Virus record (IMG/VR): IMGVR_UViG_3300020477_000014 | Coordinates: 124,001-188,000 of that record | Reading direction: 5' to 3' (one strand) | From: a virus | Length of the DNA: 64,000 nt | In this document: piece after piece, positions 1-64,000 of the stretch | Layout of the letters: the number at the start of each line of letters is the position of its first letter | Position numbering within the stretch: position 1 is the first letter of the stretch | Position numbers and translations under genes: made by a program | The notes under the pieces: generated by a model | Database searches by the model: none | The model's input: only the letters and a program-made list of their open reading frames with translations | What the model was told of the DNA's origin: nothing

Positions 1-54
1 AAAGTAGATCAGGAAGTGAAAACAATCTTTTATTGGTGTGGGTCCGCCTTTTGA
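1..54 (+). CDS. possible 3' end of an upstream gene (partial)
   Basis: Reading from base 1, seventeen sense codons run to a TGA at 52-54. No start lies in the window. It could be the tail of the preceding gene, placed just before the late-promoter motif and the sheath gene, but it is too short to judge and another frame is also open to base 79. Confidence 0.25.
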   Translation, partial: KVDQEVKTIFYWCGSAF

Positions 55-64
55 GAATAAAAAT

Positions 65-73
65 ACTATTTAT
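65..73 (+). promoter_or_regulatory. putative late promoter motif ACTATTTAT
   Basis: ACTATTTAT lies about 60 bases before the sheath start. The same 8-9 base word recurs before other structural genes (3154, 4945, 39723, 47260, and on the minus strand at 46832). It is AT-rich and lacks a -35 box, as T4 late promoters do, but differs from T4's TATAAATA. Function is inferred from recurrence. Confidence 0.5.
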
Positions 74-134
74 TTAATGATTGAAGTGGCAAATAACAGA
101 CCATTTTTTAGACATCTTAAAAGGAACCATAATC

Positions 135-3122
135 ATGTCAGTGAAAAGTTTTAAATTTGTATCTCCTGGAGTGTTTATTCACGAAATAGATAATTCCTTT
201 GTGCCGAAATCGGCGGAAGCCATTGGTCCCGTTGTTATCGGGAGGGCTGCCAGAGGGATATCAATGCAGCCGGTAAAGGTGGAGTCGTATTCTGAGTATG
301 TTGAAATGTTCGGCGATACGGTACCTGGATTTGCCGGTGGTGACATTTCCCGAGATGGAAATTTCCAATCTCCGATGTATGGAACTTATGCTTCGAAGGC
401 TTTTTTGCGGGCTAATGTGGCTCCATTAAATTATATTCGTCTTTTGGGACAACAAAGCACAAACGCTAGTGCCGAGGGCTACGCTGGGTGGCAAACTGAA
501 AACAATGTTAATCCCCAACTAGACTCAAATGGTGGCGCCTATGGGATGTTCTTGTTTAAAAGCAGTAGTGCCACCCAAGGGAAACTCCTGGGTCAGGTAA
601 ATTTGGGAGAAGGACGCCTAGGGGCTATCTTTTATGTTAACAATTCGGCATCGTTACAGTTGTCGGGCAACTTTATTTCGGGTACCCGAGGCGACTGGGA
701 CGCGAACAACGCCGGCCAAGGAATCGGAACAGTTATCTATAATCACGATGAGGGTGACCGCCTTTTTACGGTTGTTCTTACTTCATCGAATGGAACGTAT
801 AATGAGAAAGTCCAATTTAACTTTGATGACACTTCGGATTTTTACATCAGGAAGAGAATCAACACCAATCCTCAATTGACTAGTGCTCCTGGTTCCTTTT
901 ATCCCACCAGTTCTCACAAGCCGTATTGGTTAGGGGCGACATATGATCAATTTTTACGCGAAGGTGGTTATATCCCGGGCAAAAATTTGTCCGCAGTTAT
1001 ATTGCCCTTGGCAAATACCGCAAGTACATCCATCGGACCTCATAACTTGCGCGAAGCATCTAGAGAGGCTGCGACTGGCTGGTTCGTTGGTCAAGATACT
1101 GGTCCTCACGGCACATCCTTCGTAATTCAACATTTAAAGAACAACAAACTATTTCGCCTTAAAGGTCGCGGTCACGGAGAATGGCTTCATAGGAATCTGA
1201 AAGTTTCTATTGAGAAAATACGAGTTTCTAATTCCTCTCTTACCGACTACGGTACATTTTCGGTAGTTTTGCGCAGCCTGCTGGACACAGATAACAATGT
1301 GCAGGTAGTTGAGAGATTCGATAACTGCACATTAGATCCATCTTCTCCTAATTTTGTTGCACGAAAGATCGGCGATATGTATCTTAAGTGGGATGACAAC
1401 AAGAAAACACTTCAACAGGTAGGGGAGTATCCTAATAATTCTCGCTTTGTGTATGTTGAATGTAATCCGGATGTGGAAGCCGGCGCAACAAACCCGGCGC
1501 TTTTGCCAGTAGGGTTTTTGGGAATTCCTAAATTTACCAACGTGACAGACCTCTTCGCCGGAGCAGTTGTGGGAGCAGGCGTCGGCAATAATTCTCTAGC
1601 GAACAAGTATATTTATTGGACCACCACCGCCGACGGGTTCATTGGACTAGGCATGCCGGGTACCCTCCCCAGGACACATCTCAACAGATCAATATTGAGC
1701 GGCGGCGCCGGGACAACCAACGTCGTAGCTGGCTCCGGACACCATTCGGCGTCTTTGATGGCATTTCCCTCTAGTTCTTATAGACAGAACGCCTCCGATG
1801 GTGGACTGTCAGATCCCACAAATGCTTATTGGGGATTTAGTACTACACGGACTGTCGACTCGAGTCGAAGTGATCATAGTGTTATGGATTTGGGGAACCT
1901 GCTTAAAAGCGACTTTAAGGATGATTGGTCGACCTATGATGCCGCGACTGACGGAATCGACCCATGGGACTTGATTTTCACCTTACAAGATCTTTCGGCT
2001 TCGGGAGGTGTTTCGGGAACAGGGACATATCATTGGGTTAGCGGCTCTCGACGAAATGAGCTAGCTGTCCCCTTGAACAAGACTTTGGAAAACGGATATG
2101 GACAATTTACTGCTCCCTTCTTCGGAGGGTTTGATGGATTTAATAATCGAGTACCCGATCCTCTTTATAATATGGGGATGAAAAATGCTACCGAAACCAA
2201 CAACTCTGCTTATTACACATGGAAGCGCGCAATTGACACCATAGCGGATCCTGAATATATTAATATGAACTTGTTGGCCGCGCCAGGATTAACTAAAAAT
2301 AGACTAACGAGACATATGATTAATGTATGTGAAGATCGCGCCGATGCCATGGCATTGGTTGATTTGGGAGATGTTTACAAGCCTCCACACGAAGAGTACT
2401 TCTCAAACAAGTCACAGCGTGTAGGTGCTGGACCCACACAAGTGGCCAAGAGCCTCAAAAATCGCGCGATTGATTCCAGTTATGGATGTACGTTCTATCC
2501 ATGGGTTCAGACTAGAGATGAGTCTTCCGGACAGTTAGTGTGGATCCCGCCCTCTGTGGCGATGATGGGGGTTCTTGCAAGCTCTCAAGCTAAATCGGAC
2601 GTTTGGTTTGCCCCTGCTGGGTTTAATCGCGGCGGATTAACTGATGGTGCGGCTGGAATTCCAATTATCAATGTGACTGAAAGGGTGGTATCTAAAGATC
2701 GAGACACACTATATGAAGCACGGATTAATCCAATTGCTTCTTTCCCCTCTACAGGGCTTGTAGTTTTCGGTCAAAAAACACTCCAGGAACGACAATCTGC
2801 GCTTGACAGAATTAATGTTCGACGACTTGTTATTTATCTTAAGAAGCAGATTTCTATCTTAGCATCACAAGTATTGTTTGAGCAGAATGTTCAAGCTACA
2901 TGGAATCGTTTCCGTGCTTTGGTTGAGCCTTTCTTGGCGAATGTAAAAGTTCAGTTTGGTATTACGGACTACAAGTTGATTCTTGATGAATCAACCACTA
3001 CTCCTGACCTTATTGACCAAAACATTATGTATGCCAAGATTATGGTTAAGCCTGCGCGCGCAATCGAGTATATTGCAATCGACTTCGTAGTTACCTCTAC
3101 TGGTGCTTCGTTTGACGATTGA
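135..3122 (+). CDS. tail sheath protein (gp18-like)
   Basis: This 995-residue protein is the contractile tail sheath, which polymerises around the tail tube and contracts to drive the tube through the host envelope. The N-terminus (SPGVFIHEIDNS, then a VGPVVIGRA-like stretch) is typical of T4-family sheaths. The C-terminal 150 residues carry the conserved sheath polymerisation domain, with the INVRRLVIYLKK segment and an ending like other sheaths. It is longer than T4 gp18 (about 660 residues), so the middle probably holds extra surface domains. A TTG at 81 opens the frame earlier, but ATG 135 follows AAGGA at 121 and gives the normal sheath N-terminus. The tube gene follows, as in T4. Confidence 0.9.
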   Translation: MSVKSFKFVSPGVFIHEIDNSFVPKSAEAIGPVVIGRAARGISMQPVKVESYSEYVEMFGDTVPGFAGGDISRDGNFQSPMYGTYASKAFLRANVAPLNYIRLLGQQSTNASAEGYAGWQTENNVNPQLDSNGGAYGMFLFKSSSATQGKLLGQVNLGEGRLGAIFYVNNSASLQLSGNFISGTRGDWDANNAGQGIGTVIYNHDEGDRLFTVVLTSSNGTYNEKVQFNFDDTSDFYIRKRINTNPQLTSAPGSFYPTSSHKPYWLGATYDQFLREGGYIPGKNLSAVILPLANTASTSIGPHNLREASREAATGWFVGQDTGPHGTSFVIQHLKNNKLFRLKGRGHGEWLHRNLKVSIEKIRVSNSSLTDYGTFSVVLRSLLDTDNNVQVVERFDNCTLDPSSPNFVARKIGDMYLKWDDNKKTLQQVGEYPNNSRFVYVECNPDVEAGATNPALLPVGFLGIPKFTNVTDLFAGAVVGAGVGNNSLANKYIYWTTTADGFIGLGMPGTLPRTHLNRSILSGGAGTTNVVAGSGHHSASLMAFPSSSYRQNASDGGLSDPTNAYWGFSTTRTVDSSRSDHSVMDLGNLLKSDFKDDWSTYDAATDGIDPWDLIFTLQDLSASGGVSGTGTYHWVSGSRRNELAVPLNKTLENGYGQFTAPFFGGFDGFNNRVPDPLYNMGMKNATETNNSAYYTWKRAIDTIADPEYINMNLLAAPGLTKNRLTRHMINVCEDRADAMALVDLGDVYKPPHEEYFSNKSQRVGAGPTQVAKSLKNRAIDSSYGCTFYPWVQTRDESSGQLVWIPPSVAMMGVLASSQAKSDVWFAPAGFNRGGLTDGAAGIPIINVTERVVSKDRDTLYEARINPIASFPSTGLVVFGQKTLQERQSALDRINVRRLVIYLKKQISILASQVLFEQNVQATWNRFRALVEPFLANVKVQFGITDYKLILDESTTTPDLIDQNIMYAKIMVKPARAIEYIAIDFVVTSTGASFDD

Positions 3123-3129
3123 TAAGGAA

Positions 3130-3148
3130 AGGGGGCGAAAAACCCCCT
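3130..3148 (+). terminator. GC-rich hairpin after the sheath gene
   Basis: AGGGGG, loop CGAAAAA, then CCCCCT form a strong stem-loop just after the sheath stop codon. No run of T follows, so it may be an RNA-processing or stability element rather than a full intrinsic terminator. A late-promoter motif follows at 3154. Confidence 0.5.
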
Positions 3149-3153
3149 ATCAC

Positions 3154-3162
3154 ACTATTTAA
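3154..3162 (+). promoter_or_regulatory. putative late promoter motif ACTATTTAA
   Basis: This copy of the ACTATTTA word lies 30 bases before the tail tube ATG and directly after the hairpin that ends the sheath transcript, consistent with a fresh late start for the very abundant tube protein. Confidence 0.5.
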
Positions 3163-3191
3163 AAATAGAACTTAAAAGGAGTTACAAGACA

Positions 3192-3785
3192 ATGGCATTC
3201 TGGTCAGAAAATTTCGGTCAAAATAGTACTTTGAAGGATCCGAAAAGAAAATTTAGATTTACTGTTGAATTTCAAGGAATTCAATCGGCACAAGGGGGTG
3301 CTACTTTGTGGTATGCCAAAACAGTCACAAAGCCCGGATTTACTATCAATACGGCAGAGCACAAATTTTTGAATCATACGTTCTTTTACCCAGGATCTGT
3401 TTCTTGGCAAGAGATTAGTTTAACGTTGGTGGACCCAGTTCAGCCTGATATGACCGCAACTCTATCCGATATCGTGGTAGCTAGTGGTTATACGCCGCCC
3501 ACTGATTCTACAACAGCTTCTTTGACTAGTATTTCTAAAGCCAAAGCAGCCACATCGTTGGGGACCGTGTATATTCAGCAGATAGATTCTAATGGTAATC
3601 CCATTGAAACATGGACTCTGTGGAACTCCTTTATTCAAGATCTTAAATTTGGAGACTTGGCATACGGAGACGACGAATTGAATGAACTTTCTCTGGTCCT
3701 TAAGTATGACTGGGCTCGAGTCGAAACAACCAATCCTTCAGTCGCCGTCAATGGTACACAGGGCACTGAATTTTTCAACGTATAA
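3192..3785 (+). CDS. tail tube protein (gp19-like)
   Basis: The 197-residue protein is the inner tail tube subunit that stacks as hexameric rings inside the sheath. It has the length and pattern of T4-family gp19: an N-terminal RFTVEFQG strand, a central loop with PGFTINTAEHKFLNHTF, and the SWQEISLTLVDP strand seen in tube proteins. The ATG follows AAAAGGAG with good spacing. It lies directly after the sheath gene and before the tail-chaperone gene, the standard order for contractile phages. Confidence 0.88.
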   Translation: MAFWSENFGQNSTLKDPKRKFRFTVEFQGIQSAQGGATLWYAKTVTKPGFTINTAEHKFLNHTFFYPGSVSWQEISLTLVDPVQPDMTATLSDIVVASGYTPPTDSTTASLTSISKAKAATSLGTVYIQQIDSNGNPIETWTLWNSFIQDLKFGDLAYGDDELNELSLVLKYDWARVETTNPSVAVNGTQGTEFFNV

Positions 3786-3810
3786 AATATAGACAAAAGA
3801 GAGGTGTTAT

Positions 3811-4677
3811 TTGTCACGTAATAAAGATAGGCTTGGTGGTGGGTTTTCCCATCCACACAATGCCCCAACTCCGCCCCAGCAGGTGAACTCTCCTGGCACA
3901 AGTGGTGGTTTTTCATTTGTGGTGCCTACAGAATTTGTAGAACTTCCTTCAAAGGGGAAGTTTTATTCCCCTGATCACCCCCTGTACAACCAGGAGACCG
4001 TCGAGGTTAAGCAAATGACAGCAAAGGAAGAGGATATGCTAACGTCTCGTTCTCTGTTAAAAAAGGGTGTTGCATTAGATCGAGTTCTCCAAAGTGTGAT
4101 AGTGGATAAAAACATTAACCCCGACACGCTGCTAATTGGAGATCGGAATGCGCTCATTGTGGCGATGCGAGTTTCTGGATATGGAAGCGACTACAATACG
4201 AGCGTAACTTGTCCCGCTTGTTCGGATGCCCAAAAATATGATTTTAACTTAAACGACATTACCATCTTTCACGGGGAAGATGAAATTGAAACTGGCGTGG
4301 TGCCGCTAGAAAATGGAATGTTTGGCACAGTATTGCCACAAAGCGAGCTTCATGTGGTTTTTCGATTGTTGAATGGTCATGACGAAAAGCGGATGAGTAA
4401 GCGTGTGGAAAATGCTCGCAAACGCAACCAACAAGAAAAGCTTGTAACATCTCAATTGCGTAATATTTTAGTTTCTGTAAATGGAGATGCATCTTCTGAG
4501 GCGCTCCAATATGTTATCGAAAACATGCCAAGTGGAGATGCGCGGCATTTGCGCCTAATGTATAAGCTTAGCGCACCAAACCTAGATATGACTCAGCACT
4601 TCAATTGCTCATCTTGTGGACACGAACAGGAATTGGAGGTTCCGCTGACTGCGGACTTTTTTTGGCCTGACCGATGA
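3811..4677 (+). CDS. tail assembly chaperone / gp26-like baseplate hub protein (zero-frame product)
   Basis: The 288-residue product resembles the T4 baseplate family that includes gp26: a proline-rich N-terminus, a region around PSKGKFYSPDHPLYN, and two Cys-X2-Cys pairs (CPAC near residue 134, CSSC near 270) that could bind one zinc. It begins at TTG 3811 after GAGGTG. It sits between the tube and tape-measure genes, where long-tailed phages encode the G/GT chaperone. Seven T's near its end (4657-4663) lie in an overlap with an open +1 frame, so a longer fused product is likely. Assignment to gp26 is by motif and context and is not certain. Confidence 0.65.
   Translation: MSRNKDRLGGGFSHPHNAPTPPQQVNSPGTSGGFSFVVPTEFVELPSKGKFYSPDHPLYNQETVEVKQMTAKEEDMLTSRSLLKKGVALDRVLQSVIVDKNINPDTLLIGDRNALIVAMRVSGYGSDYNTSVTCPACSDAQKYDFNLNDITIFHGEDEIETGVVPLENGMFGTVLPQSELHVVFRLLNGHDEKRMSKRVENARKRNQQEKLVTSQLRNILVSVNGDASSEALQYVIENMPSGDARHLRLMYKLSAPNLDMTQHFNCSSCGHEQELEVPLTADFFWPDR
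4657..4663 (+). promoter_or_regulatory. putative +1 (or -2) ribosomal frameshift site, T7 run
   Basis: The zero frame reads GAC TTT TTT TGG. Skipping one T gives GGC CTG ACC GAT and enters a frame that stays open to 4909. That frame opens only at 4649, after a TGA, so the switch must happen within about 28 bases, and the homopolymer is inside that window. The position before the tape-measure gene matches known G/GT tail-chaperone frameshifts. Confidence 0.6.
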
Positions 4678-4909
4678 GTATACAGAAAATGTATACGAGC
4701 AATTTTTCTTCTTAAAATATTCAGGTGGCTGGTCGTTTTCGGAAGCCTATAATTTACCTATTGGGCTCCGCAAATGGTTTGTAGATAGGCTAATTAAGCA
4801 ACTAGAATCTGAACAAGAGATGGTTAAATCTGCCTCACGCGGCGGAAGTGGTCGGCGCCAAACTTTATCAGCGGTGAATCAACCTCCCACTCCACCTCAA
4901 TACAAGTAA
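4664..4909 (+). CDS. C-terminal extension of the tail assembly chaperone, reached by frameshift
   Basis: These 81 codons have no ATG, GTG or TTG near their beginning but encode a protein-like sequence: an acidic start (LTDEYTENVYEQFF), then YSGGWSFSEAYNLP, then LRKWFVDRLIKQLE, then a basic and proline-rich tail. The tryptophan-rich centre and amphipathic helix resemble small T4-family proteins encoded just after gp26-like genes. Fusion to the upstream frame through the T7 run would give a protein of about 365 residues instead of 288. The alternative is an unusual start such as CTG. Confidence 0.6.
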   Translation, partial: GLTDEYTENVYEQFFFLKYSGGWSFSEAYNLPIGLRKWFVDRLIKQLESEQEMVKSASRGGSGRRQTLSAVNQPPTPPQYK

Positions 4910-4915
4910 CAGATG

Positions 4916-4936
4916 GGCGGTTTTACCGCCTTTTTT
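4916..4936 (+). terminator. intrinsic terminator before the tape-measure gene
   Basis: GGCGGT, loop TTT, ACCGCC, then six T's make a textbook intrinsic terminator just after the frameshifted reading frame. It would end the sheath-tube-chaperone transcript. A late-promoter motif follows nine bases later. Confidence 0.85.
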
Positions 4937-4944
4937 GCTATTTA

Positions 4945-4953
4945 ACTATTTAT
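4945..4953 (+). promoter_or_regulatory. putative late promoter motif ACTATTTAT
   Basis: The motif sits between the terminator and the tape-measure ATG, 23 bases before the start codon. A transcript that ends at the terminator needs a new start here, which makes this one of the best-placed copies. Confidence 0.6.
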
Positions 4954-4975
4954 TTGCAAGGAGGGCAATTCACCC

Positions 4976-7624
4976 ATGGCAGACGATCCCGCAGCGCTCG
5001 GTAAAGCAGCCCAGGCATACCGCGCCCAAGCAGAAGCATTAAAGAGCCTAAATGATGCTTTAAAGGAAAACCAACAGGCACTGCAAGATCTTCTTGACCA
5101 GAAAAAGCTTAGCGCTGGATCTGTTACTGATGCCGAGGAAATTAATGCGCGAAAACTGGTTGAGTCGAAAAGAGAACAAATAAGACTACAGAAAGAGTTG
5201 TTAGACTCTCAGGAACTAAAAGCTTCCAGAGACGCGAATCAATTAATATTGGAACAGGACAAGATTGACAAACTTAATTCTCAAGCTGAAGCTGCTAACA
5301 ACATGTACACCAAGAGAGCTATTCAGCAGGCAGCAGATCGCGCCGCAGACGAGAGAAAAGAAAAAAGCATTCAATGGCAGATAGATAATGAACAAGAACT
5401 CACTGAAGAGGAAAAAAAGAAATTAGACATAGCTTTAAAGAATCAACAGATAGACCAAAAGAGGCCACAATATCTTCGTGAAGCTAAAGAACTTAGCAGT
5501 GGTATTGCACAAGTTTTTCAGTCATATGCTTCTCATCCGTTTTTTAATGTAGACAATATGCTTAAAATTACTGGCGCACTGCGGCAGCCTGGGCAACTCT
5601 TTAAGAGTCTTGGGACCGGCATAATTACTGGACTCCTTAATTCAGTAATCGGCTTGGTATTCGAGATAAATAAGTCTGAGGCTGCTTTTTTCAAAGCAAC
5701 ACGCGCTTCTAAGAGTTTTCAAGTATCTATGACAGAGGTATACAAGGTGGCGCGCCAAAACGTTGTCTCTCTTAAGGATTTCTATAAAGCAACTACAGAT
5801 TTGGTATCCACTTTTACTGATTTTACTCAAATTTCAACGCGAGCAGCACAATCTCTAGCTCTCACTACCTCCACTATGGTTCAATTGGGGCACAGTTCTC
5901 AAACCTTGGCGAAAGATCTGCAAATTCTGTCTGTGGGATTTGGTATGATACCACAGGAAGCCGAAAAAACTTTGCGCGAGTTAGATGCTTTTGCAACAGA
6001 CATAGGGGTTCCGCCCAGCCAACTTACTGAGCAATTTGCTACTATGGGAGACGGCTTGACGAAGTTGGGTAAAGATGGGGTGAGTGCTTTTAAGGAATTG
6101 GCGCGAGTATCGAAGATCACTGGTTTCGAAATGGGAAAAATCCTCCGTATGACTGATCGCTTTGACACTTTCGAAGGTGCCGCAACCGCGGCTGGTAAAC
6201 TGAATGCTGCTTTGGGTAGCAATTTTGTTAATGCCATGGACCTAATGGTTGAAACTGATCCTGTAAAAAGATTTGAAATGATGAGAGGATCATTGCTTGA
6301 TGCAGGGCTCGAGTTTGACAATATGTCCTATTATCAACGAAAGTTTATCGCTGAATCACTAGGTTTAGAAAGCGTGAGTGATTTAGCTGCCATGATGCGG
6401 GGCGATTTAGAGTCTCTAGATGCAGAAATCGGCAAAACATCTGCTGATTATGCCGAGATGGCAAAAAACGCACGTCTCTCTGCTAATTTCCAGGAAAGGC
6501 TAAACGCCATTATGCAAGGAATGATACCAATCTTGCGACCTCTTATCGAGGGCATTGAAATGCTTTTGTATAATTTTGAAGAGGGAACGAAATCACAAAG
6601 TGATTTCTCAGACGAAGCCCGGGCTCTTCAGCCGACTCTTAATAGTTTAGCCGGCGCCTTTAAGTTTTTTATTCAAGTTGCCAAAATTGCTATTGATTAT
6701 TGGCCATGGATAGTGGGCACTATGATCGCCATGAAAGCTGCCTCGCTTGGCGCCGCCTTTGGGCTGTGGTCCGTGAGTCCGGCTGTGGGAGGTATTACCG
6801 TTTCAATTGGTAAATTGGGAGCAGCCTTAACTACTTTGGGCGGCGCGGTTCTTGCTTCGGGAGGCACATTGCTGATCGGTCTCGGCGTTGTTGTTACTCT
6901 GTTGGGATCATTGGGGTATTTAGCTTCTTCTGTGGGAGAGGCGTTTCAGGGAATGGCGGCTCTTTTTAGTTCTTTTGATGGCGCCGGGTTGAGAGATCTT
7001 TCGTCAGCCGTGGGAGATGTTTCCAGTTTGGATTATACAACGGCTGCCGGGAATCTAACATTACTATCGGGCGCCATGGAAGATGTGTCGGCAGCCATGA
7101 TTGACTTAGGGGTGGGTGCTGGTGTCGGAGATATCTCCACATTGATATCGGACGCGTCTAATATGGACACCTCGCGATTTACTATTTTTGTAAATGAAAT
7201 GGTGCGCCTAAAAGACACTCTTAATGAATTGCCTGGCTTCGTGCACGATGACCCGACGGGCCTAGCCGCTAGCGCAGCCATTACAGCCCCTATTGCTGCT
7301 AGAGCTTCGGCAACCTTGTCTACAACACCGTTGCCGCACGGAACAGAGGCTCGAACAGATATTCAAAGAGCACTACAGACTCCCGCAGTGGCGGCGACGG
7401 TAGTATCTCTTTTGCATGCTCAGACTAAAATTCCAACTTCTGGAACTGACAAACCTCAAGAGATTGTTGTTAATGCTCACCTCCCCGTTCTCTTGGACGG
7501 TCAACAAATTGGCGCCGCGGCTCATACCTTTAGGCAGACCGTGCAACAACAAAGCAACACAGCGTTCGCGCTCGGCGGCGCCCCGCCGCCAGTGATGGTG
7601 ATGCCAAAAGGAAAAAATAACTAA
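4976..7624 (+). CDS. tail tape measure protein (gp29-like)
   Basis: This 882-residue protein probably sets tail length and occupies the tube lumen until DNA ejection. Residues about 10-190 are highly charged coiled coil rich in Glu, Lys and Gln. The middle is helical. Residues about 580-660 hold hydrophobic, Gly/Ala-rich segments that could cross a membrane, as in many tape-measure proteins. It follows the chaperone with its frameshift, the canonical order, and starts at ATG after AAGGAGG. It is longer than T4 gp29 (about 590 residues). The name rests on context and composition. Confidence 0.65.
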   Translation: MADDPAALGKAAQAYRAQAEALKSLNDALKENQQALQDLLDQKKLSAGSVTDAEEINARKLVESKREQIRLQKELLDSQELKASRDANQLILEQDKIDKLNSQAEAANNMYTKRAIQQAADRAADERKEKSIQWQIDNEQELTEEEKKKLDIALKNQQIDQKRPQYLREAKELSSGIAQVFQSYASHPFFNVDNMLKITGALRQPGQLFKSLGTGIITGLLNSVIGLVFEINKSEAAFFKATRASKSFQVSMTEVYKVARQNVVSLKDFYKATTDLVSTFTDFTQISTRAAQSLALTTSTMVQLGHSSQTLAKDLQILSVGFGMIPQEAEKTLRELDAFATDIGVPPSQLTEQFATMGDGLTKLGKDGVSAFKELARVSKITGFEMGKILRMTDRFDTFEGAATAAGKLNAALGSNFVNAMDLMVETDPVKRFEMMRGSLLDAGLEFDNMSYYQRKFIAESLGLESVSDLAAMMRGDLESLDAEIGKTSADYAEMAKNARLSANFQERLNAIMQGMIPILRPLIEGIEMLLYNFEEGTKSQSDFSDEARALQPTLNSLAGAFKFFIQVAKIAIDYWPWIVGTMIAMKAASLGAAFGLWSVSPAVGGITVSIGKLGAALTTLGGAVLASGGTLLIGLGVVVTLLGSLGYLASSVGEAFQGMAALFSSFDGAGLRDLSSAVGDVSSLDYTTAAGNLTLLSGAMEDVSAAMIDLGVGAGVGDISTLISDASNMDTSRFTIFVNEMVRLKDTLNELPGFVHDDPTGLAASAAITAPIAARASATLSTTPLPHGTEARTDIQRALQTPAVAATVVSLLHAQTKIPTSGTDKPQEIVVNAHLPVLLDGQQIGAAAHTFRQTVQQQSNTAFALGGAPPPVMVMPKGKNN

Positions 7625-8811
7625 TGTCGACTCCAAAATTTAATTCATCTCGGTACTCTCCACAGCGCGCAACAACAGTGGCTAAATCTCGCAAGAGCAA
7701 GAGAGTAGTCGCCGATTATGATGGAAGGTTAAAAGATGTAGACAAGGGGCTGCCATTTTATGCAGATGGTTCTGATGCGTACGCCAATAGCGAATTTACG
7801 GTTGACATAGAACATGTTCCCAGCAATAGAAAGGTGTCGTTTAAAGCATTTATTAATGGCTTTAATGAAAACTATAATTGCGAATGGGCTAGCGAGACGG
7901 TTTTCGGGCGCCCCGATGCTATTCACATGTATAAGACCACCCAAAGATCTATTAACATGTCATTGTTGATCCCGGCGTCCACAGAAGGAGAGGCATTTGA
8001 GAACCTAGGAAGAGTTCAACAATTGGTTCAGTTTCTATATCCAGTATATACGGAGGCAAATCATGCCCAGACGATCTCTCAATCTCCCTTGTTGCGTCTT
8101 CATATTATGAACCTAATTGCAGATCGTTCTATGGTAGGAGATGTGCGAAGAGTGGAGATGTGGCAAGGTGGTGGAGATTATAATCGCAGCACAGCACTTG
8201 GAACACTGCCGAATATGCGTTCGGAAGGAGCGACAAAATTTTATACTGGCACCTTGGGGGTTATTCAAAATTTAAACATTAATCAAAATTTGGATAATCC
8301 GGATGCCGGAGTATTTGAAATTAATCGAGGTATTATTTTACCCAAATTAATAGAAATAAACTTTGAATTTGCTGTGATTCACGAGCACCCATTGGGTTGG
8401 ACCCCTGATCAGGAATTTTCTGAATCTTTTTTCCCATATGGTGTTGATGCTGTGAATAGCTATAAATATACCAAAGAAAACCGCATGAAACGTGGTGCTG
8501 GTACCGCAGCAATTCCAGGTACTCAAGCCTACAAAGATCGAGTAGAGGCGACAGCTTCGCCTCCCTCTGAAGCCTCTCAAGATGCATCTAAGGCACGTCT
8601 TCTTAAGAGAATGGTAAATTCCTTTTCGTCACATCGAGATGCCGCCCGGGCGGAGCGCAGTGGTCGCCAAGCTAAACGTGAAGCCCGTCGACTCAGCAAA
8701 GATTATGCGGAGGTTAACGAAACAGGTCACCAAGCCGCCGATGATAGTCATTCCTCTGTTCATACGAATTTGTTGGCGCAGATAGATGCCTCGGGCGAAT
8801 ATGACACATAG
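7624..8811 (+). CDS. baseplate / tail tube cap or initiator protein (gp48- or gp54-like)
   Basis: The 395-residue protein overlaps the tape-measure gene by one base (TAATG). Residues about 50-140 (EFTVDIEHVPSNRKVSFKAF and following) have the alternating strand pattern of tube-like baseplate proteins that nucleate the tail tube. The C-terminal 110 residues are basic and Arg/Lys-rich, with many Ala and Ser. Position between the tape measure and the gp53-like wedge protein fits T4 gp48 or gp54, but these two cannot be told apart by eye. Confidence 0.5.
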   Translation: MSTPKFNSSRYSPQRATTVAKSRKSKRVVADYDGRLKDVDKGLPFYADGSDAYANSEFTVDIEHVPSNRKVSFKAFINGFNENYNCEWASETVFGRPDAIHMYKTTQRSINMSLLIPASTEGEAFENLGRVQQLVQFLYPVYTEANHAQTISQSPLLRLHIMNLIADRSMVGDVRRVEMWQGGGDYNRSTALGTLPNMRSEGATKFYTGTLGVIQNLNINQNLDNPDAGVFEINRGIILPKLIEINFEFAVIHEHPLGWTPDQEFSESFFPYGVDAVNSYKYTKENRMKRGAGTAAIPGTQAYKDRVEATASPPSEASQDASKARLLKRMVNSFSSHRDAARAERSGRQAKREARRLSKDYAEVNETGHQAADDSHSSVHTNLLAQIDASGEYDT

Positions 8812-8823
8812 GGAATATAGATA

Positions 8824-9165
8824 ATGCCAAGATATAAATACACAACCAAGTTTAATAACAATATAGAATTTTATGAGTTCTTAAGAAAAAAACGCAGAAA
8901 TGTAAAGAATATTGTGCAGTATGAAACTCCCATTATGCACAATCCCTCACTATTACAACGAATGAATTTGACTACCGATACGCATATTTGGGCATATGGC
9001 GATCGCTTTTATAATTTGGCGAATGTATATTATGGGAATGTAAAATATTGGTGGGTGATAGCATGGTATAATGGATATCCCACTGAAGCTAGTGTATACC
9101 CCGGAGACGTAATTGAAATTCCGATAGAGTTGGAAGAGGCGCTGGACGCACTGGAGGCATATTAA
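8824..9165 (+). CDS. baseplate wedge protein with LysM-like domain (gp53-like)
   Basis: The 113-residue protein resembles T4 gp53, a wedge subunit needed for joining wedges around the hub. Residues about 55-105 form a LysM-like unit: DTHIWAYGDRFYNLANVYYG, a WWVIAWYNG core, and an ending YPGDVIEIPIE. In wedges this fold serves assembly rather than peptidoglycan binding. The ribosome site is weak and the gene overlaps the next by TAATG, so it is translated within the baseplate operon. Confidence 0.7.
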   Translation: MPRYKYTTKFNNNIEFYEFLRKKRRNVKNIVQYETPIMHNPSLLQRMNLTTDTHIWAYGDRFYNLANVYYGNVKYWWVIAWYNGYPTEASVYPGDVIEIPIELEEALDALEAY

Positions 9166-12100
9166 TGACCACTCTCGGGGCTTTATTGGCGGCAATGGGC
9201 ATTGCTGAGCATACGCAGAATACTGCGGCTAGCAAGATTAAGGCGGCATGCGAAAAAGATTTGGCGGCAAGCAAAGCCGATTGTCTGAAAAAATGCCAGA
9301 CTGATCATACAGGAGATTTTCGCGAGAGATGCAAAGAGATCTGCGCGGACACCTACAGCCAACAGTTGACTAAGTGTATTACGGAGGCTGGCGATCAGGC
9401 GTCGGGAATTTCTGCGGCTCGAGAATCTTTGGTGCCGCACTTAGAAGAGGCTTACAAAACCACTCAAGAGTGTGCCTCTTCATTGTCTGCAAACCAAACA
9501 CAACTACAAAACACCCTGACACAAGTTTATGCTAGCAATAAAGAGATGTTTGGAGCTAGCTTACAAGCCAGCGCAGAGTCGTTTGGCGGGGGAACCTCTG
9601 TGGACCCTCAATTGGTGACAAAGGGAGCCACCATTTCTAATTTTCAAAGCTCGATGGGTACATGGCCAGCAACGGCTACTGTTCTTCAAGATGCTGCGTG
9701 TGCTTCTATTCTACATCGTATAATTGCGTCAGAAAGAGGAAGTCTCGTGCTTCCGGATTTTCCCGCCCTTACTGATGATGAGCAAAATTTTCAATTATCT
9801 CAAGAATTTGGAGGGGGCGGAGCATCTTTAACCACCTTTGGGGATACGATGACGAACATGTACCCTGTGGGATGGGCATCCTTGTTTGCTGTTATTTTGG
9901 CTCAATGTGAGCTTATCGTGAGCGAGAAGCTTTTTATACCGCCCGGCGCCGGCGGTGCTTTGACGAGCGAAGAGGAAAACTCTGGCGCTGTTTTTGCAGC
10001 TATTAACTCCGCTAATCACGCCGCTACAGAAGGGTCCGAAGGTTCCGCAACAATTCAGGATGTGTTTAATACCGGTGGATCGACTTTTTTTGCGGGAAAC
10101 AATAAGGATTTGTCCCCTCTTGTGTTGTTGCGGCATTTAACTGCGGCGGGAAAAATATTAAAATCTATTAATGAGACTTCTACAGTATATTTAGATGATG
10201 TCGAGCCGCGACAGCATACGGTTGGCAATTATTTATTGAGTTCTCCTGTTACCGATTTGTTGAACATCTTAGGTAAAATTAAAAAAGATTCAGATTGCAT
10301 TAAAAATGCTCATGATAAATTTGTGAAGGCAGCAGAAAAAGAACAACAAACAATTAAGGATAATTATAAAGGCACTACATGGAATCCTTTAAATAGTCCG
10401 CCTCCTAATGTTTTGGATGCACTCGATCAAATGGAGCAAGATCCCGAAGAGTTTCTTGCTGAAGGTGGACAAGAGCTTTTTTTAAGAAAGGCAATCTTCA
10501 AGGAGCAGTGTTGGTTGTTGGCATACGTTGATTTGCTAGCACAATTTAAACAGAAACATTTAGATCCTGGCAAATCTTTGGGTACTGGTCCTCAAGATGG
10601 CGTGAAAGAAGGCACCGCCAACAAGCATTTGCCTTATTCGTCTTTTACTATTAATAAGCGGAAAGATAGAAATGCTAACGCCACCTTGCTTGTAGACGGA
10701 GAACCCTATGCTTTTATGAACCGCCTTGTTTGCAATCCACTTTATTCTAGTTACTATCACGATATTCCCACCTCCGAACTTTCCAATATTCAGCCTAAGA
10801 TTAGATTATTTAAAGTTACTTATGATGCTGATAATTCGACGTTAGCTGAAACTGAAATTAATTTTGATTCTCATTTTTCCCCAGCGGCCGCTAGCGCTTT
10901 AAGCAACAGCATCAAAGAGCGTAAACGCCGCGGTGTCGGCGTGGGAATAAAAAGCTTCACTTTTTCTTATGATGGGGGGAACCCTTTTGCGATTAAGAAA
11001 AGTATTGCAGCCAATCTTAAAATTTTTGCTAATAATATAGAGGAACTCTTTGAATCACGCGGCTCAAAGAGTGAGCCATGGCGGTATGTCGATCTGGCTT
11101 TGAAGACGGGAGGATCCACTCTGACACAGGCTATAGATAATCTTGATCCCGCAGAGGGAGCCGCTCTTGATCAGGAGTGTTTTGATCATGTGAAAGAAAA
11201 TAGCGATCGTTACGCTTTAAATTTTCGCCTTAAGGCGCAAGTGGGACTAACGGCACCCAAAACAGGACCGAGCGGATTGGGGACATACGTAGATGCCTTG
11301 CAAGAATCTTATGTTACTCTGAATTTGACCCCTACGGTTCACTCTTTCGAGTTAGATGATATGGGAAGGGTGGTGCTGAATATAAACTTTCTGGCTTATA
11401 TTGATGACATGTTCGATCAGCCCATATTTAATGTCTTTGCGAATGCCAAATACCAAACCGCCGAAAATCAACAAAAATCGGTGTCTCTGGCGCGCATTGA
11501 AAGAGAGATGGAAATTGAGTCGTTTAAATTAAAGTGTGCCGCCGGCACTCATGAAATAAATGAAAAGCGCAAAGAATATACTCATCAAGTTGGACACGAA
11601 ACTGCTGCTAGCCTGTCGTCTTTGATAGGGCATTTGATGGTGCGGGATTTGGTATATTACGTTACTCTAGGCGCAGACGAAATGAATCTGTTTACTCAAG
11701 ACGGACCAACAGAGGCTTTCAAAACGTTGCGGTCAGAATTGTCGGCGCAGATAAATGGGAAACCTACACCCGAAAAAGATATTTGTGCGGAAGGGGGAGA
11801 CAAAGATTCTGCACCCGAATTACTAGGAATTGTTAGTAACGGGAGCCAGCGGTTTTCTAATATGGATGGTCGGGTCGGAGCCGCAATGCAAGAATATGCA
11901 CAAGCCTACGGTGAAGGAGAAACCAGTGGCGCAATTCTACAGGCACTTATTTCTGGAGGGGATCCCAATCAACACACTCTTTCGTTCTTTTTTGTAAGCG
12001 ACTTAATAGATGTGATTTTAGAAAACATTGAAGCAGAACTAGCTTCTTTGCCGGGCGCCCTGGAAACGTTGAAGTCGTCGTCGCACGTTAAGGCTTCTCA

Positions 12101-13178
12101 GGTTAGCTCCCGCCAACGAGAGATGAGGCAATATTTAATTAGTTTTAAAAAAATACGCGTTTTGTTGGGACCGGCTGAATTGTATACAGTTTCGTCGAAC
12201 GGAGAACAGGTGCGCACAATTGCGAATTTAGGCGACATGCCTATTTCCACCAAATATTTTTTAGAATGGATGATGGAAAAAATGCTTAAAAAACAAGAAG
12301 TGTTCTATCCTTTGACTAAATTTATAAATGATTTCTTTAATGATTTATTAAATAATTTCCTTAATAATGATTCTTGCTTTGGATTTTCCATTAAGCAACA
12401 AACACGCATTAATCAGGCTGCTGTCACTGCTTTCAGTCGTAATAATGGCATTGATTCTCTTTCGGCTAAATTGTTTCAGAACAAAAAGCCCTCCCAACAA
12501 AAGGTGCGAATCGATTTGAGTGATGGTGCATTGTGGACCCAAGGTTCCCCATTGTTGGAGCTTTCAGGTCCTGCTGGGAGTGCTAAAACTAAAATTTCTA
12601 ACCAGCACGAGATGAATTATATGATCTTTTTCGCTGGTAGAGTTCAGCCGACAGAACTTATGCAAGGCAAACGATTGAGTTGGAAGGACAAGAGGGGTAC
12701 ACTCCACTTAGGTGATCAGGTGCGTGGAATCAATCATTATCTTTTAGGAAAAGACCGCGGGATTATTAAAAATATTAAACTTTCCAAAACTCAAGTGCCC
12801 GGGCTTGCAGAGGTTAGGTTCGAGCAAGATGGGTACGATGGGCTCTCTCAATTAAGGGTTATATATAATGTAGAAATTACTACTTATGCTGATGTACACG
12901 CGTGGCCTGGCACTTATATTTATGTTGATCCCAGAGGCTTTAGTCCTGGTGGGTTGGCGATACCTGACTCTTCACTAGATTTTACAGATTTGGGAATCGG
13001 AGGTTATTATATGATTATTCGTTCTGAGCACGGCTTTGGCGAAGGATTCGCCCAAACCACAATACACGCTCAATGGGTCAATGCTATAGAGAACGACGCC
13101 AAAAACAACCAATGTGTAATTCTTAAAGAGGCTTCGGGGGGAGATGGTATGCGTAGGAAGAAAGGGGGGTGTTCTTAA
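9165..13178 (+). CDS. large baseplate structural protein, family not recognised
   Basis: This 1337-residue protein sits in the baseplate operon and starts in a TAATG overlap with the gp53-like gene. Residues 25-75 are rich in Cys and charged residues, with at least six cysteines. The centre (about 560-760) has a beta-rich region ending in LDDMGRVVLNINFLAYIDD. The last 190 residues include GRVQPTELMQGK, a long beta-rich stretch and HAWPGTYIYVDPRGF, which look like a virion-protein fold. The C-terminal 15 residues are basic with a final Cys. No signal peptide is seen. A hub or wedge role is inferred from position only. Confidence 0.55.
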   Translation: MTTLGALLAAMGIAEHTQNTAASKIKAACEKDLAASKADCLKKCQTDHTGDFRERCKEICADTYSQQLTKCITEAGDQASGISAARESLVPHLEEAYKTTQECASSLSANQTQLQNTLTQVYASNKEMFGASLQASAESFGGGTSVDPQLVTKGATISNFQSSMGTWPATATVLQDAACASILHRIIASERGSLVLPDFPALTDDEQNFQLSQEFGGGGASLTTFGDTMTNMYPVGWASLFAVILAQCELIVSEKLFIPPGAGGALTSEEENSGAVFAAINSANHAATEGSEGSATIQDVFNTGGSTFFAGNNKDLSPLVLLRHLTAAGKILKSINETSTVYLDDVEPRQHTVGNYLLSSPVTDLLNILGKIKKDSDCIKNAHDKFVKAAEKEQQTIKDNYKGTTWNPLNSPPPNVLDALDQMEQDPEEFLAEGGQELFLRKAIFKEQCWLLAYVDLLAQFKQKHLDPGKSLGTGPQDGVKEGTANKHLPYSSFTINKRKDRNANATLLVDGEPYAFMNRLVCNPLYSSYYHDIPTSELSNIQPKIRLFKVTYDADNSTLAETEINFDSHFSPAAASALSNSIKERKRRGVGVGIKSFTFSYDGGNPFAIKKSIAANLKIFANNIEELFESRGSKSEPWRYVDLALKTGGSTLTQAIDNLDPAEGAALDQECFDHVKENSDRYALNFRLKAQVGLTAPKTGPSGLGTYVDALQESYVTLNLTPTVHSFELDDMGRVVLNINFLAYIDDMFDQPIFNVFANAKYQTAENQQKSVSLARIEREMEIESFKLKCAAGTHEINEKRKEYTHQVGHETAASLSSLIGHLMVRDLVYYVTLGADEMNLFTQDGPTEAFKTLRSELSAQINGKPTPEKDICAEGGDKDSAPELLGIVSNGSQRFSNMDGRVGAAMQEYAQAYGEGETSGAILQALISGGDPNQHTLSFFFVSDLIDVILENIEAELASLPGALETLKSSSHVKASQVSSRQREMRQYLISFKKIRVLLGPAELYTVSSNGEQVRTIANLGDMPISTKYFLEWMMEKMLKKQEVFYPLTKFINDFFNDLLNNFLNNDSCFGFSIKQQTRINQAAVTAFSRNNGIDSLSAKLFQNKKPSQQKVRIDLSDGALWTQGSPLLELSGPAGSAKTKISNQHEMNYMIFFAGRVQPTELMQGKRLSWKDKRGTLHLGDQVRGINHYLLGKDRGIIKNIKLSKTQVPGLAEVRFEQDGYDGLSQLRVIYNVEITTYADVHAWPGTYIYVDPRGFSPGGLAIPDSSLDFTDLGIGGYYMIIRSEHGFGEGFAQTTIHAQWVNAIENDAKNNQCVILKEASGGDGMRRKKGGCS

Positions 13179-13183
13179 TAATT

Positions 13184-14446
13184 ATGTCGACGTATTTTAA
13201 AGAAAGCAATAATGAAACTACGATAAAGTTATATAATAAAAGTATTATTTATAAAGACCGCGCGATCCGGTCGGAGGATAATAATATAGTTGATTTTAAT
13301 CGGGGAGAAAAAACGTTTTTTGGGCGCATTCGAAGAGATTCAACTCCGGTAATTGTAACGTCTCAGAGGTCTCTCAAAAAGATAAAAAACAGCCCTCCTG
13401 GCGAACCCCCCCAACGAGCTATGAATTTCGTGGTAGATGTATTCCACGAGATGACAACGCAATTTAAAAAATGCGCTGAATTGGGGAAGATCGATGGAGA
13501 CGAGCCTTTCTTGGGAAATTTGGTTGCCCACCAATCCTACCAGGACCCACGCCGCCTTTATATAGAATATAAAAATTCTCTTTTTGGTCACATAGCGAGT
13601 TATTTCCGGGTTAATAATGTTTATGTGGAAGATTTTCCTTCTTTTGTGCATAAATTTTTGTCGATGGCTCGCGGAATAACTCAGACCACGCGTATTACTT
13701 TTCCTGGCTTCGTTAAAAGCCGAGATTGTCCTATTTTAGTGAGTGGGTTGGCGATTGAAATCGCCGCAGACCAAGATTGCGCTAATGATGACGAAAAAGT
13801 AAAACAATTTATTAATAGTAAAAATTGGGATTTTTATGTTAATACTTGCGATACGTATGGTTTTATGATAGACTATAATATACCTTGGAGAATTGTGGCA
13901 GATATTGATTCTGAAATAATGCGAGAATATGCCGGGCTTTATGGATATGTTTCCCCGCAAGATCTATTAGAGAGAGCCTACACAAGCGTGGCAGCTAACT
14001 ACTCTCACAACACGCTGGTTGATGATTTGTTTGTTTTGTATAACCATGTAAGGGTCCCCTATTGGTCTCAAACTATAACATGCCGAGATGGAAGCACGAA
14101 ACAGATAAGTAAATTTTCTAAAACATATACCCGAGAGCAACTATTAACGACAATGACTGAATCCGACTTTTTCCAAATATTCTTACAATTGCGTCTTTAT
14201 GAAGAGCGCCCCGATCTTAATGACTCTGAGATCCAACAGTTGGTGAAAGATGTTGGCGGCATGGTAAGTAGCGGCAAGAAAGCATATGGATTGAAAATAT
14301 TTGAAAGAATTATTAATAAAGAATTTGACAAAATTGGTTCTTTCAGTTATATTAGATATTCAGATAAAAAGAAATTGGAGCAGTCTTTCTCTGAGGGAGA
14401 GGTGGACGCTATAAAGGTAGATGCAGATGATATTTCAAGCTATTGA
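13184..14446 (+). CDS. probable virion structural protein of the baseplate operon, unknown family
   Basis: The 420-residue protein begins at ATG 13184, 13 bases after an AAGGGGGG site that lies inside the end of the previous gene. An upstream in-frame start at 13169 would add five hydrophobic residues and is less likely. It is mixed alpha/beta with many aromatic residues, and the C-terminus is charged. No enzyme motif is recognised. Co-direction and tight spacing with the large baseplate gene suggest a structural role; it overlaps the following polymerase gene by 26 bases, so the two are probably cotranslated. Confidence 0.45.
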   Translation: MSTYFKESNNETTIKLYNKSIIYKDRAIRSEDNNIVDFNRGEKTFFGRIRRDSTPVIVTSQRSLKKIKNSPPGEPPQRAMNFVVDVFHEMTTQFKKCAELGKIDGDEPFLGNLVAHQSYQDPRRLYIEYKNSLFGHIASYFRVNNVYVEDFPSFVHKFLSMARGITQTTRITFPGFVKSRDCPILVSGLAIEIAADQDCANDDEKVKQFINSKNWDFYVNTCDTYGFMIDYNIPWRIVADIDSEIMREYAGLYGYVSPQDLLERAYTSVAANYSHNTLVDDLFVLYNHVRVPYWSQTITCRDGSTKQISKFSKTYTREQLLTTMTESDFFQIFLQLRLYEERPDLNDSEIQQLVKDVGGMVSSGKKAYGLKIFERIINKEFDKIGSFSYIRYSDKKKLEQSFSEGEVDAIKVDADDISSY

Positions 14447-15599
14447 TGACAAATCCGAATGTGTTGGAGTTTATGTAGATGGCAAATTATATTTTGAAGA
14501 CTTTCCGTCAGATCTTTCGAAGACGTGGAGCTATACTGGTTCACTAAAGGATCACGTTGAATATGCATGGATCCATACTCAAGGTTTGACCTTGATGGAG
14601 GCAGCCCCTCAAGAATTGCAAGTAGATTTATCTGCGGCGTTAAAGAAAATGGAAGCTTATAGGCGTTCGTTTCAGATTGCTAAGGTCAATTTGAATGATC
14701 ATTGTATTTTTGATTTGGTTCCGCATGGTTTTCTTTCTGAATTTTGTGAACTAAAAAATAAGATTACAGCACACGTTTTTGATACGTTTCCTCCCCCTCC
14801 TAACTATGATCATTTGGTGGGGGTCCATCGGCTGCTTCATAAAATTAGCTATCAAGAATTAAATTTGAATGTAGATGGTTGTCGTCATTTGCTTTACAGC
14901 AGTACCGGACGATTAAAAATTAATGAACTCATTAAAAATTATCGCCATATTTATTATAATTTATTTGGCACCGTAACAGGCAGGCTAACAACCAATCAAC
15001 ACTCTTTTCCTATTTTGACTTTGCGTAAGGATCTGAGAGCGATTTTAAAACCGCACAATGATCTGTTTGTAAGCATGGATTATAACGGTGCGGAAATTAG
15101 AACCTTTCTCGATTTATGCGGCAGCGAACAGCCGACGGTGGATATTCATACCTGGAATATAGAAAATATTTTTGAGAACAAAGATATGACGCGAGATGAG
15201 GCTAAAACACTGTTTTTCGCATGGTTGTATAATCCTGAATCTGATCAGATCGATGACGAAATATATAATCGTAAAAAACTTCTTGACACCTGTTATCAAA
15301 ACGGTTATATTACTACTAAATACGGAAGGCATATAAAAGTGGAAGAGCGAAAAGCATTGAATTATCTCATACAAAGTACCACCGCAGATAGAGTGTTGGC
15401 TAAGGCAGTAATGATGGACAAGTTGTTGGAAGGTCGCAGTTCTTTTGTCTCTCATATTATTCATGATGAGGTGGTAATAGACTATGATGATAGCGATAGG
15501 GACATAATGGAAAATTTAAAAAATCTTTTCGAAGATGGATATTTGGCCAACATTAATGCCGGCAAGGATTATTACAATTTAAACAAGTTGGATATATGA
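14421..15599 (+). CDS. short family A DNA polymerase (PolA / T7 gp5-like palm and fingers)
   Basis: The 392-residue protein carries the family A polymerase signature in order: GTVTGRLTT (183-191), motif A SMDYNGAEIR with catalytic Asp 220, motif B RDEAKTLFFAWLY with Lys 262 and Tyr 270, and motif C HIIHDEVV with Asp 349 and Glu 350. ERKALNYLIQSTTAD (309-323) is the conserved helix between them. There is no 3'-5' exonuclease domain and the thumb is reduced, so it is much shorter than T7 gp5 (704) or Pol I. True T4 relatives use a family B polymerase. Catalytic residues are intact, so it is probably active, perhaps for gap filling, repair or special replication. Confidence 0.85.
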   Translation: MQMIFQAIDDKSECVGVYVDGKLYFEDFPSDLSKTWSYTGSLKDHVEYAWIHTQGLTLMEAAPQELQVDLSAALKKMEAYRRSFQIAKVNLNDHCIFDLVPHGFLSEFCELKNKITAHVFDTFPPPPNYDHLVGVHRLLHKISYQELNLNVDGCRHLLYSSTGRLKINELIKNYRHIYYNLFGTVTGRLTTNQHSFPILTLRKDLRAILKPHNDLFVSMDYNGAEIRTFLDLCGSEQPTVDIHTWNIENIFENKDMTRDEAKTLFFAWLYNPESDQIDDEIYNRKKLLDTCYQNGYITTKYGRHIKVEERKALNYLIQSTTADRVLAKAVMMDKLLEGRSSFVSHIIHDEVVIDYDDSDRDIMENLKNLFEDGYLANINAGKDYYNLNKLDI

Positions 15600-16435
15600 T
15601 TTCAGTTATAGGGCTAGGCAATGCGGCTTCTCGAGTTGCTGAACAGTTTAGTACAACCGCCAATTACAACGTGTATTTATTAAATTCCAAAATATCTCGT
15701 AATTCCAAGCGGAAATTCAAACTGAAAGCGTTTGAAAATCCTGAATCATATGAAGAGAACATTCCAGACGTTGGGACGTTTTTTAAGGACCTTGACGATC
15801 ATGTTCAACTATTTATAGTGGGCTCTTCTTATAGTTCTAATTATGCTCTAGGGATTTTAGAACAGATCAAACAAAAGAAGGTTGAACTGTTTTATGTTCA
15901 GCCAGATACAGAACTGTTGACCGGGATCCCGAAAATGTTGGATAAACTAGTATTCAGTATTCTTCAAGAATATGCGCGCAGTGGCTTGTTGCATTCGTTT
16001 ACGGCGCTTTCCCATCTCAATGTGGAAAGAGCTATTGGGGATATACCAATTAAAAAATATTATGATACTATAAACTCAGCCATTTTTTCGGCGGTTCATT
16101 ACTGTAATTATTTCAATCATGCCGAACCAGAGATAGGATCCGTTTCAAAACCTTTAGACATTAATCGCATTCGTAGTATTGCTATGCTTAATCCAAAAAA
16201 TCTTCAAGAAAAATGGCTTTTTGATCTTGACAACGAGCGAGATATATGTTATTATATATGTATCAATCAAGATAAACTTGAAACCGATGGGAGTTTGCAT
16301 CGAAGAATAGTAGAGAAATTAAAAAACAAACCAAGAAATGCATTTAGAAAAATTTCTTATGCAATTTATGAAACACCACATGATGACTTTGGGTTCTGCG
16401 TTGCCCATACTAACGCAATACAAAATTACACTTGA
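15596..16435 (+). CDS. divergent tubulin/FtsZ-like protein (putative)
   Basis: The 279-residue protein overlaps the polymerase stop by ATGA. Its start MISVIGLGNAASRVAEQF resembles the first strand and Gly-rich loop of FtsZ. FIVGSSYSSNYALGILEQI occupies the place of the tubulin signature loop but lacks its GGGTGTG glycines. A long segment follows that matches FtsZ layout: a switch to 'PDTELL', a helical pair, and PLDINRIRSIAML, which parallels the FtsZ 'INVDFADVRSIM' strand. The C-terminal region could be the activation domain. Nucleotide binding would be altered. The family call is a pattern judgement. Confidence 0.45.
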   Translation: MISVIGLGNAASRVAEQFSTTANYNVYLLNSKISRNSKRKFKLKAFENPESYEENIPDVGTFFKDLDDHVQLFIVGSSYSSNYALGILEQIKQKKVELFYVQPDTELLTGIPKMLDKLVFSILQEYARSGLLHSFTALSHLNVERAIGDIPIKKYYDTINSAIFSAVHYCNYFNHAEPEIGSVSKPLDINRIRSIAMLNPKNLQEKWLFDLDNERDICYYICINQDKLETDGSLHRRIVEKLKNKPRNAFRKISYAIYETPHDDFGFCVAHTNAIQNYT

Positions 16436-16460
16436 CAAGCTACGTTGAGTGTGTTATATT
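16432..16460 (+). promoter_or_regulatory. sigma70-type promoter for the SSB gene
   Basis: TTGACA (16432-16437), 17 bases, TATATT (16455-16460). A stem-loop follows at 16465-16485 (ATACTGAG, loop GGAAG, CTTAGTAT), close to the expected transcript start, then AGGAGA and the ATG of the SSB gene. Confidence 0.85.
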
Positions 16461-16464
16461 AAAG

Positions 16465-16485
16465 ATACTGAGGGAAGCTTAGTAT
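16465..16485 (+). other. leader hairpin in the SSB transcript
   Basis: ATACTGAG and CTTAGTAT pair over eight bases with a five-base loop, within the first few bases of the predicted mRNA. A 5'-terminal hairpin can protect an mRNA from decay. Similar leader hairpins follow promoters at 22359, 40496 and 42964. Confidence 0.5.
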
Positions 16486-16512
16486 ACTATATTCTTAAAC
16501 AGGAGAAACAAA

Positions 16513-17283
16513 ATGGGAATTAATATGGAACTTATGCGCAAGAAACTTGCTGCCTTGCGTGGAAACGGCGGAGACGCCAAATCTTCAATCTGGTTTAAGC
16601 CAGATGAGGGTGACACAGATATTCGGATCGTTCCAATGAAAGATGGCGATCCGCTTAAAGAAATGCATTTTCACTATAATGTAGGAAACCATAACGGAGC
16701 AGTGCCATGCCCAAAGCGGAATTATGGCGAAGCATGTCCTATTTGTGAGTTTGCTTCACAATTGTGGAAAGAGGGCGTGAACAACAACGACGAAGAAAGC
16801 AAAAAATTAGCAAAGTCTCTTTTTGTTCGTCAGCGTTATTTTTCGCCCGTTGTGGTTCGGAATCGAGAAGACGAAGGCATTAAGGTATACGGGTATGGTA
16901 AGAAAGCCTACGAACTTTTGCTTGGTTACATTCTTGATCCTGAATATGGAGATATCACAGATGTTAATGAGGGTACTGATATCACCCTTACTTACACCAA
17001 ACCAAACAAACCGGGGGCATACCCCCAGACGAGCCTAAAAATGCGTCGAAACACTTCATCTTTGTTGGCGGATACAGAAGCTATCCCCTCCCTCCTTGAT
17101 GGTCTTCCGGAATTTGACTCCCTATTTGAAAGGTTGAGTACCGCCCAAGTGGAGGCGATTTTAGACGAGCAACTCGCCGGCGATTCTACTGCCGAGAGCC
17201 GCTCTTCCCAGACAACGCGATACAAAAAAGAAGAAGGATCCAGCAGTGTGGACCGCGCCTTCAATGAGTTAATGTCAGGGTAA
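16513..17283 (+). CDS. single-stranded DNA-binding protein (gp32-like)
   Basis: The 256-residue protein is the replication SSB. Residues about 20-130 contain the T4 gp32 core with a zinc subdomain: His-Xn-Cys (HNGAVPC), Cys at GEAC and Cys at PIC, giving a His-Cys3 site. The N-terminus MELMRKKLAALRG resembles the gp32 cooperativity domain. The C-terminal 40 residues are Ser-rich and end SVDRAFNELMSG, where gp32 has its acidic partner-binding tail. It has its own promoter and terminator, as suits a highly expressed protein. Confidence 0.9.
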   Translation: MGINMELMRKKLAALRGNGGDAKSSIWFKPDEGDTDIRIVPMKDGDPLKEMHFHYNVGNHNGAVPCPKRNYGEACPICEFASQLWKEGVNNNDEESKKLAKSLFVRQRYFSPVVVRNREDEGIKVYGYGKKAYELLLGYILDPEYGDITDVNEGTDITLTYTKPNKPGAYPQTSLKMRRNTSSLLADTEAIPSLLDGLPEFDSLFERLSTAQVEAILDEQLAGDSTAESRSSQTTRYKKEEGSSSVDRAFNELMSG

Positions 17284-17303
17284 TTTTTAGGCTACCACCG
17301 ATC

Positions 17304-17336
17304 GCAGACCGGGATAGTAAATAGTCTGCCTTTTTT
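17304..17336 (+). terminator. intrinsic terminator after the SSB gene
   Basis: GCAGAC (17304-17309) pairs with GTCTGC (17324-17329) and is followed by C and six T's. The terminator makes the SSB transcript a single-gene unit. Confidence 0.85.
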
Positions 17337-17353
17337 CTTGAAAGGAGATTTTA

Positions 17354-18187
17354 ATGTTAAATATGTTGAGCCTGTGTTTAGTGTTGGGGTGCGCCGACAC
17401 CCCTATTGATTCTAACGCAGATCTGATTAATGAGAGGCCGGATAATTATGACTCTAACCCCGAGTCATTACCTCACGACGATTCGGCAGGGTATAAGCCG
17501 GACATGGTTCTATTTCATAATGTATCGGTTCTTACGGAAGGAAATAAGATTTCATGTTTCGATGATGGAGACGATACCCCTTACTGTGGGGTTCAAAAGA
17601 TTATTTTGACAGTATGGGAAGATTACAATGGATTGAGTGATGAAAACAATTGTCAAGTGATTCATAGGTTGTCGCCAGAATATCTGGTGGAAATAGAAAG
17701 CGAAAGTGCCGATTTGTTTGTACAATACGGAGCCAAACAAGCCTGGGAGTTTGATGCTGTCCAATCATTCGTTTTGACGACACCATTGTGTGATATGATT
17801 CCCGAAGAAAGCGATCTGTCGCTCGTTCTCGATCATTTTAAAACTGAGAATGTGGCATTTGGATATAAACCACTTTCAGAGGCTATGCTAGCCGAGTATA
17901 AAGAAAGCTTTGGATCAAATTATACAGAAGAAGAGTGGACACAAAATGTAGAGCCTTACTTGTTGGGTATGACTAATCGTGTTGCTGGGCAATATCGCAC
18001 ACCCAATGTGGGAGCTATCTATAAGATTGAAGAGGAAACAAACGAATTAGTCGTTGACGATGACGGCAACAACACATTGGTCCCTTTTGTGGGTTCCGAG
18101 GTTCTGCCCGATGGTTATTACAGAGCGCCGCCTTATTATGTCTATGATATAACAAAATTTGTGCCGGATTCTGAAACGAGCGACTAA
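17354..18187 (+). CDS. predicted phage-encoded lipoprotein
   Basis: The 277-residue protein begins with a very short signal peptide ending LCLVLGC, a good lipobox with the lipidated Cys at about residue 13, then a flexible acidic linker rich in Asp, Asn and Pro. The mature part has four further cysteines (about 56, 65, 101, 147) suggesting disulfides in the periplasm. No family is recognised. Phage lipoproteins often block superinfection at the envelope, which is an inference here. The gene starts after AAAGGAG, just behind the SSB terminator; no promoter of either class is clear upstream. Confidence 0.6.
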   Translation: MLNMLSLCLVLGCADTPIDSNADLINERPDNYDSNPESLPHDDSAGYKPDMVLFHNVSVLTEGNKISCFDDGDDTPYCGVQKIILTVWEDYNGLSDENNCQVIHRLSPEYLVEIESESADLFVQYGAKQAWEFDAVQSFVLTTPLCDMIPEESDLSLVLDHFKTENVAFGYKPLSEAMLAEYKESFGSNYTEEEWTQNVEPYLLGMTNRVAGQYRTPNVGAIYKIEEETNELVVDDDGNNTLVPFVGSEVLPDGYYRAPPYYVYDITKFVPDSETSD

Positions 18188-18194
18188 TATTTTA

Positions 18195-18211
18195 CACCGT
18201 GCACAACGGTG
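18195..18211 (+). other. stem-loop between the lipoprotein and DUF262 genes
   Basis: CACCGT, loop GCACA, ACGGTG form a perfect 6-bp hairpin, without a T run. The rest of the 127-base gap (18188-18314) shows no clear promoter or gene. It may be a processing or weak termination site. Confidence 0.35.
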
Positions 18212-18314
18212 ACCGCAGGGAGGCATGGGTTTATAGATGTCTCGTTTACTTTCATGCAACATCTTTGCTAATAGACTTGTGAAGACTATGCACATTTAAA
18301 ACAGGAGAAAACAA

Positions 18315-19577
18315 ATGGAAAAAAGAAAGATAACATGTGACCCGCAAAATATAGCCGTGCGGGACGTCGTAAGAGATTATGACGCAAAACGAATGGCAAT
18401 CGTTAAAGACTTTCAACGTCGACTAGTATGGAAAAAGAAGACTATCGATCAATATATTGAATCAGTTAGCGAAGGTACGGCTGTGTCTGGCATTATTGTT
18501 GCTGATATTGAAAGCGGCACTGCTGCCTCTAAAACAATTGGAGATTTGCGTGGAATAAAGCGTTATGAAAAATTTTATAATGAAGGAAAGAGAACTATTA
18601 ATGAAGACGGTCAAAATCGTTTGCGAAAAGGCTTGATTCAGTTTGTGAACAACGATATTACCTTTACTGGTACTTTGTACGATCTCGAATATAAGCCTCG
18701 TGAGTTTGTCAATATAAAGTTTGAAAAACTTCCAAAAGAATTCCAACATGCTTTTTTGTCTAGTACTGTTTTGGTAGTTACTATCAAAAACGCACCATTC
18801 CGAAAGCTGCCGGCAATTTTCCGGAAGTTGAATGCTGGAAACGCTCTCAATAGAACCGAAATACGACAGTCTTTTCAGACGGAAATTGCAAATTGGATGC
18901 GGAAACATTGTGAAGGACAATTTGTAGAGATGTGGCCACGTTTTACGGGATGCTCGCGGGATAAGATTTTGCGCATGAGAGATATTGAATGGATGACTCA
19001 GGCATTTTTGACCTGCAATTCTTATACCAAGAATAGAAATTTTGGTAATGATGATATGGATTGGTTTTTTAAAATTGGAGAAGAAAAGCCGATGTCTAAG
19101 GTGCAAGAGTATGATATCGCAGAGCGTCAGCGTTTTATAACTATCCTTGAGACAGTACATAGCACTGTTCAACAACAACAAGCGGTGCCAGCATCGAAGA
19201 CGATCCCCCAACGTACGTTTTGGGCATTGTTGATGGTGGCTGAATATTTTTATGATAGTAATGGGAAATACAAAATTCATAGCTATGATCAGTTCTATAG
19301 AGATGTGTATGGTATTGATTCCCGCTTGGTAACTGACTCTAAGATTTTGCAATCACAAGATATTAAGAGCGCGCGCGCCAATCATCCGCACTTGAGTGAC
19401 GACGAGATAACCAAAGAGTTGGCACCCGATAATAACTATTATTGGAGACAGACTAATCGGACTCAGAGTGGACATTTTCGTGCGCTTCGTCGAGATACTT
19501 TAATTGCAGAAGTAAACCAGAGCATTAAAGCGGGTATCTTTACTTCTATTTCTGCTCCCGAAGAGGCGGCTGCGTAA
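18315..19577 (+). CDS. DUF262-domain protein (GmrSD/ParB-like fold)
   Basis: The 420-residue protein carries the DUF262 pattern: FQRRLVWKKKTIDQYIESV (about 33-51), a GIIVADIES strand, the EDGQNRLRKGL motif (about 96-106) equal to the family's DGQQR catalytic loop, and FRKLNAGNALNRTEIRQS (about 173-190). DUF262 proteins include the GmrS half of the Type IV GmrSD nuclease and many defence effectors. The GmrD HNH half is not obvious here. ATG follows AGGAGA. It lies three bases before a Dam methylase, which hints at a modification-linked function. Confidence 0.75.
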   Translation: MEKRKITCDPQNIAVRDVVRDYDAKRMAIVKDFQRRLVWKKKTIDQYIESVSEGTAVSGIIVADIESGTAASKTIGDLRGIKRYEKFYNEGKRTINEDGQNRLRKGLIQFVNNDITFTGTLYDLEYKPREFVNIKFEKLPKEFQHAFLSSTVLVVTIKNAPFRKLPAIFRKLNAGNALNRTEIRQSFQTEIANWMRKHCEGQFVEMWPRFTGCSRDKILRMRDIEWMTQAFLTCNSYTKNRNFGNDDMDWFFKIGEEKPMSKVQEYDIAERQRFITILETVHSTVQQQQAVPASKTIPQRTFWALLMVAEYFYDSNGKYKIHSYDQFYRDVYGIDSRLVTDSKILQSQDIKSARANHPHLSDDEITKELAPDNNYYWRQTNRTQSGHFRALRRDTLIAEVNQSIKAGIFTSISAPEEAAA

Positions 19578-19580
19578 GAA

Positions 19581-20489
19581 ATGAAAACTCCACTACGTTA
19601 TCCCGGCGGTAAATCCCGTGCCGTGAAGACACTAATGGAATTCATACCCGATGACTGTGGGGAGCTTTGCTCCCCCTTTCTTGGGGGTGGTTCTTTTGAG
19701 TTGGCGTTAGCAGAAAAAGGAATTAAAGTTTATGGCTCGGACATTTTCTTGCCATTGGTGTGGTTTTGGCAAGCACTATTAGCAGATCCCCACAAGCTGG
19801 CAGATGAATGCGCCAAGTTTTATACGGGCCCGCATCAATATGAGTATAAAAAGGTGGAGAAGCTCGTCGATTCAGAAACAGGCGAACCACTAACCGACCC
19901 GAAAACCGGGAAGCAGAGAACACGAACCTATCGCGAAAAATTGGAAGCCAAGGGGCTCCTTAAGAATGATTTTCATATTCTACGTCAGGAATTAAGAGCA
20001 GCAGTAGACAATGGCGATCGCCTTTCTTTTGAAAATGCTGCGCGCTTTTATGCTATAAATCGTAGTAGTTTTTCAGGAGCTACCTTCAGCGGGGGTTGGT
20101 CAATGCGCGCCTCTCATGCGCGTTTTACGCAATCTTCTATTGATAGAGTGAGGAACTTTCGTGAGCCGAACATATCAGTAGCATGCATGGATTTTTCCAA
20201 ATCTATCCCTCTGCATTCACATGCGTTTTTATATTTGGATCCTCCTTATATGCTGGGAGACTTAAAAGATAAATTATATGGAGACAAGGGCTCCACACAT
20301 AAAGGATTCGATCATATAGGTTTATATAATTTGTTGACACAACGAGACAGGTGGGTTATGTCTTATAATGACTCTCCGGTCATCCGAGAGCTTTATAAAG
20401 ACTATAAAATAGTAAAAGCTGCGTGGACATATGGAATGAACAAAACCAAAAAATCTTCAGAAATTATAATTGTAGGAGATAAAAAATGA
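19581..20489 (+). CDS. D12-class DNA adenine N6-methyltransferase (Dam-like)
   Basis: The 302-residue enzyme should transfer a methyl group from S-adenosylmethionine to adenine in DNA. It begins with the D12 hallmark TPLRYPGGKSRA, followed by motif I SPFLGGGSFELAL (about 30-42) and the catalytic motif IV LDPPYML (about 218-224). An insert at about 85-120, rich in Lys, Arg and Asp, is not part of the Dam core. Its start is three bases after the DUF262 stop and its TGA overlaps the next ATG, so all three genes are likely cotranslated. Confidence 0.88.
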   Translation: MKTPLRYPGGKSRAVKTLMEFIPDDCGELCSPFLGGGSFELALAEKGIKVYGSDIFLPLVWFWQALLADPHKLADECAKFYTGPHQYEYKKVEKLVDSETGEPLTDPKTGKQRTRTYREKLEAKGLLKNDFHILRQELRAAVDNGDRLSFENAARFYAINRSSFSGATFSGGWSMRASHARFTQSSIDRVRNFREPNISVACMDFSKSIPLHSHAFLYLDPPYMLGDLKDKLYGDKGSTHKGFDHIGLYNLLTQRDRWVMSYNDSPVIRELYKDYKIVKAAWTYGMNKTKKSSEIIIVGDKK

Positions 20490-21220
20490 AACATAATGGC
20501 ATAAAGTTTGAAAAACAAATAGTAAACTGTTATCGTATGCGGGATTTTAATAATCCCCATTACATGCCGGGTGTCATAGCAGCCACGCGTCATTTGATTA
20601 AAGCGTTCCCTCAAGGAAAAATTGTCCATCGCAGTGAGATCTCTTTGCGAGGAAGAGGACTTGGAGAGATCAAGGCAGACCTCTGGATAGAGGGCTTTGG
20701 CGTATCGGTTAAAATGAAAGACGCTGTACAGCTTTCTTCGGCTGAAGGGAAAGGTACTGCTAAAATTTTAGAGAAAGTTTATCAAGTTATCGAACCTTCT
20801 CTCGACGTAGGTCAAAAAGGACAGATTCAGGATATGATTCGCGACATTCGCACAATGCCTACGGTGATGGTAAGTGTCAAAAACCGCTCCAAAGCCAAGC
20901 AAAGAAAACCAAAAAAGTTTGCAGTGGCATCGGATTACGACACTTGGATGAAGCACGTGCGCCCGGCGCTCAATGAGAGCTTGAGGAATTGTTGGGATAT
21001 CTCAGAGTTTCACATAGCTACTATAGAGGAAATGTTAACTGGTCGCTTGTTGTTTTCAGATGGCGAGGGGGTTGCTGATTATATTTTGACCCCAAAATAT
21101 TTTAAGTATATTGACAGGGCATATACGCGCATGATCGCGGATGCTAGCAGCGTCGATGTAAGGGGTAAATCTCGAGGCGGAATCTCGTCCGGGGTGGTTA
21201 GGTTTGATACAAAAATTTAA
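20486..21220 (+). CDS. possible PD-(D/E)XK nuclease linked to the Dam methylase
   Basis: The 244-residue protein starts in the ATGA of the methylase gene. Its first 80 residues show a nuclease-like order: GIKFEKQI (helix with Glu 9), then GEIKADLWIEGFGVSVKMKD, where Asp and a Ser-X-Lys are placed as in PD-(D/E)XK enzymes. The next segment is helical and basic (NRSKAKQRKPKK near 131-142). No close family is recognised. If a nuclease, it could be a restriction partner of the methylase or a resolvase. The next gene, UvsX, follows after 11 bases. Confidence 0.4.
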   Translation: MKHNGIKFEKQIVNCYRMRDFNNPHYMPGVIAATRHLIKAFPQGKIVHRSEISLRGRGLGEIKADLWIEGFGVSVKMKDAVQLSSAEGKGTAKILEKVYQVIEPSLDVGQKGQIQDMIRDIRTMPTVMVSVKNRSKAKQRKPKKFAVASDYDTWMKHVRPALNESLRNCWDISEFHIATIEEMLTGRLLFSDGEGVADYILTPKYFKYIDRAYTRMIADASSVDVRGKSRGGISSGVVRFDTKI

Positions 21221-21231
21221 AGGAGGCAAAG

Positions 21232-22362
21232 GTGCCACGAAAAAAGAAGACGGAACCCAAAGCGGGACGCGTGTCTATTCAGGATCTGATATCGGTAGTA
21301 AACAAGAAAGCCGGCCGTGTAGTCGCACATGACTTGACCGGCGACAATCCCACACAAGTGAAAGAGTGGATCCCCACCGGATCCCGATGGTTAGATTCGA
21401 TTATTTGCAAGGGAAAACTTAGCGGCATCCCGGTAGGTAAAGTCACAGAAATCGCCGGACTTCAGTCTACGGGCAAGTCTTATATGGCTGCTCAGATTGC
21501 GTCCAATGCTCAGAAGATGGGGAAGGTGATTGTTTACTTCGATTCGGAGTCGGCTATTGATCCGGAGTTCCTACTCCGGTCCGGATGTAATTTAAAGAAA
21601 CTAATGTATATTCAAGCATTGTCAGTTGAATTTGTTCTCGAGACTATTGAAGATTTACTAGACAAAGGTGGAGATGAGGGCTTAGTTTTCATTTGGGATT
21701 CCCTGGCGTTTACGCCTTGTGTTTCAGATGTAGAAGGAGACTTTAACCCTCAATCATCGATGGCAATGAAGGCGCGCATTTTGGCTAAAGGGATGTCTAA
21801 GTTGACCATTCCTATTGCTGATAAGCGAGCCACCTTTATCGTTCTTAATCAATTGAAGACTAACATTCCTCAAGGACCGAACGCCCGTATTCAAGCGATG
21901 ACAACTCCATATACCACTCCTGGCGGGAAAGCGATGCACTACGCTTATTCTCTTCGCATTTGGCTCACCGGTCGCAAAGCCAAGAGTTCTTTTGTAGAAG
22001 ATGACAAGGGGTTTAGAATAGGATCGGAAGTTAAAGTTAAACTAGAGAAATCTCGTTTTGGAACACAAGGTCGATCGTGTAATTTTCGGATCTTGTGGGG
22101 AACTGAAGATGTAGGAATTCAGTGTGATGAGAGCTTATTTGAGGCTGTTAAAAGTTCCGACAGTCTAACTAGTGCGGGGGCATGGTATACCCTTCGCATG
22201 GAGGATGGATCGACCGTTAAGTTTCAGCCTTCCAAATGGAAAACCAAGATGCAAGATGAGACTTTCCGCAAGAGAATATATCAACTTATGGATGAAGAAG
22301 TGGTGATGAAATTTGATCAAAGAACCGGAAACGCTGAAGATTTTTATGAACCTGATGCTTGA
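21232..22362 (+). CDS. uvsX: UvsX / RecA-like recombinase
   Basis: The 376-residue ATPase forms filaments on single-stranded DNA and drives strand exchange for recombination-dependent replication. Walker A is GLQSTGKSY (about residue 80), the Glu of VIYFDSESAIDPEF follows, and Walker B is LVFIWDSLAF. TFIVLNQLKTNI and the TPGGKAMHYAYSLRIWL segment match RecA/UvsX L2 and core regions. It starts at GTG after an AGGAGG. The stop codon overlaps the -35 box of the next promoter, an economical join. Confidence 0.92.
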   Translation: MPRKKKTEPKAGRVSIQDLISVVNKKAGRVVAHDLTGDNPTQVKEWIPTGSRWLDSIICKGKLSGIPVGKVTEIAGLQSTGKSYMAAQIASNAQKMGKVIVYFDSESAIDPEFLLRSGCNLKKLMYIQALSVEFVLETIEDLLDKGGDEGLVFIWDSLAFTPCVSDVEGDFNPQSSMAMKARILAKGMSKLTIPIADKRATFIVLNQLKTNIPQGPNARIQAMTTPYTTPGGKAMHYAYSLRIWLTGRKAKSSFVEDDKGFRIGSEVKVKLEKSRFGTQGRSCNFRILWGTEDVGIQCDESLFEAVKSSDSLTSAGAWYTLRMEDGSTVKFQPSKWKTKMQDETFRKRIYQLMDEEVVMKFDQRTGNAEDFYEPDA

Positions 22363-22387
22363 CAAACACCCGTGAGTGTGTTATAAT
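22359..22387 (+). promoter_or_regulatory. consensus sigma70 promoter before the exonuclease gene
   Basis: TTGACA (22359-22364), 17 bases, TATAAT (22382-22387): both boxes match the consensus exactly. The -35 box contains the UvsX stop codon. Confidence 0.92.
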
Positions 22388-22392
22388 ATAGA

Positions 22393-22417
22393 GACGATGC
22401 AAATGTATCGTCTTTTT
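22393..22417 (+). terminator. terminator-like leader hairpin (possible attenuator)
   Basis: GACGATGC, loop AAAT, GTATCGTC give an 8-bp stem followed by five T's, within about 30 bases of the -10 box and ahead of the exonuclease ATG. It could stop early transcription or protect the 5' end of the mRNA. Confidence 0.6.
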
Positions 22418-22431
22418 ATCTGGAGGGATAA

Positions 22432-23415
22432 ATGAAGAGAGTATTAATTATCGATGCCTTAAATGCTTATTTAAGGGCGTACATCGTAGACCCCAGCTTG
22501 TCTCGACATGGGCAGCCGATCGGGGGACTGAAGGGGTTTGTGAAGATCCTTCAAAAATTAGTGAGGATCACCAAGCCCGATGAGGTGGTGGTGGTGTGGG
22601 ATGGACCGAACGGCTCCAAAAAGCGCAAAACAATGGACAAAAACTATAAAGCTGGACGCAAGCCGATCCGTCTTAATAGATCAGTGCACAATCTTACGGA
22701 TGACGAAGAGATCCAAAACAAAGTATGGCAACAAGCTAGGATCATGGAGTATCTCAATAACATGCCTATCATTCAGACTATGTTGCCGGAGATTGAAGCA
22801 GACGATGTGATCGCCTACCTCACACAGATGGAATCTTATGAGGGCTGGCAGAAGATTATTGTATCTAACGACAAAGACTTTATGCAATTGTGCGACCAAG
22901 AAACTGTTCTATGGCGCCCCACTAAGGATGAGTTTTTGAATACGAAACGCATCGTAGAACAGATCGGGGTTCATCCCGCCAATATGGCCTTGGCTCGAGC
23001 GATTATCGGAGATCCATCCGACAACCTTCCAGGCATCAAGGGTGCGGGATTCGCGACGGTTGCCAAACGGTTAGGTTTCTTAGCCTCAGAAGAGTCATAT
23101 ACCATCGATAAGGTGGTTGACTTTTGTAGTAAGTCTAAGAGCACCCTTAAGTTTTTCACTAACGTTGTGGAGCAACGTGAGACGATTGAGCATAACTATA
23201 AAATGATGCAATTATACATGCCGCAAATGTCGATCCAAGCCAAAGATTTTGTAAAGAATGCGGTGGTGAATTTTGAATGTGAGTTTAACCAGACTGCGAT
23301 CTTGGGAATGATGAGAGATGATGGCTTCGGTGAATTAAATTGGGAAGAACTAAAAGCCCACTTGAATCGTATTTCTCGCGAATGTTTTAAAGAATCTCGA
23401 CAAGAAAATGCGTAA
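22432..23415 (+). CDS. 5'-3' exonuclease / flap endonuclease (T4 RNase H-like)
   Basis: The 327-residue enzyme should remove RNA primers and 5' flaps. The acidic metal-binding set is complete: IIDALNAYLRA (Asp 7), WDGPNG (Asp 58), EIEADDVIAYL (Glu and two Asp near 122-126), SNDKDFMQL (two Asp near 144-146) and GDPSDNLPGIKGAG, the helix-hairpin-helix region with two more Asp. Size and order fit the FEN family; T4 gp rnh is 305 residues. It has its own strong promoter. Confidence 0.88.
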   Translation: MKRVLIIDALNAYLRAYIVDPSLSRHGQPIGGLKGFVKILQKLVRITKPDEVVVVWDGPNGSKKRKTMDKNYKAGRKPIRLNRSVHNLTDDEEIQNKVWQQARIMEYLNNMPIIQTMLPEIEADDVIAYLTQMESYEGWQKIIVSNDKDFMQLCDQETVLWRPTKDEFLNTKRIVEQIGVHPANMALARAIIGDPSDNLPGIKGAGFATVAKRLGFLASEESYTIDKVVDFCSKSKSTLKFFTNVVEQRETIEHNYKMMQLYMPQMSIQAKDFVKNAVVNFECEFNQTAILGMMRDDGFGELNWEELKAHLNRISRECFKESRQENA

Positions 23416-23420
23416 TGAAT

Positions 23421-23448
23421 TTGACATTTGGGATGAGTGTGTTATACT
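23421..23448 (+). promoter_or_regulatory. sigma70-type promoter before the helicase gene
   Basis: TTGACA (23421-23426), 16 bases, TATACT (23443-23448), 24 bases before the ATG. It shares the GAGTGTGTTATA context with the promoters at 16432 and 22359. Confidence 0.82.
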
Positions 23449-23472
23449 TAAAAGAGCTACGCGAGGGTTTAT

Positions 23473-24864
23473 ATGTTAGCTGAAAAAGCAAGTTTTGGAA
23501 GGTATGGGAAGACCTTTCAAGAGGGACTAGTACAATTAATTTTTGAGGATCGTCCTTTTGCCGATCAAATTACGGAAGTTCTAGATGGCAACTTCCTAGA
23601 GTTAGAATATCTAAGAGTGTTTTTGCGAAAGATTTTAGAGTATCGCGCCAAATACAATCGACACCCTTCAGTGGAGGCGATGACTAGCATTCTTCGTACG
23701 GAATTGGAAAGCGAAAACGAGACTAGCCGAACTCAGGTTCGTGAATATTTTGTTAAAATACATTCGAGAGAGCTTACGGATCCAGAATATATTAAGGAAA
23801 CTTCTTTGGATTTTTGTCGTAAACAAAATCTGAAAGAAGCGATGCTAAAATCAATTCCACTTTTGCAAAAAAATTCTTTTGATGAAATTTCGACGGTTAT
23901 TAATGAGGCGTTAAAATTAGGATCGGAAAATAATTTTGGATACGATTATATTGCCGATTTTGAGAAACGGTTCGAGCCAAAATACAGACGTCCCGTATCT
24001 ACGGGCTGGGCGGATATGGACAGCATTACTGGCGGCGGATTAGGTAAGAGCGAATTGGGAGTAGTTATTGCTCCCACAGGCGCCGGCAAATCTATGATAT
24101 TGGTTCATCTAGGATCCGAGGGGATTAAGGAGGGAAAAACAGTTATTCACTATACGTTGGAGTTGCAAGATACTGTTATTGCCACGCGTTATGATAGTTG
24201 TATAACTGGGTATCCCCTTTCAGATATAATTAACTTCAAAGATGAAGTGTATGATGAGATCAAAAACATTGAAGGCTCTCTTATTGTCAAAGAATATCCC
24301 ACCAAATCTGCCAACACCAACACTATTCGTGCCCACCTATCTAGACTTATAAAACGAGGGATTAAACCGGGTATGATTATTGTTGATTATGCGGATCTTT
24401 TAAAGCCTGTTACGGTTCGAAAAGAGAAAAGAAATGAATTGGAATCTATTTATGAAGAGCTACGAGCAATTTCCACGGAGTTTCAATGTCCTATCTGGAC
24501 GGCATCACAAACGAATCGTTCAGGATTGAGTGCTGAGGTGATCACCATGGAACAAATCTCGGAAGCTTTTAATAAGTGTTTTGTTGCTGATTTTATTTTT
24601 TCAGTTTCTAGAACAATTGAGGACAAACAAAACAATCAGGGGAAAATTTTTATTGCCAAGAACCGCAATGGCCCTGATGGGATGGTTTATAATATTTTTA
24701 TGGACACCAGCAATGTGAAGATTAAGATTTTGCCGAAAGCCGTTACGTCTCCGTTGGCAGCATCCGGACAAACCGCCCCCGTAGTGACGTCTCCAGTGTC
24801 TTTGAGTCCTAAGATGCAGCAAGACTTGTTACGAAATAAATATGCTAAATTAAAGAGGAAATAA
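23473..24864 (+). CDS. replicative DNA helicase (DnaB family, gp41-like)
   Basis: The 463-residue protein unwinds the fork as a hexamer. The N-terminal 150 residues are the helical DnaB-type N domain. Walker A is IAPTGAGKSM (about 197-206), and TLELQDTVIATRYDS is the DnaB-family segment that follows. Walker B lies in GMIIVDYADLLKP, and WTASQTNRSGL and FIAKNRNGPDGM correspond to motifs 4 and the arginine-finger region. The C-terminus is a Pro/Ser-rich tail. Its ribosome site GAGGG overlaps the leader. No primase gene is recognised in this window. Confidence 0.88.
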   Translation: MLAEKASFGRYGKTFQEGLVQLIFEDRPFADQITEVLDGNFLELEYLRVFLRKILEYRAKYNRHPSVEAMTSILRTELESENETSRTQVREYFVKIHSRELTDPEYIKETSLDFCRKQNLKEAMLKSIPLLQKNSFDEISTVINEALKLGSENNFGYDYIADFEKRFEPKYRRPVSTGWADMDSITGGGLGKSELGVVIAPTGAGKSMILVHLGSEGIKEGKTVIHYTLELQDTVIATRYDSCITGYPLSDIINFKDEVYDEIKNIEGSLIVKEYPTKSANTNTIRAHLSRLIKRGIKPGMIIVDYADLLKPVTVRKEKRNELESIYEELRAISTEFQCPIWTASQTNRSGLSAEVITMEQISEAFNKCFVADFIFSVSRTIEDKQNNQGKIFIAKNRNGPDGMVYNIFMDTSNVKIKILPKAVTSPLAASGQTAPVVTSPVSLSPKMQQDLLRNKYAKLKRK

Positions 24865-24867
24865 AAT

Positions 24868-26835
24868 ATGAGAAATACGCGAGCAATTCGTCGGTTTCGA
24901 CTTTCGGAACCTTTTGTCGAGCCCTATAAAACAGCCGACGTTCCATGGGGGCCGTTAGGATATGTTACCTTTAAGCGCACTTACGCGCGACGTCTCAGCG
25001 AGTTTGACGACGGCGCCGGTGGTACCGAAGAGTGGTGGCAGACATGCCGCCGCGTGGTTGAGGGCATGTTTAATATGCAGAAACAGCACGTGGTCACACT
25101 CGGATTAGAGTGGAATGACGCCAAGGCACAAAAAACAGCCAAGGAGGCATTTGATCGCCTCTTCCATCTGAAGTGGACTCCCCCCGGTCGCGGTTTGTGG
25201 ATGATGGGAACCAAGTTTGTAGAAGAGCGAACAGCCGCCGGCCTTTTTAATTGTGCCTTTAGATCTACCAGAGATATAGCGCACAAGGGAGGCTATCTCT
25301 TTGCGTGGATGATGGACGCTCTAATGGTGGGCATTGGCGTAGGTTTTGATACCGAAGGTGAGGGAACTATCACGATCAAAGAACCCCAGTACAATAACGA
25401 TACTTATGTGATTGATGATTCTCGCGAAGGGTGGGTTAACAGCGTTCACATTCTATTGGACGGCTTTTTCTTTGGAGACAAGGTACCTAAATTTGACTAT
25501 TCTGCTATTCGCCCCCAAGGTGCACCAATTAAAGGGTTCGGAGGCACCTCTAGTGGCGCTGGGCCTCTAAAAGAGTTGCATGAGAATCTAGTCGACTTGT
25601 TTTCTCCCAAGGTGGGAGAACCTATTTCGTCCGTAGACATTGTGGACACCGAAAACCTCATTGGTCGCTGTGTGGTCGCCGGCAATGTTCGCCGATCGGC
25701 TGCCTTGGCTATGGGAAAATATAACGACCGTCGCTATCTCGAGATGAAAAATGATCAAGAGAAACTATACCATCACCGCTGGGGATCCAACAATTCCTTC
25801 AATGCGTTGGTGGGTATGGACTATACGTGGCATGCGGCTCAATCTCAAAAGAACGGAGAGCCCGGATACATCTGGCTTAATAATGCGAGAACTCGTGGTC
25901 GCTTTAAAGATCCAGAGCGCTATGACGACATTAATGTCGCAGGGTTTAACCCCTGTGTGGAACAACAATTAGAAGACGCAGAGCTTTGTTGTTTGGTAGA
26001 AACGTTTCCCGCCAAACATGACACATATGAAGACTATCTGCGCACCCTTAAGATAGCCTATTTGTATGGAAAGACTGTAACCCTCTCCAATACACACTGG
26101 CCCGAGACTAATGCTAAAATGCTAAAGAATCGTCGTATTGGCTTATCTCAATCTGGAGTGGTCCAGGCGTTTAATCGTCACGGGCGCCGCGAGATGCTTA
26201 ACTGGTGCGACAACGCCTACCAGCACGTGTTAGAGTTGGATGAAGAATATTCTAACTGGCTTTGTATTCCTAAGTCAGTGCGCATGACCTCGATTAAGCC
26301 ATCGGGAACCGTTTCGCTTCTTAATGGATCCACACCCGGGATTCACCATCCTGAAGACGAATACTATATTCGGCGTATACGCTTCTCAAAAGACTCAGAG
26401 CTTCTTGCGAAGCTAGAGCAAGCTGGGTATGTAATTGAGGAAGATAGCTATTCTCCCAATACGATGGTGGTGGAATTTCCTGTGCACGAGCCTTATTTCA
26501 GCAAGGGCAAGAGAGACGTCAGTATGTGGGAACAGTTAGAGATTGCCGCCCAATACCAACATTATTGGGCAGACAATAGTGTTTCCATCACGGTCACATT
26601 TCAAGAGCACGAAGCAAGCCAGCTAAAGTCAGCGTTAGAAATGTATGAAACGCGGCTGAAGGCGGTTTCTTTTATTAAATACGCCCAAACAGGATACAAG
26701 CAGGCTCCTTACGAGCCTATCACGCAAGAGCAATACGAAACCATGTCATCGCGAATTACGCCCGTCACCAATTTTCAAACAGAACAACAAGGAAACGGCA
26801 CCAAATTCTGTGATGGCGACTCATGTATCATATAG
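24868..26835 (+). CDS. nrdJ: adenosylcobalamin-dependent (class II) ribonucleotide reductase
   Basis: The 655-residue monomeric enzyme reduces ribonucleotides with vitamin B12 radical chemistry, needing no oxygen. The start resembles Lactobacillus RTPR-type enzymes. GLFNCAF holds the first redox cysteine, FNPCVEQQLEDAELCCLVE holds the radical Cys-X-Glu and the second redox Cys, and IKPSGTVSLLNGSTPGIH is the conserved substrate loop. The end CDGDSCII is the C-terminal cysteine pair re-reduced by thioredoxin, and a thioredoxin is encoded at 38532. It starts three bases after the helicase stop. Host B12 is presumably required. Confidence 0.92.
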   Translation: MRNTRAIRRFRLSEPFVEPYKTADVPWGPLGYVTFKRTYARRLSEFDDGAGGTEEWWQTCRRVVEGMFNMQKQHVVTLGLEWNDAKAQKTAKEAFDRLFHLKWTPPGRGLWMMGTKFVEERTAAGLFNCAFRSTRDIAHKGGYLFAWMMDALMVGIGVGFDTEGEGTITIKEPQYNNDTYVIDDSREGWVNSVHILLDGFFFGDKVPKFDYSAIRPQGAPIKGFGGTSSGAGPLKELHENLVDLFSPKVGEPISSVDIVDTENLIGRCVVAGNVRRSAALAMGKYNDRRYLEMKNDQEKLYHHRWGSNNSFNALVGMDYTWHAAQSQKNGEPGYIWLNNARTRGRFKDPERYDDINVAGFNPCVEQQLEDAELCCLVETFPAKHDTYEDYLRTLKIAYLYGKTVTLSNTHWPETNAKMLKNRRIGLSQSGVVQAFNRHGRREMLNWCDNAYQHVLELDEEYSNWLCIPKSVRMTSIKPSGTVSLLNGSTPGIHHPEDEYYIRRIRFSKDSELLAKLEQAGYVIEEDSYSPNTMVVEFPVHEPYFSKGKRDVSMWEQLEIAAQYQHYWADNSVSITVTFQEHEASQLKSALEMYETRLKAVSFIKYAQTGYKQAPYEPITQEQYETMSSRITPVTNFQTEQQGNGTKFCDGDSCII

Positions 26836-26844
26836 GAGAGAGTA

Positions 26845-27150
26845 ATGTTTAAACCCCTTAATCGTTATTTATTAATAGAAAAGCCATCTCAAAAGCCAAA
26901 CGAAACCCAATCAGGTATCGTGCTGCCAGATGATTATAAGCCGATAGAAGCACCTCACGTGGTTGTTAAATTAGTAGACTATGCAGAAGATGTGAGATTC
27001 AAGCAAGATCTGCGCGGCTTAGAGAGTCAGGTTGCCGTTAATGAATTGTACGTAATGGTGGACAGATCTATGATCGAGGAAATTGTTCATAATGGAACTA
27101 ATTACTGCATGATCCTTGACAATTATGTGAAAGGAGTTTTTACGAAATAG
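26845..27150 (+). CDS. GroES-like co-chaperonin
   Basis: The 101-residue protein looks like the lid subunit of the GroEL chaperonin. The first strand FKPLNRYLLIEK, the flexible mobile loop ending SGIVLPDDYKP (the IVL docks on GroEL) and the length of about 100 residues fit GroES. T4 encodes gp31 for the same purpose to fold its capsid protein. Here a full GroEL gene lies at 43024, so the phage can supply both parts. A central segment at about 50-75 differs from bacterial GroES. ATG follows AGGAGAG. Confidence 0.8.
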   Translation: MFKPLNRYLLIEKPSQKPNETQSGIVLPDDYKPIEAPHVVVKLVDYAEDVRFKQDLRGLESQVAVNELYVMVDRSMIEEIVHNGTNYCMILDNYVKGVFTK

Positions 27151-27163
27151 GGGTATTCGTTTA

Positions 27164-28075
27164 ATGGCGATAGACAAGAATTTTTACAATCAAGCATCGG
27201 CAGCCAAGCTTGGGTGGACGCCGAATTGGTTTGGAGAAAAACACTTTGATGAGCGCTTAGTGCGCGCAGTTAAGAAGTGGCAGAAAGCGCATGGACTGAG
27301 TGGCGATGGACTGGTCGGACCCATGACTTATGCGCGGGTTTGGACAGAGCGACAGGGTGAGATTGATGAACACAAGCCGGACGCTAGCTCTATAAAATAC
27401 TCTAATTATATTGTATACAATAGCGAGTTTTATCCTATTAACTGGGACAAGGTGGTGTTGTGGTCAGAGGACGCAGGCATGAAGGCGGCGCCAGGAAATT
27501 ATTATGATTACACCGGGCGATCCAAGCGCGGTATTCGTCTCTTCGTTAATCACTGGGATGTATGTTTGAATTCTAAATCCTGTCAGCGTGTTCTTAACAA
27601 TAGAGGAATTTCGGTTCATTTTTTGATTGACAACGATGGCACCATCTATCAAACTTTAGATATGCAGCACGGCGCTTTCCACGCTGGTCACCAACGAACT
27701 AATCGAGCGTCGGTGGGAGTTGAAATTTCTAATGCATTCTATCCCAAATACCAAAATTGGTACAAGAGAAATGGGTACGGAAAAAGACCACTAGTAAAGG
27801 GAGCGAGCGTCCACGGAAGACCTATAGAAACTTTCACGGATTTCTACCCCATTCAAATTGAGGCTGCCAAAGCTCTGTGGGAAGCGGTCGAAGGATGTAC
27901 AGATGTGGAATTTGAAACACCTTTGGAGTCTGGAAAGACATCCATGAAATATGAGCAACATGTAGTGTATGGAAATTATAAAGGGATCGTCAGCCACTAT
28001 CATTGTAGTAAGAAAAAAATGGACTGTGCGAACCTAGACATAAGAAAGTTACTAAATGACCTTGCCGAAGAGTAG
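27164..28075 (+). CDS. endolysin: N-acetylmuramoyl-L-alanine amidase with a peptidoglycan-binding N-domain
   Basis: The 303-residue lysin should cleave the amide bond between N-acetylmuramic acid and the stem peptide. Residues about 1-65 are a peptidoglycan-binding domain (helix, then GLSGDGLVGPMTYARVW). The catalytic amidase_2 domain begins near 118: NHWDVCLNSKSCQ, VHFLIDNDGTIYQTLDM, HGAFHAGHQRTNRASVGVEIS and a C-terminal VSHYHCSKKKMDC with a metal-binding His and the conserved Cys. The zinc ligands would be His 126, His 167 or nearby, and Cys near the end. No signal peptide is visible, so a holin elsewhere is expected. Confidence 0.88.
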   Translation: MAIDKNFYNQASAAKLGWTPNWFGEKHFDERLVRAVKKWQKAHGLSGDGLVGPMTYARVWTERQGEIDEHKPDASSIKYSNYIVYNSEFYPINWDKVVLWSEDAGMKAAPGNYYDYTGRSKRGIRLFVNHWDVCLNSKSCQRVLNNRGISVHFLIDNDGTIYQTLDMQHGAFHAGHQRTNRASVGVEISNAFYPKYQNWYKRNGYGKRPLVKGASVHGRPIETFTDFYPIQIEAAKALWEAVEGCTDVEFETPLESGKTSMKYEQHVVYGNYKGIVSHYHCSKKKMDCANLDIRKLLNDLAEE

Positions 28076-28090
28076 AAAGTGTGTTATAAT
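28062..28090 (+). promoter_or_regulatory. sigma70-type promoter before thyX
   Basis: TTGCCG (28062-28067), 17 bases, TATAAT (28085-28090). The -35 box departs from consensus; the extended TGTGTTATAATATA context is the same as at the other early promoters. It overlaps the end of the endolysin gene. Confidence 0.75.
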
Positions 28091-28113
28091 ATAATGTACA
28101 AAAGAGGTGAAAT

Positions 28114-28851
28114 TTGGAAAGTAATTATACAAAGACCATCCCACTCTATGGTGATGGCATTGGCAAAGTGGAATATGTGGACCACATGGGAACAGATCTT
28201 ACAGTTGTCAATAGCGCTCGCGTTAGTTTTGGAAAGCACAAGAAGGATTTAGATGGTCGAGACACAAAACTCATCAAATACCTGATTAACCACCGCCACA
28301 CGTCAACACTGGAACATTGTAGTGTGACGTTTAGATTTAAAGTGCCGATGTTTGTGCGGAGCCAACACCATCGCCATCGCACGTGGTCTTATAATGAGAT
28401 ATCGAGACGCTATACGGATTTTAATATTGAGTTTTATGAGCCCAAACAATTTAGAACCCAACACACATCCAATCGACAAGCCAGCAATCCGGACGATGTT
28501 GTTAATCCCCTCCTGGAACGCTATGATCCCGCATGTAGCCATCCCATGCGTATTTTAGCATCGCGGATCATCCAAGAACACAATAACGAATCGCTTAAGT
28601 TATTTGATGATCTCATGAGCGCCGGCGTTTGCCGAGAGCAGGCTCGCGGTGTCCTTCCTCAGAGCATGTATACTGAATATTATGGCACCGTCAATCTTAA
28701 TAATCTCCTAAAGTTTGTTGACCTTCGAATACATGCCGGCGCACAATGGGAGATTCAAGAAGCTGCCAAAGCATGCTTAGAGATAGCGACAGATCTTTGG
28801 CCAGTTACGGTAAACGCTTACCGAGATCTTCGGATCGATCGAGCCAAATGA
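28114..28851 (+). CDS. thyX: flavin-dependent thymidylate synthase (ThyX)
   Basis: The 245-residue enzyme makes dTMP from dUMP using FAD, NADPH and methylenetetrahydrofolate. The ThyX signature RHRTWSYNEISRRY (RHRX7S motif) lies near residue 88-101, and the N-terminal VEYVDHMGTDLTVVNSARVSFG is typical. The C-terminal helices carry SAGVCREQARGVLPQ, the substrate-binding region. It starts at TTG after AGAGGTGA. The next gene starts in the stop codon (ATGA). Confidence 0.92.
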   Translation: MESNYTKTIPLYGDGIGKVEYVDHMGTDLTVVNSARVSFGKHKKDLDGRDTKLIKYLINHRHTSTLEHCSVTFRFKVPMFVRSQHHRHRTWSYNEISRRYTDFNIEFYEPKQFRTQHTSNRQASNPDDVVNPLLERYDPACSHPMRILASRIIQEHNNESLKLFDDLMSAGVCREQARGVLPQSMYTEYYGTVNLNNLLKFVDLRIHAGAQWEIQEAAKACLEIATDLWPVTVNAYRDLRIDRAK

Positions 28852-29756
28852 TAGCGCACGATAAGGTTGTGGTAGGTAGCTCCTTGTCGGCGGCGATGTT
28901 TGCGTTTAATAACCAATATCCGTTATTGTTTTCTCGTCCGGAATATTCTTTTCGCTTTGATTACTTCCCACCAGGTATGGATTTGTCTTTTATTGGGATT
29001 GAACCCATGGACAAAGAACTTAAGACGTTTGGGGAACCCAAGCTAGTGGGAACACCCCGTCGCGTTTTGTGGGAGACTATCATTTTTGCTTTGTCGGTGG
29101 ACGGGCTCTGTCCTCTTAGTGATTTATGTTATTCGATGCGGAACGTAGATGGTCGTATTACTTGTTCTAGCGAATATTTTAGAATAGGAGAGTTTCAAGT
29201 TAGCGAATGCGTATATTTTGGCGACGACAATGCTCAGGGCTTTGTAACCGAACGAGAGCCCGCCATCAAAAAGTATATCTGTTATGACTGGATAGCCATC
29301 AACAAAGGTGGCAAGATATCTCAGGATTATTTTAAGACCTCAGACGACTTCGTTAACGAAGTGTGGCTATATTCATCCGATCGTATCGATGGTGATACTG
29401 GCGTTAAAGATGCGTGTGTGATTTCATACCTAACACAGCAACAGCTAAAAGATTTCGACTATTCAGAAACGATGGCGCGCTTTAAAATGTTAGATGAAAT
29501 GGAGAAACGAGGACTTAAAGGACCGCAGAACGGTCTTACCACCGCCGGCAACCCTAAGCACTATAAGATCCGCGCCACGCATATGCGGAGAGAAAAGAAG
29601 AAGAATTACGAGAGAGATTGGACTCCCCATGTGTGTGTGGTGATTCCCGACGTTAATGAAGAAGATTTGCTCCTGGAATTTAAAGAGAAGAGTCAATCTA
29701 ATGATACATTTTTGAGGTTTTATAGTGCATTTAGCGGGAATAATACCGGTCGCTAA
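28848..29756 (+). CDS. hypothetical protein, possible nucleotide/flavin-binding N-terminus
   Basis: The 302-residue protein starts at the ATGA junction with thyX, so the long upstream extension of the frame is discarded. The N-terminus KVVVGSSLSAAMFAF resembles the first strand and Gly-Ser turn of a Rossmann-type fold, but lacks the exact GXGXXG. The middle is rich in aromatic and acidic residues, the C-terminal 100 are charged and contain MRREKKKNYER. Translational coupling to thyX suggests a nucleotide-metabolism role, which is an inference. Confidence 0.5.
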   Translation: MIAHDKVVVGSSLSAAMFAFNNQYPLLFSRPEYSFRFDYFPPGMDLSFIGIEPMDKELKTFGEPKLVGTPRRVLWETIIFALSVDGLCPLSDLCYSMRNVDGRITCSSEYFRIGEFQVSECVYFGDDNAQGFVTEREPAIKKYICYDWIAINKGGKISQDYFKTSDDFVNEVWLYSSDRIDGDTGVKDACVISYLTQQQLKDFDYSETMARFKMLDEMEKRGLKGPQNGLTTAGNPKHYKIRATHMRREKKKNYERDWTPHVCVVIPDVNEEDLLLEFKEKSQSNDTFLRFYSAFSGNNTGR

Positions 29757-30627
29757 TTTAAAGACCGATTTGCAGACAGTTTTCCCCGAGGTCCTATTGC
29801 CTCTGGCGCCAGATTTTACTGCTATTCAGAAGTCAGTATATGAATGTGCTTTGGTCGGCTGCCAAACGATCTGGGTTGTAGCCAATAATGATCTGGCTCC
29901 AATCGTGCGCAAGAGCGTCGGTGAGTGGGTTTATGATCCGGTGTATTATAATCGCACAATGACGCAGTTTTATAGGGAAGTAAGGAAAGAGATACCTATT
30001 TACTATGTCCCTATCCACCCCAAGGATCGGGATAGGCGAGATTGTTATGCATGGTCCATTCTTTATGGCGCTTATAGCGCGTGGTCGGTAGCCTATAAAA
30101 TTTCTAAATGGGTGAGACCTGAAAAATATTATGTTTCTTTTCCGTTATCTGCTTATAAGCTTGACTTCTTGCGAAGAGAAAGACTATCTATAGCTAATAA
30201 AGAAAAGAACTTTTTTCTTTCTTATGAAGATAAGACCATTAAAGACAATTTGCCTTTAGCATTTACATTTACAGGAGATGATTTTATAAAATGCCGCCGA
30301 GATCTAAACAAAAAGACAACAAGGGAATTTTTACCCCCTTCACCCGACCAACGGTACCCGTCACAAAAGAGGCCTCTAGCCGACAGGTGGAGCGCGAGAA
30401 CGTTCGACCTCTCCACGGTTTTTGAGCAGCTAACACTTTCCGACAGCAATATTGTTCCTATAGAAAAGTTCTACGATCTTTCTGAGTGGGGACAGTATTG
30501 TGCTTTTTTATGTCAAGAAAGTGACAAATTAATAAAAAAACCATATAAAGACTTGATCAAACCAAGATTTCATGTTAAATTACCATATACATCATCAGGA
30601 GGGAAAGATGAAGAAATCGAAGATTAA
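29725..30627 (+). CDS. predicted nucleotidyltransferase-fold protein, function unknown
   Basis: The 300-residue protein starts at GTG inside the previous gene (32-base overlap). The N-terminus GIIPVANLKTDLQ resembles the nucleotide-binding loop of sugar-nucleotide transferases, though the GXGTR motif is weak. VYECALVGCQTIWVVANNDLAPIVR and DCYAWSILYGAYSAWSV continue the Rossmann-like order of such enzymes. The C-terminal third is basic with a Lys/Pro-rich end. No sugar or tRNA target can be named. It could alternatively be a structural or regulatory protein; its start and end overlap both neighbours. Confidence 0.4.
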   Translation: MHLAGIIPVANLKTDLQTVFPEVLLPLAPDFTAIQKSVYECALVGCQTIWVVANNDLAPIVRKSVGEWVYDPVYYNRTMTQFYREVRKEIPIYYVPIHPKDRDRRDCYAWSILYGAYSAWSVAYKISKWVRPEKYYVSFPLSAYKLDFLRRERLSIANKEKNFFLSYEDKTIKDNLPLAFTFTGDDFIKCRRDLNKKTTREFLPPSPDQRYPSQKRPLADRWSARTFDLSTVFEQLTLSDSNIVPIEKFYDLSEWGQYCAFLCQESDKLIKKPYKDLIKPRFHVKLPYTSSGGKDEEIED

Positions 30628-33600
30628 ATTTGTGGGGCTCCACGCACATTCAGTGGCAGGGTCGATTTTTGACGCCATCGGGTATCCACAGCAACATATG
30701 GATTTTGCATATCAGAACGGATGCGAAGCGCTAGCTTTGACAGATCATGGAAACATGAATGGCTTAGCTTATCAAGTGCTTCATGCCAAAAAGATGCAAG
30801 AGGCTGGACAAAACTTTAAACCAATATTTGGATGTGAAGCATATTTTATCCCGTCTCTTGAGGAATGGCGAGAGGAATACGCAAAAGCCAAAGAAGATAA
30901 GAAGCGCGCCCGGTCCTTATCTAAAGACAAGGCGTCCGGCGCCACCATGGAAGACGAAGGCGCCAGCAAAGCAACGCAAGACATTCTCCGTCGTCGTCGC
31001 CATTTGGTGTTATTGGTTCAGAACCAAAAGGGGTTGACCAATTTATTCAAGCTAGTGTCCGAGAGCTACAAACCAGAGAATTACTATCGCTATCCACGAA
31101 TGGACTATGCGCTCTTGGAAAAGTATAACGAGGGACTCATCGCAGCTAGCGCATGCTTGGGTGGAGTGTATGCGGGGAACTATTGGGAGAACCGAGAGAA
31201 CGCAGCCGATGTGCTAGCAGCTATGGATGAAACATCTCAGAAGATGAAAAGTATCTTTGGGGATCGTTGGTATGCAGAAATCCAATGGAACAACGTACCG
31301 GAACAGCACGAACTAAATCAATATGTGATTGAGACTGCAAAACGCAATGACATCAAGCTCATCTCAACAGCCGATAGCCACTATCCTAACCCGGACGCAT
31401 GGAAAGACCGAGAGCTTTACAAGAGACTTGGTTGGCTCGGCAAAGGAAAGCCATCGTGGGCAGACGAAGAGAGCGAATTGCCCGATGGTGTTGATGAGAT
31501 TGGCTATGAACTGTATCCGAAGAACGGCGACCAGATGTGGGATTCGTATCTTAAATACTCAGAAGAGTCAGACCACGAGTATGATGATGACGTGGTGCTG
31601 GAGAGCATTGAAGAAACCTATCGAATTGCTTTCGATCGTATCGAGAGTTTTCTTCCAGATAACACAGTCAGGCTTCCAAACTTTGTGGTACCAGCCGGCT
31701 ACACCGCAACGCAGGCGTTGGTTCAATTCGCCCTGGAAGGACTTAAAGATAGAAACCTACAGAAGAACCAGGAGTACATAGATCGATTACGACATGAGCT
31801 AAACGTTATCGATGACCGAGGGTTCTCCAAGTATTTCCTCACCATGAAGGCGATCGCTGACGTGGCTACCGATAAGATGTTGGCTGGTCCAGGTCGCGGG
31901 TCTGCGGCAGGGTCGTTGGTGGCTTATGTCCTAGGAATTACACAGGTTGATCCCATCAAGCATGGTCTGTTGTTTTCTCGCTTCTTACGATCAGATGCCA
32001 CGGACTACCCGGACATCGACTATGATGTTTCTGACTCCATGGATCTTAAAGAATCATTGGTGGAAATGTGGGGCAAGGATTGTGTCGCGCCCATATCTAA
32101 TTGGAACACGCTTCAATTGAAATCTCTGATTAAGGACATTTCAAAGCTGTACGGCGTTCCTTTCACAGAGGCCAACACGGTCACTAACATTATGATCCGC
32201 GAAGCGCTTCCAGAAGCCAAACGCCGCCATGGCATCAAGGCTGGTGTGTATACTCCGACGTGGGAAGAGGTGATGGAATTCTCGCCCACACTTCAAAAGT
32301 ATCTCGACAAACATCCCCACATCAAGACGCACGTTGAGGGGCTGGTTGGTCAGGTTCGATCGTGCTCTCGGCATGCCGGCGGCGTTGTCATCGCAGAGAA
32401 CCTTGATGAGAGCATGCCTCTTATTAACTCCGGCGGGGTGCGACAAGCTCCATGGTCAGAGGGACAGAACGTCCGCCACCTAGAGCCCATGGGCTTCATC
32501 AAGTTTGACTTGTTGGGTCTTTCCACATTAAAGATGATGGAGGGCTGCATCGAACATGTCTTGCGTCGTCATCACGGAATCGAGAATCCAACGTTTGCCG
32601 AAGTTCGGAAGTATTACGACGAAAACCTTCATCCCGACATCATGAACATGAACGATCAAGAGGTGTATGAGAACATATTCCACAGCGGCAAATGGGCTGG
32701 CGTCTTCCAATTCACAGAGGACGGAGCACAGAAGTTTTGCACGAGAGTAAAACCTAAGAACATCATCGACCTTTCAGCCATCACATCAATTTATCGCCCG
32801 GGACCGTTGGCGGCAGATGTACATGAAGAATATGTAGAAGCCAAAGAGCATCCACATAGAGTCTCTTATCTGTCTGATGAAGTGTGCGAACTCACACAAG
32901 AGACGTTCGGCTTTCTGATCTTCCAAGAGCAGATTGCTCTGCTGGCTCACCGGCTCGGAGGCTTAACTTTGGATGAGGGAAACCTGTTACGCAAAGTACT
33001 CACCAAGAAAGGAACAGGCAAAGACAACATCAAAGAGAAGCTTCGGCAGAAGTTTATCAAAGGTTGTGCTAGCAAGAAGATCACCAAAACAGACGCACAG
33101 AATTTGTGGGATAAGTTTGAATACTTCTCTGGCTATGGGTTTAACAAATCCCATGCTGTTTCGTATTCTATCATCTCGTTCCAATGTGCGTGGTTATGGA
33201 ACTACTACCCAGTAGAATGGATGGCAGCGTTCTTGGACAAGGAGCCCGAGAGCAGAAAAGAGAAAGCCATTAACATCGCCAAAAAGTATGGCTTCAAAAT
33301 CGCACCGCTAGACATTAACAAGTCAGGTGTTGTTTGGGAAATTAGCGATGATGGCAAGACTTTGATCCAACCTCTTACTTCCATTAAAGGGTTCGGTCAT
33401 GCAGCTATCGAGCAAGTCTTGAATCATCGCCCCTTTATGAACGCGGAAGATCTTTTGTTTCGCGAAGAAGTGGTATACGGAAAGTTAAATAAGAAATGTT
33501 TAGATGCGTTGTGTCGTGCTGGTGCCTTGGACCTTCTTATGGACGATCGATTTACTGGCCGTAAGCATTTTTGGTCTGCATGTGTGGTTGAGCGTCCTAA

Positions 33601-34030
33601 AAATTTAAAGAAACTTACGGAAAATATAGAACTATACCGACCGGAAGGAGATTTTACCGAAGAAGAGATTATCCAATTTAAAACTGACTTAACGGGGGTT
33701 TTTCCAATAAACTTGGTTATCAGCCCGGAGACAGTTCAGCGTCTTCAAGAAAAGTATATCCCTCCTATTTCTGAGTTCGATCCAGATTTACAGGTATGCT
33801 GGTTTATTCCGCGCAAGATTGTTCCAAGAAAAACAAAAAATGGAAAGCTTTATTGGATTGTTGAGACTATTGACACCAACAATGAACTAACTAAGATTAG
33901 GTGCTGGGGCGTTAAGCCGGAGAAGGATAAGATCTTTTTGAACCGACCTTATATGGCTCGTTTGAAGTATGATCAAAATTGGGGATTTTCTACATATGCA
34001 ATTGGCAAGACATTTAAATTGCTGGGGTGA
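30608..34030 (+). CDS. DNA polymerase III alpha subunit (family C, DnaE-type)
   Basis: The 1140-residue protein is a complete family C replicative polymerase. It starts with the PHP domain (GLHAHSVAGSIFDAI, then LTDHGNMNG), which binds metals for proofreading or stability. The palm carries GPGRGSAAGSLVAYVLG (about 424-440) and the catalytic YPDIDYDVSD (about 465-474). Fingers and beta-clamp-binding tandem HhH parts follow. The C-terminal 150 residues include an OB-like segment. ATG 30608 follows AGGAGG. It is a bacterial-type replicase, not the family B enzyme usual in T4 relatives. Confidence 0.92.
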   Translation: MKKSKIKFVGLHAHSVAGSIFDAIGYPQQHMDFAYQNGCEALALTDHGNMNGLAYQVLHAKKMQEAGQNFKPIFGCEAYFIPSLEEWREEYAKAKEDKKRARSLSKDKASGATMEDEGASKATQDILRRRRHLVLLVQNQKGLTNLFKLVSESYKPENYYRYPRMDYALLEKYNEGLIAASACLGGVYAGNYWENRENAADVLAAMDETSQKMKSIFGDRWYAEIQWNNVPEQHELNQYVIETAKRNDIKLISTADSHYPNPDAWKDRELYKRLGWLGKGKPSWADEESELPDGVDEIGYELYPKNGDQMWDSYLKYSEESDHEYDDDVVLESIEETYRIAFDRIESFLPDNTVRLPNFVVPAGYTATQALVQFALEGLKDRNLQKNQEYIDRLRHELNVIDDRGFSKYFLTMKAIADVATDKMLAGPGRGSAAGSLVAYVLGITQVDPIKHGLLFSRFLRSDATDYPDIDYDVSDSMDLKESLVEMWGKDCVAPISNWNTLQLKSLIKDISKLYGVPFTEANTVTNIMIREALPEAKRRHGIKAGVYTPTWEEVMEFSPTLQKYLDKHPHIKTHVEGLVGQVRSCSRHAGGVVIAENLDESMPLINSGGVRQAPWSEGQNVRHLEPMGFIKFDLLGLSTLKMMEGCIEHVLRRHHGIENPTFAEVRKYYDENLHPDIMNMNDQEVYENIFHSGKWAGVFQFTEDGAQKFCTRVKPKNIIDLSAITSIYRPGPLAADVHEEYVEAKEHPHRVSYLSDEVCELTQETFGFLIFQEQIALLAHRLGGLTLDEGNLLRKVLTKKGTGKDNIKEKLRQKFIKGCASKKITKTDAQNLWDKFEYFSGYGFNKSHAVSYSIISFQCAWLWNYYPVEWMAAFLDKEPESRKEKAINIAKKYGFKIAPLDINKSGVVWEISDDGKTLIQPLTSIKGFGHAAIEQVLNHRPFMNAEDLLFREEVVYGKLNKKCLDALCRAGALDLLMDDRFTGRKHFWSACVVERPKNLKKLTENIELYRPEGDFTEEEIIQFKTDLTGVFPINLVISPETVQRLQEKYIPPISEFDPDLQVCWFIPRKIVPRKTKNGKLYWIVETIDTNNELTKIRCWGVKPEKDKIFLNRPYMARLKYDQNWGFSTYAIGKTFKLLG

Positions 34031-34036
34031 TGGTGT

Positions 34037-34759
34037 GTGAGTGTTTCTAATAAATTGAAATGGATGCGCTTATTAGATGAATATCGACATGTTCACACCC
34101 AGCTACACTATACTAAGGAAATGTGTAAAGAGGCGGCTCCCCTCTTCCAGAGTCATTATGAAGAGTTTTGCCGTCGCCACGGAATTGATCTTAATAAACT
34201 TAACGAACAAAACCGTCGACGAATTCAGGAAGTTTATGGACTTAAGACAGGCGAAAGCGAACCAACTCCGACAGTCAAAAAAATCGATTTCGTCCTTCCT
34301 CCGTCTCCGGGCGCTTTAGTAGTTTTTAGTGGTGACCGAACTCAAGACTCGCCGGCGTCTTCTGCGGAGTTTTCGAAAGAAGAAAAGCACATTCATGATA
34401 TTTTCTCGCGACTCTTTAAAAAGATCGCGTCTCACATTCACCCCGATAAGTTCCCGTCCGATATGGCAAAAAATGAACAAAAACGCTTGATAAATTTATT
34501 TCATCAAGTTAAATTAGCATTAGAAGAAAGGAGGTATTTTGTGTTAATAGATGCCGCAGAGGAAATGAAGATCTCTCTTCCTAAAAACTATGCTCAGCAA
34601 AACAAGTGGTTAAAAGAGCAAATTAGGATTACACGCACCGAACAACAAGAGGAACAAAGAACGTATAATTATTTATTTTCGGAAGCAGAGACAGACAAAG
34701 AAAAAGACAACATTATAAGATCATTCATGTATCAACTGTTTAATTTGGTTATACCATAG
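34037..34759 (+). CDS. J-domain protein
   Basis: The 240-residue protein has a J domain at about residues 115-180: a helix LFKKIASHI directly before the HPD motif (SHIHPDKFP), then a helix ending VKLALEERRYFVLIDAAEEM. J domains stimulate DnaK-type Hsp70s and recruit clients. The N-terminal 70 residues are helical and basic, possibly client-binding. It starts at GTG 34037, six bases after the polymerase stop. With GroEL, GroES, ClpP and ClpS it extends the phage's chaperone set. Confidence 0.7.
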   Translation: MSVSNKLKWMRLLDEYRHVHTQLHYTKEMCKEAAPLFQSHYEEFCRRHGIDLNKLNEQNRRRIQEVYGLKTGESEPTPTVKKIDFVLPPSPGALVVFSGDRTQDSPASSAEFSKEEKHIHDIFSRLFKKIASHIHPDKFPSDMAKNEQKRLINLFHQVKLALEERRYFVLIDAAEEMKISLPKNYAQQNKWLKEQIRITRTEQQEEQRTYNYLFSEAETDKEKDNIIRSFMYQLFNLVIP

Positions 34760-34768
34760 GAGGTAATT

Positions 34769-35752
34769 GTGATTACGGATATCGTTATAGGTCTTCAACA
34801 TGGAGACGAAGGAAAAGGAAAAGTAACTCATCATCTTTTAAAAAAGGGAGAATATACTCATTGTATTAGGTTCAATGGAAGCTGTAATGCAGGTCACACG
34901 ATCTACCATGAAGGTAAAAGATTTGTCACTCATCATATTCCCGCGGGGGTTTTCTTTGGAGTAAAGTCTATTGTTGGTCCTGGTTGTGTTTTGAATATAG
35001 ATAAGTTTTTTGAAGAGCTTCAGTATTTAAAATCTGAAGGCATCGATACAGAAAATCTAGTGAAGGTAGCCAGCAATACTCACATAATTAGACAGTCGCA
35101 TATTGACGAGGATAGTCGGGAATATAAAATAGGCACCACTAAGTCGGGCAACGGACCTGCTTATCGCGATAAATATGGGCGCCATGGCTTGCGCGCAGAA
35201 AGTGTTGAGGCTCTAAGTCCGTTTATAATTGATATAATAGAAGAGTTGTATTCGCATGACGATCCTGTGATACTGATGGAGGGCGCCCAAGGCTTTTCTT
35301 TGGATATTGATTGGGGCGATTATCCATTTGTTACTTCAAGCCACACGGGAACAGCGGGTGCCATTCTTAATGGAATCGATCCGAGATCAATAAGGGACGT
35401 TTGGGGGGTAGCCAAGGTATATGAAACCTATGTAGGCAACAGAGTGTTTCAGCCTGATAGTCCCTTGTTCAATGATATTCAACGCGTGGGTAAAGAAGTT
35501 GGCGCCACCACCGGGCGCCCGAGACAATGCAACTGGCTGGACTGTGGGCAATTGCAGACTGCCATTAAAATAAATGGCGTCAATAACTTAGTTATTAATA
35601 AAATGGACATATTGCGTGAGATAGGCGTGTGGGGAGTTAGAAACCCTTATTTAGTCTTAGGATCGGAAGAAGAAATGATGAAAATGATTCATAGTTGTTG
35701 TCCTCCGAGCGTCACGAGTATTTTTTATTCAGATTCTCCAGAATTTATTTGA
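34769..35752 (+). CDS. adenylosuccinate synthetase family protein (PurA/PurZ-like)
   Basis: The 327-residue enzyme belongs to the PurA family: GLQHGDEGKGK (P-loop, residues 8-18), NAGHT, GTTKSGNGPAYRDKYGRHGLR, EGAQGFSLDIDWGDYPFVTSS and the GATTGRPRQCNWLD segment. PurA adds aspartate to IMP; phage PurZ acts on dGMP toward 2-aminoadenine. Cellular PurA is about 430 residues, and this short size is nearer to phage PurZ. The catalytic Asp of GDEGKGK is kept, whereas Z-phage PurZ usually has Ser. It is therefore PurA-like or the intermediate 'PurZ0' type. It starts at GTG after AGGAGG. Confidence 0.82.
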   Translation: MITDIVIGLQHGDEGKGKVTHHLLKKGEYTHCIRFNGSCNAGHTIYHEGKRFVTHHIPAGVFFGVKSIVGPGCVLNIDKFFEELQYLKSEGIDTENLVKVASNTHIIRQSHIDEDSREYKIGTTKSGNGPAYRDKYGRHGLRAESVEALSPFIIDIIEELYSHDDPVILMEGAQGFSLDIDWGDYPFVTSSHTGTAGAILNGIDPRSIRDVWGVAKVYETYVGNRVFQPDSPLFNDIQRVGKEVGATTGRPRQCNWLDCGQLQTAIKINGVNNLVINKMDILREIGVWGVRNPYLVLGSEEEMMKMIHSCCPPSVTSIFYSDSPEFI

Positions 35753-35777
35753 CAACCTTAGATTTTTATGTTATATT
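35749..35777 (+). promoter_or_regulatory. sigma70-type promoter
   Basis: TTGACA (35749-35754), 17 bases, TATATT (35772-35777), overlapping the end of the purA-like gene. The transcript begins just before the small basic-protein gene at 35803. Confidence 0.85.
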
Positions 35778-35802
35778 ATATATGAACCAACAGGAGGGTT
35801 TA

Positions 35803-36057
35803 ATGGCCAAGAGCTACCAAGAAAAAAAGAAATTTGTGAAAGAATATATTCGTTCACTGAACGCCATCGAAGAAGCGATGGAACCATTTAAAGAACAAAA
35901 ACGAGACTTACGTGCGGAATTCCGAGAGAACGGCTGGCTGAGCACAGATGAACTTCGCTCAGCAGTCAAAGCGTATCGTCTCTATAAGGGCAAACATGAT
36001 ATTGATGAAATCGTAGACAGTTTCAATATTTTGTTTGGAGGAAAAGAAAATGAATGA
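35803..36057 (+). CDS. small helical charged protein, unknown function
   Basis: The 84-residue protein starts at ATG 35803 after CAGGAGGG; an earlier ATG at 35782 lies too near the promoter. It is all-helical with Lys/Glu/Arg-rich repeats, and LRAEFRENGWLSTDELRSAVKAYRLYKGK recalls the small GapR-like (DUF2312) DNA-binding proteins, though the match is weak. It overlaps the next gene by eight bases. Confidence 0.5.
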   Translation: MAKSYQEKKKFVKEYIRSLNAIEEAMEPFKEQKRDLRAEFRENGWLSTDELRSAVKAYRLYKGKHDIDEIVDSFNILFGGKENE

Positions 36058-36862
36058 TAATTGTAATTACTGCGGCGCGGATCTCCCGAAATCCAAAGCC
36101 GATATAGAAAGAGAAGCCGTTCGTCGGATGGGCGTCAAAGGTCCATCTACGATGTATTGGGAAGATGAATGTGTATGGAACGGGGATCATGCCGAACCCA
36201 ATAAACAACAGGCACGGAAACGCTGTAATATAACCGCCGATTTCTTTCGCGACATTGATGCGGGGAAAGAAGTGTGGTTTCGCAACAACTTGAACGGGCG
36301 TGTAGCTCGAGCAGTTAAGGTTGGGCGCTCTGCATCACATGCTGATTGGAAAGCTTACCGTAACGGAACCACAAAGAATCTTGAATCTACGGGAGAACCT
36401 CATGGTATTCATGATGATAGCGGCATAGCAGGGTATATAAGCCACCACGATTTTCAATATTTGGAAGTTATTCAAATGGGAGATCATATTACTAGCGCCG
36501 CTATGCGGGGCTTTGGGCTCGGGTGTGGTCCGGTTGCTATTTCTGGCCATGCGTTGCAGCAAATGGTCAAGAGAGGGATCACTCAATCCGATGTGGTACG
36601 CGCATGTATTCACGGAGAGGTTATTCAAGAAGAAGGCACTGACCACCGATTGATGAAAGAGCATACCTTTAGCTACCAACGCAACCATGATTGGAACAAG
36701 GCGGCAGCTAAGTATCACAGAGAACTACATGCGACTGAATACAAGCTTCGCGTGGTAATCAAAAAGAACTACAAGGCTCATTGCTGCGAAGTTATCACTG
36801 CATACTGGAGAGGTATAAACCCTTCAGATCCCTTCCCATTTTTAATAGGAGACAAAAAATGA
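36050..36862 (+). CDS. zinc-finger protein with a DUF4258-like C-terminal domain
   Basis: The 270-residue protein starts at ATG 36050 behind GGAGG. The N-terminus NCNYCGADL holds a Cys-X2-Cys. The last 90 residues fit DUF4258: HALQQMVKRGITQSDVV, GEVIQEEG, a basic central stretch, then YKLRVVIKKNYKAHCCEVITAYW. DUF4258 proteins include toxin-like RNase folds related to BrnT. The middle of the protein (about 60-165) is unrecognised. It may be a phage regulator or toxin-fold protein, and the enzymatic activity is not established. Confidence 0.45.
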   Translation: MNDNCNYCGADLPKSKADIEREAVRRMGVKGPSTMYWEDECVWNGDHAEPNKQQARKRCNITADFFRDIDAGKEVWFRNNLNGRVARAVKVGRSASHADWKAYRNGTTKNLESTGEPHGIHDDSGIAGYISHHDFQYLEVIQMGDHITSAAMRGFGLGCGPVAISGHALQQMVKRGITQSDVVRACIHGEVIQEEGTDHRLMKEHTFSYQRNHDWNKAAAKYHRELHATEYKLRVVIKKNYKAHCCEVITAYWRGINPSDPFPFLIGDKK

Positions 36863-37134
36863 AAATGGTTTATTTAGACAATATTAGAGGCACCAGAGTC
36901 TGGTTTAATGCCGATCAAATAAGGAAAATGAATAGCGAGCGTTGTTCAGAGACAGGAAAGATTGAAACTAGTATTGAGTTTGGACATGGGCTAAGCAATA
37001 TCATAGTTTACGGTAACATTCCATCTGTTATCCGCGAAATCGAGGAACAAATTGAGTTCCCCAAGCGCGCTGATTCGTATGGTCTAAGCGGACCTATGTA
37101 TGCCTCAGTTGAGTTTGAACAGTACGAGGTATAG
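36859..37134 (+). CDS. hypothetical protein
   Basis: The 91-residue protein starts at ATG 36859 in an ATGA overlap with the previous stop, after AGGAGAC. The N-terminus MKMVYLDNIRGTRVWFNADQI and the following strand-rich pattern suggest a small alpha/beta fold. No family is recognised. It is followed six bases later by the dUTPase gene and is likely cotranscribed. Confidence 0.55.
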   Translation: MKMVYLDNIRGTRVWFNADQIRKMNSERCSETGKIETSIEFGHGLSNIIVYGNIPSVIREIEEQIEFPKRADSYGLSGPMYASVEFEQYEV

Positions 37135-37140
37135 GAGAGA

Positions 37141-37665
37141 ATGATCTTGGAATATGCTAAAGTACGAGAGGATGTGATTACGCCCGTAAGGGCGAATCCA
37201 TCCGACGCAGGGCTGGACGTGTTCTTTTGTCCAGACCCTGAGACATGGGATGATGATCGGGGAGTCTGGCTAAAGTCAGGCGAGACAGCCATTTTCCCGA
37301 CAGGTCTTAAGTTTGCCGTCCCGCATGGGTACATGCTTGAAGTTAAGAACAGGTCAGGCAATGCTTCGAAGAAATCGCTGATGGTCGGAGCATGTGTTAT
37401 TGACTCCGGCTATGAGGGAGAGGTGTTTGTTAACTTGCACAATGTAGGTAATACTCCCCAGCACATTAACCCTGGCATGAAAATTGCACAGCTAGTTTTA
37501 ATACCGGTTGTGCATTTTCGTCCTATGTTGACGGGCGAGGAAAAGCTTTATGAACACCCCACAACTATTAGCCAGCGCGGCGCGGGTTCGTTAGGGTCGA
37601 CAGACAAGACAGTGAACAAAATTGATTACAAGAAATTTATAAAATATGAGGTGAAAGGTGGATAG
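37141..37665 (+). CDS. dut: dUTP diphosphatase (trimeric dUTPase)
   Basis: The 174-residue enzyme hydrolyses dUTP to dUMP, which feeds ThyX and keeps uracil out of DNA. All five trimeric dUTPase motifs are present: SDAGLDVFF, EVKNRSGNA, CVIDSGYEGEV with the catalytic Asp, MKIAQLVLIPV and the C-terminal RGAGSLGSTD. The C-terminal flexible arm adds about 30 residues rich in Lys. The stop overlaps the following small membrane protein by eight bases. Confidence 0.92.
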   Translation: MILEYAKVREDVITPVRANPSDAGLDVFFCPDPETWDDDRGVWLKSGETAIFPTGLKFAVPHGYMLEVKNRSGNASKKSLMVGACVIDSGYEGEVFVNLHNVGNTPQHINPGMKIAQLVLIPVVHFRPMLTGEEKLYEHPTTISQRGAGSLGSTDKTVNKIDYKKFIKYEVKGG

Positions 37666-37816
37666 TATAATTGAATTTGCAAAAGAAACATATGTGTTAT
37701 CAGTCGCATGCGGCGCAATTGCGTTAGCGATTACTGTGATCGGCGGGGTTGTCTTGCTTAAAGGTTTGCAGGCAATGTTAACTGAAGATGGAGAGGCAAC
37801 CGATGACGATGGATAA
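37658..37816 (+). CDS. small single-span membrane protein
   Basis: The 52-residue protein begins at GTG 37658, behind AGGTGAAAG, inside the end of the dUTPase gene. Residues about 13-35 (LSVACGAIALAITVIGGVVL) make one hydrophobic transmembrane helix, followed by an acidic C-terminus. Its end overlaps the methylase start. Size and shape would suit an anti-holin, spanin-like or superinfection protein, but nothing specific can be named. Confidence 0.6.
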   Translation: MDSIIEFAKETYVLSVACGAIALAITVIGGVVLLKGLQAMLTEDGEATDDDG

Positions 37817-38285
37817 AGAGCAACTACAGGCGATGTTTAGTTCGAAGAGTGGCGAATGGGCAACTCCCCAAGAATTTTTTAACAAACTAAATTGGAGGTT
37901 TGGCCCTTTTGATCTGGATCCGTGTGCCACTCCTTCTACTGCCAAGTGCGCCAATTTCTATACTGAAATGGAAAATGGACTCAACAAAGAATGGAAAGAT
38001 CATTGTTCTTTTGTTAACCCTCCTTATGGTAGAGAGATTGCCAAGTGGGTGAAAAAGGGATTCGATGAGAGTCGAACAAAAAACACAAAAGTTGTGATGT
38101 TGATTCCCGCCAGAACTGACACAAAATATTGGCATGACTATGTAATGAAGGCGCAAGAAATATATTTTGTTCGCGGACGGTTGAAATTTGGAGATAGCGA
38201 GAATAGCGCACCTTTCCCTTCAGCCGTGATAGTGTTCGAGAGTGACCAAGCCCGTCCTCAAATTGTGGGAGTTATAAATCGATGA
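37803..38285 (+). CDS. phage-type adenine DNA methyltransferase
   Basis: This 160-residue enzyme fits the small phage Dam family. Residues about 15-35 read WATPQEFFNKLNWRFGPFDLDPCATP, and the catalytic motif IV is FVNPPYGREI (about 68-77). The C-terminal half holds VVMLIPARTDTKYWHDYV and RGRLKFG, typical of these enzymes. ATG 37803 follows GGAGAGG; the ATG at 37788 lacks a site. With the Dam at 19581 it is the second active-looking adenine methylase here. Confidence 0.85.
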   Translation: MTMDKEQLQAMFSSKSGEWATPQEFFNKLNWRFGPFDLDPCATPSTAKCANFYTEMENGLNKEWKDHCSFVNPPYGREIAKWVKKGFDESRTKNTKVVMLIPARTDTKYWHDYVMKAQEIYFVRGRLKFGDSENSAPFPSAVIVFESDQARPQIVGVINR

Positions 38286-38590
38286 ATCGCAAACAAAGGC
38301 GAGCATTGGACAAAAACAATCGAAGCACTTGCGCCGAAAATTTCTCCGATAAAATTTCTCAGTTTAACAAGCTACCCGAACAATGCTCAACATGCGAAAA
38401 AGAGTTTGACCGCAAAAATCGAGAAATGCTACAATCCTGGAACGTAGTAGTGAGACAAGAAGTGGTGCGGCTATTTTGTCCTCAGTGCATGGACAAAGCA
38501 AAACAAATACTAAAAAAACACGGAGGTAAAGATGGAAGTAGAGCGTCTATCATTCAACGCACTGAAAAAGATACTCAAGGGGCAACTTAG
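38282..38590 (+). CDS. small Cys-X2-Cys protein, unknown function
   Basis: The 102-residue protein starts in the ATGA of the methylase stop. It is highly basic at both ends, with CSTC and CPQC pairs that could bind a zinc ion (about residues 36-39 and 80-83). It overlaps the thioredoxin gene by 59 bases, an unusually long overlap for this genome; the last 20 residues may be non-essential. Family not recognised. Confidence 0.55.
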   Translation: MNRKQRRALDKNNRSTCAENFSDKISQFNKLPEQCSTCEKEFDRKNREMLQSWNVVVRQEVVRLFCPQCMDKAKQILKKHGGKDGSRASIIQRTEKDTQGAT

Positions 38591-38900
38591 AGAAAAGGCA
38601 ACTTGCGTTATAAAATTTTATTCGCGTGATTGTCATTACTGCCATGCCCTGAAAGAATATTATGACGAGATAGCGGAAAAATATGAAAATATCCACTTCT
38701 TTGCTTTTAACACACAAGATGATTCCGATTTAGATAATTATATAAAGATTAATGGAGTGCCCACGCTAGCGTTAGTATATTATAACGGACTCCACCCGCC
38801 ACGCGTACACGTGATAGAGGACCCTTCCCACCCAAACGAACATACGTGGTATCGTTCTAAGGACATTATTAATTTTATTGAGAGGTATAAAAATGGATAG
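38532..38900 (+). CDS. thioredoxin-like protein with CHYC active site
   Basis: The 122-residue protein has a thioredoxin fold: ATCVIKFYSRDCHYCHALKEYYDE carries the redox motif CHYC at about residues 34-37, and YIKINGVPTLALVYYNG supplies the cis-proline loop. The -His-Tyr- spacer is like glutaredoxin/DsbA-type sites. It is a plausible electron donor for the class II reductase at 24868. ATG follows GGAGG. It overlaps the upstream gene by 59 bases. Confidence 0.82.
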   Translation: MEVERLSFNALKKILKGQLREKATCVIKFYSRDCHYCHALKEYYDEIAEKYENIHFFAFNTQDDSDLDNYIKINGVPTLALVYYNGLHPPRVHVIEDPSHPNEHTWYRSKDIINFIERYKNG

Positions 38901-39252
38901 AAATATAAAATTGCTAGAGGCGGCAATGCTTCAACTTAAAGGCAAGTCGGTGGAACATTTGGCGGCTGTCGAAATGTTGGTGGACAAAGGTCGACCAAGT
39001 GTAGATTCCGCTAATTATGTGGAAGAGATTTTAGCTCACATGCGCGAAGTGATGATTTGTGAAAATACTCTGGCAGCCGTACAAATGTACTTTCCCCCCA
39101 ATACGCCACAGGCAACCCCTCCGGTTATGGATGCGGAAAAACCGCCGGCTGCTCCCCATGGATTTGAAAAGTTGGAAGAAGCTATGGAAGAAATAGCCAA
39201 AGAAAAAAAGTCCCCAAAGACCTCGAGGTCCCGCACTAGAAAAAAGCCTTAG
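38893..39252 (+). CDS. hypothetical protein with a frameshift-site 3' end (zero-frame product)
   Basis: The 119-residue zero-frame product starts at ATG 38893 after AGAGG. Residues 1-65 are helical with acidic and hydrophobic repeats, then a Pro/Ala-rich linker leads to a Lys/Glu/Arg-rich tail ending TRKKP. No family is recognised. The second-last codons read AGA AAA AAG, a dnaX-type A AAA AAG slippery heptamer. A -1 shift would add 37 residues and stop in the start of the next gene. Confidence 0.6.
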   Translation: MDRNIKLLEAAMLQLKGKSVEHLAAVEMLVDKGRPSVDSANYVEEILAHMREVMICENTLAAVQMYFPPNTPQATPPVMDAEKPPAAPHGFEKLEEAMEEIAKEKKSPKTSRSRTRKKP

Positions 39253-39281
39253 ACCATGACTATCTAAAGGTAGCTAGTCAT
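39240..39281 (+). promoter_or_regulatory. putative -1 programmed ribosomal frameshift element
   Basis: A AAA AAG occupies 39240-39246 in the right phase (AGA AAA AAG). Nine bases later a stem-loop follows: ATGACTA (39256-39262) pairs perfectly with TAGTCAT (39275-39281), with a loop of 12. Heptamer, spacer and stem all match bacterial -1 signals such as dnaX. The shifted frame is open to 39357 and its TGA overlaps the next ATG. Confidence 0.65.
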
Positions 39282-39359
39282 ACCTACAAACAATCTTTAA
39301 AGGCGGCAGAAATTCGGCGACAACTCAAAAGCAAAAACCCCCCAAAGAGTGACGAATGA
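39246..39359 (+). CDS. C-terminal extension reached by -1 frameshift
   Basis: After the slip, 37 residues are read, beginning ALDHDYLKVASHTYKQ and ending KSKNPPKSDE, a helical and basic peptide. The frame has no ATG, GTG or TTG of its own and is bounded by a TAG at 39237. Its TGA (39357-39359) overlaps the ATG of the following gene by ATGA, the same coupling seen between real genes here. The full fusion would have about 155 residues. Confidence 0.6.
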   Translation, partial: ALDHDYLKVASHTYKQSLKAAEIRRQLKSKNPPKSDE

Positions 39360-39685
39360 CAGACAACGATCCCTCTTACGGAAAAATGACCAAACGAGTG
39401 GTCTTTACTGTTAACGACCATGTGCATGCGAAATTTTTAGTGAAGTTGAAATACGCAGGCTTTAAACAATCTCAGTTTTTTCGTTTGATTATGGATGCAT
39501 ACATTGACGAGGATGATAACTTCTTAGCATTTATCGACAAGATAAAACCACAATCTCAGAAGCACAAAAACAAGTCCAAAAAGCTACGATTGGCAGGGAC
39601 AAAGATAGCGAATGATATGGGGTTAAACGAGGGGGAAATCGAGAATATCTTTGATATATTGGAACAAGAATTCCCCGATCTTTAA
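39356..39685 (+). CDS. hypothetical protein (possible transcription or DNA-linked factor)
   Basis: The 109-residue protein starts in the ATGA of the frameshifted frame. It is helical and basic in the middle (KIKPQSQKHKNKSKK) and ends with an acidic segment IFDILEQEFPDL. Such a short acidic tail on a small basic protein resembles clamp- or polymerase-binding tails of phage late factors, but no specific family is recognised. The 87 bases after it lead to the late-promoter motif. Confidence 0.5.
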   Translation: MTDNDPSYGKMTKRVVFTVNDHVHAKFLVKLKYAGFKQSQFFRLIMDAYIDEDDNFLAFIDKIKPQSQKHKNKSKKLRLAGTKIANDMGLNEGEIENIFDILEQEFPDL

Positions 39686-39722
39686 AAAACAGCCGAAGTT
39701 TAAGCGTTAACAAAAAAAATAT

Positions 39723-39731
39723 ACTATTTAT
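39723..39731 (+). promoter_or_regulatory. putative late promoter motif ACTATTTAT
   Basis: The motif lies 42 bases before the acidic prohead-core-like gene at 39773, with AAGGAG in between. No -35 box is seen. Confidence 0.55.
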
Positions 39732-39772
39732 AAACAGTTTGTAAAATTTTACATTTTCAAGGAGAACACATA

Positions 39773-40492
39773 ATGTCCAAACGCAAGCCACTTTTAACCG
39801 AATCTGAACTTCGTAGATTCATGAAACTTGCTACTATAGCACCAGTTACCCCCGAGAGGTTAACCGAAATGGATTATCCAGGAGCGCGCGACGAAGAGGA
39901 AGAATTGGATTCTGAACTTCACGCTACCGAAGATGAACTCGGAGCAGAAGACCACGAAGCCGATATGGAAGCTGATGAATTAGCCGCTGATGATGCTGCT
40001 TTGGATGATGGGCCCATGGAAGGAGGCGAAGAAGATCTTGTAGTGAGTCTACTTCAAGCAATTCAAGGATGGGCTGAAGAACACGGTGTAGATATGGACC
40101 TCGAAGGAGGTGAGGAAGAGGTAGCCATTGATGACCTGGGTGGTGACGAACTTGAAATTGATGCTGAGCTTCCTATGGATGGAGGCGAAGAAGAGCTTGA
40201 AATGGACGCAGAAGTAGAAGAGCCTATGATGGAAACTGGCGCCAAAGATACCGGCGCATCTAAGGACGATGAGGGAAAAGACCCCGAAGACCCCGAAGAT
40301 AGAGATTACACAGATGGCGGCATGCGCAAAGGCGATAAATCGAAAACGCACCCTGGAAGAACGGATTTTAATGAAGCAAAAGTGGTCGAAACTGTAGCCA
40401 AGCGTGTTGTCGCAAGACTTAAAGCTGAAAACAATAAAGAAAAGATGGTTGATCAGCTAGCCGAACGCATTATGAAGCGCCTTACAAAATAA
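39773..40492 (+). CDS. prohead core-like acidic scaffold protein
   Basis: The 239-residue protein has the start LLTESELRRFMKLA, common to T4-family core and precursor proteins. Residues about 40-165 are extremely acidic (long Glu/Asp runs, very few basic residues), and residues about 195-239 form an amphipathic basic helix. This charge pattern suits internal scaffold proteins like T4 gp67/gp68, removed by the prohead protease. A late-promoter motif precedes it. The assignment is by composition and promoter class; other acidic virion proteins are possible. Confidence 0.55.
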   Translation: MSKRKPLLTESELRRFMKLATIAPVTPERLTEMDYPGARDEEEELDSELHATEDELGAEDHEADMEADELAADDAALDDGPMEGGEEDLVVSLLQAIQGWAEEHGVDMDLEGGEEEVAIDDLGGDELEIDAELPMDGGEEELEMDAEVEEPMMETGAKDTGASKDDEGKDPEDPEDRDYTDGGMRKGDKSKTHPGRTDFNEAKVVETVAKRVVARLKAENNKEKMVDQLAERIMKRLTK

Positions 40493-40495
40493 TAC

Positions 40496-40524
40496 TTGAC
40501 AAGTTCAAATAAATATGTTATATT
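40496..40524 (+). promoter_or_regulatory. sigma70-type promoter before the membrane protein/clpP pair
   Basis: TTGACA (40496-40501), 17 bases, TATATT (40519-40524), overlapping the end of the acidic gene by a few bases. It marks the switch from a late to an early unit. Confidence 0.85.
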
Positions 40525-40527
40525 AGT

Positions 40528-40562
40528 AACCACAGGCATCTGTGTCTAGTGGTTATTTTTTT
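40528..40562 (+). terminator. terminator-like leader hairpin before the ClpP operon
   Basis: AACCAC (40528-40533) pairs with GTGGTT (40549-40554) and is followed by A and seven T's. An alternative nested hairpin, CACAG, GCAT, CTGTG (40531-40544), could compete. The element sits directly at the transcript start, so it may attenuate or stabilise the mRNA; it may also terminate the upstream late transcript. Confidence 0.6.
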
Positions 40563-40570
40563 GGAGAAGT

Positions 40571-40987
40571 ATGGACGGGTGGTCATTATTAATTGTAGTG
40601 CTGGCATTTATTAGCGGCTTTATATTTTGTAAGATTCTCGATTTTTTTGCGGCATCGTCATTGGCTGTAAAGATTGTCAAGACAGCTAACCTAACTGCTT
40701 TGTATCTGTTTGTCAAGAGTTTTGAGAAAATTATCTATTATAATAATTTGACTTTGAATGACTATATAAAGAGAGAGGACAACGAAAGAAACATTGAAGT
40801 GTTTAAGAGAAATCTGGATCAAGAAGTGGAACTCTTTAAGAAAAGATGTATCTCTACCTTAGTGGAAGCGCGACCAAGCATCTTTCGTAATGTCACACCC
40901 TATCACGATTGGCCCAGTGCCATGATGTATCTTAATACGAATAGGGATTTTGTATTAGAACTCTTCAAAGGAAATCAAAATGATTAG
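40571..40987 (+). CDS. membrane-anchored protein of unknown function
   Basis: The 138-residue protein has one or two hydrophobic N-terminal segments (WSLLIVVLAFISGFIF, then ASSLAVKIVKT) followed by a charged helical cytoplasmic or periplasmic domain rich in Lys, Glu and Asn. It overlaps the ClpP-like gene by eight bases, so the two are probably expressed together; it could tether the protease to the membrane, which is an inference. Confidence 0.6.
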   Translation: MDGWSLLIVVLAFISGFIFCKILDFFAASSLAVKIVKTANLTALYLFVKSFEKIIYYNNLTLNDYIKREDNERNIEVFKRNLDQEVELFKKRCISTLVEARPSIFRNVTPYHDWPSAMMYLNTNRDFVLELFKGNQND

Positions 40988-41630
40988 AAAAATTATTAAG
41001 AAATGGTTAATTGGCGAAGAGGATCCGTCAGCCTCTCACAACAAAAGCCGCGTGGTGGTAATAGATCCGAATTCTATGGAACCCCCCACGCCAGAGCCTG
41101 AACTAAAGACAATCGGACTTTTTTGTGACATTCAAGAAGAGAAGATAGCGGAAATTATTCATGCGTTGTTGTATCTTAATGAAGCCAACAGGCTTCAAAA
41201 GGATCCAGAGAAAAGACAACCCATCGAATTCTATCTCTCCACCTACGGCGGGAGTGCCGATGACATGTTTGCTTTGTACGACATGATGAAGACTGTTGAA
41301 GATGAGACGGAGATTCATACGTATGGTTTGGGTAAAGTAATGTCAGCCGGTGTGCTTATTCTTGCTGCTGGCACGAAAGGAAAACGAAAGATTGGAAAAA
41401 ACTGTCGAGTGATGCTCCACTCTGTGATAGCTGGTACCGGTGGACCTCTCCATAATCTAGTTAATGAGATAGAAGCGATTCAAGATCTCCAAAAAACATA
41501 CATTAAGTGTTTAGCAGAAGAAACAAAAATGTCCAAAAAAGAGATCAAAAACATGCTAGAACAAAAGGTAAATGTCTATTTATCAGCAGAAGAAGCAGTT
41601 GAATTAGGAATTGCAGACATTATTGTTTGA
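40980..41630 (+). CDS. ClpP-like serine protease
   Basis: The 216-residue protein has the ClpP fold: IGLFCDI (start strand), PIEFYLSTYGGSADDMFALYDMM (the ClpP 'NSPGG'-like loop), the nucleophile in GKVMSAGVLILAAG (Ser near 121), the His in VMLHSVI (near 143) and the C-terminal LSAEEAVELGIADIIV. In ClpP the third triad member, Asp, lies two residues before this LS; here the aligned position reads NVYLS with Asn. So Ser and His are kept and the acidic member may be altered. Targets, and any unfoldase partner, are unknown. It is coupled to the membrane protein gene. Confidence 0.8.
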   Translation: MIRKIIKKWLIGEEDPSASHNKSRVVVIDPNSMEPPTPEPELKTIGLFCDIQEEKIAEIIHALLYLNEANRLQKDPEKRQPIEFYLSTYGGSADDMFALYDMMKTVEDETEIHTYGLGKVMSAGVLILAAGTKGKRKIGKNCRVMLHSVIAGTGGPLHNLVNEIEAIQDLQKTYIKCLAEETKMSKKEIKNMLEQKVNVYLSAEEAVELGIADIIV

Positions 41631-41639
41631 GGTGTTTAT

Positions 41640-42962
41640 ATGTCAGATTTAAAAGAAGCTTTAGATAAAGCTTATAAGAAACAAAATGCAAAAATCACAG
41701 TCGATGCTCTCACTGGGATGATCAATGAAGCATTGGACGCGGTGTATGATGAGGTGGTGGCCAAACCCGCTGTCAAAGAGGCGCGCCTGAAGAAAGAACA
41801 GGCAAAGACTTTTATGTTATCTTTGCCGAAGTTTACGCCCTCTGAAGCATGGGGTGATCCAAACTCTATGGAAAGACAACAGATACAACAGATTTTTAAT
41901 GTTATCGGGGGAGAGCGCACGATTAAAGCAAAGTTGGGGTTTCTTCAAAGAATCGCCAGTCCTGATAATCGAATTCGATCGCCGCGTCGTATCATTTCTT
42001 CTCTTATTATTCTGGAGTCTCTAAGTGCTGTCATTAATAGCTTTAATTCTTCTAGCGCTGGCTTTGTGTTTGAGGGATTTCTGGCAGCACTCTTTCAAGG
42101 GGCGCAAGAGGCGGGAGTAGATACAACCGCCGGTAGTCTTCCTATTGAAGACCTTATTGCGTTTAGTGATACCGACAAAGCGGTCCCTATTAGTTTGAAG
42201 CTTCTTAACCAAACGACCCAAGTGGAGGGAAGCTATACCAACCTCATAGACGGTTTAAGTAAGTTTGGCCACATGGTTTATCTTGTAGCCAGAAAAGATT
42301 CCGACGGCTCGGGGATCAATATAGAACAATTTACATTAGATAAAGACAATTTTGTCAAAGCCCTGAGCCAGTCTGCTAGGGGTGGCTCGAAGAAAGGCGC
42401 TTCCGTTTTTCAGATCGTCGACCACCCCGATTTAGGAACGCTAAACGTTGCCCAATCTCTTCAGCTTTTAAACTCGATAGTGTCAAAGGACAATCCCCAA
42501 GAATGGGAGAAGAAGTATGATATTCTTCAACACACCAAAGGATATTCGGGCAAAGTTAGAGACAAGAGGAAGAGGGAAAAAGAAGCCGCGGCGCTCAAAG
42601 CAGCCCAAAGTGAGGGTGGGTTGGACATGGATAGCCAAACCTCCCTGCAAGAGTCCAAAGGCGGCACACAATGGTCGATCAGCCCCGCTCAGCTTGTCTC
42701 TTTTGACTTTGTTGAATACGATCATTTGGGAGAGCTTAAATATTCTGAGGAAGAATTAAAAAAGACAGCCGAAATGCATATGGCGAAATTAGACGAGGAA
42801 TTGTTGGTCCTTTTTGAAGCCACACAGGGTCTTTCTGAGCATGTCAATGAATATTTTACATATGAAAAAAGATCCAAAGCCATCTCGTCCGGAGAAAAAG
42901 CAATTCAAGACACTGTTACCATCCAGAAATCTTTAACAGCACAAATTTCAGCAGACAAATAA
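41640..42962 (+). CDS. large phage protein with possible PD-(D/E)XK-like core
   Basis: The 440-residue protein starts after GAGGTG, nine bases downstream of clpP. Its first 120 residues are helical and charged. Residues about 140-200 read FVFEGFLAALFQG, then PIEDLIAFSDTDKAVPISLKLL, in the order helix-Glu, Asp, Ser-X-Lys, like the protein at 20486; this resembles a PD-(D/E)XK site but is not proof. The last 180 residues hold coiled-coil-like charged stretches. Similar large proteins are known in marine T4-like phages, without known function. Confidence 0.45.
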   Translation: MSDLKEALDKAYKKQNAKITVDALTGMINEALDAVYDEVVAKPAVKEARLKKEQAKTFMLSLPKFTPSEAWGDPNSMERQQIQQIFNVIGGERTIKAKLGFLQRIASPDNRIRSPRRIISSLIILESLSAVINSFNSSSAGFVFEGFLAALFQGAQEAGVDTTAGSLPIEDLIAFSDTDKAVPISLKLLNQTTQVEGSYTNLIDGLSKFGHMVYLVARKDSDGSGINIEQFTLDKDNFVKALSQSARGGSKKGASVFQIVDHPDLGTLNVAQSLQLLNSIVSKDNPQEWEKKYDILQHTKGYSGKVRDKRKREKEAAALKAAQSEGGLDMDSQTSLQESKGGTQWSISPAQLVSFDFVEYDHLGELKYSEEELKKTAEMHMAKLDEELLVLFEATQGLSEHVNEYFTYEKRSKAISSGEKAIQDTVTIQKSLTAQISADK

Positions 42963-42963
42963 C

Positions 42964-42992
42964 TTGACAACTCAACCATTAACGGTTATAAT
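42964..42992 (+). promoter_or_regulatory. consensus sigma70 promoter before groEL
   Basis: TTGACA (42964-42969), 17 bases, TATAAT (42987-42992). It starts within five bases of the preceding stop codon. Confidence 0.9.
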
Positions 42993-42994
42993 AT

Positions 42995-43010
42995 AAATAT
43001 ATGTATATTT
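42995..43010 (+). other. leader hairpin of the groEL transcript
   Basis: AAATAT, ATGT, ATATTT form a weak 6-bp AT stem just after the -10 box, ahead of the ribosome site GAGGTG. Like the leader hairpins at 16465, 22393 and 40528 it lies at the very 5' end of the mRNA. Confidence 0.4.
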
Positions 43011-43023
43011 TTGTGAGGTGCAA

Positions 43024-44595
43024 ATGAGTAGAGAATACGGCAACAACCGAGATCTCCAACAGCGAATCTTGAACGGAGCCAATGTTTTAGCAGACAACGT
43101 AGCTTCCACACTTGGACCACGTGGTCGCAATGTTTTGTTGCGAGAGATAGGAAAACAACCCTTTATTACTAAAGATGGGGTTACGGTCGCACATTTTGTG
43201 GAACTGAGCGATCCCATTGAAGATGCAGGCGCGCAAATTATAAAACAAGCTGCTATCGAAACCAACAACAAAGCCGGCGACGGCACTACAACCTCTACTG
43301 TGTTAGCACGTGCTATTTTGCGTGAATCGCAGCCACATTTGGCATCGGGCGTTTCTCCGATTGAATTACAGCGCGGTATTGATTTGGCAACTCGGGCCAT
43401 ATCTTCTCTTTTGAGTGAAAGCTCGACACCCGTTACTACGGCTGAAGATATTGAGCATATTGCCACTATTTCTGCTAACAACGATCAAACTATTGGCAAA
43501 CTTATTTCTTTGGCTGTTGATCGCGTAGGTCAAGATGGCTCTATCACCATTGAAGAGTCTCGTTCTATGGACACGACGCTGGATGTGACAGAGGGGTTTC
43601 GATTAGCTGCGGGGTTTTGTGCTGGCGCATTTGTTACCGATGAACGCCGCAACATGATGGTTCACCAAGATCCTCTTTTTCTTATTACTGATTATAAGAT
43701 TAGCACAGTTGAGCAAATCTTACCTGTGTTAGAGATGGTTGCTCGCGAGGCGCGACCATTAATTATTGTAGCGGAGGATATCGATGGACAAGCATTGGCA
43801 GCGTTAATTATGAATTCAATGCGGGGAAGTCTCAAGGTGGCTGCTATCAAGGCTCCTGAGTATGGAGAGGATAGACGCAACACTCTCAACGATCTTTCTA
43901 TTTCTACGGGAGCAGTCTTTGTAACACGAGAAAGCGGTAAAAAACTTACAGATGTAAAGATGGCAGATTTAGGCACGGCGAAATATATCGAAAGCACCAA
44001 AAGAGCTTCGACTATTGTAGGTGGGAATTGCGATTTTAAGGCTGTTGAGGCGCGTATAGAGACCCTTAAGAACATTATTGGTACCTTGGACAACCTTCAT
44101 GAATGCGCGCGCATACAAGAGCGTATCGTGCGTCTTTCTTCGGGCGTGGCTGTTGTGCGTGTTGGGGGTGCGACTGAGGTAGAAATGACCGAAAAGAAGC
44201 ATCGAATCGAAGATGCACTAGAGGCTGTTCGTTCTGCTCAAGAAGAGGGAGTAGTCACCGGTGGGGGAGTGGCGCTTTTGAGGGCGGCAGCCAAGCTAAT
44301 AATAGAAACTTCCAACCGAGAACAAGCTATTGGCGTGGAGATAGTCAAGGTGGCGTGTAGAGAGCCGTTACGTCAGATGGCAATGAACGCCGGTGAATCC
44401 CCGGATTTAGTAGCAGCACAAGTGATGGCTTCTGAGAGGAATATTGGGTGGGATTTTCGAGAGCGCAAACTAACTGATCTTATGGAAAGGGGGATCATTG
44501 ATCCCGTTAAAGTTACACGCACCGCTTTGGAAAACGCTGCTAGCTGTGCAGGTACTCTTATTACTACTAACTATGGAATTATACAGACAGGATAA
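43024..44595 (+). CDS. groL: chaperonin GroEL (Hsp60)
   Basis: The 523-residue protein is a full group I chaperonin that folds proteins inside an ATP-driven double ring with a GroES lid. Motifs: TLGPRGRNVLL, TKDGVTVAHFV, the ATPase loop AGDGTTTSTVLA, and IEDALEAVRSAQEEGVVTGGGVALL with the catalytic Asp. Bacterial GroEL is about 548 residues and ends in a GGM repeat; this one lacks that tail and ends GIIQTG. It begins at ATG 43024 after GAGGTG; GTG 43018 is a less likely start. It has its own strong promoter and pairs with the GroES at 26845. Confidence 0.93.
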   Translation: MSREYGNNRDLQQRILNGANVLADNVASTLGPRGRNVLLREIGKQPFITKDGVTVAHFVELSDPIEDAGAQIIKQAAIETNNKAGDGTTTSTVLARAILRESQPHLASGVSPIELQRGIDLATRAISSLLSESSTPVTTAEDIEHIATISANNDQTIGKLISLAVDRVGQDGSITIEESRSMDTTLDVTEGFRLAAGFCAGAFVTDERRNMMVHQDPLFLITDYKISTVEQILPVLEMVAREARPLIIVAEDIDGQALAALIMNSMRGSLKVAAIKAPEYGEDRRNTLNDLSISTGAVFVTRESGKKLTDVKMADLGTAKYIESTKRASTIVGGNCDFKAVEARIETLKNIIGTLDNLHECARIQERIVRLSSGVAVVRVGGATEVEMTEKKHRIEDALEAVRSAQEEGVVTGGGVALLRAAAKLIIETSNREQAIGVEIVKVACREPLRQMAMNAGESPDLVAAQVMASERNIGWDFRERKLTDLMERGIIDPVKVTRTALENAASCAGTLITTNYGIIQTG

Positions 44596-44599
44596 AATC

Positions 44600-44851
44600 A
44601 TGAACAATGCACATCTCGAGAAAGGCGATCTAATACATATTCCTCAAGGGGTCTTCTTGTTATGCGAAGGGGGGTCGAGTCACCATAGAACCGATCGTCC
44701 TCGTACCGCTTTGTTTCTTGGAGAAACACCTGTAGCAAAGTGGGCTCTGGAATGTCATGCGCGTGTTCTTCTAGATGGAAAAGAGTTTAATGTAAGATCG
44801 GATCACATCTATTTACTTAAAGAAAAGGAGAAGAAATCACATGTTAGTTAA
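44600..44851 (+). CDS. GDLV-family small protein (divergent copy)
   Basis: The 83-residue protein starts at ATG 44600 after AGGATAAA. Its start LEKGDLIHIPQG resembles the M-x-x-GDL opening of the small proteins at 54097-62542, but the loops differ. It probably forms a compact SH3-like beta barrel. It is five bases downstream of groEL and overlaps the next gene, so it is part of the groEL operon. Confidence 0.5.
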   Translation: MNNAHLEKGDLIHIPQGVFLLCEGGSSHHRTDRPRTALFLGETPVAKWALECHARVLLDGKEFNVRSDHIYLLKEKEKKSHVS

Positions 44852-45146
44852 ACTTACAGAAATATGCTCTAATGGCGCAGTTACCGTTGGGCACAAGTAC
44901 AAATTGAGGGAAGTGTTTGTTAATCCAGAACATGTAGTCCTTATTCGGGAAGAGACTCGCGTACGCGAACTCAATGAAAATGGGATGTTAAACTTGCCCG
45001 GCACCGACACGCTCAACAAGAGCCATCGTTTTTCTAAATTAACTATCAATCGAGGGCATTCAGGCTCTGAGATTGTGGTGGTGGGCGCCCCAGATCAGGT
45101 AGAGAGCAGTCTCAAATTAAATAATCGGACTGTTTTAAGAGGATAA
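44841..45146 (+). CDS. hypothetical protein
   Basis: The 101-residue protein overlaps the preceding gene by 11 bases; AAGGAG precedes its ATG. It is beta-rich with basic residues (VLIREETRVRELNENG, FSKLTINRG) and ends in an amphipathic segment. The motif GAVTVGHKYKLREVFVNPEHVV is seen in small proteins of several T4-like phages from memory, but no role is known. Confidence 0.55.
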   Translation: MLVKLTEICSNGAVTVGHKYKLREVFVNPEHVVLIREETRVRELNENGMLNLPGTDTLNKSHRFSKLTINRGHSGSEIVVVGAPDQVESSLKLNNRTVLRG

Positions 45147-45147
45147 A

Positions 45148-45477
45148 ATGTCGCAGCGAATTAATATAACTTATTCAATTAAATTAGAAGATCTGGACAA
45201 CGAAGTACGCCGGCTTCTCCATGGGGCTTTTCAGCGTTTATCGGAGGCGCGCGATAAACATGAATCCTTAAGAAGTGAAGACGAGAGGGTTTTAACTAGA
45301 GAGTGTTTTGATGAAATAGATGGACTGCGGCGCACCTTATCGGATGTTGATGTAACTTTGGGAGACATTAATACATTGATTGCCTCTTATTTAAGTTATG
45401 AAGCCCAACAAGTTCAGCCACCTCCGTCGCGACCTGATATTTCTAGTTCTGATGTAATTCATGAAGACTCCGATTAA
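45148..45477 (+). CDS. hypothetical helical protein
   Basis: The 109-residue protein starts at ATG 45148 directly after the previous stop. Residues about 10-90 are a long charged alpha-helical stretch with coiled-coil character, ending in a Pro/Ser/Asp tail. Nothing indicates an enzyme. It overlaps the degenerate methylase gene by 17 bases. Confidence 0.55.
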   Translation: MSQRINITYSIKLEDLDNEVRRLLHGAFQRLSEARDKHESLRSEDERVLTRECFDEIDGLRRTLSDVDVTLGDINTLIASYLSYEAQQVQPPPSRPDISSSDVIHEDSD

Positions 45478-46234
45478 AGATGCGACCAGGACCAATCTTT
45501 GTTTGCGTAGCCTTAAGGACATTATACCCGTAGGTGCGGTGGTAGATTCGTATTTGTTTTACGGAGGGGCAATAGAGTTTGCGTTGGCCAAAACGCATCG
45601 GGTGATTAATGCATATACCGCTAGCCCTTACGTGTATGAGTTTTGGGATATGGTAAGGCGTGACAAGACTTTAATTGCTAAAATTAGTAGCTCTTCTCCT
45701 TCCAAGTTGGAGGGGGAGATGTTTCCCCTTCTTCAAGATACGTGGCACACATATAAGCGTGATTTTATTCGTGCGTCGATGTTTTTCATTCTTAATAGAT
45801 GTTCGTCGCGAGGGTTAATTTCGAGCGGCGAAATGTGTTTGGAAAACTTTAATCCTGTTGCTCTTAGTTATTTAAATAATTTTCATTTTCCAGAAGCCTT
45901 TTCTCTAGAGTGTGTCCCTTCGCGCCAACTAGTTGATATGGTTCAAATTGAAACAAAGGCAGATTATATTTTTATTCCTTGCGGAACTTTTAGCTATAAT
46001 TTGTTTGAAGAAGGAAAGAGTTTGGGACCCGAAGAGACTGGCATCAATCATATCGAATTGCGTGATTTGCTACGCAGCATTACAACGCCTTGGATATTAA
46101 GCTATCAGCAGCATCCAGCCCTGGACCGCGTTTTTGATCGAGAAAGCATGCGCTTTATAGATGCTTATGGTAATCGTGTAACAGATCGGTCCGAAGCTAC
46201 AGAGCTTTTAATATCCAACAGTTTGCTCACCTGA
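45461..46234 (+). CDS. degenerate Dam-like (D12) methyltransferase paralogue
   Basis: The 257-residue protein retains the D12 layout but not the catalysis. VDSYLFYGGAIEFALAKT matches motif I of the Dam at 19581 (LGGGSFELAL), MFFILNRCSSRGLISSGE matches its FYAINRSSFSGATFSGG segment, and WILSYQQHP matches WVMSYNDSP. At motif IV the catalytic DPPY is replaced by IPCGTFSY. It is unlikely to methylate DNA; a DNA-binding or regulatory use is possible. The end overlaps a minus-strand gene by eight bases, tail to tail. Confidence 0.6.
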   Translation: MKTPIKDATRTNLCLRSLKDIIPVGAVVDSYLFYGGAIEFALAKTHRVINAYTASPYVYEFWDMVRRDKTLIAKISSSSPSKLEGEMFPLLQDTWHTYKRDFIRASMFFILNRCSSRGLISSGEMCLENFNPVALSYLNNFHFPEAFSLECVPSRQLVDMVQIETKADYIFIPCGTFSYNLFEEGKSLGPEETGINHIELRDLLRSITTPWILSYQQHPALDRVFDRESMRFIDAYGNRVTDRSEATELLISNSLLT

Positions 46235-46817
46235 TGCTATCGTATAACATAATCATCGTTTGGTCCACATCTCGATCGGAAAGAATGGGTTGAATCTTGA
46301 TAACAACTGGTTCTTTTTCGTTAGCCTGAAAGCCGGTACCTACGACTCCGCCGATGGATTTAACTTCTTTTTCCTTGTTAACGATTTTGGTTTTGGTATG
46401 CTTGACATAGGAAGATTGTCCTTGGACCTTGCCGCTGTCATCAATTAACAGCAGACTTAGGCTAGCCTGATTGTCATTTATAACCACCGTACTACGAAGG
46501 AGCCACACACTGTTTTCTTGCATACACTTATAAGTAGCTTTTTGGAAGTCACACTCAGGATACCGCAAACCTACGGTATCTCGATTATAGATGGCATGGA
46601 TGGTTCCGTTCTTGAACCAAGGCTTGTGGTGGCGATTGGCTGCCACAAACAATGTTGAAGCGTCGTTTTTATAATTACAGGAGTCGCACACCACCTTGGG
46701 ATCTTCCATATAGATCTCCACATAGCGACTGTCTTTAACAGTGATGCTTAAATCAGGCTGCCATGGTGAAGCCGTATCTTCTTCTGCATAAACTAAACTG
46801 AGTAAAAACATTAACAT
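46227..46817 (-). CDS. secreted or periplasmic protein on the minus strand
   Basis: The 196-residue protein has a signal peptide: MLMFLLSLVYA with likely cleavage after VYA, then a polar acidic region. Four cysteines (CDSC, then CDF and CMQ) could form two disulfides, as suits the periplasm. No family is recognised. It faces against all its neighbours and is preceded on the minus strand by GAGGTG and the motif ACTATTTAA at 46832, so it is a late gene on its own transcript. A role in envelope interaction or lysis is possible. Confidence 0.65.
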   Translation of the reverse strand: MLMFLLSLVYAEEDTASPWQPDLSITVKDSRYVEIYMEDPKVVCDSCNYKNDASTLFVAANRHHKPWFKNGTIHAIYNRDTVGLRYPECDFQKATYKCMQENSVWLLRSTVVINDNQASLSLLLIDDSGKVQGQSSYVKHTKTKIVNKEKEVKSIGGVVGTGFQANEKEPVVIKIQPILSDRDVDQTMIMLYDSIR

Positions 46818-46831
46818 AACACACCTCTTTC

Positions 46832-46840
46832 TTAAATAGT
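46832..46840 (-). promoter_or_regulatory. putative late promoter motif on the minus strand (ACTATTTAA)
   Basis: Read on the minus strand, ACTATTTAA lies 15 bases before the secreted protein's ATG, with AGAAAGAGGTG between. It shows that the late motif works in either orientation and is not a base-composition artefact of the plus strand. Confidence 0.5.
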
Positions 46841-46861
46841 GTGTTAAAACTTAAATAATAC

Positions 46862-46890
46862 TTGACATTAATGCACAAATGTGTTAAGAT
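46862..46890 (+). promoter_or_regulatory. sigma70-type promoter before the cupin gene
   Basis: TTGACA (46862-46867), 17 bases, TAAGAT (46885-46890). Divergent to the late promoter of the minus-strand gene; the two share a 22-base spacer region. Confidence 0.8.
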
Positions 46891-46916
46891 AATAGTAATT
46901 ACCTGGAGATATAACA

Positions 46917-47246
46917 ATGAAGAGAATTGACAAACCATGGGGCCATGAAATTATTTGGGCTGTCACGCCTGATTATGTGGGTAAGATTTTGCACATCAAT
47001 GCAGGTCACCGACTCTCTAAGCAATATCATGAGATTAAAGAAGAAACTGTCTATGTTTTGGAGGGCACTCTTTATAATTATGAAGAAGATGGGTGTATCA
47101 CCAAAGTGTTGCCGGGAAACGCCTTTCACGTGAACGTAGGTCAGGTCCACCGCTTTGGTGCGAACGAGAGCCATGTGAGGTTGGTAGAGGTGAGCACCCC
47201 TCATTTGGAGGATGTCGTTAGGTTAGAAGATGATTACGACAGATAA
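46917..47246 (+). CDS. cupin-domain protein (mannose-6-phosphate isomerase type II-like)
   Basis: The 109-residue protein is a single cupin barrel: KPWGHEIIWAVT, GKILHINAGHRLSKQYHEIKEET with the metal-binding His pair and Glu, and FHVNVGQVHRFGA. The start KPWG.E and H-x-Q-x-H-like order match the C-terminal domain of GDP-mannose pyrophosphorylase/phosphomannose isomerases. It may act on a sugar or bind one; no partner sugar gene is seen. ATG follows CTGGAGA and a promoter. Confidence 0.8.
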   Translation: MKRIDKPWGHEIIWAVTPDYVGKILHINAGHRLSKQYHEIKEETVYVLEGTLYNYEEDGCITKVLPGNAFHVNVGQVHRFGANESHVRLVEVSTPHLEDVVRLEDDYDR

Positions 47247-47259
47247 TACAAAATTACTA

Positions 47260-47268
47260 ACTATTTAT
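47260..47268 (+). promoter_or_regulatory. putative late promoter motif ACTATTTAT
   Basis: The motif is 23 bases before the ATG of the 1146-residue gene, the same distance as before the tape-measure gene. Confidence 0.55.
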
Positions 47269-47290
47269 AGTATTATCGAGGTTTTTTAAT

Positions 47291-50200
47291 ATGGACAAAG
47301 CAACTAACCATTGGTTCAAGCGACTCAACGAGGATCGCTATGACGTTTTAAATGAAGCCCAGTTGGAAGATTTCGGCTTACCCGACATCATTGTGAAGCG
47401 CATCAGGGCATCCATGCATGATGCCGGCAACAAAGCACAGATTTGGTTAGGTAACCAATGGAAAGAGCAAGTGGCTCACGACTCGATACGAGAAAAGGCA
47501 GTCTTTGAGGTGATTGATCATTGGGTGGATGACTTTATTAGTGAACTTCCCGTAGAAAAACGCTCCGAAGGCAACCCTGACTTTAAGAAAGCCAAGTTTA
47601 TAATTCAGAATATCAAAGGCGCTATGACAAGCACTCAGCCGGGCAGCAACGGTCGCATCGGTAAGGCTCTCCGCAAAGCAGACAAAGCTATACGCAAGAA
47701 TCCCTTATTTAAAGAAGTGTTCGGAGATGAGCTTGACACCAAAGCCGACGACTTCATGGACACTGTGAGACTGAAGGCACTAAAACACAATTGGAATCAG
47801 TTTTTTGCCCTTAACAATGATTTGATTAACTTTCTGAAGCAAGATCCCACTAACTATGAATACTTTAAAGACAAAGACATAGGTGATGAAGTCACCATCG
47901 AGGTTTATGATCGTGAAACTCGCAGCGAAGAAGAGGTAAATTTCTTAGATGCCAACTCCTATGCTGAGTATTTGTTGAGTAATGTTGAATTTCCCGACCG
48001 CATCATAAAACATTTCGACGATGGCTTTTATTGGTACGATCTCAAGACCAACAAGTGTTCGGTTGAAGGAGAGCGCATGGGTCATTGTGGTGCCGACGAT
48101 CGCGGAACACTCTACTCGCTGAGATACAAAAAGAAAGGCAAGAAGTGGTCATCGTCGATGGTCACCGTTTCAGCCGACGACGACACGATCTATCAAATTA
48201 AGGGTCGCGACAACAATGCTCCCGACGAAGACACATGGAAACACATCGCTTGGTTTATCGACAACATGGACATTGAGTACGTTAAAGAAAGCGGGGAACA
48301 CTCTGACGATCATGCGGGCATCAGTGAAATGATCGAGTATTTAAGAGGTGATACTGAAGCTACATTTGAAGGCTCACTGGAAGACCGTGCTGACGCACTA
48401 CAAGAAGAATTGGAAGAGATAACTCGTTCCTACAACAATGCTTTCGAGAACGATGTGTGGATCCAAGCTAGCGAAGTTACAGTAGAGGATGATTATATGT
48501 ACTACTATGCCGACGGGGGTGTGGAGTTTAACATTCCGTTAGGCTGGAAAGATGTAGCGCATGCCGGCAACACTTGGTTTCCCAACAACGAGGAAGAGCG
48601 AGATAAGTATTATCAAATTCCGGAGCATTGGCCACGAACCGAAGAGTCTCGCGCTTTTGAAACGGGCTTAGACGAGGCGTTCGGATTTACTCCCGAAGAA
48701 ACCGAATGGGAAGTGAGCGACGACGCCATTCTTACGGTTAAGTTTCGCTTTTCATGTGATGATTGCGGGAGTGATGATTCGGACCCTTACGACAGTTGGG
48801 CATATTGGGTGCAGACCGATGTTGACGAGAAATATGAAGAAATCAAAAAGAAGATGCATCGCTGGCTAGCGGACGAAGAATACACCGCCCCACGCGAATG
48901 GCCAAAGACCATCAAGAAGTTAGCTCAGTTTGCGCAAACCCTTGAGAATTTCTATGCCGATCTCGATCCCGAAAACGAAGAAGACGATCTGGATGAGTCC
49001 GATCATATACGCTTTTGGTTATCCGAAGGTGGAACACGCCAAGACACAACCATCGAAACAGACATAGTGATTCCGCCTGATTACTTTTCCAAGTTAGGCA
49101 TACAAAACGGTTCAATCGCACAATCCCGGGCGACAGCTAAGATATTTGGAGGCAGACCCGATGCGGGCTCTATTCCGCCATCGCCCAAATTTCAACAAGA
49201 TATACAGGCGGCAACCCAAAAGCTTGAACAAGCAGCACAGAAGGCAGCAGACCGCCAGCTAGTGCTTCCGGGCATGCCTTCGCACTTTTATCGGCGAGAA
49301 TATAAATCAACTCAATTTGCAGAATCATCCATGGTTCGTATTACCGCAGACTTGATTAGGAGAGAAACAGAGCCCAGCGCCGGCTTTTATCCCATGCGTT
49401 TAGGATACAGATATACAATAGACTTTGAAGAAGCCACAACACCCGAACAAATCAAGGGAGCCATGGCATTCATGGAGTATATGGATCGCGATAACAACGT
49501 TGAGCATCTTAAGAAAGCCATCGAAGAAACTATGAGAGATTGGGTTCAAGATGCCATTGGCGTAGCGGACATGGATTACAAATCATCAATTTCGTCCCGC
49601 AGTGCCAAAGAACTAATTTCCAGAATCATTGATACATACACTGCGCGGCTTCCCAATGACCGCACCACCCGCTCCCAAGAGCGCATAAACTTAGCTCGAT
49701 GGGCAGACGAAAACTTTGAGAAGATGAATGATGTGGAGAAGCGCGTACTGATTACGCAGTACTTAACTCCGGTTGCCGTGACGGGGGCGGGGGTTAACTT
49801 CGAACCCGAAGAGGGAGATGAGTTCCCGGCTAACTGGGTGCCACGCGTCCGAAGCGAGTTGGAGCGTCTTGGACACCCATCACCGCGTGACTACAAAGCC
49901 GACATGTATCAAGAGTCAGTCGAAGAGCAGATCGAGAGGTTGGACAGATTGCTGAATGAAGAAGACCCCAACTATGACTTGCGTATGTATAAGATCCGCG
50001 TCACATGCTCGGTTGATAAAGATATAGGCGGTACCGATTTAGAAACTGAACATGAGATTCGTGGCGTCTGGGGAGTAACGACGGTAGAACCTGACGCTAA
50101 AACTAAGCGCAAAATAACACCGTCAGCAATTGCGCTCGTCTACAGTATTAAATTTAAGTTACACGGACAAGAGAATCGACAGTCGTATGTTAATAAAGTT

Positions 50201-50731
50201 TTAATTCCTGGAATGCGCAAAATTAAAGGATTGCGGGTCTTGCGAATAGCACAACAAGCACAACGGCTGGGCGCCCCCTCCTTAAGGGAGTCTTCTGTTC
50301 TTCAAGAATTTACAGATGGCAGCGCAAGTGGATTCGGGGGAGTAGCTAGTAATTTGGCCGCACAACGTGATGTTCCTTTGAATGTGATGCCTACTCCGCG
50401 CCCGTCTTTAAAAGACATCATTGATGACTGGGTAGACGGCGGAGTACAAATGTATGATGCCCCTGTGGACAGCACGGATATGCGATATAGCGTAATGATG
50501 CCGGTTGAGGAATTGATGCCTTTGGTTGGTGCAAGCTACAGAGGAACCCCAACAGATTTTAAAGGGCGTTATCAACATTTTATTGCCAACGGACCCGATG
50601 CGCCTGTGTATGTGGCGATAGGAAAAAATGGGAGAGCAAAGATTAGCGGCAATGAAGACATTGTACTATTTGCGAAAGAGGCGGGACTAGAAGAGGTGCC
50701 AATTTTTTTAAGTTATCAGCGACAAGTGTAG
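47291..50731 (+). CDS. very large late protein with PcfJ-like motif and ParB-like C-terminus (putative)
   Basis: The 1146-residue protein is highly acidic and charged. Around residues 257-320 it has GERMGHCGADDRGTLYSLR followed by SSMVTVSADDDTIYQIKGR, the order of the PcfJ-like His-Cys motif. The central part (about 600-780) is Gln/Ala-rich. The last 40 residues, YVAIGKNGRAKISGNEDIVL then EVPIFLSY, resemble the ParB/sulfiredoxin-like pattern. A late promoter and the size suggest a virion-associated, possibly injected, protein; no enzyme can be named. Confidence 0.5.
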   Translation: MDKATNHWFKRLNEDRYDVLNEAQLEDFGLPDIIVKRIRASMHDAGNKAQIWLGNQWKEQVAHDSIREKAVFEVIDHWVDDFISELPVEKRSEGNPDFKKAKFIIQNIKGAMTSTQPGSNGRIGKALRKADKAIRKNPLFKEVFGDELDTKADDFMDTVRLKALKHNWNQFFALNNDLINFLKQDPTNYEYFKDKDIGDEVTIEVYDRETRSEEEVNFLDANSYAEYLLSNVEFPDRIIKHFDDGFYWYDLKTNKCSVEGERMGHCGADDRGTLYSLRYKKKGKKWSSSMVTVSADDDTIYQIKGRDNNAPDEDTWKHIAWFIDNMDIEYVKESGEHSDDHAGISEMIEYLRGDTEATFEGSLEDRADALQEELEEITRSYNNAFENDVWIQASEVTVEDDYMYYYADGGVEFNIPLGWKDVAHAGNTWFPNNEEERDKYYQIPEHWPRTEESRAFETGLDEAFGFTPEETEWEVSDDAILTVKFRFSCDDCGSDDSDPYDSWAYWVQTDVDEKYEEIKKKMHRWLADEEYTAPREWPKTIKKLAQFAQTLENFYADLDPENEEDDLDESDHIRFWLSEGGTRQDTTIETDIVIPPDYFSKLGIQNGSIAQSRATAKIFGGRPDAGSIPPSPKFQQDIQAATQKLEQAAQKAADRQLVLPGMPSHFYRREYKSTQFAESSMVRITADLIRRETEPSAGFYPMRLGYRYTIDFEEATTPEQIKGAMAFMEYMDRDNNVEHLKKAIEETMRDWVQDAIGVADMDYKSSISSRSAKELISRIIDTYTARLPNDRTTRSQERINLARWADENFEKMNDVEKRVLITQYLTPVAVTGAGVNFEPEEGDEFPANWVPRVRSELERLGHPSPRDYKADMYQESVEEQIERLDRLLNEEDPNYDLRMYKIRVTCSVDKDIGGTDLETEHEIRGVWGVTTVEPDAKTKRKITPSAIALVYSIKFKLHGQENRQSYVNKVLIPGMRKIKGLRVLRIAQQAQRLGAPSLRESSVLQEFTDGSASGFGGVASNLAAQRDVPLNVMPTPRPSLKDIIDDWVDGGVQMYDAPVDSTDMRYSVMMPVEELMPLVGASYRGTPTDFKGRYQHFIANGPDAPVYVAIGKNGRAKISGNEDIVLFAKEAGLEEVPIFLSYQRQV

Positions 50732-50735
50732 GGAA

Positions 50736-51605
50736 ATGAGGAATTTTTGGAAGGTATTATTGCGCATGACGGGGCTAATTTTGGTTGGTTGTGTTGTGGC
50801 GATCGCGACCATCCACTCTGTCACCAAAAGTTATGAAATACCACGGAGAGAAGAAATCCGCAATATCGACAATATAAATAGATCTTTGTCAACATCTCAC
50901 CAGCGCGCTATAAATAGATCGCGAAAGAGTTCGGTAAGGGTGATGTCGGTATCTCCGAGTCTCGGTGGTGTTTCCACGTCTTCAGGTACTTATATTTCTT
51001 TCCGCGGCGAGTATTATATTTTAACAGTAGCTCATGGTTTAATTGGCGGATGCGAAGGAACTGCGGTAGTAACTCCTAAAGGCACCTATCACTGCAAGTA
51101 CATTGTCGAAAGAAATAATTTAATTGATTATAGCATTTTGGCTGTAGATCCTATTCCCGAACTTAAAGCTATTCCTGTTCCACAGTTTCTACCCAGAGGC
51201 GACCAATGGAAAAAAGATTTTTCCATCATGACCCCCACTTACTATACAGGATTTCCTAACGGAATGGGACCATTCACTATTGATGGCAAGGTGGTGGGAT
51301 ATAATGAAAATGACTTTCTTTATATAAAGTCCTACGGCTGGGCGGGATGTTCGGGCGCTGGAGTGTTTAGTGAAAGTGGACACTTGGTGGCGTATATTTT
51401 GGCATTGACTGTAGGGCAGACCGAATATGGCTATAATGTCGCAGAGGATATCGTAATTGGAGTACCACTTTTTAAGGTAAATTGGCTTTCAATTATAGAA
51501 AACAAAAAACAGGAGACAAGAAAAGATGAAGAAAAAGAACAATCCACTGAATCCGGACTACCGGACAGTTCTAGCACAGATTCAGGCGTTGGATCTACAG
51601 ATTGA
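50736..51605 (+). CDS. membrane-anchored trypsin-like serine protease
   Basis: The 289-residue protein begins with a hydrophobic helix (residues about 9-27, LRMTGLILVGCVVAIATI), an uncleaved anchor or signal. The catalytic triad is readable: TVAHGL (His about 101), IDYSILAVDP (Asp about 134) and AGCSGAGVF (Ser about 205, in the GNSGG position). C-terminal residues about 250-289 are a Ser/Asp/Glu-rich tail. It should act outside the inner membrane, in the periplasm. The end overlaps the next gene by 80 bases. Target unknown; lysis, envelope or defence roles are guesses. Confidence 0.78.
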   Translation: MRNFWKVLLRMTGLILVGCVVAIATIHSVTKSYEIPRREEIRNIDNINRSLSTSHQRAINRSRKSSVRVMSVSPSLGGVSTSSGTYISFRGEYYILTVAHGLIGGCEGTAVVTPKGTYHCKYIVERNNLIDYSILAVDPIPELKAIPVPQFLPRGDQWKKDFSIMTPTYYTGFPNGMGPFTIDGKVVGYNENDFLYIKSYGWAGCSGAGVFSESGHLVAYILALTVGQTEYGYNVAEDIVIGVPLFKVNWLSIIENKKQETRKDEEKEQSTESGLPDSSSTDSGVGSTD

Positions 51606-51783
51606 TAATCTTTCAACTCAGATTCAACAAATCAAGAAAGGGTTTGAGACCTCTTCCCCCAATGAAGAGGTGACAGAAGAGGTCTGCCTGGACGAGATTG
51701 AAGCCAACAAAGCCGCACTAGAGGCTATGAGGACCTTTTGTTTGGAGGCTATGTTGGATGTTGACCCCCAAGGAGAGGCATGA
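51526..51783 (+). CDS. small helical protein
   Basis: The 85-residue protein starts inside the protease gene, after ACAGGAGACAAGAAAAG. It has a long coiled-coil-like segment (VLAQIQALDLQIDNLSTQIQ) and an acidic second half. The 80-base overlap with the protease tail means that the last 27 residues of that tail are constrained by this frame. Confidence 0.55.
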   Translation: MKKKNNPLNPDYRTVLAQIQALDLQIDNLSTQIQQIKKGFETSSPNEEVTEEVCLDEIEANKAALEAMRTFCLEAMLDVDPQGEA

Positions 51784-52130
51784 TGTCTGAAGACACAAAA
51801 GAAAATGAACCATTACTTACTGAGCCGGAAGATCTTAAGCCTAAAAAGCCGAGCAACCGCGCACCAGAAGGTATAAGAAGTTTCACAGTGTGCCGTCAGC
51901 ATGATGAGTCGGGCATTTCCGGAGAAGGGGTAGTTATAGAAGGTGTGATGTTCGCCACTGGACATACCGTTATCCATTGGTTAACGCCGGCACCACGTGG
52001 GAGCATAGCGTTTTTTGATGCTTTTGATGACTTTATGAAGATTCATGTCACATCCCATCCTTCTAATAACACAATTTTAACCTTTGATGATGGCGAGCAG
52101 ACTATATATGAAGGAGGGGGCAAGATATGA
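51780..52130 (+). CDS. conserved-looking small phage protein
   Basis: The 116-residue protein overlaps the previous stop by ATGATG. An acidic Pro-rich N-terminus is followed by a small beta domain: RSFTVCRQHDESGISG, VVIEGVMFATGHTVIHWLTP, SIAFFDAFDDFMKIHVT. It resembles small T4-like phage proteins of unknown function that accompany virion genes. The ATG at 51783 is an alternative start. Confidence 0.55.
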   Translation: MMSEDTKENEPLLTEPEDLKPKKPSNRAPEGIRSFTVCRQHDESGISGEGVVIEGVMFATGHTVIHWLTPAPRGSIAFFDAFDDFMKIHVTSHPSNNTILTFDDGEQTIYEGGGKI

Positions 52131-53059
52131 AGAAAGATACGACACCGCTGCGTTCATGGTGGGAGTTTTTAACGGAGGCACCTAAACCTACTCGCAAGAG
52201 TGGCAGAGGATTAGAAAGATCTCTGCATTGGTTTTTGGATACAGGCCCCCAAAAAAAGGGAGGTTATCAAAACCGACGCGCGCGTTTTGGTAAAAAGAAA
52301 TCCAAGAACATTTCTCCACCCGCGGGCGCCCCCGGGGGCTTGGAAGAAGAAGTAGATCCGGAATCTTTTAAGATACAAGATGGCTTAGAACCCAATATTT
52401 GGGCTGACGATCAAAACGTCCACCCTCACGTACGCGACCGTCTTTTAACTATAGCGTCGGATTTTTTAGATTCTTTGGATGTCCCAGTCGAAATGGTAGA
52501 TATCACTTTCACTGGTTCATTGGCAAACTATAATTGGTCAGACTATTCGGACATAGATCTTCATATTGTGGTAGATTTTGATAGGATGGATTCGAATTCT
52601 AAACTGGTTAAAAAGTTTTTTGATGCATCGCGCTTAAGGTGGAACGATAAGCATGCTATTAACCTATACGGTTACGAGGTGGAAATTTATGTGGAGAATG
52701 TAAACGAAGAACACCATTCGACGGGAGTATATTCGCTGCTGCGCGAAGAGTGGCTTAAAGAGCCTGATCCCACCCAGCTTACAAATGCGTGGACCGCGCT
52801 AGCTCGTAAAAAAAGTGATGATATGTTAAGCCAAATTAATCTTATTCAGCACATTGTGAAGAAAAAACCAAAAGCAGCAATTCGCAGTATTGAGCGCTTA
52901 AAATCAAAAATTAGCGTTATGCGCCAGAAAGGACTGAAGAGCCACGAAGGGGAGTCCTCGGTAGGAAATGTGGTTTTTAAGATCCTCCGACGAGAGGGAG
53001 CACTGGATCAGTTGAGCAACCTCAAAACCCAGGCTTACGATAGCGCATTTAGTTTATGA
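52127..53059 (+). CDS. predicted nucleotidyltransferase
   Basis: The 310-residue protein starts in an ATGA overlap. Residues about 1-90 are basic and Gly/Pro-rich, probably disordered. At about 127-150 the text FTGSLANYNWSDYSDIDLHIVV is the nucleotidyltransferase motif (GS, then S-D-x-D-x-H), with a third acidic residue in VEIYVENVN. The C-terminal 100 residues are helical and basic. Such NTases transfer nucleotides to RNA, proteins or antibiotics; the substrate here is unknown. Confidence 0.65.
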   Translation: MKKDTTPLRSWWEFLTEAPKPTRKSGRGLERSLHWFLDTGPQKKGGYQNRRARFGKKKSKNISPPAGAPGGLEEEVDPESFKIQDGLEPNIWADDQNVHPHVRDRLLTIASDFLDSLDVPVEMVDITFTGSLANYNWSDYSDIDLHIVVDFDRMDSNSKLVKKFFDASRLRWNDKHAINLYGYEVEIYVENVNEEHHSTGVYSLLREEWLKEPDPTQLTNAWTALARKKSDDMLSQINLIQHIVKKKPKAAIRSIERLKSKISVMRQKGLKSHEGESSVGNVVFKILRREGALDQLSNLKTQAYDSAFSL

Positions 53060-53068
53060 GGGAAAGGG

Positions 53069-53308
53069 ATGGAATTCTACGACATTAACAAAGATGCTAA
53101 AGTGTACCCTGGAGAATATTTGTTGTACACTCCAAAGAATACAATTGTGGTGTGCGGCGCTTATCTTAGTGACGCTCAAAAAATCAAGGCTCTTTCTGAT
53201 GGGCGATTAATTGAGGACAGTGTTCAGAATTTTCGGAAAATTCGCTTGAATAAAGAGGACCGTAGAAAATCTCGACAAACGCGGTGCAAGGGGTGTTCGC
53301 AACAATGA
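53069..53308 (+). CDS. small basic protein
   Basis: The 79-residue protein starts after GAGGGAAAGGG. It is beta-rich at first (YPGEYLLYTPKNTIVVCG) and very basic at the end (RKSRQTRCKGCSQQ), with three Cys. The basic tail with CKGC might bind nucleic acid or metal. Its stop overlaps the next start by ATGA. Confidence 0.5.
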   Translation: MEFYDINKDAKVYPGEYLLYTPKNTIVVCGAYLSDAQKIKALSDGRLIEDSVQNFRKIRLNKEDRRKSRQTRCKGCSQQ

Positions 53309-53538
53309 ACCGTATCGAATCGGTTTGTTTCATGTGCACATTGCAACTTAAACAGTTGGAAGAAAGAGAAAAAAGATTATTATTAGAGATTGAGGACGGA
53401 AGAGTTCAAATGGCTTATATACGATTGCTTATGGATGAGATAAGGAAAATCAATGTATTAAACTATTTGGATGTAGATAAAACGTTTTATGATGTAACAG
53501 GAAAGAAATATGAAAAAGGCAAAGATAAAGCTGAGTAG
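53305..53538 (+). CDS. small coiled-coil protein
   Basis: The 77-residue protein starts at ATG 53305 in the ATGA of the preceding gene. CFMCTLQLKQLEEREKRLLLEIEDG is a Cys pair followed by a coiled coil. No family is recognised. It overlaps the next gene by 29 bases. Confidence 0.5.
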   Translation: MNRIESVCFMCTLQLKQLEEREKRLLLEIEDGRVQMAYIRLLMDEIRKINVLNYLDVDKTFYDVTGKKYEKGKDKAE

Positions 53539-53788
53539 TTATGATGTAGATGGACCGTTCTTGGAAGCCCGTGAGCGCATATGGGACTTTAAAGAGGGAA
53601 TAATATTTACAGGAATGATTCAAGATACAGTGGCGGCCCTCCGGCAGTCCGAAGAAGAATATGAATTGGCAATTCTCATGGACGATCCCGAATTAGCCTT
53701 AGAGAAAAGAAGAGAAATAGAGGCACTTTCCAAGTCTTTGGTGTTCGCGGCAAAACTATTAGAAGAAGAAAATGGAATAGATGCATGA
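53510..53788 (+). CDS. small acidic helical protein
   Basis: The 92-residue protein starts after AGGAAAG within the previous gene. It is almost entirely helical with many Glu, including the segment DDPELALEKRREIEALSKSL. It overlaps the next gene by four bases (ATGA). No function can be given. Confidence 0.5.
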   Translation: MKKAKIKLSSYDVDGPFLEARERIWDFKEGIIFTGMIQDTVAALRQSEEEYELAILMDDPELALEKRREIEALSKSLVFAAKLLEEENGIDA

Positions 53789-54048
53789 CCAAAATTTATA
53801 TCTATTGCTTGTTTGATACGTTTGATAGATTTTTGGGAGTGTATTCATCTCTCAAGGCAGTACATCGGGATGCACTGCGCTATTGCAATACAGGAAACTC
53901 GCGAGTTTTTATGATTCAAAATAACACTGCCAACATCCCTTCGTTGGTTTTATTACGTAATACTTTCAAGGGCACATGCGACGTTGAAGTGGAATATCGC
54001 ACCGACACCGCTTCGGTTCGTATTTTCAAAACAAAAATACGAGAATGA
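53785..54048 (+). CDS. small hypothetical protein
   Basis: The 87-residue protein starts at the ATGA junction. Its N-terminus TKIYIYCLFDTFDRFLGVYSSL is beta/aromatic-rich and recalls the opening of the tandem pair at 63481 and 63813 (MNIWVVSSYYES and MKIYVVATCYES), but this is only a weak likeness. The C-terminal half is basic. Confidence 0.45.
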   Translation: MTKIYIYCLFDTFDRFLGVYSSLKAVHRDALRYCNTGNSRVFMIQNNTANIPSLVLLRNTFKGTCDVEVEYRTDTASVRIFKTKIRE

Positions 54049-54096
54049 GTTGCGCCTGATAGATGTGCTCTATTTACTATTATGGTATGGTATGGA

Positions 54097-54333
54097 GTGG
54101 AATGCGGCGATCTTGTTAGGTGGATATCAGATTGGCACATATATGCAGTCGATAGCTTGGGGGATGTGCATGGCGAACGCCCCATGTATTCATATGGAGT
54201 GGTATTAGAGAATTACGACAAGGTGGGGCTGATTTTGGTTTATTGTCACAGCACCAAGCGCCGCACTATATTGAATTTAGATATGTTGGATTGCGAAGTG
54301 ATCAGTCGTGTTCAAAAAAAGATTGACATATGA
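54097..54333 (+). CDS. GDLV-family small protein
   Basis: The frame is open from ATG 54082, but a GTG at 54097 gives MECGDLVRWISDWH, which aligns with the family opening M-x-x-GDLV, so it is preferred. The family core YGVVLENYDKVGLILVYCHST is present (about residues 34-55), followed by a short C-terminal part. The ribosome site is poor (TATGGAG). It overlaps no other gene. Confidence 0.45.
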   Translation: MECGDLVRWISDWHIYAVDSLGDVHGERPMYSYGVVLENYDKVGLILVYCHSTKRRTILNLDMLDCEVISRVQKKIDI

Positions 54334-54351
54334 AGAAATAGGTGTTATAAT
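54323..54351 (+). promoter_or_regulatory. consensus sigma70 promoter
   Basis: TTGACA (54323-54328), 17 bases, TATAAT (54346-54351). The -35 box lies in the last codons of the GDLV gene ending at 54333. Confidence 0.9.
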
Positions 54352-54370
54352 ATAATATACAGGAGAATAA

Positions 54371-54736
54371 ATGTCAAAAGTTAAAGTCGGCGACTTGGTA
54401 TGTTTGTATAGGCGTAAAAAAGAAGGATTAGGATTAGTACTCAAGAAGGAGGCAGACTTAGCCTCTATGGGGGGGTTTGAACCCGAGTTGTTGTATCGAC
54501 CGCCCCCCGCCTCTAAGCATATTAATTGGTGGTATGCTATTGAAGAGGCTATTCGAGATGCAATTGATCCAAAAGCCGCGCAAGCCTATGTGAGTTATAA
54601 TCATTACGGCAAGAAGAAGAATCTGAAAAAGAAATTTGTGTACGTTAAGTGGATCAAGAAGCCTTCTGATTATCACGCAGAGAAAATGCATGAAGATGAG
54701 CAATGGATCCCTGTCGATTGGGTTAAATCGGTATAG
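54371..54736 (+). CDS. GDLV-family protein (long version)
   Basis: The 121-residue protein starts after ACAGGAGA and opens SKVKVGDLVCLYRRKKEGLGLVLKK, the family signature. A central insert of about 40 residues (WWYAIEEAIRDAIDPKAAQAYV) separates the beginning from a C-terminal FVYVKWIKKPSDYHAEK and IPVDWVKSV, where other members have the V-x-W strand. It probably forms an SH3-like barrel with a helical insertion. It is driven by the strong promoter at 54323. Confidence 0.65.
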   Translation: MSKVKVGDLVCLYRRKKEGLGLVLKKEADLASMGGFEPELLYRPPPASKHINWWYAIEEAIRDAIDPKAAQAYVSYNHYGKKKNLKKKFVYVKWIKKPSDYHAEKMHEDEQWIPVDWVKSV

Positions 54737-54788
54737 TTGATACTTTATTTCAGCGAGTGAGATAGTTATGGTAATATGGTATTCTATA

Positions 54789-55439
54789 ATGGACAAGCTA
54801 CTTACCCAGATTGAAGAAACGTTACGCCGCTCCGTTTGTACGGGGTGGGATAGATCCTTTTTGGAATCCATTCATCATCAATTAGAAAAAGGCAAGGTTC
54901 TAACTGCCAAACAAAAGAGTGTGCTTGGAAGAGTGTTGTCTCAAAACACAGAAGTGGACGAAAAACACATGGAAGGGTGGAAGGAAGAGTATTATTCCAA
55001 ACACGCATCCGAAGCCATGATTGCTGCCTATTACCACCTTCAACATCCCTATTATCAATGTCAAGCTGAAGATATATTGAATGGGCGCGTACCCCGCCGC
55101 AAGCATTTCATTAAGATGATGAACAACAAACACACTCAAAAGGTTTTAAGAGAATCCAAAAAACACCCTCGTTTCAAGGCGGGAACCTATGTGCGCGCCA
55201 AGACTAATTTTGATCGCACACACATGTCATTTTCCACATGGAAGGATCCCCAGGAGAAGTTTTTAGATTGGGATGTAAAACGCCGCGCTTTTTTAGACTT
55301 TGGAAAAAAAGGTGGGCTAATTATAGGGATCGACCAAGAGATTCATTCGGCAGCCAAGGGGGCAAAGCGATATAAAATCTTGGCTATTGGCTGTGCATTG
55401 CCGTTTTATGTGGAAGAACGGTTCTTAAAGTATGGGTAG
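54789..55439 (+). CDS. hypothetical protein of the early region
   Basis: The 216-residue protein may start at ATG 54789 or the upstream ATG 54768; neither has a good ribosome site. The first 100 residues are helical and charged with AMIAAYYHLQHPYYQCQAEDIL, then a basic middle (RRKHFIKMMNNKHTQKVLRESKK) leads to a beta-rich C-terminal third (YKILAIGCALPFYVEERFLKYG). No family is recognised; the basic core could contact nucleic acid. Confidence 0.5.
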   Translation: MDKLLTQIEETLRRSVCTGWDRSFLESIHHQLEKGKVLTAKQKSVLGRVLSQNTEVDEKHMEGWKEEYYSKHASEAMIAAYYHLQHPYYQCQAEDILNGRVPRRKHFIKMMNNKHTQKVLRESKKHPRFKAGTYVRAKTNFDRTHMSFSTWKDPQEKFLDWDVKRRAFLDFGKKGGLIIGIDQEIHSAAKGAKRYKILAIGCALPFYVEERFLKYG

Positions 55440-55454
55440 TGCTATAGTTACCAT

Positions 55455-55688
55455 GTGGAAGGCGCACATGATACGAAATTTAAGGTAGGTGATTTAGTTC
55501 GAGGTTTTTATGATTTCGAGATTACATATTGTTTTGACGAGAGTGACCCGATGCGTCTTTTTTATGGAGTAATTATGGCTCACGGTGAGTCTAATATATT
55601 TTTTCCTTATGGAAATTATTTTTATCAGGTTTTATGTACGGATGGAACAATTAGATTTTTTACTGAATGGGAACTCAAAAAAGTTTAA
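55455..55688 (+). CDS. GDLV-family small protein
   Basis: The 77-residue protein starts at GTG 55455 with a weak ribosome site. FKVGDLVRGFYDFEITYCF is the family opening; LFYGVIMAHGESNIFFPYGNYFYQVL the central strand pair and TEWELKKV the end. It is the last protein-coding gene before tRNA-Leu; its end lies nine bases before the promoter that serves the tRNA. Confidence 0.6.
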   Translation: MEGAHDTKFKVGDLVRGFYDFEITYCFDESDPMRLFYGVIMAHGESNIFFPYGNYFYQVLCTDGTIRFFTEWELKKV

Positions 55689-55696
55689 GAAAGTAG

Positions 55697-55725
55697 TTGA
55701 CATTCATCAGCATATAGGTTATATT
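55697..55725 (+). promoter_or_regulatory. sigma70-type promoter of the tRNA-Leu transcript
   Basis: TTGACA (55697-55702), 17 bases, TATATT (55720-55725), 11 bases before the tRNA 5' end. Confidence 0.88.
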
Positions 55726-55735
55726 ATATAGGAAG

Positions 55736-55820
55736 GGGAGTGTGGTGGAATTCGGCAGACACATCGGACTTAAAATCCGTGGCTTTTTTAAGCGTGAGGG
55801 TTCAAATCCCTCCATTCCCA
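55736..55820 (+). tRNA. tRNA-Leu (anticodon UAA)
   Basis: The acceptor stem GGGAGTG (55736-55742) pairs with CATTCCC (55813-55819), with one G-U pair. The anticodon loop CTTAAAA gives UAA; the long variable arm GCTT...AAGC marks a class II Leu tRNA; the T arm is GAGGG-TTCAAAT-CCCTC. CCA is not encoded. The lowest base pair of the anticodon stem is U-U. It reads UUA (and UUG) leucine codons. A single-promoter transcript continues into 55859. Confidence 0.9.
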
Positions 55821-55858
55821 TTAATTCATCTTCATCAACAACCAAGGAGCAAGAAGAT

Positions 55859-56041
55859 ATGAGCACAATCAAACAAGTTAACAACGAGGTGAAGGAGCTA
55901 CGGAAGACCGTTAGCACCATGAGTAGCCGCATCAATCAATTGGTCGACGAGATTCACATTTTGCGAAGTGAAGTAAACCGTTTCAAATCCGATGTGGCCG
56001 GCGACATCACCAGTCTTGAGAACATGCACAAAGGGCGTTAG
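55859..56041 (+). CDS. small coiled-coil protein
   Basis: The 60-residue protein begins at ATG 55859 behind AAGGAGC. Almost all of it is a single amphipathic coiled coil (heptads of V/L/I with K and E). An upstream in-frame GTG at 55742 lies inside the tRNA and is rejected. It is on the tRNA-Leu transcript and stops next to the following gene. Confidence 0.65.
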   Translation: MSTIKQVNNEVKELRKTVSTMSSRINQLVDEIHILRSEVNRFKSDVAGDITSLENMHKGR

Positions 56042-56043
56042 TG

Positions 56044-56511
56044 ATGGACGTTGCCCGAACCTTGCAGCATTTAGAGCTTGCAGAAGATACGATGGTGTCC
56101 CTGAGTTGTGAAGATCATGGAGAGGTTTTTCACTACATGGACGATTATCGGGAGGACGTGTTAGCCAACACAGACATTGTGAGACAAGTAGCCGAATTGC
56201 TGGCTAATTTTGGAGAGCAGGTTTATTCGTATGGATCCAGCCTTTTGGGTCAATTACGAGAGGGTGGATACTTGGAAGAGTACGAGCGCGATGAGACATT
56301 CGCTGACTATTTAGAAGAGATCCTAAATGAACATTATCACGAAATTGAGTGCTTTGAGTTTACAACTACCAAGTATGATCACAAACGCGGGAGATGCACT
56401 ATAGAAGCATCGGTGGAGTTGCCCATTCACAGCTTGTTAGCCCAACCAAGAGCTTTTGACGGGTGGAAAGCTTCTGTCCGAACGCCACATGGAGTTTTGA
56501 TGATCGGATAG
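56044..56511 (+). CDS. hypothetical acidic protein
   Basis: The 155-residue protein starts at ATG 56044, three bases after the previous stop, or possibly at the overlapping GTG 56041. It is acidic and mixed, with ETFADYLEEILNEHYHEIECFEFTTTKYDHKRGRCTIEASVEL in the middle, resembling a small alpha/beta domain. It ends just before tRNA-Gly. Related sequences are known in T4-like phages from memory, with no known function. Confidence 0.55.
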   Translation: MDVARTLQHLELAEDTMVSLSCEDHGEVFHYMDDYREDVLANTDIVRQVAELLANFGEQVYSYGSSLLGQLREGGYLEEYERDETFADYLEEILNEHYHEIECFEFTTTKYDHKRGRCTIEASVELPIHSLLAQPRAFDGWKASVRTPHGVLMIG

Positions 56512-56517
56512 GGCATT

Positions 56518-56593
56518 GCGGGTGTAGCTCAGTTGGTAGAGCATCACGTTGCCAACGTGAATGTCGTGGGTTCGAGTCCCATCACCCGCTCCA
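56518..56593 (+). tRNA. tRNA-Gly (anticodon GCC)
   Basis: The acceptor stem GCGGGTG pairs fully with CACCCGC (56583-56589), the D loop has AGCTCAGTTGGTAGAGC, the anticodon loop TTGCCAA gives GCC, and the T arm is GTGGG-TTCGAGT-CCCAT. A discriminator T and encoded CCA end it at 56593. All arms are canonical. The minus-strand protease gene ends four bases later. Confidence 0.95.
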
Positions 56594-56596
56594 TCA

Positions 56597-57175
56597 TTAT
56601 TCAATAGTACATTGGACAACCTGGCTTTTCTTTTTCTGTTTGCGATCGCCTAATAAGAAATTGATTGGTTGGGTTGATTCGTTTTGGAGTCCCTTATCGT
56701 GGCTTCCAATCTTGTCCGTATAATTGTGCATCATATGACCGGGGCATTTAATATGTTTATAGCCCAACGCATGACCTATTTCGTGTTCTAATATGTGAGG
56801 CTGAAGAAGATGATCTTTACGAACGGTAACCACCGATCCAATCACGCTGTCGCCCATCGTCTTGGTCATCGTTTCCCCAAAGGTTCGCGGATCATAAAAG
56901 GACTCTTCCTTGATCACGATGGAGAATATCATTTCATTCCCGAGGCACCACGGAGTAGTGTCTCCATACTTTACAACGCCAAATTCGTGTCCTAAGCCAC
57001 GCCAGAAGTTTAGCGCTATCTCTACCCTCCGCCAATCTTTGACGCTCTTGGAGCAGATCCTCACGATTGGTGGAGCCTTCCAACTGGCTGTCTGCTTCGG
57101 TCGTGGGCACAACGCATCGGTCGGACCCGACTTTGGACAAGATAGCAATGAGAGTACGCATAATAAAAACCACAT
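56597..57175 (-). CDS. matrixin-like zinc metalloprotease, predicted lipoprotein (minus strand)
   Basis: The 192-residue protein starts at ATG 57175; the longer open frame upstream is probably not coding. MWFLLCVLSLLSC is a short signal peptide with a lipobox, lipidated Cys at residue 13. The zinc site HEIGHALGYKH and the PGHMMHNY Met-turn a dozen residues later are the metzincin signature (matrixin/astacin-like). It would be tethered in the envelope facing the periplasm or outside. It runs against all flanking genes and ends next to tRNA-Gly, suggesting an inserted cargo gene. The promoter is not clear. Confidence 0.75.
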   Translation of the reverse strand: MWFLLCVLSLLSCPKSGPTDALCPRPKQTASWKAPPIVRICSKSVKDWRRVEIALNFWRGLGHEFGVVKYGDTTPWCLGNEMIFSIVIKEESFYDPRTFGETMTKTMGDSVIGSVVTVRKDHLLQPHILEHEIGHALGYKHIKCPGHMMHNYTDKIGSHDKGLQNESTQPINFLLGDRKQKKKSQVVQCTIE

Positions 57176-57210
57176 TCTATAACTAAGTATAAACTTTTTC
57201 AGAAAAATAC

Positions 57211-57239
57211 TTGACAGGTAGATTGGGATGTGATATATT
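57211..57239 (+). promoter_or_regulatory. sigma70-type promoter before the ClpS operon
   Basis: TTGACA (57211-57216), 17 bases, TATATT (57234-57239). It lies in the 80-base gap between the minus-strand protease start and the gene at 57258. Confidence 0.88.
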
Positions 57240-57257
57240 ATATACAGGAGGTAAGTT

Positions 57258-57641
57258 ATGGAAAAATATACAGCAGACGATAACAGATTAATGCAACTCA
57301 ACACTGAGGACACCGCCGAACTTAATATATGTGCGGATATTTATAGTTATATGTGCGGTATTCAAGATGTGGATGTGGAATTAAATGAATTGGTGAGAAT
57401 GGCCAGCCTGGGCGAACACCGGACACTGTTTAATGATTTGCACAAATGGTGTGATCAACATTCGACTTACACTAATCATACTATTTCAAGAATTGCTGAG
57501 TATATCCAAGGATGCTTCACCGAGAACGCTCCTGTAGATGGTGCCATCCTGGCAGCTTATAAAAACACCATTGAAAGAGATAGTGTGTTAGACGAGTTAG
57601 ATGCCATAATTGTTCGGCTGCGCGAGGAAGTGAGGGTTTAA
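57258..57641 (+). CDS. hypothetical acidic helical protein
   Basis: The 127-residue protein starts after AGGAGG. It is helical and rich in Asp, Glu and Asn with many Cys-free stretches; the C-terminus ends in IVRLREEVRV. Its stop overlaps the ClpS start by one base (TAATG), so the two are coexpressed. Family unknown. Confidence 0.55.
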   Translation: MEKYTADDNRLMQLNTEDTAELNICADIYSYMCGIQDVDVELNELVRMASLGEHRTLFNDLHKWCDQHSTYTNHTISRIAEYIQGCFTENAPVDGAILAAYKNTIERDSVLDELDAIIVRLREEVRV

Positions 57642-57967
57642 TGACACAGAAAAAGAAAGACAACAAAGAAGGTGCGGGCGTTGGACTTAAAGATCGAGAA
57701 AAGAACAAGATCCAACGCCCCCGAAAGTTCAAGGTCGTGTTTATGAACGACGACTATACGCCCATGGACTTTGTGGCGGCGTTGTTGATGGAAGTCTTTC
57801 ATAAGTCTGTGGATGATGCGAAGACCATCACCATGAACGTCCACGAACAGGGGAAGGGTATCGCTGGCGTGTACTCCCGCGAGATAGCGGAGACAAAGGC
57901 GATCAAAAGTGTAAAAATAGCCCGTAACCACGGGCATCCATTACTAATACAAGCAGAACCAGAATAG
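57641..57967 (+). CDS. clpS: ClpS, N-end rule adaptor
   Basis: The 108-residue protein matches ClpS throughout. RPRKFKVVFMNDDYTPMDFVAALL carries the Asn-Asp-Asp and Met residues of the N-degron pocket, VHEQGKGIAGVYSREIAETK holds the pocket His and the ClpA-contact region, and HGHPLLIQAE closes the fold. ClpS delivers proteins with Leu, Phe, Tyr or Trp at the N-terminus to ClpAP. The N-terminal 30 residues are Lys-rich and disordered. A ClpP-like gene is at 40980, so the phage may redirect host Clp proteolysis. Confidence 0.93.
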   Translation: MTQKKKDNKEGAGVGLKDREKNKIQRPRKFKVVFMNDDYTPMDFVAALLMEVFHKSVDDAKTITMNVHEQGKGIAGVYSREIAETKAIKSVKIARNHGHPLLIQAEPE

Positions 57968-57976
57968 GAGTCGCCA

Positions 57977-58288
57977 GTGTCTCAACGAGATTTTCGTCTG
58001 TCGTTAGAAGAAATGTGCGAACAATTTCATCACCTGTCGCACACCCACACAGATGCTACACATAGAGTTTATTATCAGTTATATTATGAAATTGTTTGTG
58101 GGTACTTAGTAACCGATCGAGATTTGCGACCTTTGATTGCCAACATGGTAAAACAAATAGACGTGCGTGTACCATGGGCTCACGGCGCAGAACATGAAGT
58201 CCTTCATCATGTTAGAGAAGTGTTGTTATTAGTTATGGAAAAAGATCCCTTAACTAAGCAAATAGCTGTAAATTCGCCTATTTATTAG
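57977..58288 (+). CDS. hypothetical helical protein
   Basis: The 103-residue protein starts at GTG 57977 after AGGAGT. It is helical, with a His-rich first third (CEQFHHLSHTHTDATHR) and C-terminal helices. No family is recognised. The late-like motif CCTATTTAT and the next gene follow. Confidence 0.5.
   Translation: MSQRDFRLSLEEMCEQFHHLSHTHTDATHRVYYQLYYEIVCGYLVTDRDLRPLIANMVKQIDVRVPWAHGAEHEVLHHVREVLLLVMEKDPLTKQIAVNSPIY
58277..58285 (+). promoter_or_regulatory. weak late-promoter-like motif CCTATTTAT
   Basis: CCTATTTAT differs by one base from the ACTATTTAT consensus and overlaps the end of the preceding gene, 22 bases before the ATG of the next. Spacing matches the copies at 4945 and 47260. 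Confidence 0.4.
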
Positions 58289-58306
58289 TAAATAAGGAAG
58301 TATTTT

Positions 58307-59503
58307 ATGCCATTTTCACCAAACATTGATTGGCTCAAGGCGATGTTGAGTAGGTTTTTCCAAATTAACCAGTCTGGCAGTCCCACTACTCCCGCTCCTT
58401 GGACCCCATTAAAGTGGCGGTGGCGTAGCATAACTGGAGTGGTGTCGAGTGGACCAAAAAAGGGACAAACTGTCGCCTTAGTATCCGGTTCGGAAGTACC
58501 GGGATATGGCGGCCCCTATAACGAACTTACCGTGCGAAATAGCGTATTGAAGTGGGTGCCTCCCACTGACTATTCCTATAAATTTGGCGGTGGAAACCCA
58601 TGGGACCCAGATAACACCGCTTATAAGATTACATCTAAGTATCAGCACTCCAATTTAACCATTGATCGTTACGGTCGCATCTATATGGGTACAAACCAAG
58701 CGCTAAGTGGCGGCTATCCCGCCGGGACTTCATGGCAGTGGGACCGCTTGTGGACTAACGCCCAACGTCATGCTCATGGGGATTATTTATCTCAATGGGT
58801 AAATATTGAAGGTGGTGATGTTTCGGTTACAGAAGACGAAAACGGCAGAGGGGGCATCATCCAGTGCGCTCGAAACCAGCAGTATATTTTCAAAGATTCG
58901 ACAACGGGTGGACTCATACAGTTCAAAAAGGGTCGCGGTAATCATTTCGATAATCTTTCACACACCACGTTGCAGACCGGGGATTATGTAGGCTCTATCA
59001 CATATGATGCCGCTTACACGCCGCAAGGTCGAAAGATGACACATACTAATAATAGTTGGACGGGATCTTACCGGCAGACTGATCGGGAGGTGGGGCGGTT
59101 CGATCTTCATATGCCTAATAAGTTCGGGGGAACAGTGGACTATTCCCATCTTTCCATGACGGAATACGAAAACTGGCAAGCTCCCAGCGAGTTTCTTTTT
59201 ACGATTGCGAGTGCCTCAAATGTGGGATGGAATGGGGCGACGTATCCAGATGCGGGATGGGATGATGGGACATGGGATGAGAGAATGGCAGATGTGCCGG
59301 TTCTGTGGCTTAATCAAGATGGGGTTCAAATGTATACCCCCACACACCCTCCATCGGGAAGTACGCCGGGTGATCGTGTGATGGCTCAGACATCGAGCAC
59401 TTTTTTCTTGGATGAAGTAGCCAACGAACTTAAAGTTGCAGTAAGAAAAAGCAACGGAGATTATTTAACCGGAACCGTGGCCTCATTGAGTCCATGGACA
59501 TAA
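58307..59503 (+). CDS. putative virion surface or fibre protein
   Basis: The 398-residue protein is beta-rich, with many Gly, Trp, Tyr, Asn and Thr, few Cys, and repeats like GTSWQWDRLW and GWNGATYPDAGWDDGTWDE. Such composition is typical of fibre, adhesin or decoration proteins. It starts after AAGGAAG and is preceded by a late-like motif, in an otherwise early region, so it is likely made late. No known adhesin family is recognised. A role in host or surface contact is inferred only from composition. Confidence 0.45.
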   Translation: MPFSPNIDWLKAMLSRFFQINQSGSPTTPAPWTPLKWRWRSITGVVSSGPKKGQTVALVSGSEVPGYGGPYNELTVRNSVLKWVPPTDYSYKFGGGNPWDPDNTAYKITSKYQHSNLTIDRYGRIYMGTNQALSGGYPAGTSWQWDRLWTNAQRHAHGDYLSQWVNIEGGDVSVTEDENGRGGIIQCARNQQYIFKDSTTGGLIQFKKGRGNHFDNLSHTTLQTGDYVGSITYDAAYTPQGRKMTHTNNSWTGSYRQTDREVGRFDLHMPNKFGGTVDYSHLSMTEYENWQAPSEFLFTIASASNVGWNGATYPDAGWDDGTWDERMADVPVLWLNQDGVQMYTPTHPPSGSTPGDRVMAQTSSTFFLDEVANELKVAVRKSNGDYLTGTVASLSPWT

Positions 59504-59517
59504 GCTGGGGGATTTTA

Positions 59518-59811
59518 ATGCCAAAAAAAACACAAACAAATCGTCTTGTTAAGATTACCGGCAATATGTTGGGGTTTTATAATGGAACCAGTGGCGAAGC
59601 CAAACGTATTGAGGCAGAGAGTTTAATCTGCATTGACATATCTACAAACGACAATTACCCAAACGCACCCAGCTTGGTGATACACCCTAAGCATGGCAAG
59701 TGTTGGTATATTGATAGCGACTTTTGTCATTATGAATACCTGGATGATGATCATCAGCATGTTGGCGACAGTACAGATCGCACCAAGGAGTGCAATCATT
59801 CCGGTCGTTAG
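59518..59811 (+). CDS. hypothetical protein
   Basis: The 97-residue protein starts at ATG 59518 after GGGGGATTTTA, just after the end of the surface-protein gene. It has a basic N-terminus (MPKKTQTNRLVK), a beta-rich core (GNMLGFYNGTSGEAKRIEAE), several Cys and His residues and a polar C-terminus. Related to nothing recognised. Confidence 0.5.
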   Translation: MPKKTQTNRLVKITGNMLGFYNGTSGEAKRIEAESLICIDISTNDNYPNAPSLVIHPKHGKCWYIDSDFCHYEYLDDDHQHVGDSTDRTKECNHSGR

Positions 59812-59821
59812 GGGTGGTAAT

Positions 59822-60016
59822 ATTCGAGTAGGCGACTTAGTAGTATTGTTGTCTCCATGGAAGGAAGAGATGGGGATCGCTAAAGTTGTAACGCATGTTT
59901 ATGAGAATTTGGATATAAATGGAATGCGCCGGATTTACGTAGGCTTGGATGGCGAAAACAGATCGTGGGATGCCGAATATGTGCGTGTAATAAGTTCGGT
60001 TAAAAAAAATCAATAA
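59822..60016 (+). CDS. GDLV-family small protein with apparent AUU start
   Basis: The family opening RVGDLVVLLSPWKEEMGIAKVV begins one codon after an ATT at 59822, behind AGGGGTGG. Other family genes begin M-x-(V/I)-GDLV at exactly this point, so ATT is the most plausible start. The next in-frame ATG lies more than 60 bases upstream and would overlap the previous gene and add a hydrophobic extension. C-terminal IYVGLDGENRSWDAEYVRV matches the family. Confidence 0.5.
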   Translation: MRVGDLVVLLSPWKEEMGIAKVVTHVYENLDINGMRRIYVGLDGENRSWDAEYVRVISSVKKNQ

Positions 60017-60021
60017 ATTTG

Positions 60022-60049
60022 TTGACATTTTTCATAGACATGTTATATT
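60022..60049 (+). promoter_or_regulatory. sigma70-type promoter
   Basis: TTGACA (60022-60027), 16 bases, TATATT (60044-60049), before the small membrane protein gene at 60083. Confidence 0.82.
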
Positions 60050-60082
60050 TATAGGTTCTATTCATACAAAAAGGAGCTAAAA

Positions 60083-60220
60083 ATGGATAATATTATTAAA
60101 ATTGTGGTTTTTTTAACCGCACTAAGTGGAGCATACTTTGCGGGCAACAAATCATCGCGACCCTTTGCTGTGGTTATTCCATTGGTCGATGACGTTGAAA
60201 TTGAATCCGCAGAAAAATAA
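60083..60220 (+). CDS. small membrane protein
   Basis: The 45-residue protein starts after AAGGAGC. Residues about 4-20 (IIKIVVFLTALSGAYFAG) form a hydrophobic segment, either a transmembrane helix or a signal peptide, followed by a short acidic tail. It is too short for most searches and no family is recognised. Confidence 0.6.
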   Translation: MDNIIKIVVFLTALSGAYFAGNKSSRPFAVVIPLVDDVEIESAEK

Positions 60221-60229
60221 ATTATTTTC

Positions 60230-60258
60230 TTGACAAAACTATACAAACGAGATACATT
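60230..60258 (+). promoter_or_regulatory. sigma70-type promoter
   Basis: TTGACA (60230-60235), 17 bases, TACATT (60253-60258), followed by ATATAC. The TACATT form recurs at 62047 and 62588. Confidence 0.8.
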
Positions 60259-60287
60259 ATATACAAACGCTATAGTTAGGGGAAGAT

Positions 60288-60626
60288 ATGGCATACAAAC
60301 AAAATTGGAATCCCGAAGGGAAGGGAACTAAAAAAGAAGTAATGGCATCTTTATACAAGGATGCAGTAGAGTGGACGGATAATAATTTTATTGTAACTTT
60401 TGAAAGTGACGATGGTGGGGCGCATTTTGTTTTACATATTGAAAGAAATGCTGATGACTCGACCGGTCTGAAGGGTCGCCCTCCGTTTAATAAATACATG
60501 GGGTGGAGGGTTTTATTTTTGAATGTACCCGAAGGATATTTGGGAGCTTTTTATAATGAAGATGGTACCAAAAGAAAAATAAAGACACGCGACGAGTGGG
60601 ATAGCGAAGGAGAACATGGAAAATGA
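60288..60626 (+). CDS. hypothetical protein
   Basis: The 112-residue protein starts after GGGGAAG. It is polar with Asp-, Asn- and Gly-rich sections, a beta-rich core (FIVTFESDDGGAHFVLHIE) and a charged C-terminus. It overlaps the next gene by four bases (ATGA). No family is recognised. Confidence 0.5.
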   Translation: MAYKQNWNPEGKGTKKEVMASLYKDAVEWTDNNFIVTFESDDGGAHFVLHIERNADDSTGLKGRPPFNKYMGWRVLFLNVPEGYLGAFYNEDGTKRKIKTRDEWDSEGEHGK

Positions 60627-60823
60627 GTAAACAAAAGAAATTAGTTTCTTTATTGGGTCCGAAGGATCATGATACGCCGCTGGAGCGGGTATTGAAACGT
60701 CCTCAAAGATTATTTATTTCATTGGTAGCGCATAAAGAAATAAACGACCCAAAAAAAAGAACAGTTCCGGTGGAAGAGACGCTGGAATACATAGCAGAAA
60801 ACTTTGAACCTGGAGAATCATAA
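60623..60823 (+). CDS. small basic protein
   Basis: The 66-residue protein starts in the ATGA junction. It has a basic first half (SKQKKLVSLLG, then LERVLKRPQRLFISLVAHK) and an acidic end. It could be a small nucleic-acid or protein-binding factor. It is followed by the structured non-coding segment at 60846. Confidence 0.5.
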   Translation: MSKQKKLVSLLGPKDHDTPLERVLKRPQRLFISLVAHKEINDPKKRTVPVEETLEYIAENFEPGES

Positions 60824-60845
60824 AATAATTTTATTCATTTATTGC

Positions 60846-60995
60846 TTGGAGTCTGTGGGGAAACGAACTGCTAACCTTAGTGCTCACCCCACAAATAACG
60901 AGGTTTCAACGCCACAGACGAAACCGGGACACGAAGTCCGAATTAAAGGGGTGGCTGGCGAGAGGTGACGCGGCAAGGACGGCGACCAGACTTTA
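60846..60995 (+). ncRNA. candidate structured RNA with competing stems
   Basis: The 203-base gap between 60823 and 61027 holds no good gene but a dense set of pairings. GTCTGTGG (60851-60858) pairs with CCACAGAC (60912-60919). GTCTG can instead pair with the CAGAC at 60987-60991, giving a larger fold (GGAGTCTG with CAGACTTT). GTGGGG (60855-60860) also pairs with CCCCAC (60887-60892), and GGAC-ACGAA-GTCC forms a small hairpin (60928-60940). GC content is above the flanking AT-rich DNA. Known RNA classes are not recognised. It could be a stable phage RNA or a switch. Confidence 0.45.
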
Positions 60996-61026
60996 AGTTA
61001 ATGAATGTTTTTATGATTAAAAATAA

Positions 61027-61242
61027 ATGAAAATTGGTGATTTAGTAAAATTAAATATAACTCAAGACAAAGTACCCGGCGCGTTGACGGCGGTTAAGTA
61101 TGTTATGGCACTGGAAAAACAGTTTGGTGGCAATGTTGGGTTGGTTGTGGAAACACCGGGGGATTATGTTGTCGTGCGTTTTCCTACGGGCTTAAAGATG
61201 ATAGAAAAAAAGTTTTTGGAGCAAATCAATGAATGTGGGTGA
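61027..61242 (+). CDS. GDLV-family small protein
   Basis: The 71-residue protein opens the tandem array: MKIGDLVKLNITQDK, then NVGLVVETPGDYVVVRFPTG and a Lys-rich end. Expected fold is an SH3-like barrel. ATG follows GAT-TAAAAATA with a weak ribosome site. It is downstream of the structured segment, so its translation could be linked to that fold. It overlaps the next gene by 14 bases. Confidence 0.6.
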   Translation: MKIGDLVKLNITQDKVPGALTAVKYVMALEKQFGGNVGLVVETPGDYVVVRFPTGLKMIEKKFLEQINECG

Positions 61243-61414
61243 CTTAATAAGAACCAAAGCATATAGCAATAATACAAAAAAATATAGTTATGGTGTTATT
61301 GTTTCAGTTCTTGCTCCCGCCTTCATATGTGTATTGATGTATGGAGGCATATATAAAGGAAGACATTTATATTTGCGCGGGCATGATTTGGTTGATACGG
61401 AGGTATTAGGATGA
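61229..61414 (+). CDS. GDLV-family small protein
   Basis: The 61-residue protein starts MNVGDLIRTKAYSN, then YSYGVIVSVLAPAFICVLMYGG and LRGHDLVDTEVL. It overlaps its upstream and downstream neighbours, and its ribosome site lies in the upstream gene (TTTTTGGAG). It is the shortest full member. Confidence 0.6.
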   Translation: MNVGDLIRTKAYSNNTKKYSYGVIVSVLAPAFICVLMYGGIYKGRHLYLRGHDLVDTEVLG

Positions 61415-61644
61415 AGATAGGCGATCTGGTAATGCTGTCGGCTCACGGTCGCACCCTAACGATGATGCAGCATCGAAAAAATAAAGCCGGTATCATTGTT
61501 AGCAAAAAGGAGTGCGTTAAGGGTTATTCATATGCAGTTCGATGGTTTTCTGCTGAAAAACCTGATGATGGGTTTATATACCATAGACGGGACTTAAAAT
61601 ATGCCCGCAAAGGAGGGAGAAATGAAACGCGGCGATCTGGTTAA
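61411..61644 (+). CDS. GDLV-family small protein
   Basis: The 77-residue protein starts in the ATGA of the previous gene: MKIGDLVMLSAHGRT, then KAGIIVSKKECVKGYSYAVRWFS and YHRRDLKYA. The V-x-W-F pattern matches the strand where the family has (V/I)xWx. The last 13 residues are basic and overlap the next gene by 23 bases. Confidence 0.6.
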   Translation: MKIGDLVMLSAHGRTLTMMQHRKNKAGIIVSKKECVKGYSYAVRWFSAEKPDDGFIYHRRDLKYARKGGRNETRRSG

Positions 61645-61813
61645 AGTGAGAGCGGAAAAAATTCCTTCTCGGTGTACTCGATTGGGTGTGGTGGTAAAGA
61701 TGCGTATGCGTTCCCCGCGAAATCAAAATATCACTTTTCATGCGCTTGTTAAGTGGATGAATGGTAATATGTCTTATATGCCTCAATTAAAATTAGAGGT
61801 GATAAGTGGGTGA
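61622..61813 (+). CDS. GDLV-family small protein
   Basis: The 63-residue protein starts at ATG 61622 after AAGGAGG; an in-frame ATG at 61601 would make a Pro-Ala-Lys extension. MKRGDLVKVRAEK, then RLGVVVKMRM, then ALVKWMNGNMSYM fit the family. It overlaps the next gene by four bases. Confidence 0.62.
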   Translation: MKRGDLVKVRAEKIPSRCTRLGVVVKMRMRSPRNQNITFHALVKWMNGNMSYMPQLKLEVISG

Positions 61814-62001
61814 AGGTGGGCGATTTGGTTCGAGACTGCGACGGGATCTTAGGGATCGTCACAGATTTGGAAATGTATTTTGAGCTAATAGAGGACGACG
61901 ATCAGGTGATTACTGTTCATCTTGTTACCGTTTACACTTTCGCGGAAAGAGAAGAATTGATTTTTTTTCATAATGAATTAGAGGTTCTACACCACGTTTG
62001 A
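61810..62001 (+). CDS. GDLV-family small protein
   Basis: The 63-residue protein starts at GTG 61810: VKVGDLVRDCDGILGIVTDLEM, then a VHLVTVYT strand and FFHNELEVLHH. The start codon GTG fits the family's M-x-V-GDLV pattern. It overlaps the upstream stop by four bases. Confidence 0.6.
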   Translation: MKVGDLVRDCDGILGIVTDLEMYFELIEDDDQVITVHLVTVYTFAEREELIFFHNELEVLHHV

Positions 62002-62023
62002 CATTCTCTTGACAGCCGATTCC

Positions 62024-62052
62024 TTGACACTCCCCTTTCGATGTGATACATT
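62024..62052 (+). promoter_or_regulatory. sigma70-type promoter with repeated -35 words
   Basis: TTGACA (62024-62029), 17 bases, TACATT (62047-62052). Further TTGAC words sit upstream at about 61998 and 62009, giving three in a row. It is placed just after the GDLV gene ending at 62001. Confidence 0.75.
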
Positions 62053-62072
62053 GTATATAGCGGGAGTTTTTT

Positions 62073-62351
62073 ATGACATTACATGCTCGATTCGGTGAGA
62101 TAAATATAGGGGGTTTGGTGTGGTACTGGTGCTTTCGAGATTCCAAACGCAAACCCGGCATCGTCTTAAACTATGAAGTGGGCGATCAGTCGGCTTACAC
62201 ATTTGTTTTGGTTCAGACTCATCCCCCCAATTATAGCCAATGGTTTAAGGCTCGTTCGTTGCTGCTTACTAAGGATCAGATTGATAAAGAGGCTGAAAGT
62301 GATGGTGCAAAGAACAATCGCCGCCGCATTGTGAGAGAGGGGGTTGTATGA
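62073..62351 (+). CDS. GDLV-like small protein (divergent)
   Basis: The 92-residue protein reads GEINIGGLVWYWCFRDSK (IGGLV in place of GDLV), then PGIVLNYEVGDQSAYTFVLVQ and a SQWFKARSLLL segment, keeping the family order. The N-terminus is extended by about 12 residues. It starts after GGGAGT and overlaps the next gene by four bases. Confidence 0.55.
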   Translation: MTLHARFGEINIGGLVWYWCFRDSKRKPGIVLNYEVGDQSAYTFVLVQTHPPNYSQWFKARSLLLTKDQIDKEAESDGAKNNRRRIVREGVV

Positions 62352-62542
62352 GCCGTCACACGTTTAAGCCCGGCGATCTTATTCAATGGACCGATCACGC
62401 CGATGACCGCAAGTTCGTCGGTATCTATTTGCGTCCTAACCCGCAATCTCGCTACACTACATGGGCTGACATTATAGTCCTCTGCAATGGCGGTGAGGTT
62501 GAATGGGTTTCGTGGCAGTGCGAGCTTGTCAATGGTTCTTGA
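62348..62542 (+). CDS. GDLV-family small protein
   Basis: The 64-residue protein starts in the ATGA of the previous stop: HTFKPGDLIQWTDHADDR, then KFVGIYLRPNP, then ADIIVLCNGGEVEWVSWQCE. The final V-x-W is present. It closes the tandem GDLV array. Confidence 0.6.
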   Translation: MSRHTFKPGDLIQWTDHADDRKFVGIYLRPNPQSRYTTWADIIVLCNGGEVEWVSWQCELVNGS

Positions 62543-62564
62543 CATTTTGTTGACAGTCTTTTTG

Positions 62565-62593
62565 TTGACAGTCTTGTACTGGCATGATACATT
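62565..62593 (+). promoter_or_regulatory. sigma70-type promoter with repeated TTGACA words
   Basis: TTGACA (62565-62570), 17 bases, TACATT (62588-62593). Two more TTGACA words lie just upstream (about 62539 and 62550). Confidence 0.8.
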
Positions 62594-62624
62594 ATATACA
62601 TACCTCAGAGATAGGAGTTTTTTC

Positions 62625-62975
62625 ATGGGTTATCGTTCAGAAGTTCTTTTAATCGTTGGCAAGGAAGCTATGCCGCTGTTTCTTACTACACTGGCGAGAG
62701 TACCAAAAGCCAGGGAATTGTGCTTCGTGCATCGTGATCATTTTGAAAAAGATTACGAAGAAGTGGGATCGATGCTGTTCAACTGGTCATGGTTAAAGTG
62801 GTACGATAGCTATGAGGATATTCGAGCTATCGAGGATTTTATGAGTCAGTGCGATGATGAAGACTTGGACGGACATTATCGCTTCGTTCGCATGGGGGAA
62901 GAAGCCCAGGACGTTGAAGAACGGGGTGATTTCGCATGGGGCGCAGCAGGTGTTCGCCGCGCCCTGGAGTGGTAG
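62625..62975 (+). CDS. small phage protein, MGYRSEV family
   Basis: The 116-residue protein starts at ATG 62625 after AGGAG. The opening MGYRSEVLLIVG is a hallmark of a widespread small phage protein family of unknown function (from memory). It is acidic in the middle, has several Trp residues (FNWSWLKWYD) and ends in a basic Arg-rich helix. Placed next to its own promoter. Confidence 0.6.
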   Translation: MGYRSEVLLIVGKEAMPLFLTTLARVPKARELCFVHRDHFEKDYEEVGSMLFNWSWLKWYDSYEDIRAIEDFMSQCDDEDLDGHYRFVRMGEEAQDVEERGDFAWGAAGVRRALEW

Positions 62976-63007
62976 ACATTTTAACTATAACAATAAAGAA
63001 GGCAGTT

Positions 63008-63403
63008 ATGCACACACAAATTGAAGATATAAATAAGCAAATAAAAGAAATCAATACGATCATAGGCGATAGTCCTAAGCTCACAAAAGACGAATGGCAC
63101 AAACTTCGCCTGCGGCATGGATGTGTTCGCGATCCTCATCCGTTAGAGGCGAAGTTGGATTTGTTGACAGAAAGGCGAAGAGAGTTAGGTATAAAAGTTG
63201 AAAATCAACGAATAATTGATGAAGAAGCGGCAAGAATAGAAGATGAAAACAGAACCAGAAGACAAGAGCATACTCAAAAAATGATCCATCGCCAGCGTAT
63301 GAACGAGATTGAGGATCGAATTCCAACTTATATTGATGGAATTTACTGGCAAGAACACCCTGATCACATAGATGATTGGTATGATTTCGATGAGTATGAT
63401 TGA
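63008..63403 (+). CDS. coiled-coil protein
   Basis: The 131-residue protein starts at ATG 63008 after AAGGCAG. Residues about 1-100 form a long charged coiled coil (ERRRELGIKVENQRI and flanks), ending in an Asp/His/Tyr-rich tail. The upstream in-frame ATG 62936 overlaps the previous gene and is rejected. No family is recognised. Confidence 0.5.
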   Translation: MHTQIEDINKQIKEINTIIGDSPKLTKDEWHKLRLRHGCVRDPHPLEAKLDLLTERRRELGIKVENQRIIDEEAARIEDENRTRRQEHTQKMIHRQRMNEIEDRIPTYIDGIYWQEHPDHIDDWYDFDEYD

Positions 63404-63425
63404 CATTTTCTTGACAATTTTTTCC

Positions 63426-63454
63426 TTGCTAAAATTTTTTTCTTATGCTATAAT
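63426..63454 (+). promoter_or_regulatory. sigma70-type promoter before the paralogous pair
   Basis: TTGCTA (63426-63431), 17 bases, TATAAT (63449-63454). TTGACA words upstream at 63400 and 63411 are too far for this -10 box. Confidence 0.75.
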
Positions 63455-63480
63455 GTATATACAAATTAGGAGTACAAACA

Positions 63481-63816
63481 ATGAATATATGGGTAGTATC
63501 ATCATACTATGAGAGCGAATTATACGCTTCCACACACTTAACGAAAAAAGGCGCATACCTTCAAGCTGTTACAGAGTTATACGAATGTATGAACATAGAC
63601 AACTTTGAGACAATGGAAGAGTTTTGGGAAGAATATGGCTTTGGAGAAGATGACGATAAGCCCGAGTGGTGTCCTTATGATCTTGAAATGCTGCGGGCAT
63701 TGAGTAGCGAACAATTATGTGACCAATATGGAGAAATGTGTGAAATTTATTGGGAGATTTACGATTGGGGTGATCGAGTAGAGTTAGAAGTAATCCACAC
63801 AAGGGTAGCAGCATGA
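63481..63816 (+). CDS. small acidic protein, first of a tandem paralogous pair
   Basis: The 111-residue protein starts after AGGAGT. MNIWVVSSYYESELYASTHL, then KKGAYLQAVTELYEC, then a very acidic middle and a WEIYDWGDRVELEV end. It shares a start with the next gene (MKIYVVATCYESDICASTHL). The stop overlaps the next ATG. Confidence 0.6.
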   Translation: MNIWVVSSYYESELYASTHLTKKGAYLQAVTELYECMNIDNFETMEEFWEEYGFGEDDDKPEWCPYDLEMLRALSSEQLCDQYGEMCEIYWEIYDWGDRVELEVIHTRVAA

Positions 63817-64000
63817 AAATTTATGTAGTAGCAACATGTTATGAGAGCGACATTTGTGCCAGCACACACTTAACGCGAAAAGGTGCATACCTTAGAGCCG
63901 TTGAGTCCTTGTGGGAATTCATGGGCGCAGACGCATGTGAAGACATGGAAGACTTCTGGCGTAATCGAATGGGTTATGATGGTGAGGATGATGAGATTCC
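63813..64000 (+). CDS. second paralogue (partial, cut by the window end)
   Basis: Starting in the ATGA of the previous gene, it reads MKIYVVATCYESDICASTHL, RKGAYLRAVESLWEFM and ends in an acidic stretch at the window edge. It is an evident duplicate of the gene at 63481. Confidence 0.6.
   Translation, partial: MKIYVVATCYESDICASTHLTRKGAYLRAVESLWEFMGADACEDMEDFWRNRMGYDGEDDEI

Follow-up and report, generated by a model that had tools for sequence, protein, structure and literature searches.

The stretch of DNA analysed here (the window, 64,000 nucleotides) comes from a virus record of 189,712 bases in which tail genes follow one another in the order sheath, tube, gp26-type gene and a gene for a protein of 882 aa. 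The features of the locus are the following.

81–3122, + strand: contractile tail sheath gene, upstream (ORF from TTG 81; phrog_23, E=1e-64)
3192–3785, + strand: tail tube gene, directly 5' of the gp26-type gene (phrog_4542, E=1e-22)
3811–4677, + strand: zero-frame gp26-type gene, 288 aa, TTG start and TGA stop, putative TAC-N ('G-like')
4635–4640, + strand: GGAGGT, a Shine-Dalgarno-like hexamer and possible stimulator, 19 nt 5' of the shifting codon
4635–4660, + strand: possible hairpin GGAGGU.CCGC(UNNNN)GCGGACUUUU (RNAalifold), with a 3' arm that extends into the slippery run and covers its first Us
4649–4909, + strand: +1-frame ORF, in which the C-terminal domain (TAC-C, 'T-like'), recognised by conservation and homology, begins at GGC 4664
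4654–4668, + strand: predicted shift site GAC_TTT_TTT_TGG_CCT, with (T/C)TT_TGG in 158 of 163 +1-group loci
3811–4906, + strand: predicted frameshift product TAC-NC ('GT-like'), 365 aa, from the recoded translation
4976–7624, + strand: putative tape measure gene, 882 aa, so named by position and length

The coordinates given in an earlier reading of the sequence alone (the sequence-only reading) were all confirmed. The zero frame ends at the TGA at 4677 and the +1 frame stays open between 4649 and a TAA at 4907–4909, with ATG, GTG and TTG all absent before residue 58 and hence no usable start. A run of seven Ts at 4657–4663, read GAC TTT TTT TGG, lies in the overlap, and skipping one base there joins the two frames into exactly 365 residues with the junction ...TADFF-GLTDEY.... 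The -1 frame closes about 40 nt or less past the stop in the window-clade loci listed and the second domain lies in the +1 frame; the locus does not have a canonical X_XXY_YYZ site with its second domain in the -1 frame. In simulations with the base composition of the window, a single frame stayed open for at least 78 codons in about 1% of cases, so one sequence proves little alone and conservation has to decide. The hexamer TTT_TGG, which is present in frame in four other genes of the window, is for that reason not sufficient alone either.

The overlapping frames lie 3' of the tail tube gene and directly 5' of the putative tape measure gene, the position of a G/GT locus. The 882-aa gene gave no meaningful match to PHROG or Pfam, a phage sequence search with its protein gave no match, and its comparison with the gene annotated as tape measure in Flavobacterium phage immuto revealed no similarity; in L083, however, the gene at the syntenic place carries a tape measure annotation. 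Elsewhere the phage encodes a GroEL-type chaperonin (window 43018–44595; phrog_5725, E=5e-134), and a tmRNA gene with the tag ANNNNHYDEVRLAA lies in the same phage genome (L264 18710–19047; G000:C1:18710-19047), which has two tRNA genes only, tRNA-Leu(UAA) at 55736–55820 and tRNA-Gly(GCC) at 56518–56593 in window coordinates.

Conservation of the second frame and of the predicted shift site

With the zero-frame protein as query, 80 viral contigs were retrieved (55–61% identity), and a Flavobacterium phage homologue retrieved 80 more distant loci; both sets, with the window and Microcystis phage Mel-JY01, make up the 163 +1-group loci. A profile search of genome contigs independently found a third set of 12 further readable loci. 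In 80 of 80 viral-contig homologues the tail domain occupies the +1 frame, with an overlap between this and the zero frame, and all 12 readable genome contigs are likewise +1, 11 of them with TTT TTT TGG CCT. The +1 frame extends 72–105 codons beyond the site in 146 loci, with 12 others cut by contig ends, and the TTG start of the window gene is TTG in all 70 distinct homologues. Homologues were also present on contigs binned as archaeal or bacterial (L279–L281 and the Woesearchaeota MAG contig JABHXC010000041.1, L284), which are probably misbinned phage contigs or prophages. Among 64 distinct window-clade sequences, variation falls on third positions of frame 0 as far as the start of GCG GAC TTT TTT TGG, drops to near zero within these codons, and past the U run falls on third positions of frame +1. 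The second frame is thus conserved, out of frame, devoid of its own start and joined to a conserved slippery site, as at a G/GT locus. Homopolymer indels are frequent in metagenomes, and a sequencing error or a decayed gene split by an indel could in principle produce such a picture in one contig; as 80 contigs, and with them isolate genomes from several groups, show one and the same relation of the frames, this explanation has a negligible probability.

Expression of the second frame as a separate gene, through reinitiation or a non-standard start at CTG 4649, would make use of the invariant GGAGGT, from which the CTG of the window is well spaced at 8 nt downstream. Moreover, in L254 and L259 the domain has its own ATG right after the stop, so that a separate-gene state is viable. 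As a start, CTG 4649 was rejected because it is unconserved, the codon being CCG, CAG, ACG or others in relatives. In most relatives the zero-frame stop is followed within a few codons by a Met, where the window has Thr. Given that this Met is replaced by Ile, Thr or Val in eight of the 64 window-clade sequences, and that the stretch from the site to the first frequent Met has conserved codons for G, L, T/S and Y, a separate start is unlikely. Nor does a separate gene have any need of the overlap and the shift site, which are kept in nearly all other sequences, and we regard this reading of the locus as highly improbable.

The sequence-only reading had proposed an alignment of homologues as a check on the T run, and YTT_TGG proved to be kept in the 158 loci listed above, though some variants break the run. 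The site reads TTT TTT_TGG_CCT in 113 loci and TTT CTT_TGG_CCT in 35; the rarer forms are TTC TTT_TGG (five), TTT TTT_TGG_ACT/TCT (five), TTT CTA_TGG (four) and TTT CTT_TAC (one). The consensus (U/C)UU_UGG, mostly UUU_UUU_UGG_CCU, is nearly invariant, and the second TTT and the TGG are without variation in the 64 distinct window-clade sequences. At every form of the site except TTT CTA, the P-site tRNA could re-pair on UUU one base forward, and at the TTT CTA sites re-pairing from UUU to UUC is possible at +1.

These variants bear on the direction of the shift, which had been left as +1 or -2 and is now narrowed in favour of +1. Within the T7 run of the window itself a -2 shift is formally possible, as tRNA-Phe on UUU can re-pair on UUU two bases back, and the frameshift of phage Mu is -2 (PMC5009743). 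The product would be ...ADFFFGLTDEY..., of 366 aa, the junctions FFG (+1) and FFFG (-2) being one Phe apart. However, in the UUC_UUU_UGG relatives a -2 slip would put tRNA-Phe on UCU, where +1 gives UUU, and the UUU_CUA sites of four relatives and LR756508 are explained by +1 re-pairing from UUU to UUC. A -2 shift is accordingly very improbable. The homopolymer of seven Ts would also suit slippage of RNA polymerase, with some mRNAs lacking one U. This is disfavoured by the relatives with TTCTTTTGG, TTTCTTTGG and TTTCTATGG, which break the homopolymer into runs of at most four and keep the same arrangement, and it appears more improbable still than a separate gene; the run-breaking UUC_UUU_UGG and UUU_CUU_UGG, in turn, still permit a +1 slip.

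Candidate stimulators and the proposed shift

Upstream of the site, GGAGGU is invariant in a 22-row alignment, and the GAG codon of this element is kept in all 70 distinct homologues. The window clade has 82 invariant amino-acid columns, and the wobble position is frozen in only eight of them, one being the TTG start. Six of the eight (GAG, CCG, GCG, GAC, TTT and TTT) fall near the end of the shared part, within its final nine codons and its last eight invariant columns (hypergeometric P of about 2e-6). The frozen GGAGGU element is therefore a possible stimulator. RNAalifold predicts the hairpin listed above from the 22 sequences, and a 75-nt segment of the window folds with z = -4.2. Compensatory changes were not found among its ten pairs in these sequences and L077 disrupts two of the ten, so the hairpin stays a mere possibility. 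Two other candidates were rejected. Stretches 3' of the site have z-scores of about -0.5, which speaks against a downstream RNA structure, and the phage tRNA-Gly(GCC), reader of the new-frame GGC, was dropped as a helper because tRNA-Gly is missing among the six tRNAs of a 194-kb relative in which the site is identical.

The overlap, the frame relation, the conserved site and the shared domain family were observed by sequence comparison. From these we infer a ribosomal shift, and it is very likely that one gene yields two products, TAC-N and TAC-NC, by programmed +1 frameshifting. For most ribosomes translation would end at 4677, with TAC-N (288 aa) as the product. Others, presumably a minority, would pause with tRNA-Phe on UUU 4660–4662, the probable slipping codon, and with the Trp codon UGG waiting in the A site. 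Re-pairing of tRNA-Phe one base forward, on UUU 4661–4663, would replace UGG (Trp) by GGC (Gly) in the A site, and translation in the +1 frame would continue to 4906 to give TAC-NC (365 aa). The chaperone role is likewise a presumption, made by analogy with lambda G/GT, in which case the tape measure protein would be coated with many copies of TAC-N and few of TAC-NC, and the tail tube protein would be recruited by the additional domain of the latter. Put simply, this marine tailed phage almost certainly produces a tail-building helper protein in two versions because some ribosomes move one base ahead at a set position.

Protein family and lineages

The zero-frame protein belongs to the gp26-type family PF12322 (T4_baseplate, E=4e-20), its score of 72.9 bits lying above the curated cut-off of 24.5, and it matches phrog_150 (E=9e-22). 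The zero-frame part and the tail were folded as two separate models. The AlphaFold2 model of the former has a pLDDT of 86.7 and its best match in the PDB, a weak one, is the HK97 tail assembly chaperone 2ob9 (Foldseek probability 0.93, E=0.14, query-normalised TM 0.21); among viral models, many of its fold matches are 'baseplate hub' gp26-type proteins. The tail model is of low confidence (pLDDT 66). DUF6760 was rejected as a name for the tail, the score being under the cut-off of that family, and no mention of DUF6760 was found in the literature searched. What had been claimed of the gene from its sequence, namely a frameshifted tail chaperone placed between the tube gene and the putative tape measure gene, is supported.

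In other phages the second domain is found at the same place in either frame, +1 in SP-15, SagM-GXN1, LIS04 and LR756508 and -1 in RAS14 and cyanophage S-H38. The heptamer U_UUU_UUN is present in 60 of 60 loci of the S-H38 type, and in most cases a stretch resembling GGAGGG, GAGGG or GAAGG lies about 10 nt 5' of it. In the cyanophage-type gp26 genes (L091 2806–3719 and L092–L152) this -1 site is conserved and a Shine-Dalgarno-like sequence precedes it by about 10 nt; at such loci an annotated 'hypothetical protein' of 38 aa is the end of the frameshift domain. In hhalign comparisons the +1-group and -1-group tails are related (91%, E 1e-6). T4 gp51 matches the -1 tail with its C-terminus (94%, 1e-7) and T4 gp26 with its N-terminal part (97%), and T4 gp26 also matches the cyanophage protein (98%); no significant match resulted when gp51 was compared directly with the +1 tail. 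T4 gp51 thus combines a gp26-like domain with a tail akin to the -1 tails of cyanophages, relations that independently reproduce the published view that the short and long chaperones of T4 are two genes.

In an unrooted tree of 84 proteins the +1 loci occupy one broad side and the cyanophage-type -1 loci another, next to T4. L254 and L259 fall within the +1 side, switched to a separate ATG-started gene, and in LR756511 the second domain may also be a separate gene (TAATG). RAS14 (-1) forms a long branch of unsure placement; as a query against viral contigs it found no relatives, and SP-15 found only itself. It is a tentative proposal, and one held with less than even confidence, that YUU_UGG, with a sense Trp codon waiting, is a distinct bacterial +1 signal driven by GGAGGU or the hairpin, and that a change of direction between -1 (U_UUU_UUN and a Shine-Dalgarno-like sequence) and +1 has taken place in the family without altering the two products. 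The gp26 family lends itself to a comparison of natural routes to a chaperone pair, by +1 or -1 shift, by separate genes or by gene duplication (T4 gp26/gp51). In phage annotation the second domain is usually split or lost, and in SP-15, immuto and S-H38 it is annotated as a truncated 'hypothetical protein' starting inside the domain; recognition of the site corrects the tail gene map for a large group of uncultured phages.

Comparison with known systems

Frameshifting in G/GT tail chaperone genes is textbook knowledge, and the predicted device is that of lambda G/GT (TAC-N/TAC-NC), a kind already known. Lambda G/GT shifts -1, whereas the shift predicted for the window gene is +1, and its proteins, unlike those of lambda G/GT, are of the gp26/T4_baseplate family. 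In T4-like phages, Vladimirov, Gautam and Davidson are said to have assigned the TACs and reported frameshifting in 2022 (Virology 566:9-15); these TACs and the window gene belong to the same protein family. A 2016 review had named T4 as an exception to G/GT frameshifting (PMC5009743). Two papers citing the 2022 report mention poly-T -1 signals and separate short and long genes in T4-like phages (PMC10885494, PMC12846349). The remark in the sequence-only reading that T4-type phages are not commonly described in this way is, going by these papers, partly outdated.

For the HF1-group haloviruses and HSTV-2 a +1 TAC shift has been proposed, with UUU as shifting codon at TTT-CGC (PMC7230728, PMC5009743). 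A +1 shift on UUU between the tail tube and the (here putative) tape measure genes would be common to haloviruses and window, but the former have archaeal hosts and CGC in the A site and the latter has UGG. Streptococcus phage vB_SagM-GXN1 (L086, about 4200–4220) reads UUC_UUU_CGU at its +1 junction, and its UUU_CGU also occurs in UCC_UUU_CGU, a +1 motif that the title of PMC3498833 names. In prfB (release factor 2) the +1 shift occurs at CUU_UGA_C, with CUU slipping onto UUU (PMC5009743). The +1 groups would resemble it in that CUU or UUU slips +1 onto UUU, and the CUU_UGG_C of 35 relatives is one base from the prfB site. However, the A site of prfB holds a stop codon and that of the window the sense codon UGG, and the Shine-Dalgarno sequence of prfB lies 3 nt upstream whereas GGAGGU lies 19 nt upstream, so the site is not of the prfB type. 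To these systems the present comparison of sequences would add a deep +1 lineage beside the cyanophage-type -1 loci, switches to separate genes and the frozen GGAGGU element, and the UUU_UGG +1 site with this upstream element may be a new variant.

Follow-up and report, generated by a model that had tools for sequence, protein, structure and literature searches.

The locus and its two reading frames

The window under study, 64,000 nucleotides in length, is part of a 189,712-bp IMG/VR virus record (IMGVR_UViG_3300020477_000014). Its plus strand carries a gene (38893-39252) whose ATG at 38893 overlaps the stop of a thioredoxin-like gene (38532-38900) and whose 119-aa product consists of an N-terminal domain (approximately residues 1-67) followed by a Pro/Lys-rich linker. 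The 3' end of this gene reads ACT AGA AAA AAG CCT TAG (R K K P stop), the stop lying at 39250-39252. The next gene (39356-39685, plus strand) encodes a 109-aa protein that is kept in hundreds of marine viral contigs and has no counterpart in cultured phages; by eye it resembles a ribbon-helix-helix protein, a resemblance for which profile searches gave no support. Further 3', this small conserved gene is followed by genes for an acidic protein, a 138-aa protein and a ClpP-like protease. Two other regions, 14421-15599 and 30572-34030, contribute polymerase sequences: a DnaE-like DNA polymerase III alpha subunit, with 27-31% identity to proteins of Bacillus phages, and what looks by eye like a family-A-like polymerase piece. 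The window also harbors a tRNA-Leu (taa, 55736-55820) and a tRNA-Gly (gcc, 56518-56593), while a tRNA-Lys is absent.

Just before its stop, the 119-aa gene contains an A_AAA_AAG heptamer (39240-39246, plus strand), one of the heptamers at which frameshifting is most frequent in E. coli (PMC4066793; PMC5009743). As the earlier note had claimed, the heptamer is in the correct phase; it lies one codon 5' of the zero-frame stop. By itself it is unremarkable, since phased A_AAA_AAR sites occur 16 times in the 20,025 codons of the 74 window genes (12 A_AAA_AAG and four A_AAA_AAA); the site at 39240-39246 is the sole one among them to be followed by at least 30 open -1 codons. Direct reading and three-frame translation show the -1 frame to be closed immediately 5' of the slip site by a TAG (39237-39239, plus strand). 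Together with the zero-frame stop, this means that the two frames can be joined only within 39240-39252, an interval that is nearly the heptamer itself. A second phased A_AAA_AAG lies 12 codons 5' in the same gene (39204-39210) and is unable to reach the downstream -1 frame, because the frame entered there closes after nine codons at the TAG 39237-39239. A TTTAAAC near 15578, accompanied by a long -1 frame, was also considered and set aside as an ordinary overlap, given that the downstream gene has its own ATG at 15596.

From 39246 the -1 frame, read after a slip as GCC TTA GAC..., is open for 37 codons up to a TGA at 39357-39359 (plus strand), encoding the tail ALDHDYLKVASHTYKQSLKAAEIRRQLKSKNPPKSDE, an annotation based on codon usage, on homology to the -1 tail of the contig L083 described below and on alignment with the in-frame tails of relatives. 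This ORF holds no ATG, GTG or TTG, and its TGA overlaps the ATG of the next gene (39356) as ATGA, so that both the open frame devoid of its own start and the overlapping stop are as previously described. Codon usage in the -1 ORF is coding-like, with a score of 0.081 versus 0.130 +/- 0.086 for real coding windows and -0.141 +/- 0.095 for out-of-frame windows. Only 6.8% of the out-of-frame 37-codon windows are stop-free, and 1 of 115 stop-free out-of-frame windows scores as high as the -1 ORF.

A protein family of marine viruses

Searches of IMG/VR with the zero-frame or the fused protein alone gave no match, and searches of cultured phages and genome contigs gave no close relative. Neighbour genes were used as search anchors to recover syntenic marine contigs, in which the gene order is a CxxC gene, the thioredoxin-like gene, nothing or a family member, guaB (IMP dehydrogenase) and the conserved 109-aa gene. 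guaB is found at this place in most syntenic contigs (L001-L014, L082-L161), is absent in the window and in L083, and is reduced to a remnant of its start in L151. Outside the window and L083, 28 distinct sequences of the same protein family adjoin the same thioredoxin-like gene in marine viral contigs. Most of them have the N-domain, a Pro-rich linker and, close to the stop, a tail motif (S-x-T-Y/F-R/K-x-S) all in one frame, and most in-frame tails conform to [VI]TPExSPTxxRxLE or LTExxLxxRSxTFRKS. The tails of L085, L107 and L114 fit the motif poorly, and the single-frame protein of L099 (81 aa) has lost the tail. An HMM of the family built without the window and L083 recovers both the window gene (E 1e-13) and that of L083 (E 6e-17).

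The zero-frame product of L083 matches phrog_1811 (E 1.1e-10 over residues 5-68), and the phrog_1811 profile is matched by 8 of 23 family members; the window protein does not match it when searched directly and is linked to the family by the HMM. The likeness is one of the N-domain, and the cultured-phage proteins differ in being standalone N-domains of 66-73 aa, without linker or tail (PSSM2_282, PHM2_208, CYOG_00039 and HTVC103P_gp83, from Prochlorococcus phages P-SSM2, P-HM2 and 9515-10a and Pelagibacter phage HTVC103P). Profile searches against Pfam and PDB provided no functional lead, the PDB matches being designed proteins. The host protein, formerly described as unknown, can now be assigned to a family with a phrog_1811-type N-domain, a linker and a tail. 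Considering the tail-less phage proteins, the relatives, and the window together with L083, three states appear to exist: the N-domain alone, the N-domain plus tail in one frame, and both by frameshift.

The -1 split is carried by only two genomes, the window and L083, a 135,976-bp contig with the same guaB-less gene order. Identity between them is 66% for the thioredoxin-like gene, 58% for the next gene and 38% for the zero-frame product. In L083 the zero frame ends TCT AAA AAA AAA CCG ACG TAG, with an A9 run at the junction; the -1 frame is closed upstream by a TAA at the start of the A-run, and the zero-frame stop follows. The tail of L083 (...SLTHNQLMQRSSTYRRSLEKRKM...; peptide TDVDAPSLTHNQLMQR) lies in the -1 frame, the same direction of shift as in the window. 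As to conservation of heptamer and stem in relatives, which the earlier note had suggested as a check, the -1 split recurs at a slippery A-run in L083, the one close relative found; the stem is not kept there, and the other relatives are single-frame or tail-less.

A profile of the single-frame tails ranks the L083 -1 ORF first of 2,118 ORFs (E 0.0017). The window and L083 tails align with a score that was reached in one shuffle out of 5,000 and that ranks first among 1,921 six-frame window ORFs. Profiles made from the relatives' tails do not lift the window tail above noise (E 2.8-5), and its proposed homology rests on L083, on position and on the motif. A tail-profile match at 33388-33489 of the window was discarded as a chance hit, in another frame inside the DnaE-like polymerase gene. 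Over the 19-codon tail core, 8 of 19 residues are identical between the window and L083, seven of them through different synonymous codons; the other two frames over the core give two and one identities and contain stops. Such a pattern is the one expected of selection on a translated -1 frame. Given the one-frame tails of relatives, the split in L083, the synonymous conservation and the coding-like codon usage, the tail is very probably translated.

Proposed ribosomal slippage and its alternatives

Slippage of the ribosome by -1 offers the best route to the tail, as it would account for the phase and direction of the shift and for the narrow interval to which it is confined. The original reading of the site as a programmed -1 frameshift is supported by the in-frame tails of relatives and by the -1 split of L083 at its A-run, and on this comparative evidence programmed -1 ribosomal frameshifting at 39240-39246, adding a C-terminal tail, is likely to be real. 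Most ribosomes starting at 38893 would halt at the TAG 39250-39252 and release the 119-aa protein, N-domain plus basic linker, presumably the commoner product. A fraction would re-pair one base back on A_AAA_AAG and end at the TGA 39357-39359, yielding a 155-aa protein with the conserved C-tail of the family. Terminating at the ATGA, such ribosomes may in addition contribute to translating the gene that follows.

The perfect 7-bp stem reported nine bases 3' of the heptamer is indeed present (ATGACTA at 39256-39262 pairing with TAGTCAT at 39275-39281; stem-loop 39256-39281, plus strand), followed by a 1x1 mismatch, 3 bp and a tetraloop, but as a -1 signal it is weak. It begins 9 nt after the heptamer, the usual spacing being 5-8 nt (PMC4066793), and roughly 1% of positions have, by chance, a perfect 7-bp hairpin starting 5-10 nt downstream. 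The stem folds with an unexceptional energy (-7.9 to -8.5 kcal/mol; z of -1.8 for 35 nt and near 0 for 60-80 nt), approximately 10% of the 35-nt pieces of the window folding equally well, and comparison with L083 revealed no matching stem there. Being weak, starting at 9 nt and not conserved in L083, the stem may help slippage as, at most, a modest 3' stimulator. A perfect 12-nt palindrome (GACCTCGAGGTC, 39219-39230), absent from L083, is located just 5' of the slip site. No convincing Shine-Dalgarno-like stimulator was found, the GAGG at 39225-39228 sitting 11 nt upstream inside the palindrome and missing in L083, and an Rfam search gave no match.

An identical protein would be made if RNA polymerase added an A in the run and the transcript were then translated normally. 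In bacteria, slippage takes place on runs of nine A or T (PMC5009743), and polymerase slippage on the A9 at the junction of L083 is a real alternative. In the window, however, the run is only A6 before a G, on which polymerase slippage is unlikely, and the longer A7 (39203-39209) is unusable, since a shift into the -1 frame at that point runs into the TAG 39237-39239. Moreover, A_AAA_AAG is exactly phased, as a ribosomal site requires. Transcriptional slippage is thus considered quite improbable as the origin of the longer protein, and we infer that it is the ribosome that slips. Alternatively, an ancestral frame-breaking indel common to the window virus and L083 could have left the tail as a dead remnant, with only the short protein being made. 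A-runs concentrate indels and tail-less single-frame forms do exist (L099, and the 66-73 aa proteins of cyanophages and a pelagiphage), yet both tails have stayed open, with their motif kept through synonymous changes, while the zero-frame proteins diverged to only 38% identity. The window tail also retains coding-like codon usage in a frame of a kind that is seldom stop-free over 37 codons (6.8%), and decay of this sort is improbable.

Loss of a single A through assembly or sequencing error is another possible origin of the split, in keeping with the single-frame relatives: with one more A at 39240-39245, the two frames would become a single one of 155 codons with the same protein sequence. 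This is very unlikely, given that an error of the same effect at the same junction would also have to have arisen in L083, which is a separate contig and stems from a diverged virus, and that A6 is short for a homopolymer error. The -1 ORF could also be regarded as a separate small gene with its own or coupled initiation, in line with its ATGA end shared with the next gene, as in normal phage genes, and with the TTG and ATG internal to the L083 -1 ORF. Nevertheless, the window -1 ORF lacks any ATG, GTG or TTG, and the conserved part starts directly after the junction and forms, in relatives, the C-terminus of the same protein, which makes independent initiation exceedingly unlikely.

If ribosomal slippage is the mechanism, the slippery site may, in this lineage, have turned a protein that has the tail in most relatives and lacks it in cyanophages into a fixed-ratio mixture of the two forms. 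The long:short ratio would then be a selected trait, serving assembly or stoichiometry in a context other than that of tail chaperones. This is put forward tentatively, as a possibility short of probable. Both products may be needed, for example where the tail's contact is made by the long form alone within a mixture of the two. Tailed, tail-less and both-by-frameshift members coexist in the family, so that a role for the product ratio is testable by form swaps.

Significance and comparison with known systems

Automated gene calling would annotate a 119-aa protein at this locus and overlook the conserved tail. With the present analysis, based on sequence only, a protein family of widespread marine viruses gains a probable case of recoding that a diverged relative supports, and the tryptic peptides ALDHDYLK and VASHTYK provide searchable marks of the window tail in marine metaproteomes.

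The designation of the signal as dnaX-like holds for the heptamer and not for the layout, as here the zero frame stops next to the slip site, the -1 frame continues for 37 codons and the shifted product would be the longer one. In E. coli dnaX (tau/gamma), frameshifting yields the shorter product, by way of an early stop in the -1 frame. Both systems share A_AAA_AAG and a downstream stem-loop, but the shift shortens the product there and would lengthen it here, and the window has no clear 5' Shine-Dalgarno-like element. A few bacteria have the dnaX layout reversed, resembling the arrangement in the window (PMC5009743).

In lambda G/GT and many relatives, standard decoding of a small gene gives the short form, and a -1 slip close to the 3' end of that gene provides some of the molecules with an additional C-terminal part (PMC5009743). 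The proposed slip resembles this in its place, late in a small phage gene, and in giving a longer, C-terminally extended product. Unlike G/GT, which directly precedes the tape-measure gene in a group of tail genes, the window gene lies between the thioredoxin-like gene and the small conserved gene, ahead of the ClpP-like head-protease region, and its extension is a 37-aa tail that single-frame relatives also have. In this last respect it recalls the Ig-like C-terminal extensions of coat and tail proteins (T3, A2, A118, PSA), which are in-frame in some phages and frameshifted in others (PMC5009743), the same kind of extension being reached either way among phages; the window tail differs in being a short charged motif, rather than an Ig domain, on a small protein. 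The slippage mechanism is already known; this gene, which very probably makes both a short and a tailed protein, had not been known to employ it.

Follow-up and report, generated by a model that had tools for sequence, protein, structure and literature searches.

A predicted N-degron adaptor ClpS and a separate ClpP module in an uncultured T4-like phage

Introduction

Do the ClpS and the ClpP-like protease of one phage form a single system that hijacks N-degron proteolysis of the host, or do they serve separate ends? The question is raised by a 64,000-nt stretch of DNA (the window; G000:C1:124001-188000) within a 189,712-base IMG/VR virus record, which encodes both proteins. Phage ClpS has been noted before in the literature, where we found no functional test of it. 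Specifically, Iyer and colleagues proposed in 2021 a role of phage ClpS in bringing targets to host ClpAP (PMC7824862), and several Clp proteins are listed for phage Atu_ph07 (PMC6102473).

The source of the record is an uncultured T4-like phage. The terminase is of the T4 type, and its nearest relative is that of Flavobacterium phage immuto (47%), followed by that of Microcystis phage Mel-JY01 (43%). Naming the host through phage relatives was attempted and rejected, because the nearest matches of TerL and GroEL, those of Flavobacterium immuto phages, are too distant at 45–47% identity. The proteostasis genes of the record comprise GroEL, Hsp20 and a weak GroES-like protein. The Hsp20 gene is located at 21401 of the record, away from ClpS, and adjoins genes that flank ClpS in relatives.

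Results

The window encodes a ClpS with a nearly intact N-degron pocket

The features of the window are listed in Table 1. The gene at 57641 had been described as a near-perfect ClpS, and this description holds. The protein contains the motifs NDDYTPM, VHEQGKG and HPLL, its PF02617 score of 97 bits is far above the curated cut-off of 23 bits, and in the PDB it is closest to Caulobacter ClpS (3dnj; E 2.8e-21). It misses the NCBIfam ClpS equivalog cut-offs (103.5 vs 149). The start of clpS overlaps the upstream stop in a TAATG sequence and is preceded by a GAGG-like Shine-Dalgarno sequence. In the nearest relative (L391), judged by eye, the ORF that precedes ClpS encodes a protein with a similar start, and a similar-looking ORF follows ClpS.

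Table 1. Features of the window, numbered from its first nucleotide
Feature	Position	Strand	Basis
GroES-like co-chaperonin, weak, 101 aa	26845..27150	+	PF00166 20.2 bits, slightly below cut-off 21.1
Membrane protein, 138 aa, predicted long helical hairpin, hydrophobic N-terminus	40571..40987	+	8-nt overlap with clpP start
ClpP-like protease (S14), 216 aa, Ser122-His147-Asn198	40980..41630	+	PF00574 109 bits; AlphaFold match; family conservation
Asn198 codon, catalytic Asp position	41571..41573	+	Asn in 57/58 family members
Protein between clpP and groEL, 440 aa	41640..42962	+	No Pfam or PHROG match
GroEL chaperonin, 525 aa	43018..44595	+	PF00118 215.8 bits; NCBIfam GroEL 584 bits
ORF 5' of clpS, 127 aa	57258..57641	+	1-nt overlap with clpS start; no Pfam/PHROG match
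clpS, N-degron adaptor (predicted), 108 aa	57641..57967	+	PF02617 97 bits; pocket and ClpA-contact residues kept
Thr64 codon of ClpS (E. coli Met62, specificity pocket)	57830..57832	+	Alignment
ORF 3' of clpS, 103 aa	57977..58288	+	No family match

The list of N-degron pocket residues was taken from PMC12493166. In the alignment of the window ClpS with E. coli ClpS, Asn34, Asp35, Asp36, Thr38, Met40, Val43, Val65, His66 and Leu99 are retained, and so are the ClpA contacts Glu79 and Lys84. The unstructured N-terminal extension of ClpS is required for delivery. In the window ClpS, 35 residues precede the Asn34 equivalent, compared with 33 in E. coli, a comparison that concerns length only.

The window ClpS belongs to a 7-phage clade with SH-aLRT of 92. 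Among eight phage ClpS of this clade (mean pairwise identity 52%), a set that includes L391, found by HMM rather than by pattern, the pocket is invariant at 7/9 positions, compared with 23/81 core positions (hypergeometric P 0.0017). The two ClpA contacts, Glu79 and Lys84, are present in 8/8. The search pattern behind most ClpS loci contains DDYTPMDF. It is biased toward intact pockets, a point against the adaptor explanation given below; the corresponding sequence of L391 is NDNYTPM. Retention of the pocket and of the ClpA contacts in relatives of ~52% identity indicates that selection on function is likely.

ClpS probably serves a host Clp protease

Searches of the 189.7-kb record gave no match to Clp_N, AAA_2 or Aat (Leu/Phe transferase), so that, within this record, the phage has no ClpA, no ClpX and no transferase of its own to make N-degrons. 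ClpS would therefore need ClpA or ClpC of the host, which is assumed to encode one of them.

We consider it probable that the phage makes a working N-degron adaptor that feeds the host Clp protease for the purpose of quality control, and that the phage ClpP is not its partner. Specifically, ClpS would bind proteins with a bulky first residue, dock on the N-domain of host ClpA or ClpC, and deliver the bound proteins to the host's own ClpP. It would also lower the use of other substrates, e.g., ssrA-tagged proteins, by the host protease. As a best guess, the purpose would be protein quality control in infection, alongside the phage Hsp20, GroEL and GroES-like protein. The phage ClpP would stand apart from ClpS in a separate module with its co-translated membrane protein. 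Here binding, delivery, substrates and purpose are all what we infer. The central idea of the original prediction, that a phage ClpS redirects host ClpA toward N-degron substrates, is thus consistent with the retained pocket, extension and contacts and with a record that lacks ClpA and ClpX, but it is not new (PMC7824862).

Alternatively, ClpS could be mainly a brake that, by occupying the N-domain of ClpA, protects ssrA-tagged proteins or others relevant to the phage from degradation by ClpAP. Delivery of N-degrons would then be secondary. E. coli ClpS is known to inhibit the degradation of ssrA substrates and the autodegradation of ClpA (PMC12493166), and inhibition of ClpA by ClpS is possible without substrate delivery, which also weighs against the adaptor explanation. 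The ClpA contacts are kept in phage ClpS, and some jumbo-phage ClpS, e.g., that of Atu_ph07, retain the contact residues although key pocket residues are lost; key pocket residues are lost in GAP32 as well. However, pure braking would not need a pocket, whereas the pocket is clearly constrained in the window's clade. We therefore regard a mainly braking ClpS as rather unlikely.

A pocket change is enriched in phages

The pocket of the window ClpS carries Thr64 in place of E. coli Met62. The equivalent residue of Caulobacter ClpS, Met75, is listed as a specificity-pocket residue (PMC12493166). An exact pattern (NDDYTPM, 21 residues, Thr or Met, two residues, Val/Ile/Met, His) was used for scanning. 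In the viral collection, Thr is found in 58 stretches and Met in 62 (35 and 36, respectively, after 90% dereplication), while the same pattern in 398 Pseudomonadota genomes gives Thr in 2 and Met in 237. Met62 to Thr is thus a phage-enriched pocket change, present in about half of the viral NDDYTPM-type ClpS versus 2/239 matching Pseudomonadota genomes. The change presumably makes the pocket larger and less greasy. It could weaken or alter N-degron binding, a point against the adaptor explanation.

ClpS is often adjacent to Hsp20 in phages

Hsp20 is located within 0.6 kb upstream of ClpS on the same strand in 17/58 dereplicated phage loci. Within 2.5 kb it is found in 21/58, whereas random points placed in these loci have it that close in 8% of cases. 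In one locus (L018), GroEL, Hsp20 and ClpS are consecutive, and in PA5oct, Phosso and Atu_ph07 Hsp20 is within ~0.7 kb of ClpS. The frequent position of ClpS beside Hsp20 suggests a proteostasis role, and this association supports protein quality control over an attack on host defence. It should be set against the record of the window itself, in which Hsp20 does not adjoin ClpS. Defence or housekeeping proteins had been named as possible targets; nothing points to them, the neighbourhood signal being Hsp20, and PADLOC gave no match and so no indication of a defence-related function.

ClpS is uncommon but established in phages

A search for ClpS matched 32/50,697 phage records. Two of the 32 carry the label Acinetobacter phage MD-2021a; of these, the one that was read resembles a bacterial chromosome with a clpS-clpA operon. 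The statement that ClpS is very rare in phages needs a qualification, in that ClpS is known in jumbo phages and the two pattern scans recovered the 58 and 62 viral stretches. Nine ClpS-bearing IMG/VR records also encode a ClpA-like protein with a Clp_N domain and a ClpP. These phages, unlike the window phage, could run the pathway alone.

In the tree, viral and bacterial ClpS are separated by one change, with a low split support of 48 and with bacterial ClpS represented by near matches only. A recent capture of ClpS from the host was considered but is not supported, as viral and bacterial ClpS are on opposite sides of this weakly supported split.

The ClpP-like protease has an altered active site and docking cleft

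The ClpP-like gene predicted at 40980 is confirmed by Pfam, with a PF00574 score of 109 bits against a cut-off of 20.2 bits, and by structure prediction. The AlphaFold monomer model matches ClpP structures with a TM-score of ~0.72 when normalized by query, and of up to 0.87 when normalized by target; for 1yg6 the values are 0.71–0.72 by query and 0.79–0.86 by target.

Of 157 viral loci obtained in a search with the window ClpP, 80 were kept, and 58 distinct sequences, with that of the window included, were compared. All 58 retain the Ser, the His and the oxyanion Gly-Gly. The catalytic Asp is replaced by Asn in 57/58, so that the family departs from the canonical Ser-His-Asp triad. E. coli ClpP Tyr60, Phe112 and Leu114 are residues that we take to form the hydrophobic cleft for the IGL/IGF loops of the ATPase. 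These positions are changed in the phage family, from Tyr60 to Glu/Asp in 51/58, from Phe112 to Lys in 55/58, and from Leu114 to Gly in 56/58. No partner of the Clp ATPase type was detected: AAA_2 has no match in the source record, and in 30 related records, many of these being fragmentary, no AAA_2 match exceeds the cut-off. A Clp ATPase of the host could still be the partner of the phage ClpP.

ClpP is part of a conserved module with a membrane protein and GroEL

The coupling of clpP to a membrane protein gene, which had also been predicted, is real. In the window the two genes overlap by 8 nt (Table 1), and in 74/80 loci an upstream ORF, mostly encoding a homologous ~135-aa protein, abuts or overlaps the ClpP start. 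Neither PHROGs nor phage records gave a match to the membrane protein, structural comparison gave nothing significant, and the Pfam matches were scattered and all sub-threshold. In most of the loci that are long enough, GroEL follows ClpP, mostly at ~2–2.6 kb from the ClpP start. The module thus has the order membrane hairpin protein, ClpP, one gene, GroEL. In the collections searched, it is found in uncultured phages only. On the basis of co-occurring T4-like genes and of sample names as read, not of metadata, the ClpP module belongs to a large marine phage family.

The phage ClpP could be a membrane-tethered or hetero-oligomeric peptidase. Either it is brought to the membrane by the hairpin protein, which also replaces the ATPase, or an inactive phage ring pairs with host ClpP as Listeria ClpP1 pairs with ClpP2. 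The membrane ORF, which in most loci is directly adjacent to the start of ClpP or overlaps it, the conserved helical hairpin predicted with a hydrophobic N-terminus, the retention of Ser and His with Asp replaced by Asn and the docking cleft lost, and the lack of AAA_2 above cut-off in the 30 records all favour such a peptidase. So does the precedent of Listeria ClpP1, which has Asn at the same site, forms mostly inactive heptamers, and works in a mixed complex with ClpP2 (PMC5361862). On the other hand, no structure matches the hairpin model significantly, and co-translation does not prove complex formation. We consider a tethered or hetero-oligomeric peptidase a serious possibility, stopping short of calling either specific form probable.

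A role as a head maturation protease is quite unlikely. The best PHROG matches of the phage ClpP are head maturation proteases (E 4e-21), and an acidic ORF is located two genes 5' of ClpP. However, the score with the NCBIfam head-maturation ClpP model is far under cut-off, and the phage has its own T4-type S77 prohead protease (PF03420 108.6 bits; record 105426-106028), ~59 kb away. The presence of this S77 protease in the genome makes it unlikely that the phage ClpP is the prohead protease.

ClpS and ClpP are not supported as one system

The original prediction joined ClpP and ClpS in one system. The two genes are 16 kb apart in the window. Among 30 records with the ClpP module, ClpS is absent in 29, two of which are ~195 kb and many others fragments; the single record with ClpS is that of the nearest relative (G450). 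A joint hijack by ClpP and ClpS is thus not supported. Moreover, with its rewired cleft and its Asn, the phage ClpP is without features needed for a normal Clp machine, which makes it unlikely that the two proteins form one hijack system.

In such a system, ClpS would steer host ClpA, the phage ClpP would replace or join the protease chamber, and chosen host proteins, e.g., defence factors, would be destroyed. The two genes do share one genome, and the records G001, G004 and G005 have both on one stretch. Mixed host-phage ClpP is also conceivable, because Listeria ClpP1, with its Asn, forms mixed rings with normal ClpP (PMC5361862). Against this stand the 29/30 module records without ClpS, the changed Tyr60, Phe112 and Leu114 positions, and the negative PADLOC result. 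We judge a single hijack system to be very unlikely.

The uncoupling of ClpS from ClpP, together with the altered cleft, instead suggests that ClpS works via host ClpA/ClpC and host ClpP, with the phage ClpP employed elsewhere. The phage ClpP would, most likely, act alongside the membrane protein or as a member of mixed rings.

Discussion

As a candidate, the window ClpS is clean: its pocket is nearly intact, it carries a defined pocket change that is enriched in phages, and the record encodes no ClpA. With these properties, dependence on the host is directly testable.

Of greatest interest is the conserved module of membrane protein, ClpP and GroEL, in which the protease has a Ser-His-Asn active site. 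Such a module would depart from the usual pairing of ClpP with a Clp ATPase. We tentatively propose, as one possible view of the whole, that a Ser-His-Asn ClpP, a co-translated membrane hairpin and GroEL operate without a Clp ATPase, with the protease either recruited or gated by its membrane partner, or altering host ClpP when the phage ring docks on it. In the lineage of the window, a ClpS with a Thr pocket would have been added, which reads other N-degrons.

The closest parallel to the active site of the phage ClpP is ClpP1 of Listeria monocytogenes, in which Asn also naturally replaces the catalytic Asp. Unlike the phage protein, however, Listeria ClpP1 is bacterial and has a normal ClpP2, encoded in the same genome, as its partner, whereas the phage clpP has a co-translated membrane protein and a nearby GroEL. 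Phage head maturation proteases (phrog_94) share the S14 fold and the phage origin with the window ClpP, but the window clpP is outside the head gene cluster and the genome has a separate S77 prohead protease.

The window ClpS shares with bacterial ClpS (E. coli 1r6o, Caulobacter 3dnj) the fold family, the pocket residues, Glu79/Lys84 and the N-terminal extension. It differs in that the gene is phage-encoded, does not adjoin clpA, carries Met62 to Thr, and is part of a record without ClpA, ClpX or Aat. Among jumbo phages, ClpS is encoded by Atu_ph07, PA5oct, GAP32 and SCTP-2. PA5oct and Atu_ph07 have Hsp20 near ClpS and, unlike the window phage, which is without ClpA, they encode a Clp_N protein. 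The pockets of the jumbo-phage ClpS are altered, e.g., His66 to Glu or Lys, whereas that of the window ClpS is nearly intact.

Clp proteins and chaperones in the phage loci

No counterpart of similar identity to the module formed by the membrane hairpin protein, Ser-His-Asn ClpP and GroEL turned up in isolated phages. Nine large phage records (G009, G020, G024-G027, G036, G040 and G041; loci L010, L021, L025-L028, L037, L041 and L042) carry ClpS and ClpP together with a ClpA-like protein containing a Clp_N domain, and most also carry a ClpX-like protein. These records possibly encode self-sufficient ClpAPS machines.

At many viral ClpS loci, ClpS lies immediately downstream of Hsp20. In the window's phage, Hsp20 adjoins a weakly phosphate-transporter-like protein, whose counterpart in locus L002 is 82% identical.

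CAKLQF020000008.1, labelled Acinetobacter phage MD-2021a, looks like bacterial chromosomal DNA, with clpS adjoining clpA and argC close by. CAKLQH020000043.1 bears the same label; the chromosomal reading was made from CAKLQF020000008.1 only.

Coordinates of the features in the window, the whole phage record and related loci
Feature	Position	Remark
Membrane hairpin protein and Ser-His-Asn ClpP, followed by one gene and GroEL	window 40571-44595	conserved phage module, also in L311-L390 (loci with relatives of the window ClpP)
Weakly phosphate-transporter-like protein	record 20325-21278 (L050:325-1275)	PF01384, 22.9 bits, below cut-off
GroEL-Hsp20-ClpS, consecutive	L018 7831-10291	
Trypsin-like peptidase domain protein	window 50736-51605	PF13365, 42.4 bits
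Proteins starting with shared motifs	record 2610, 2908, 3447, 4040, 4722, 6430, 95699, 96424, 96897, 97187; window 52127	

Protein N-termini

The trypsin-like peptidase is a predicted protease, and new N-termini could be among its products. Many unrelated proteins of the window's phage were noticed by eye to share N-terminal motifs, MKLTKxQLKxxIKEEL or xxxWxxFxxE, which, also by eye, resemble T4 capsid-targeting sequences.
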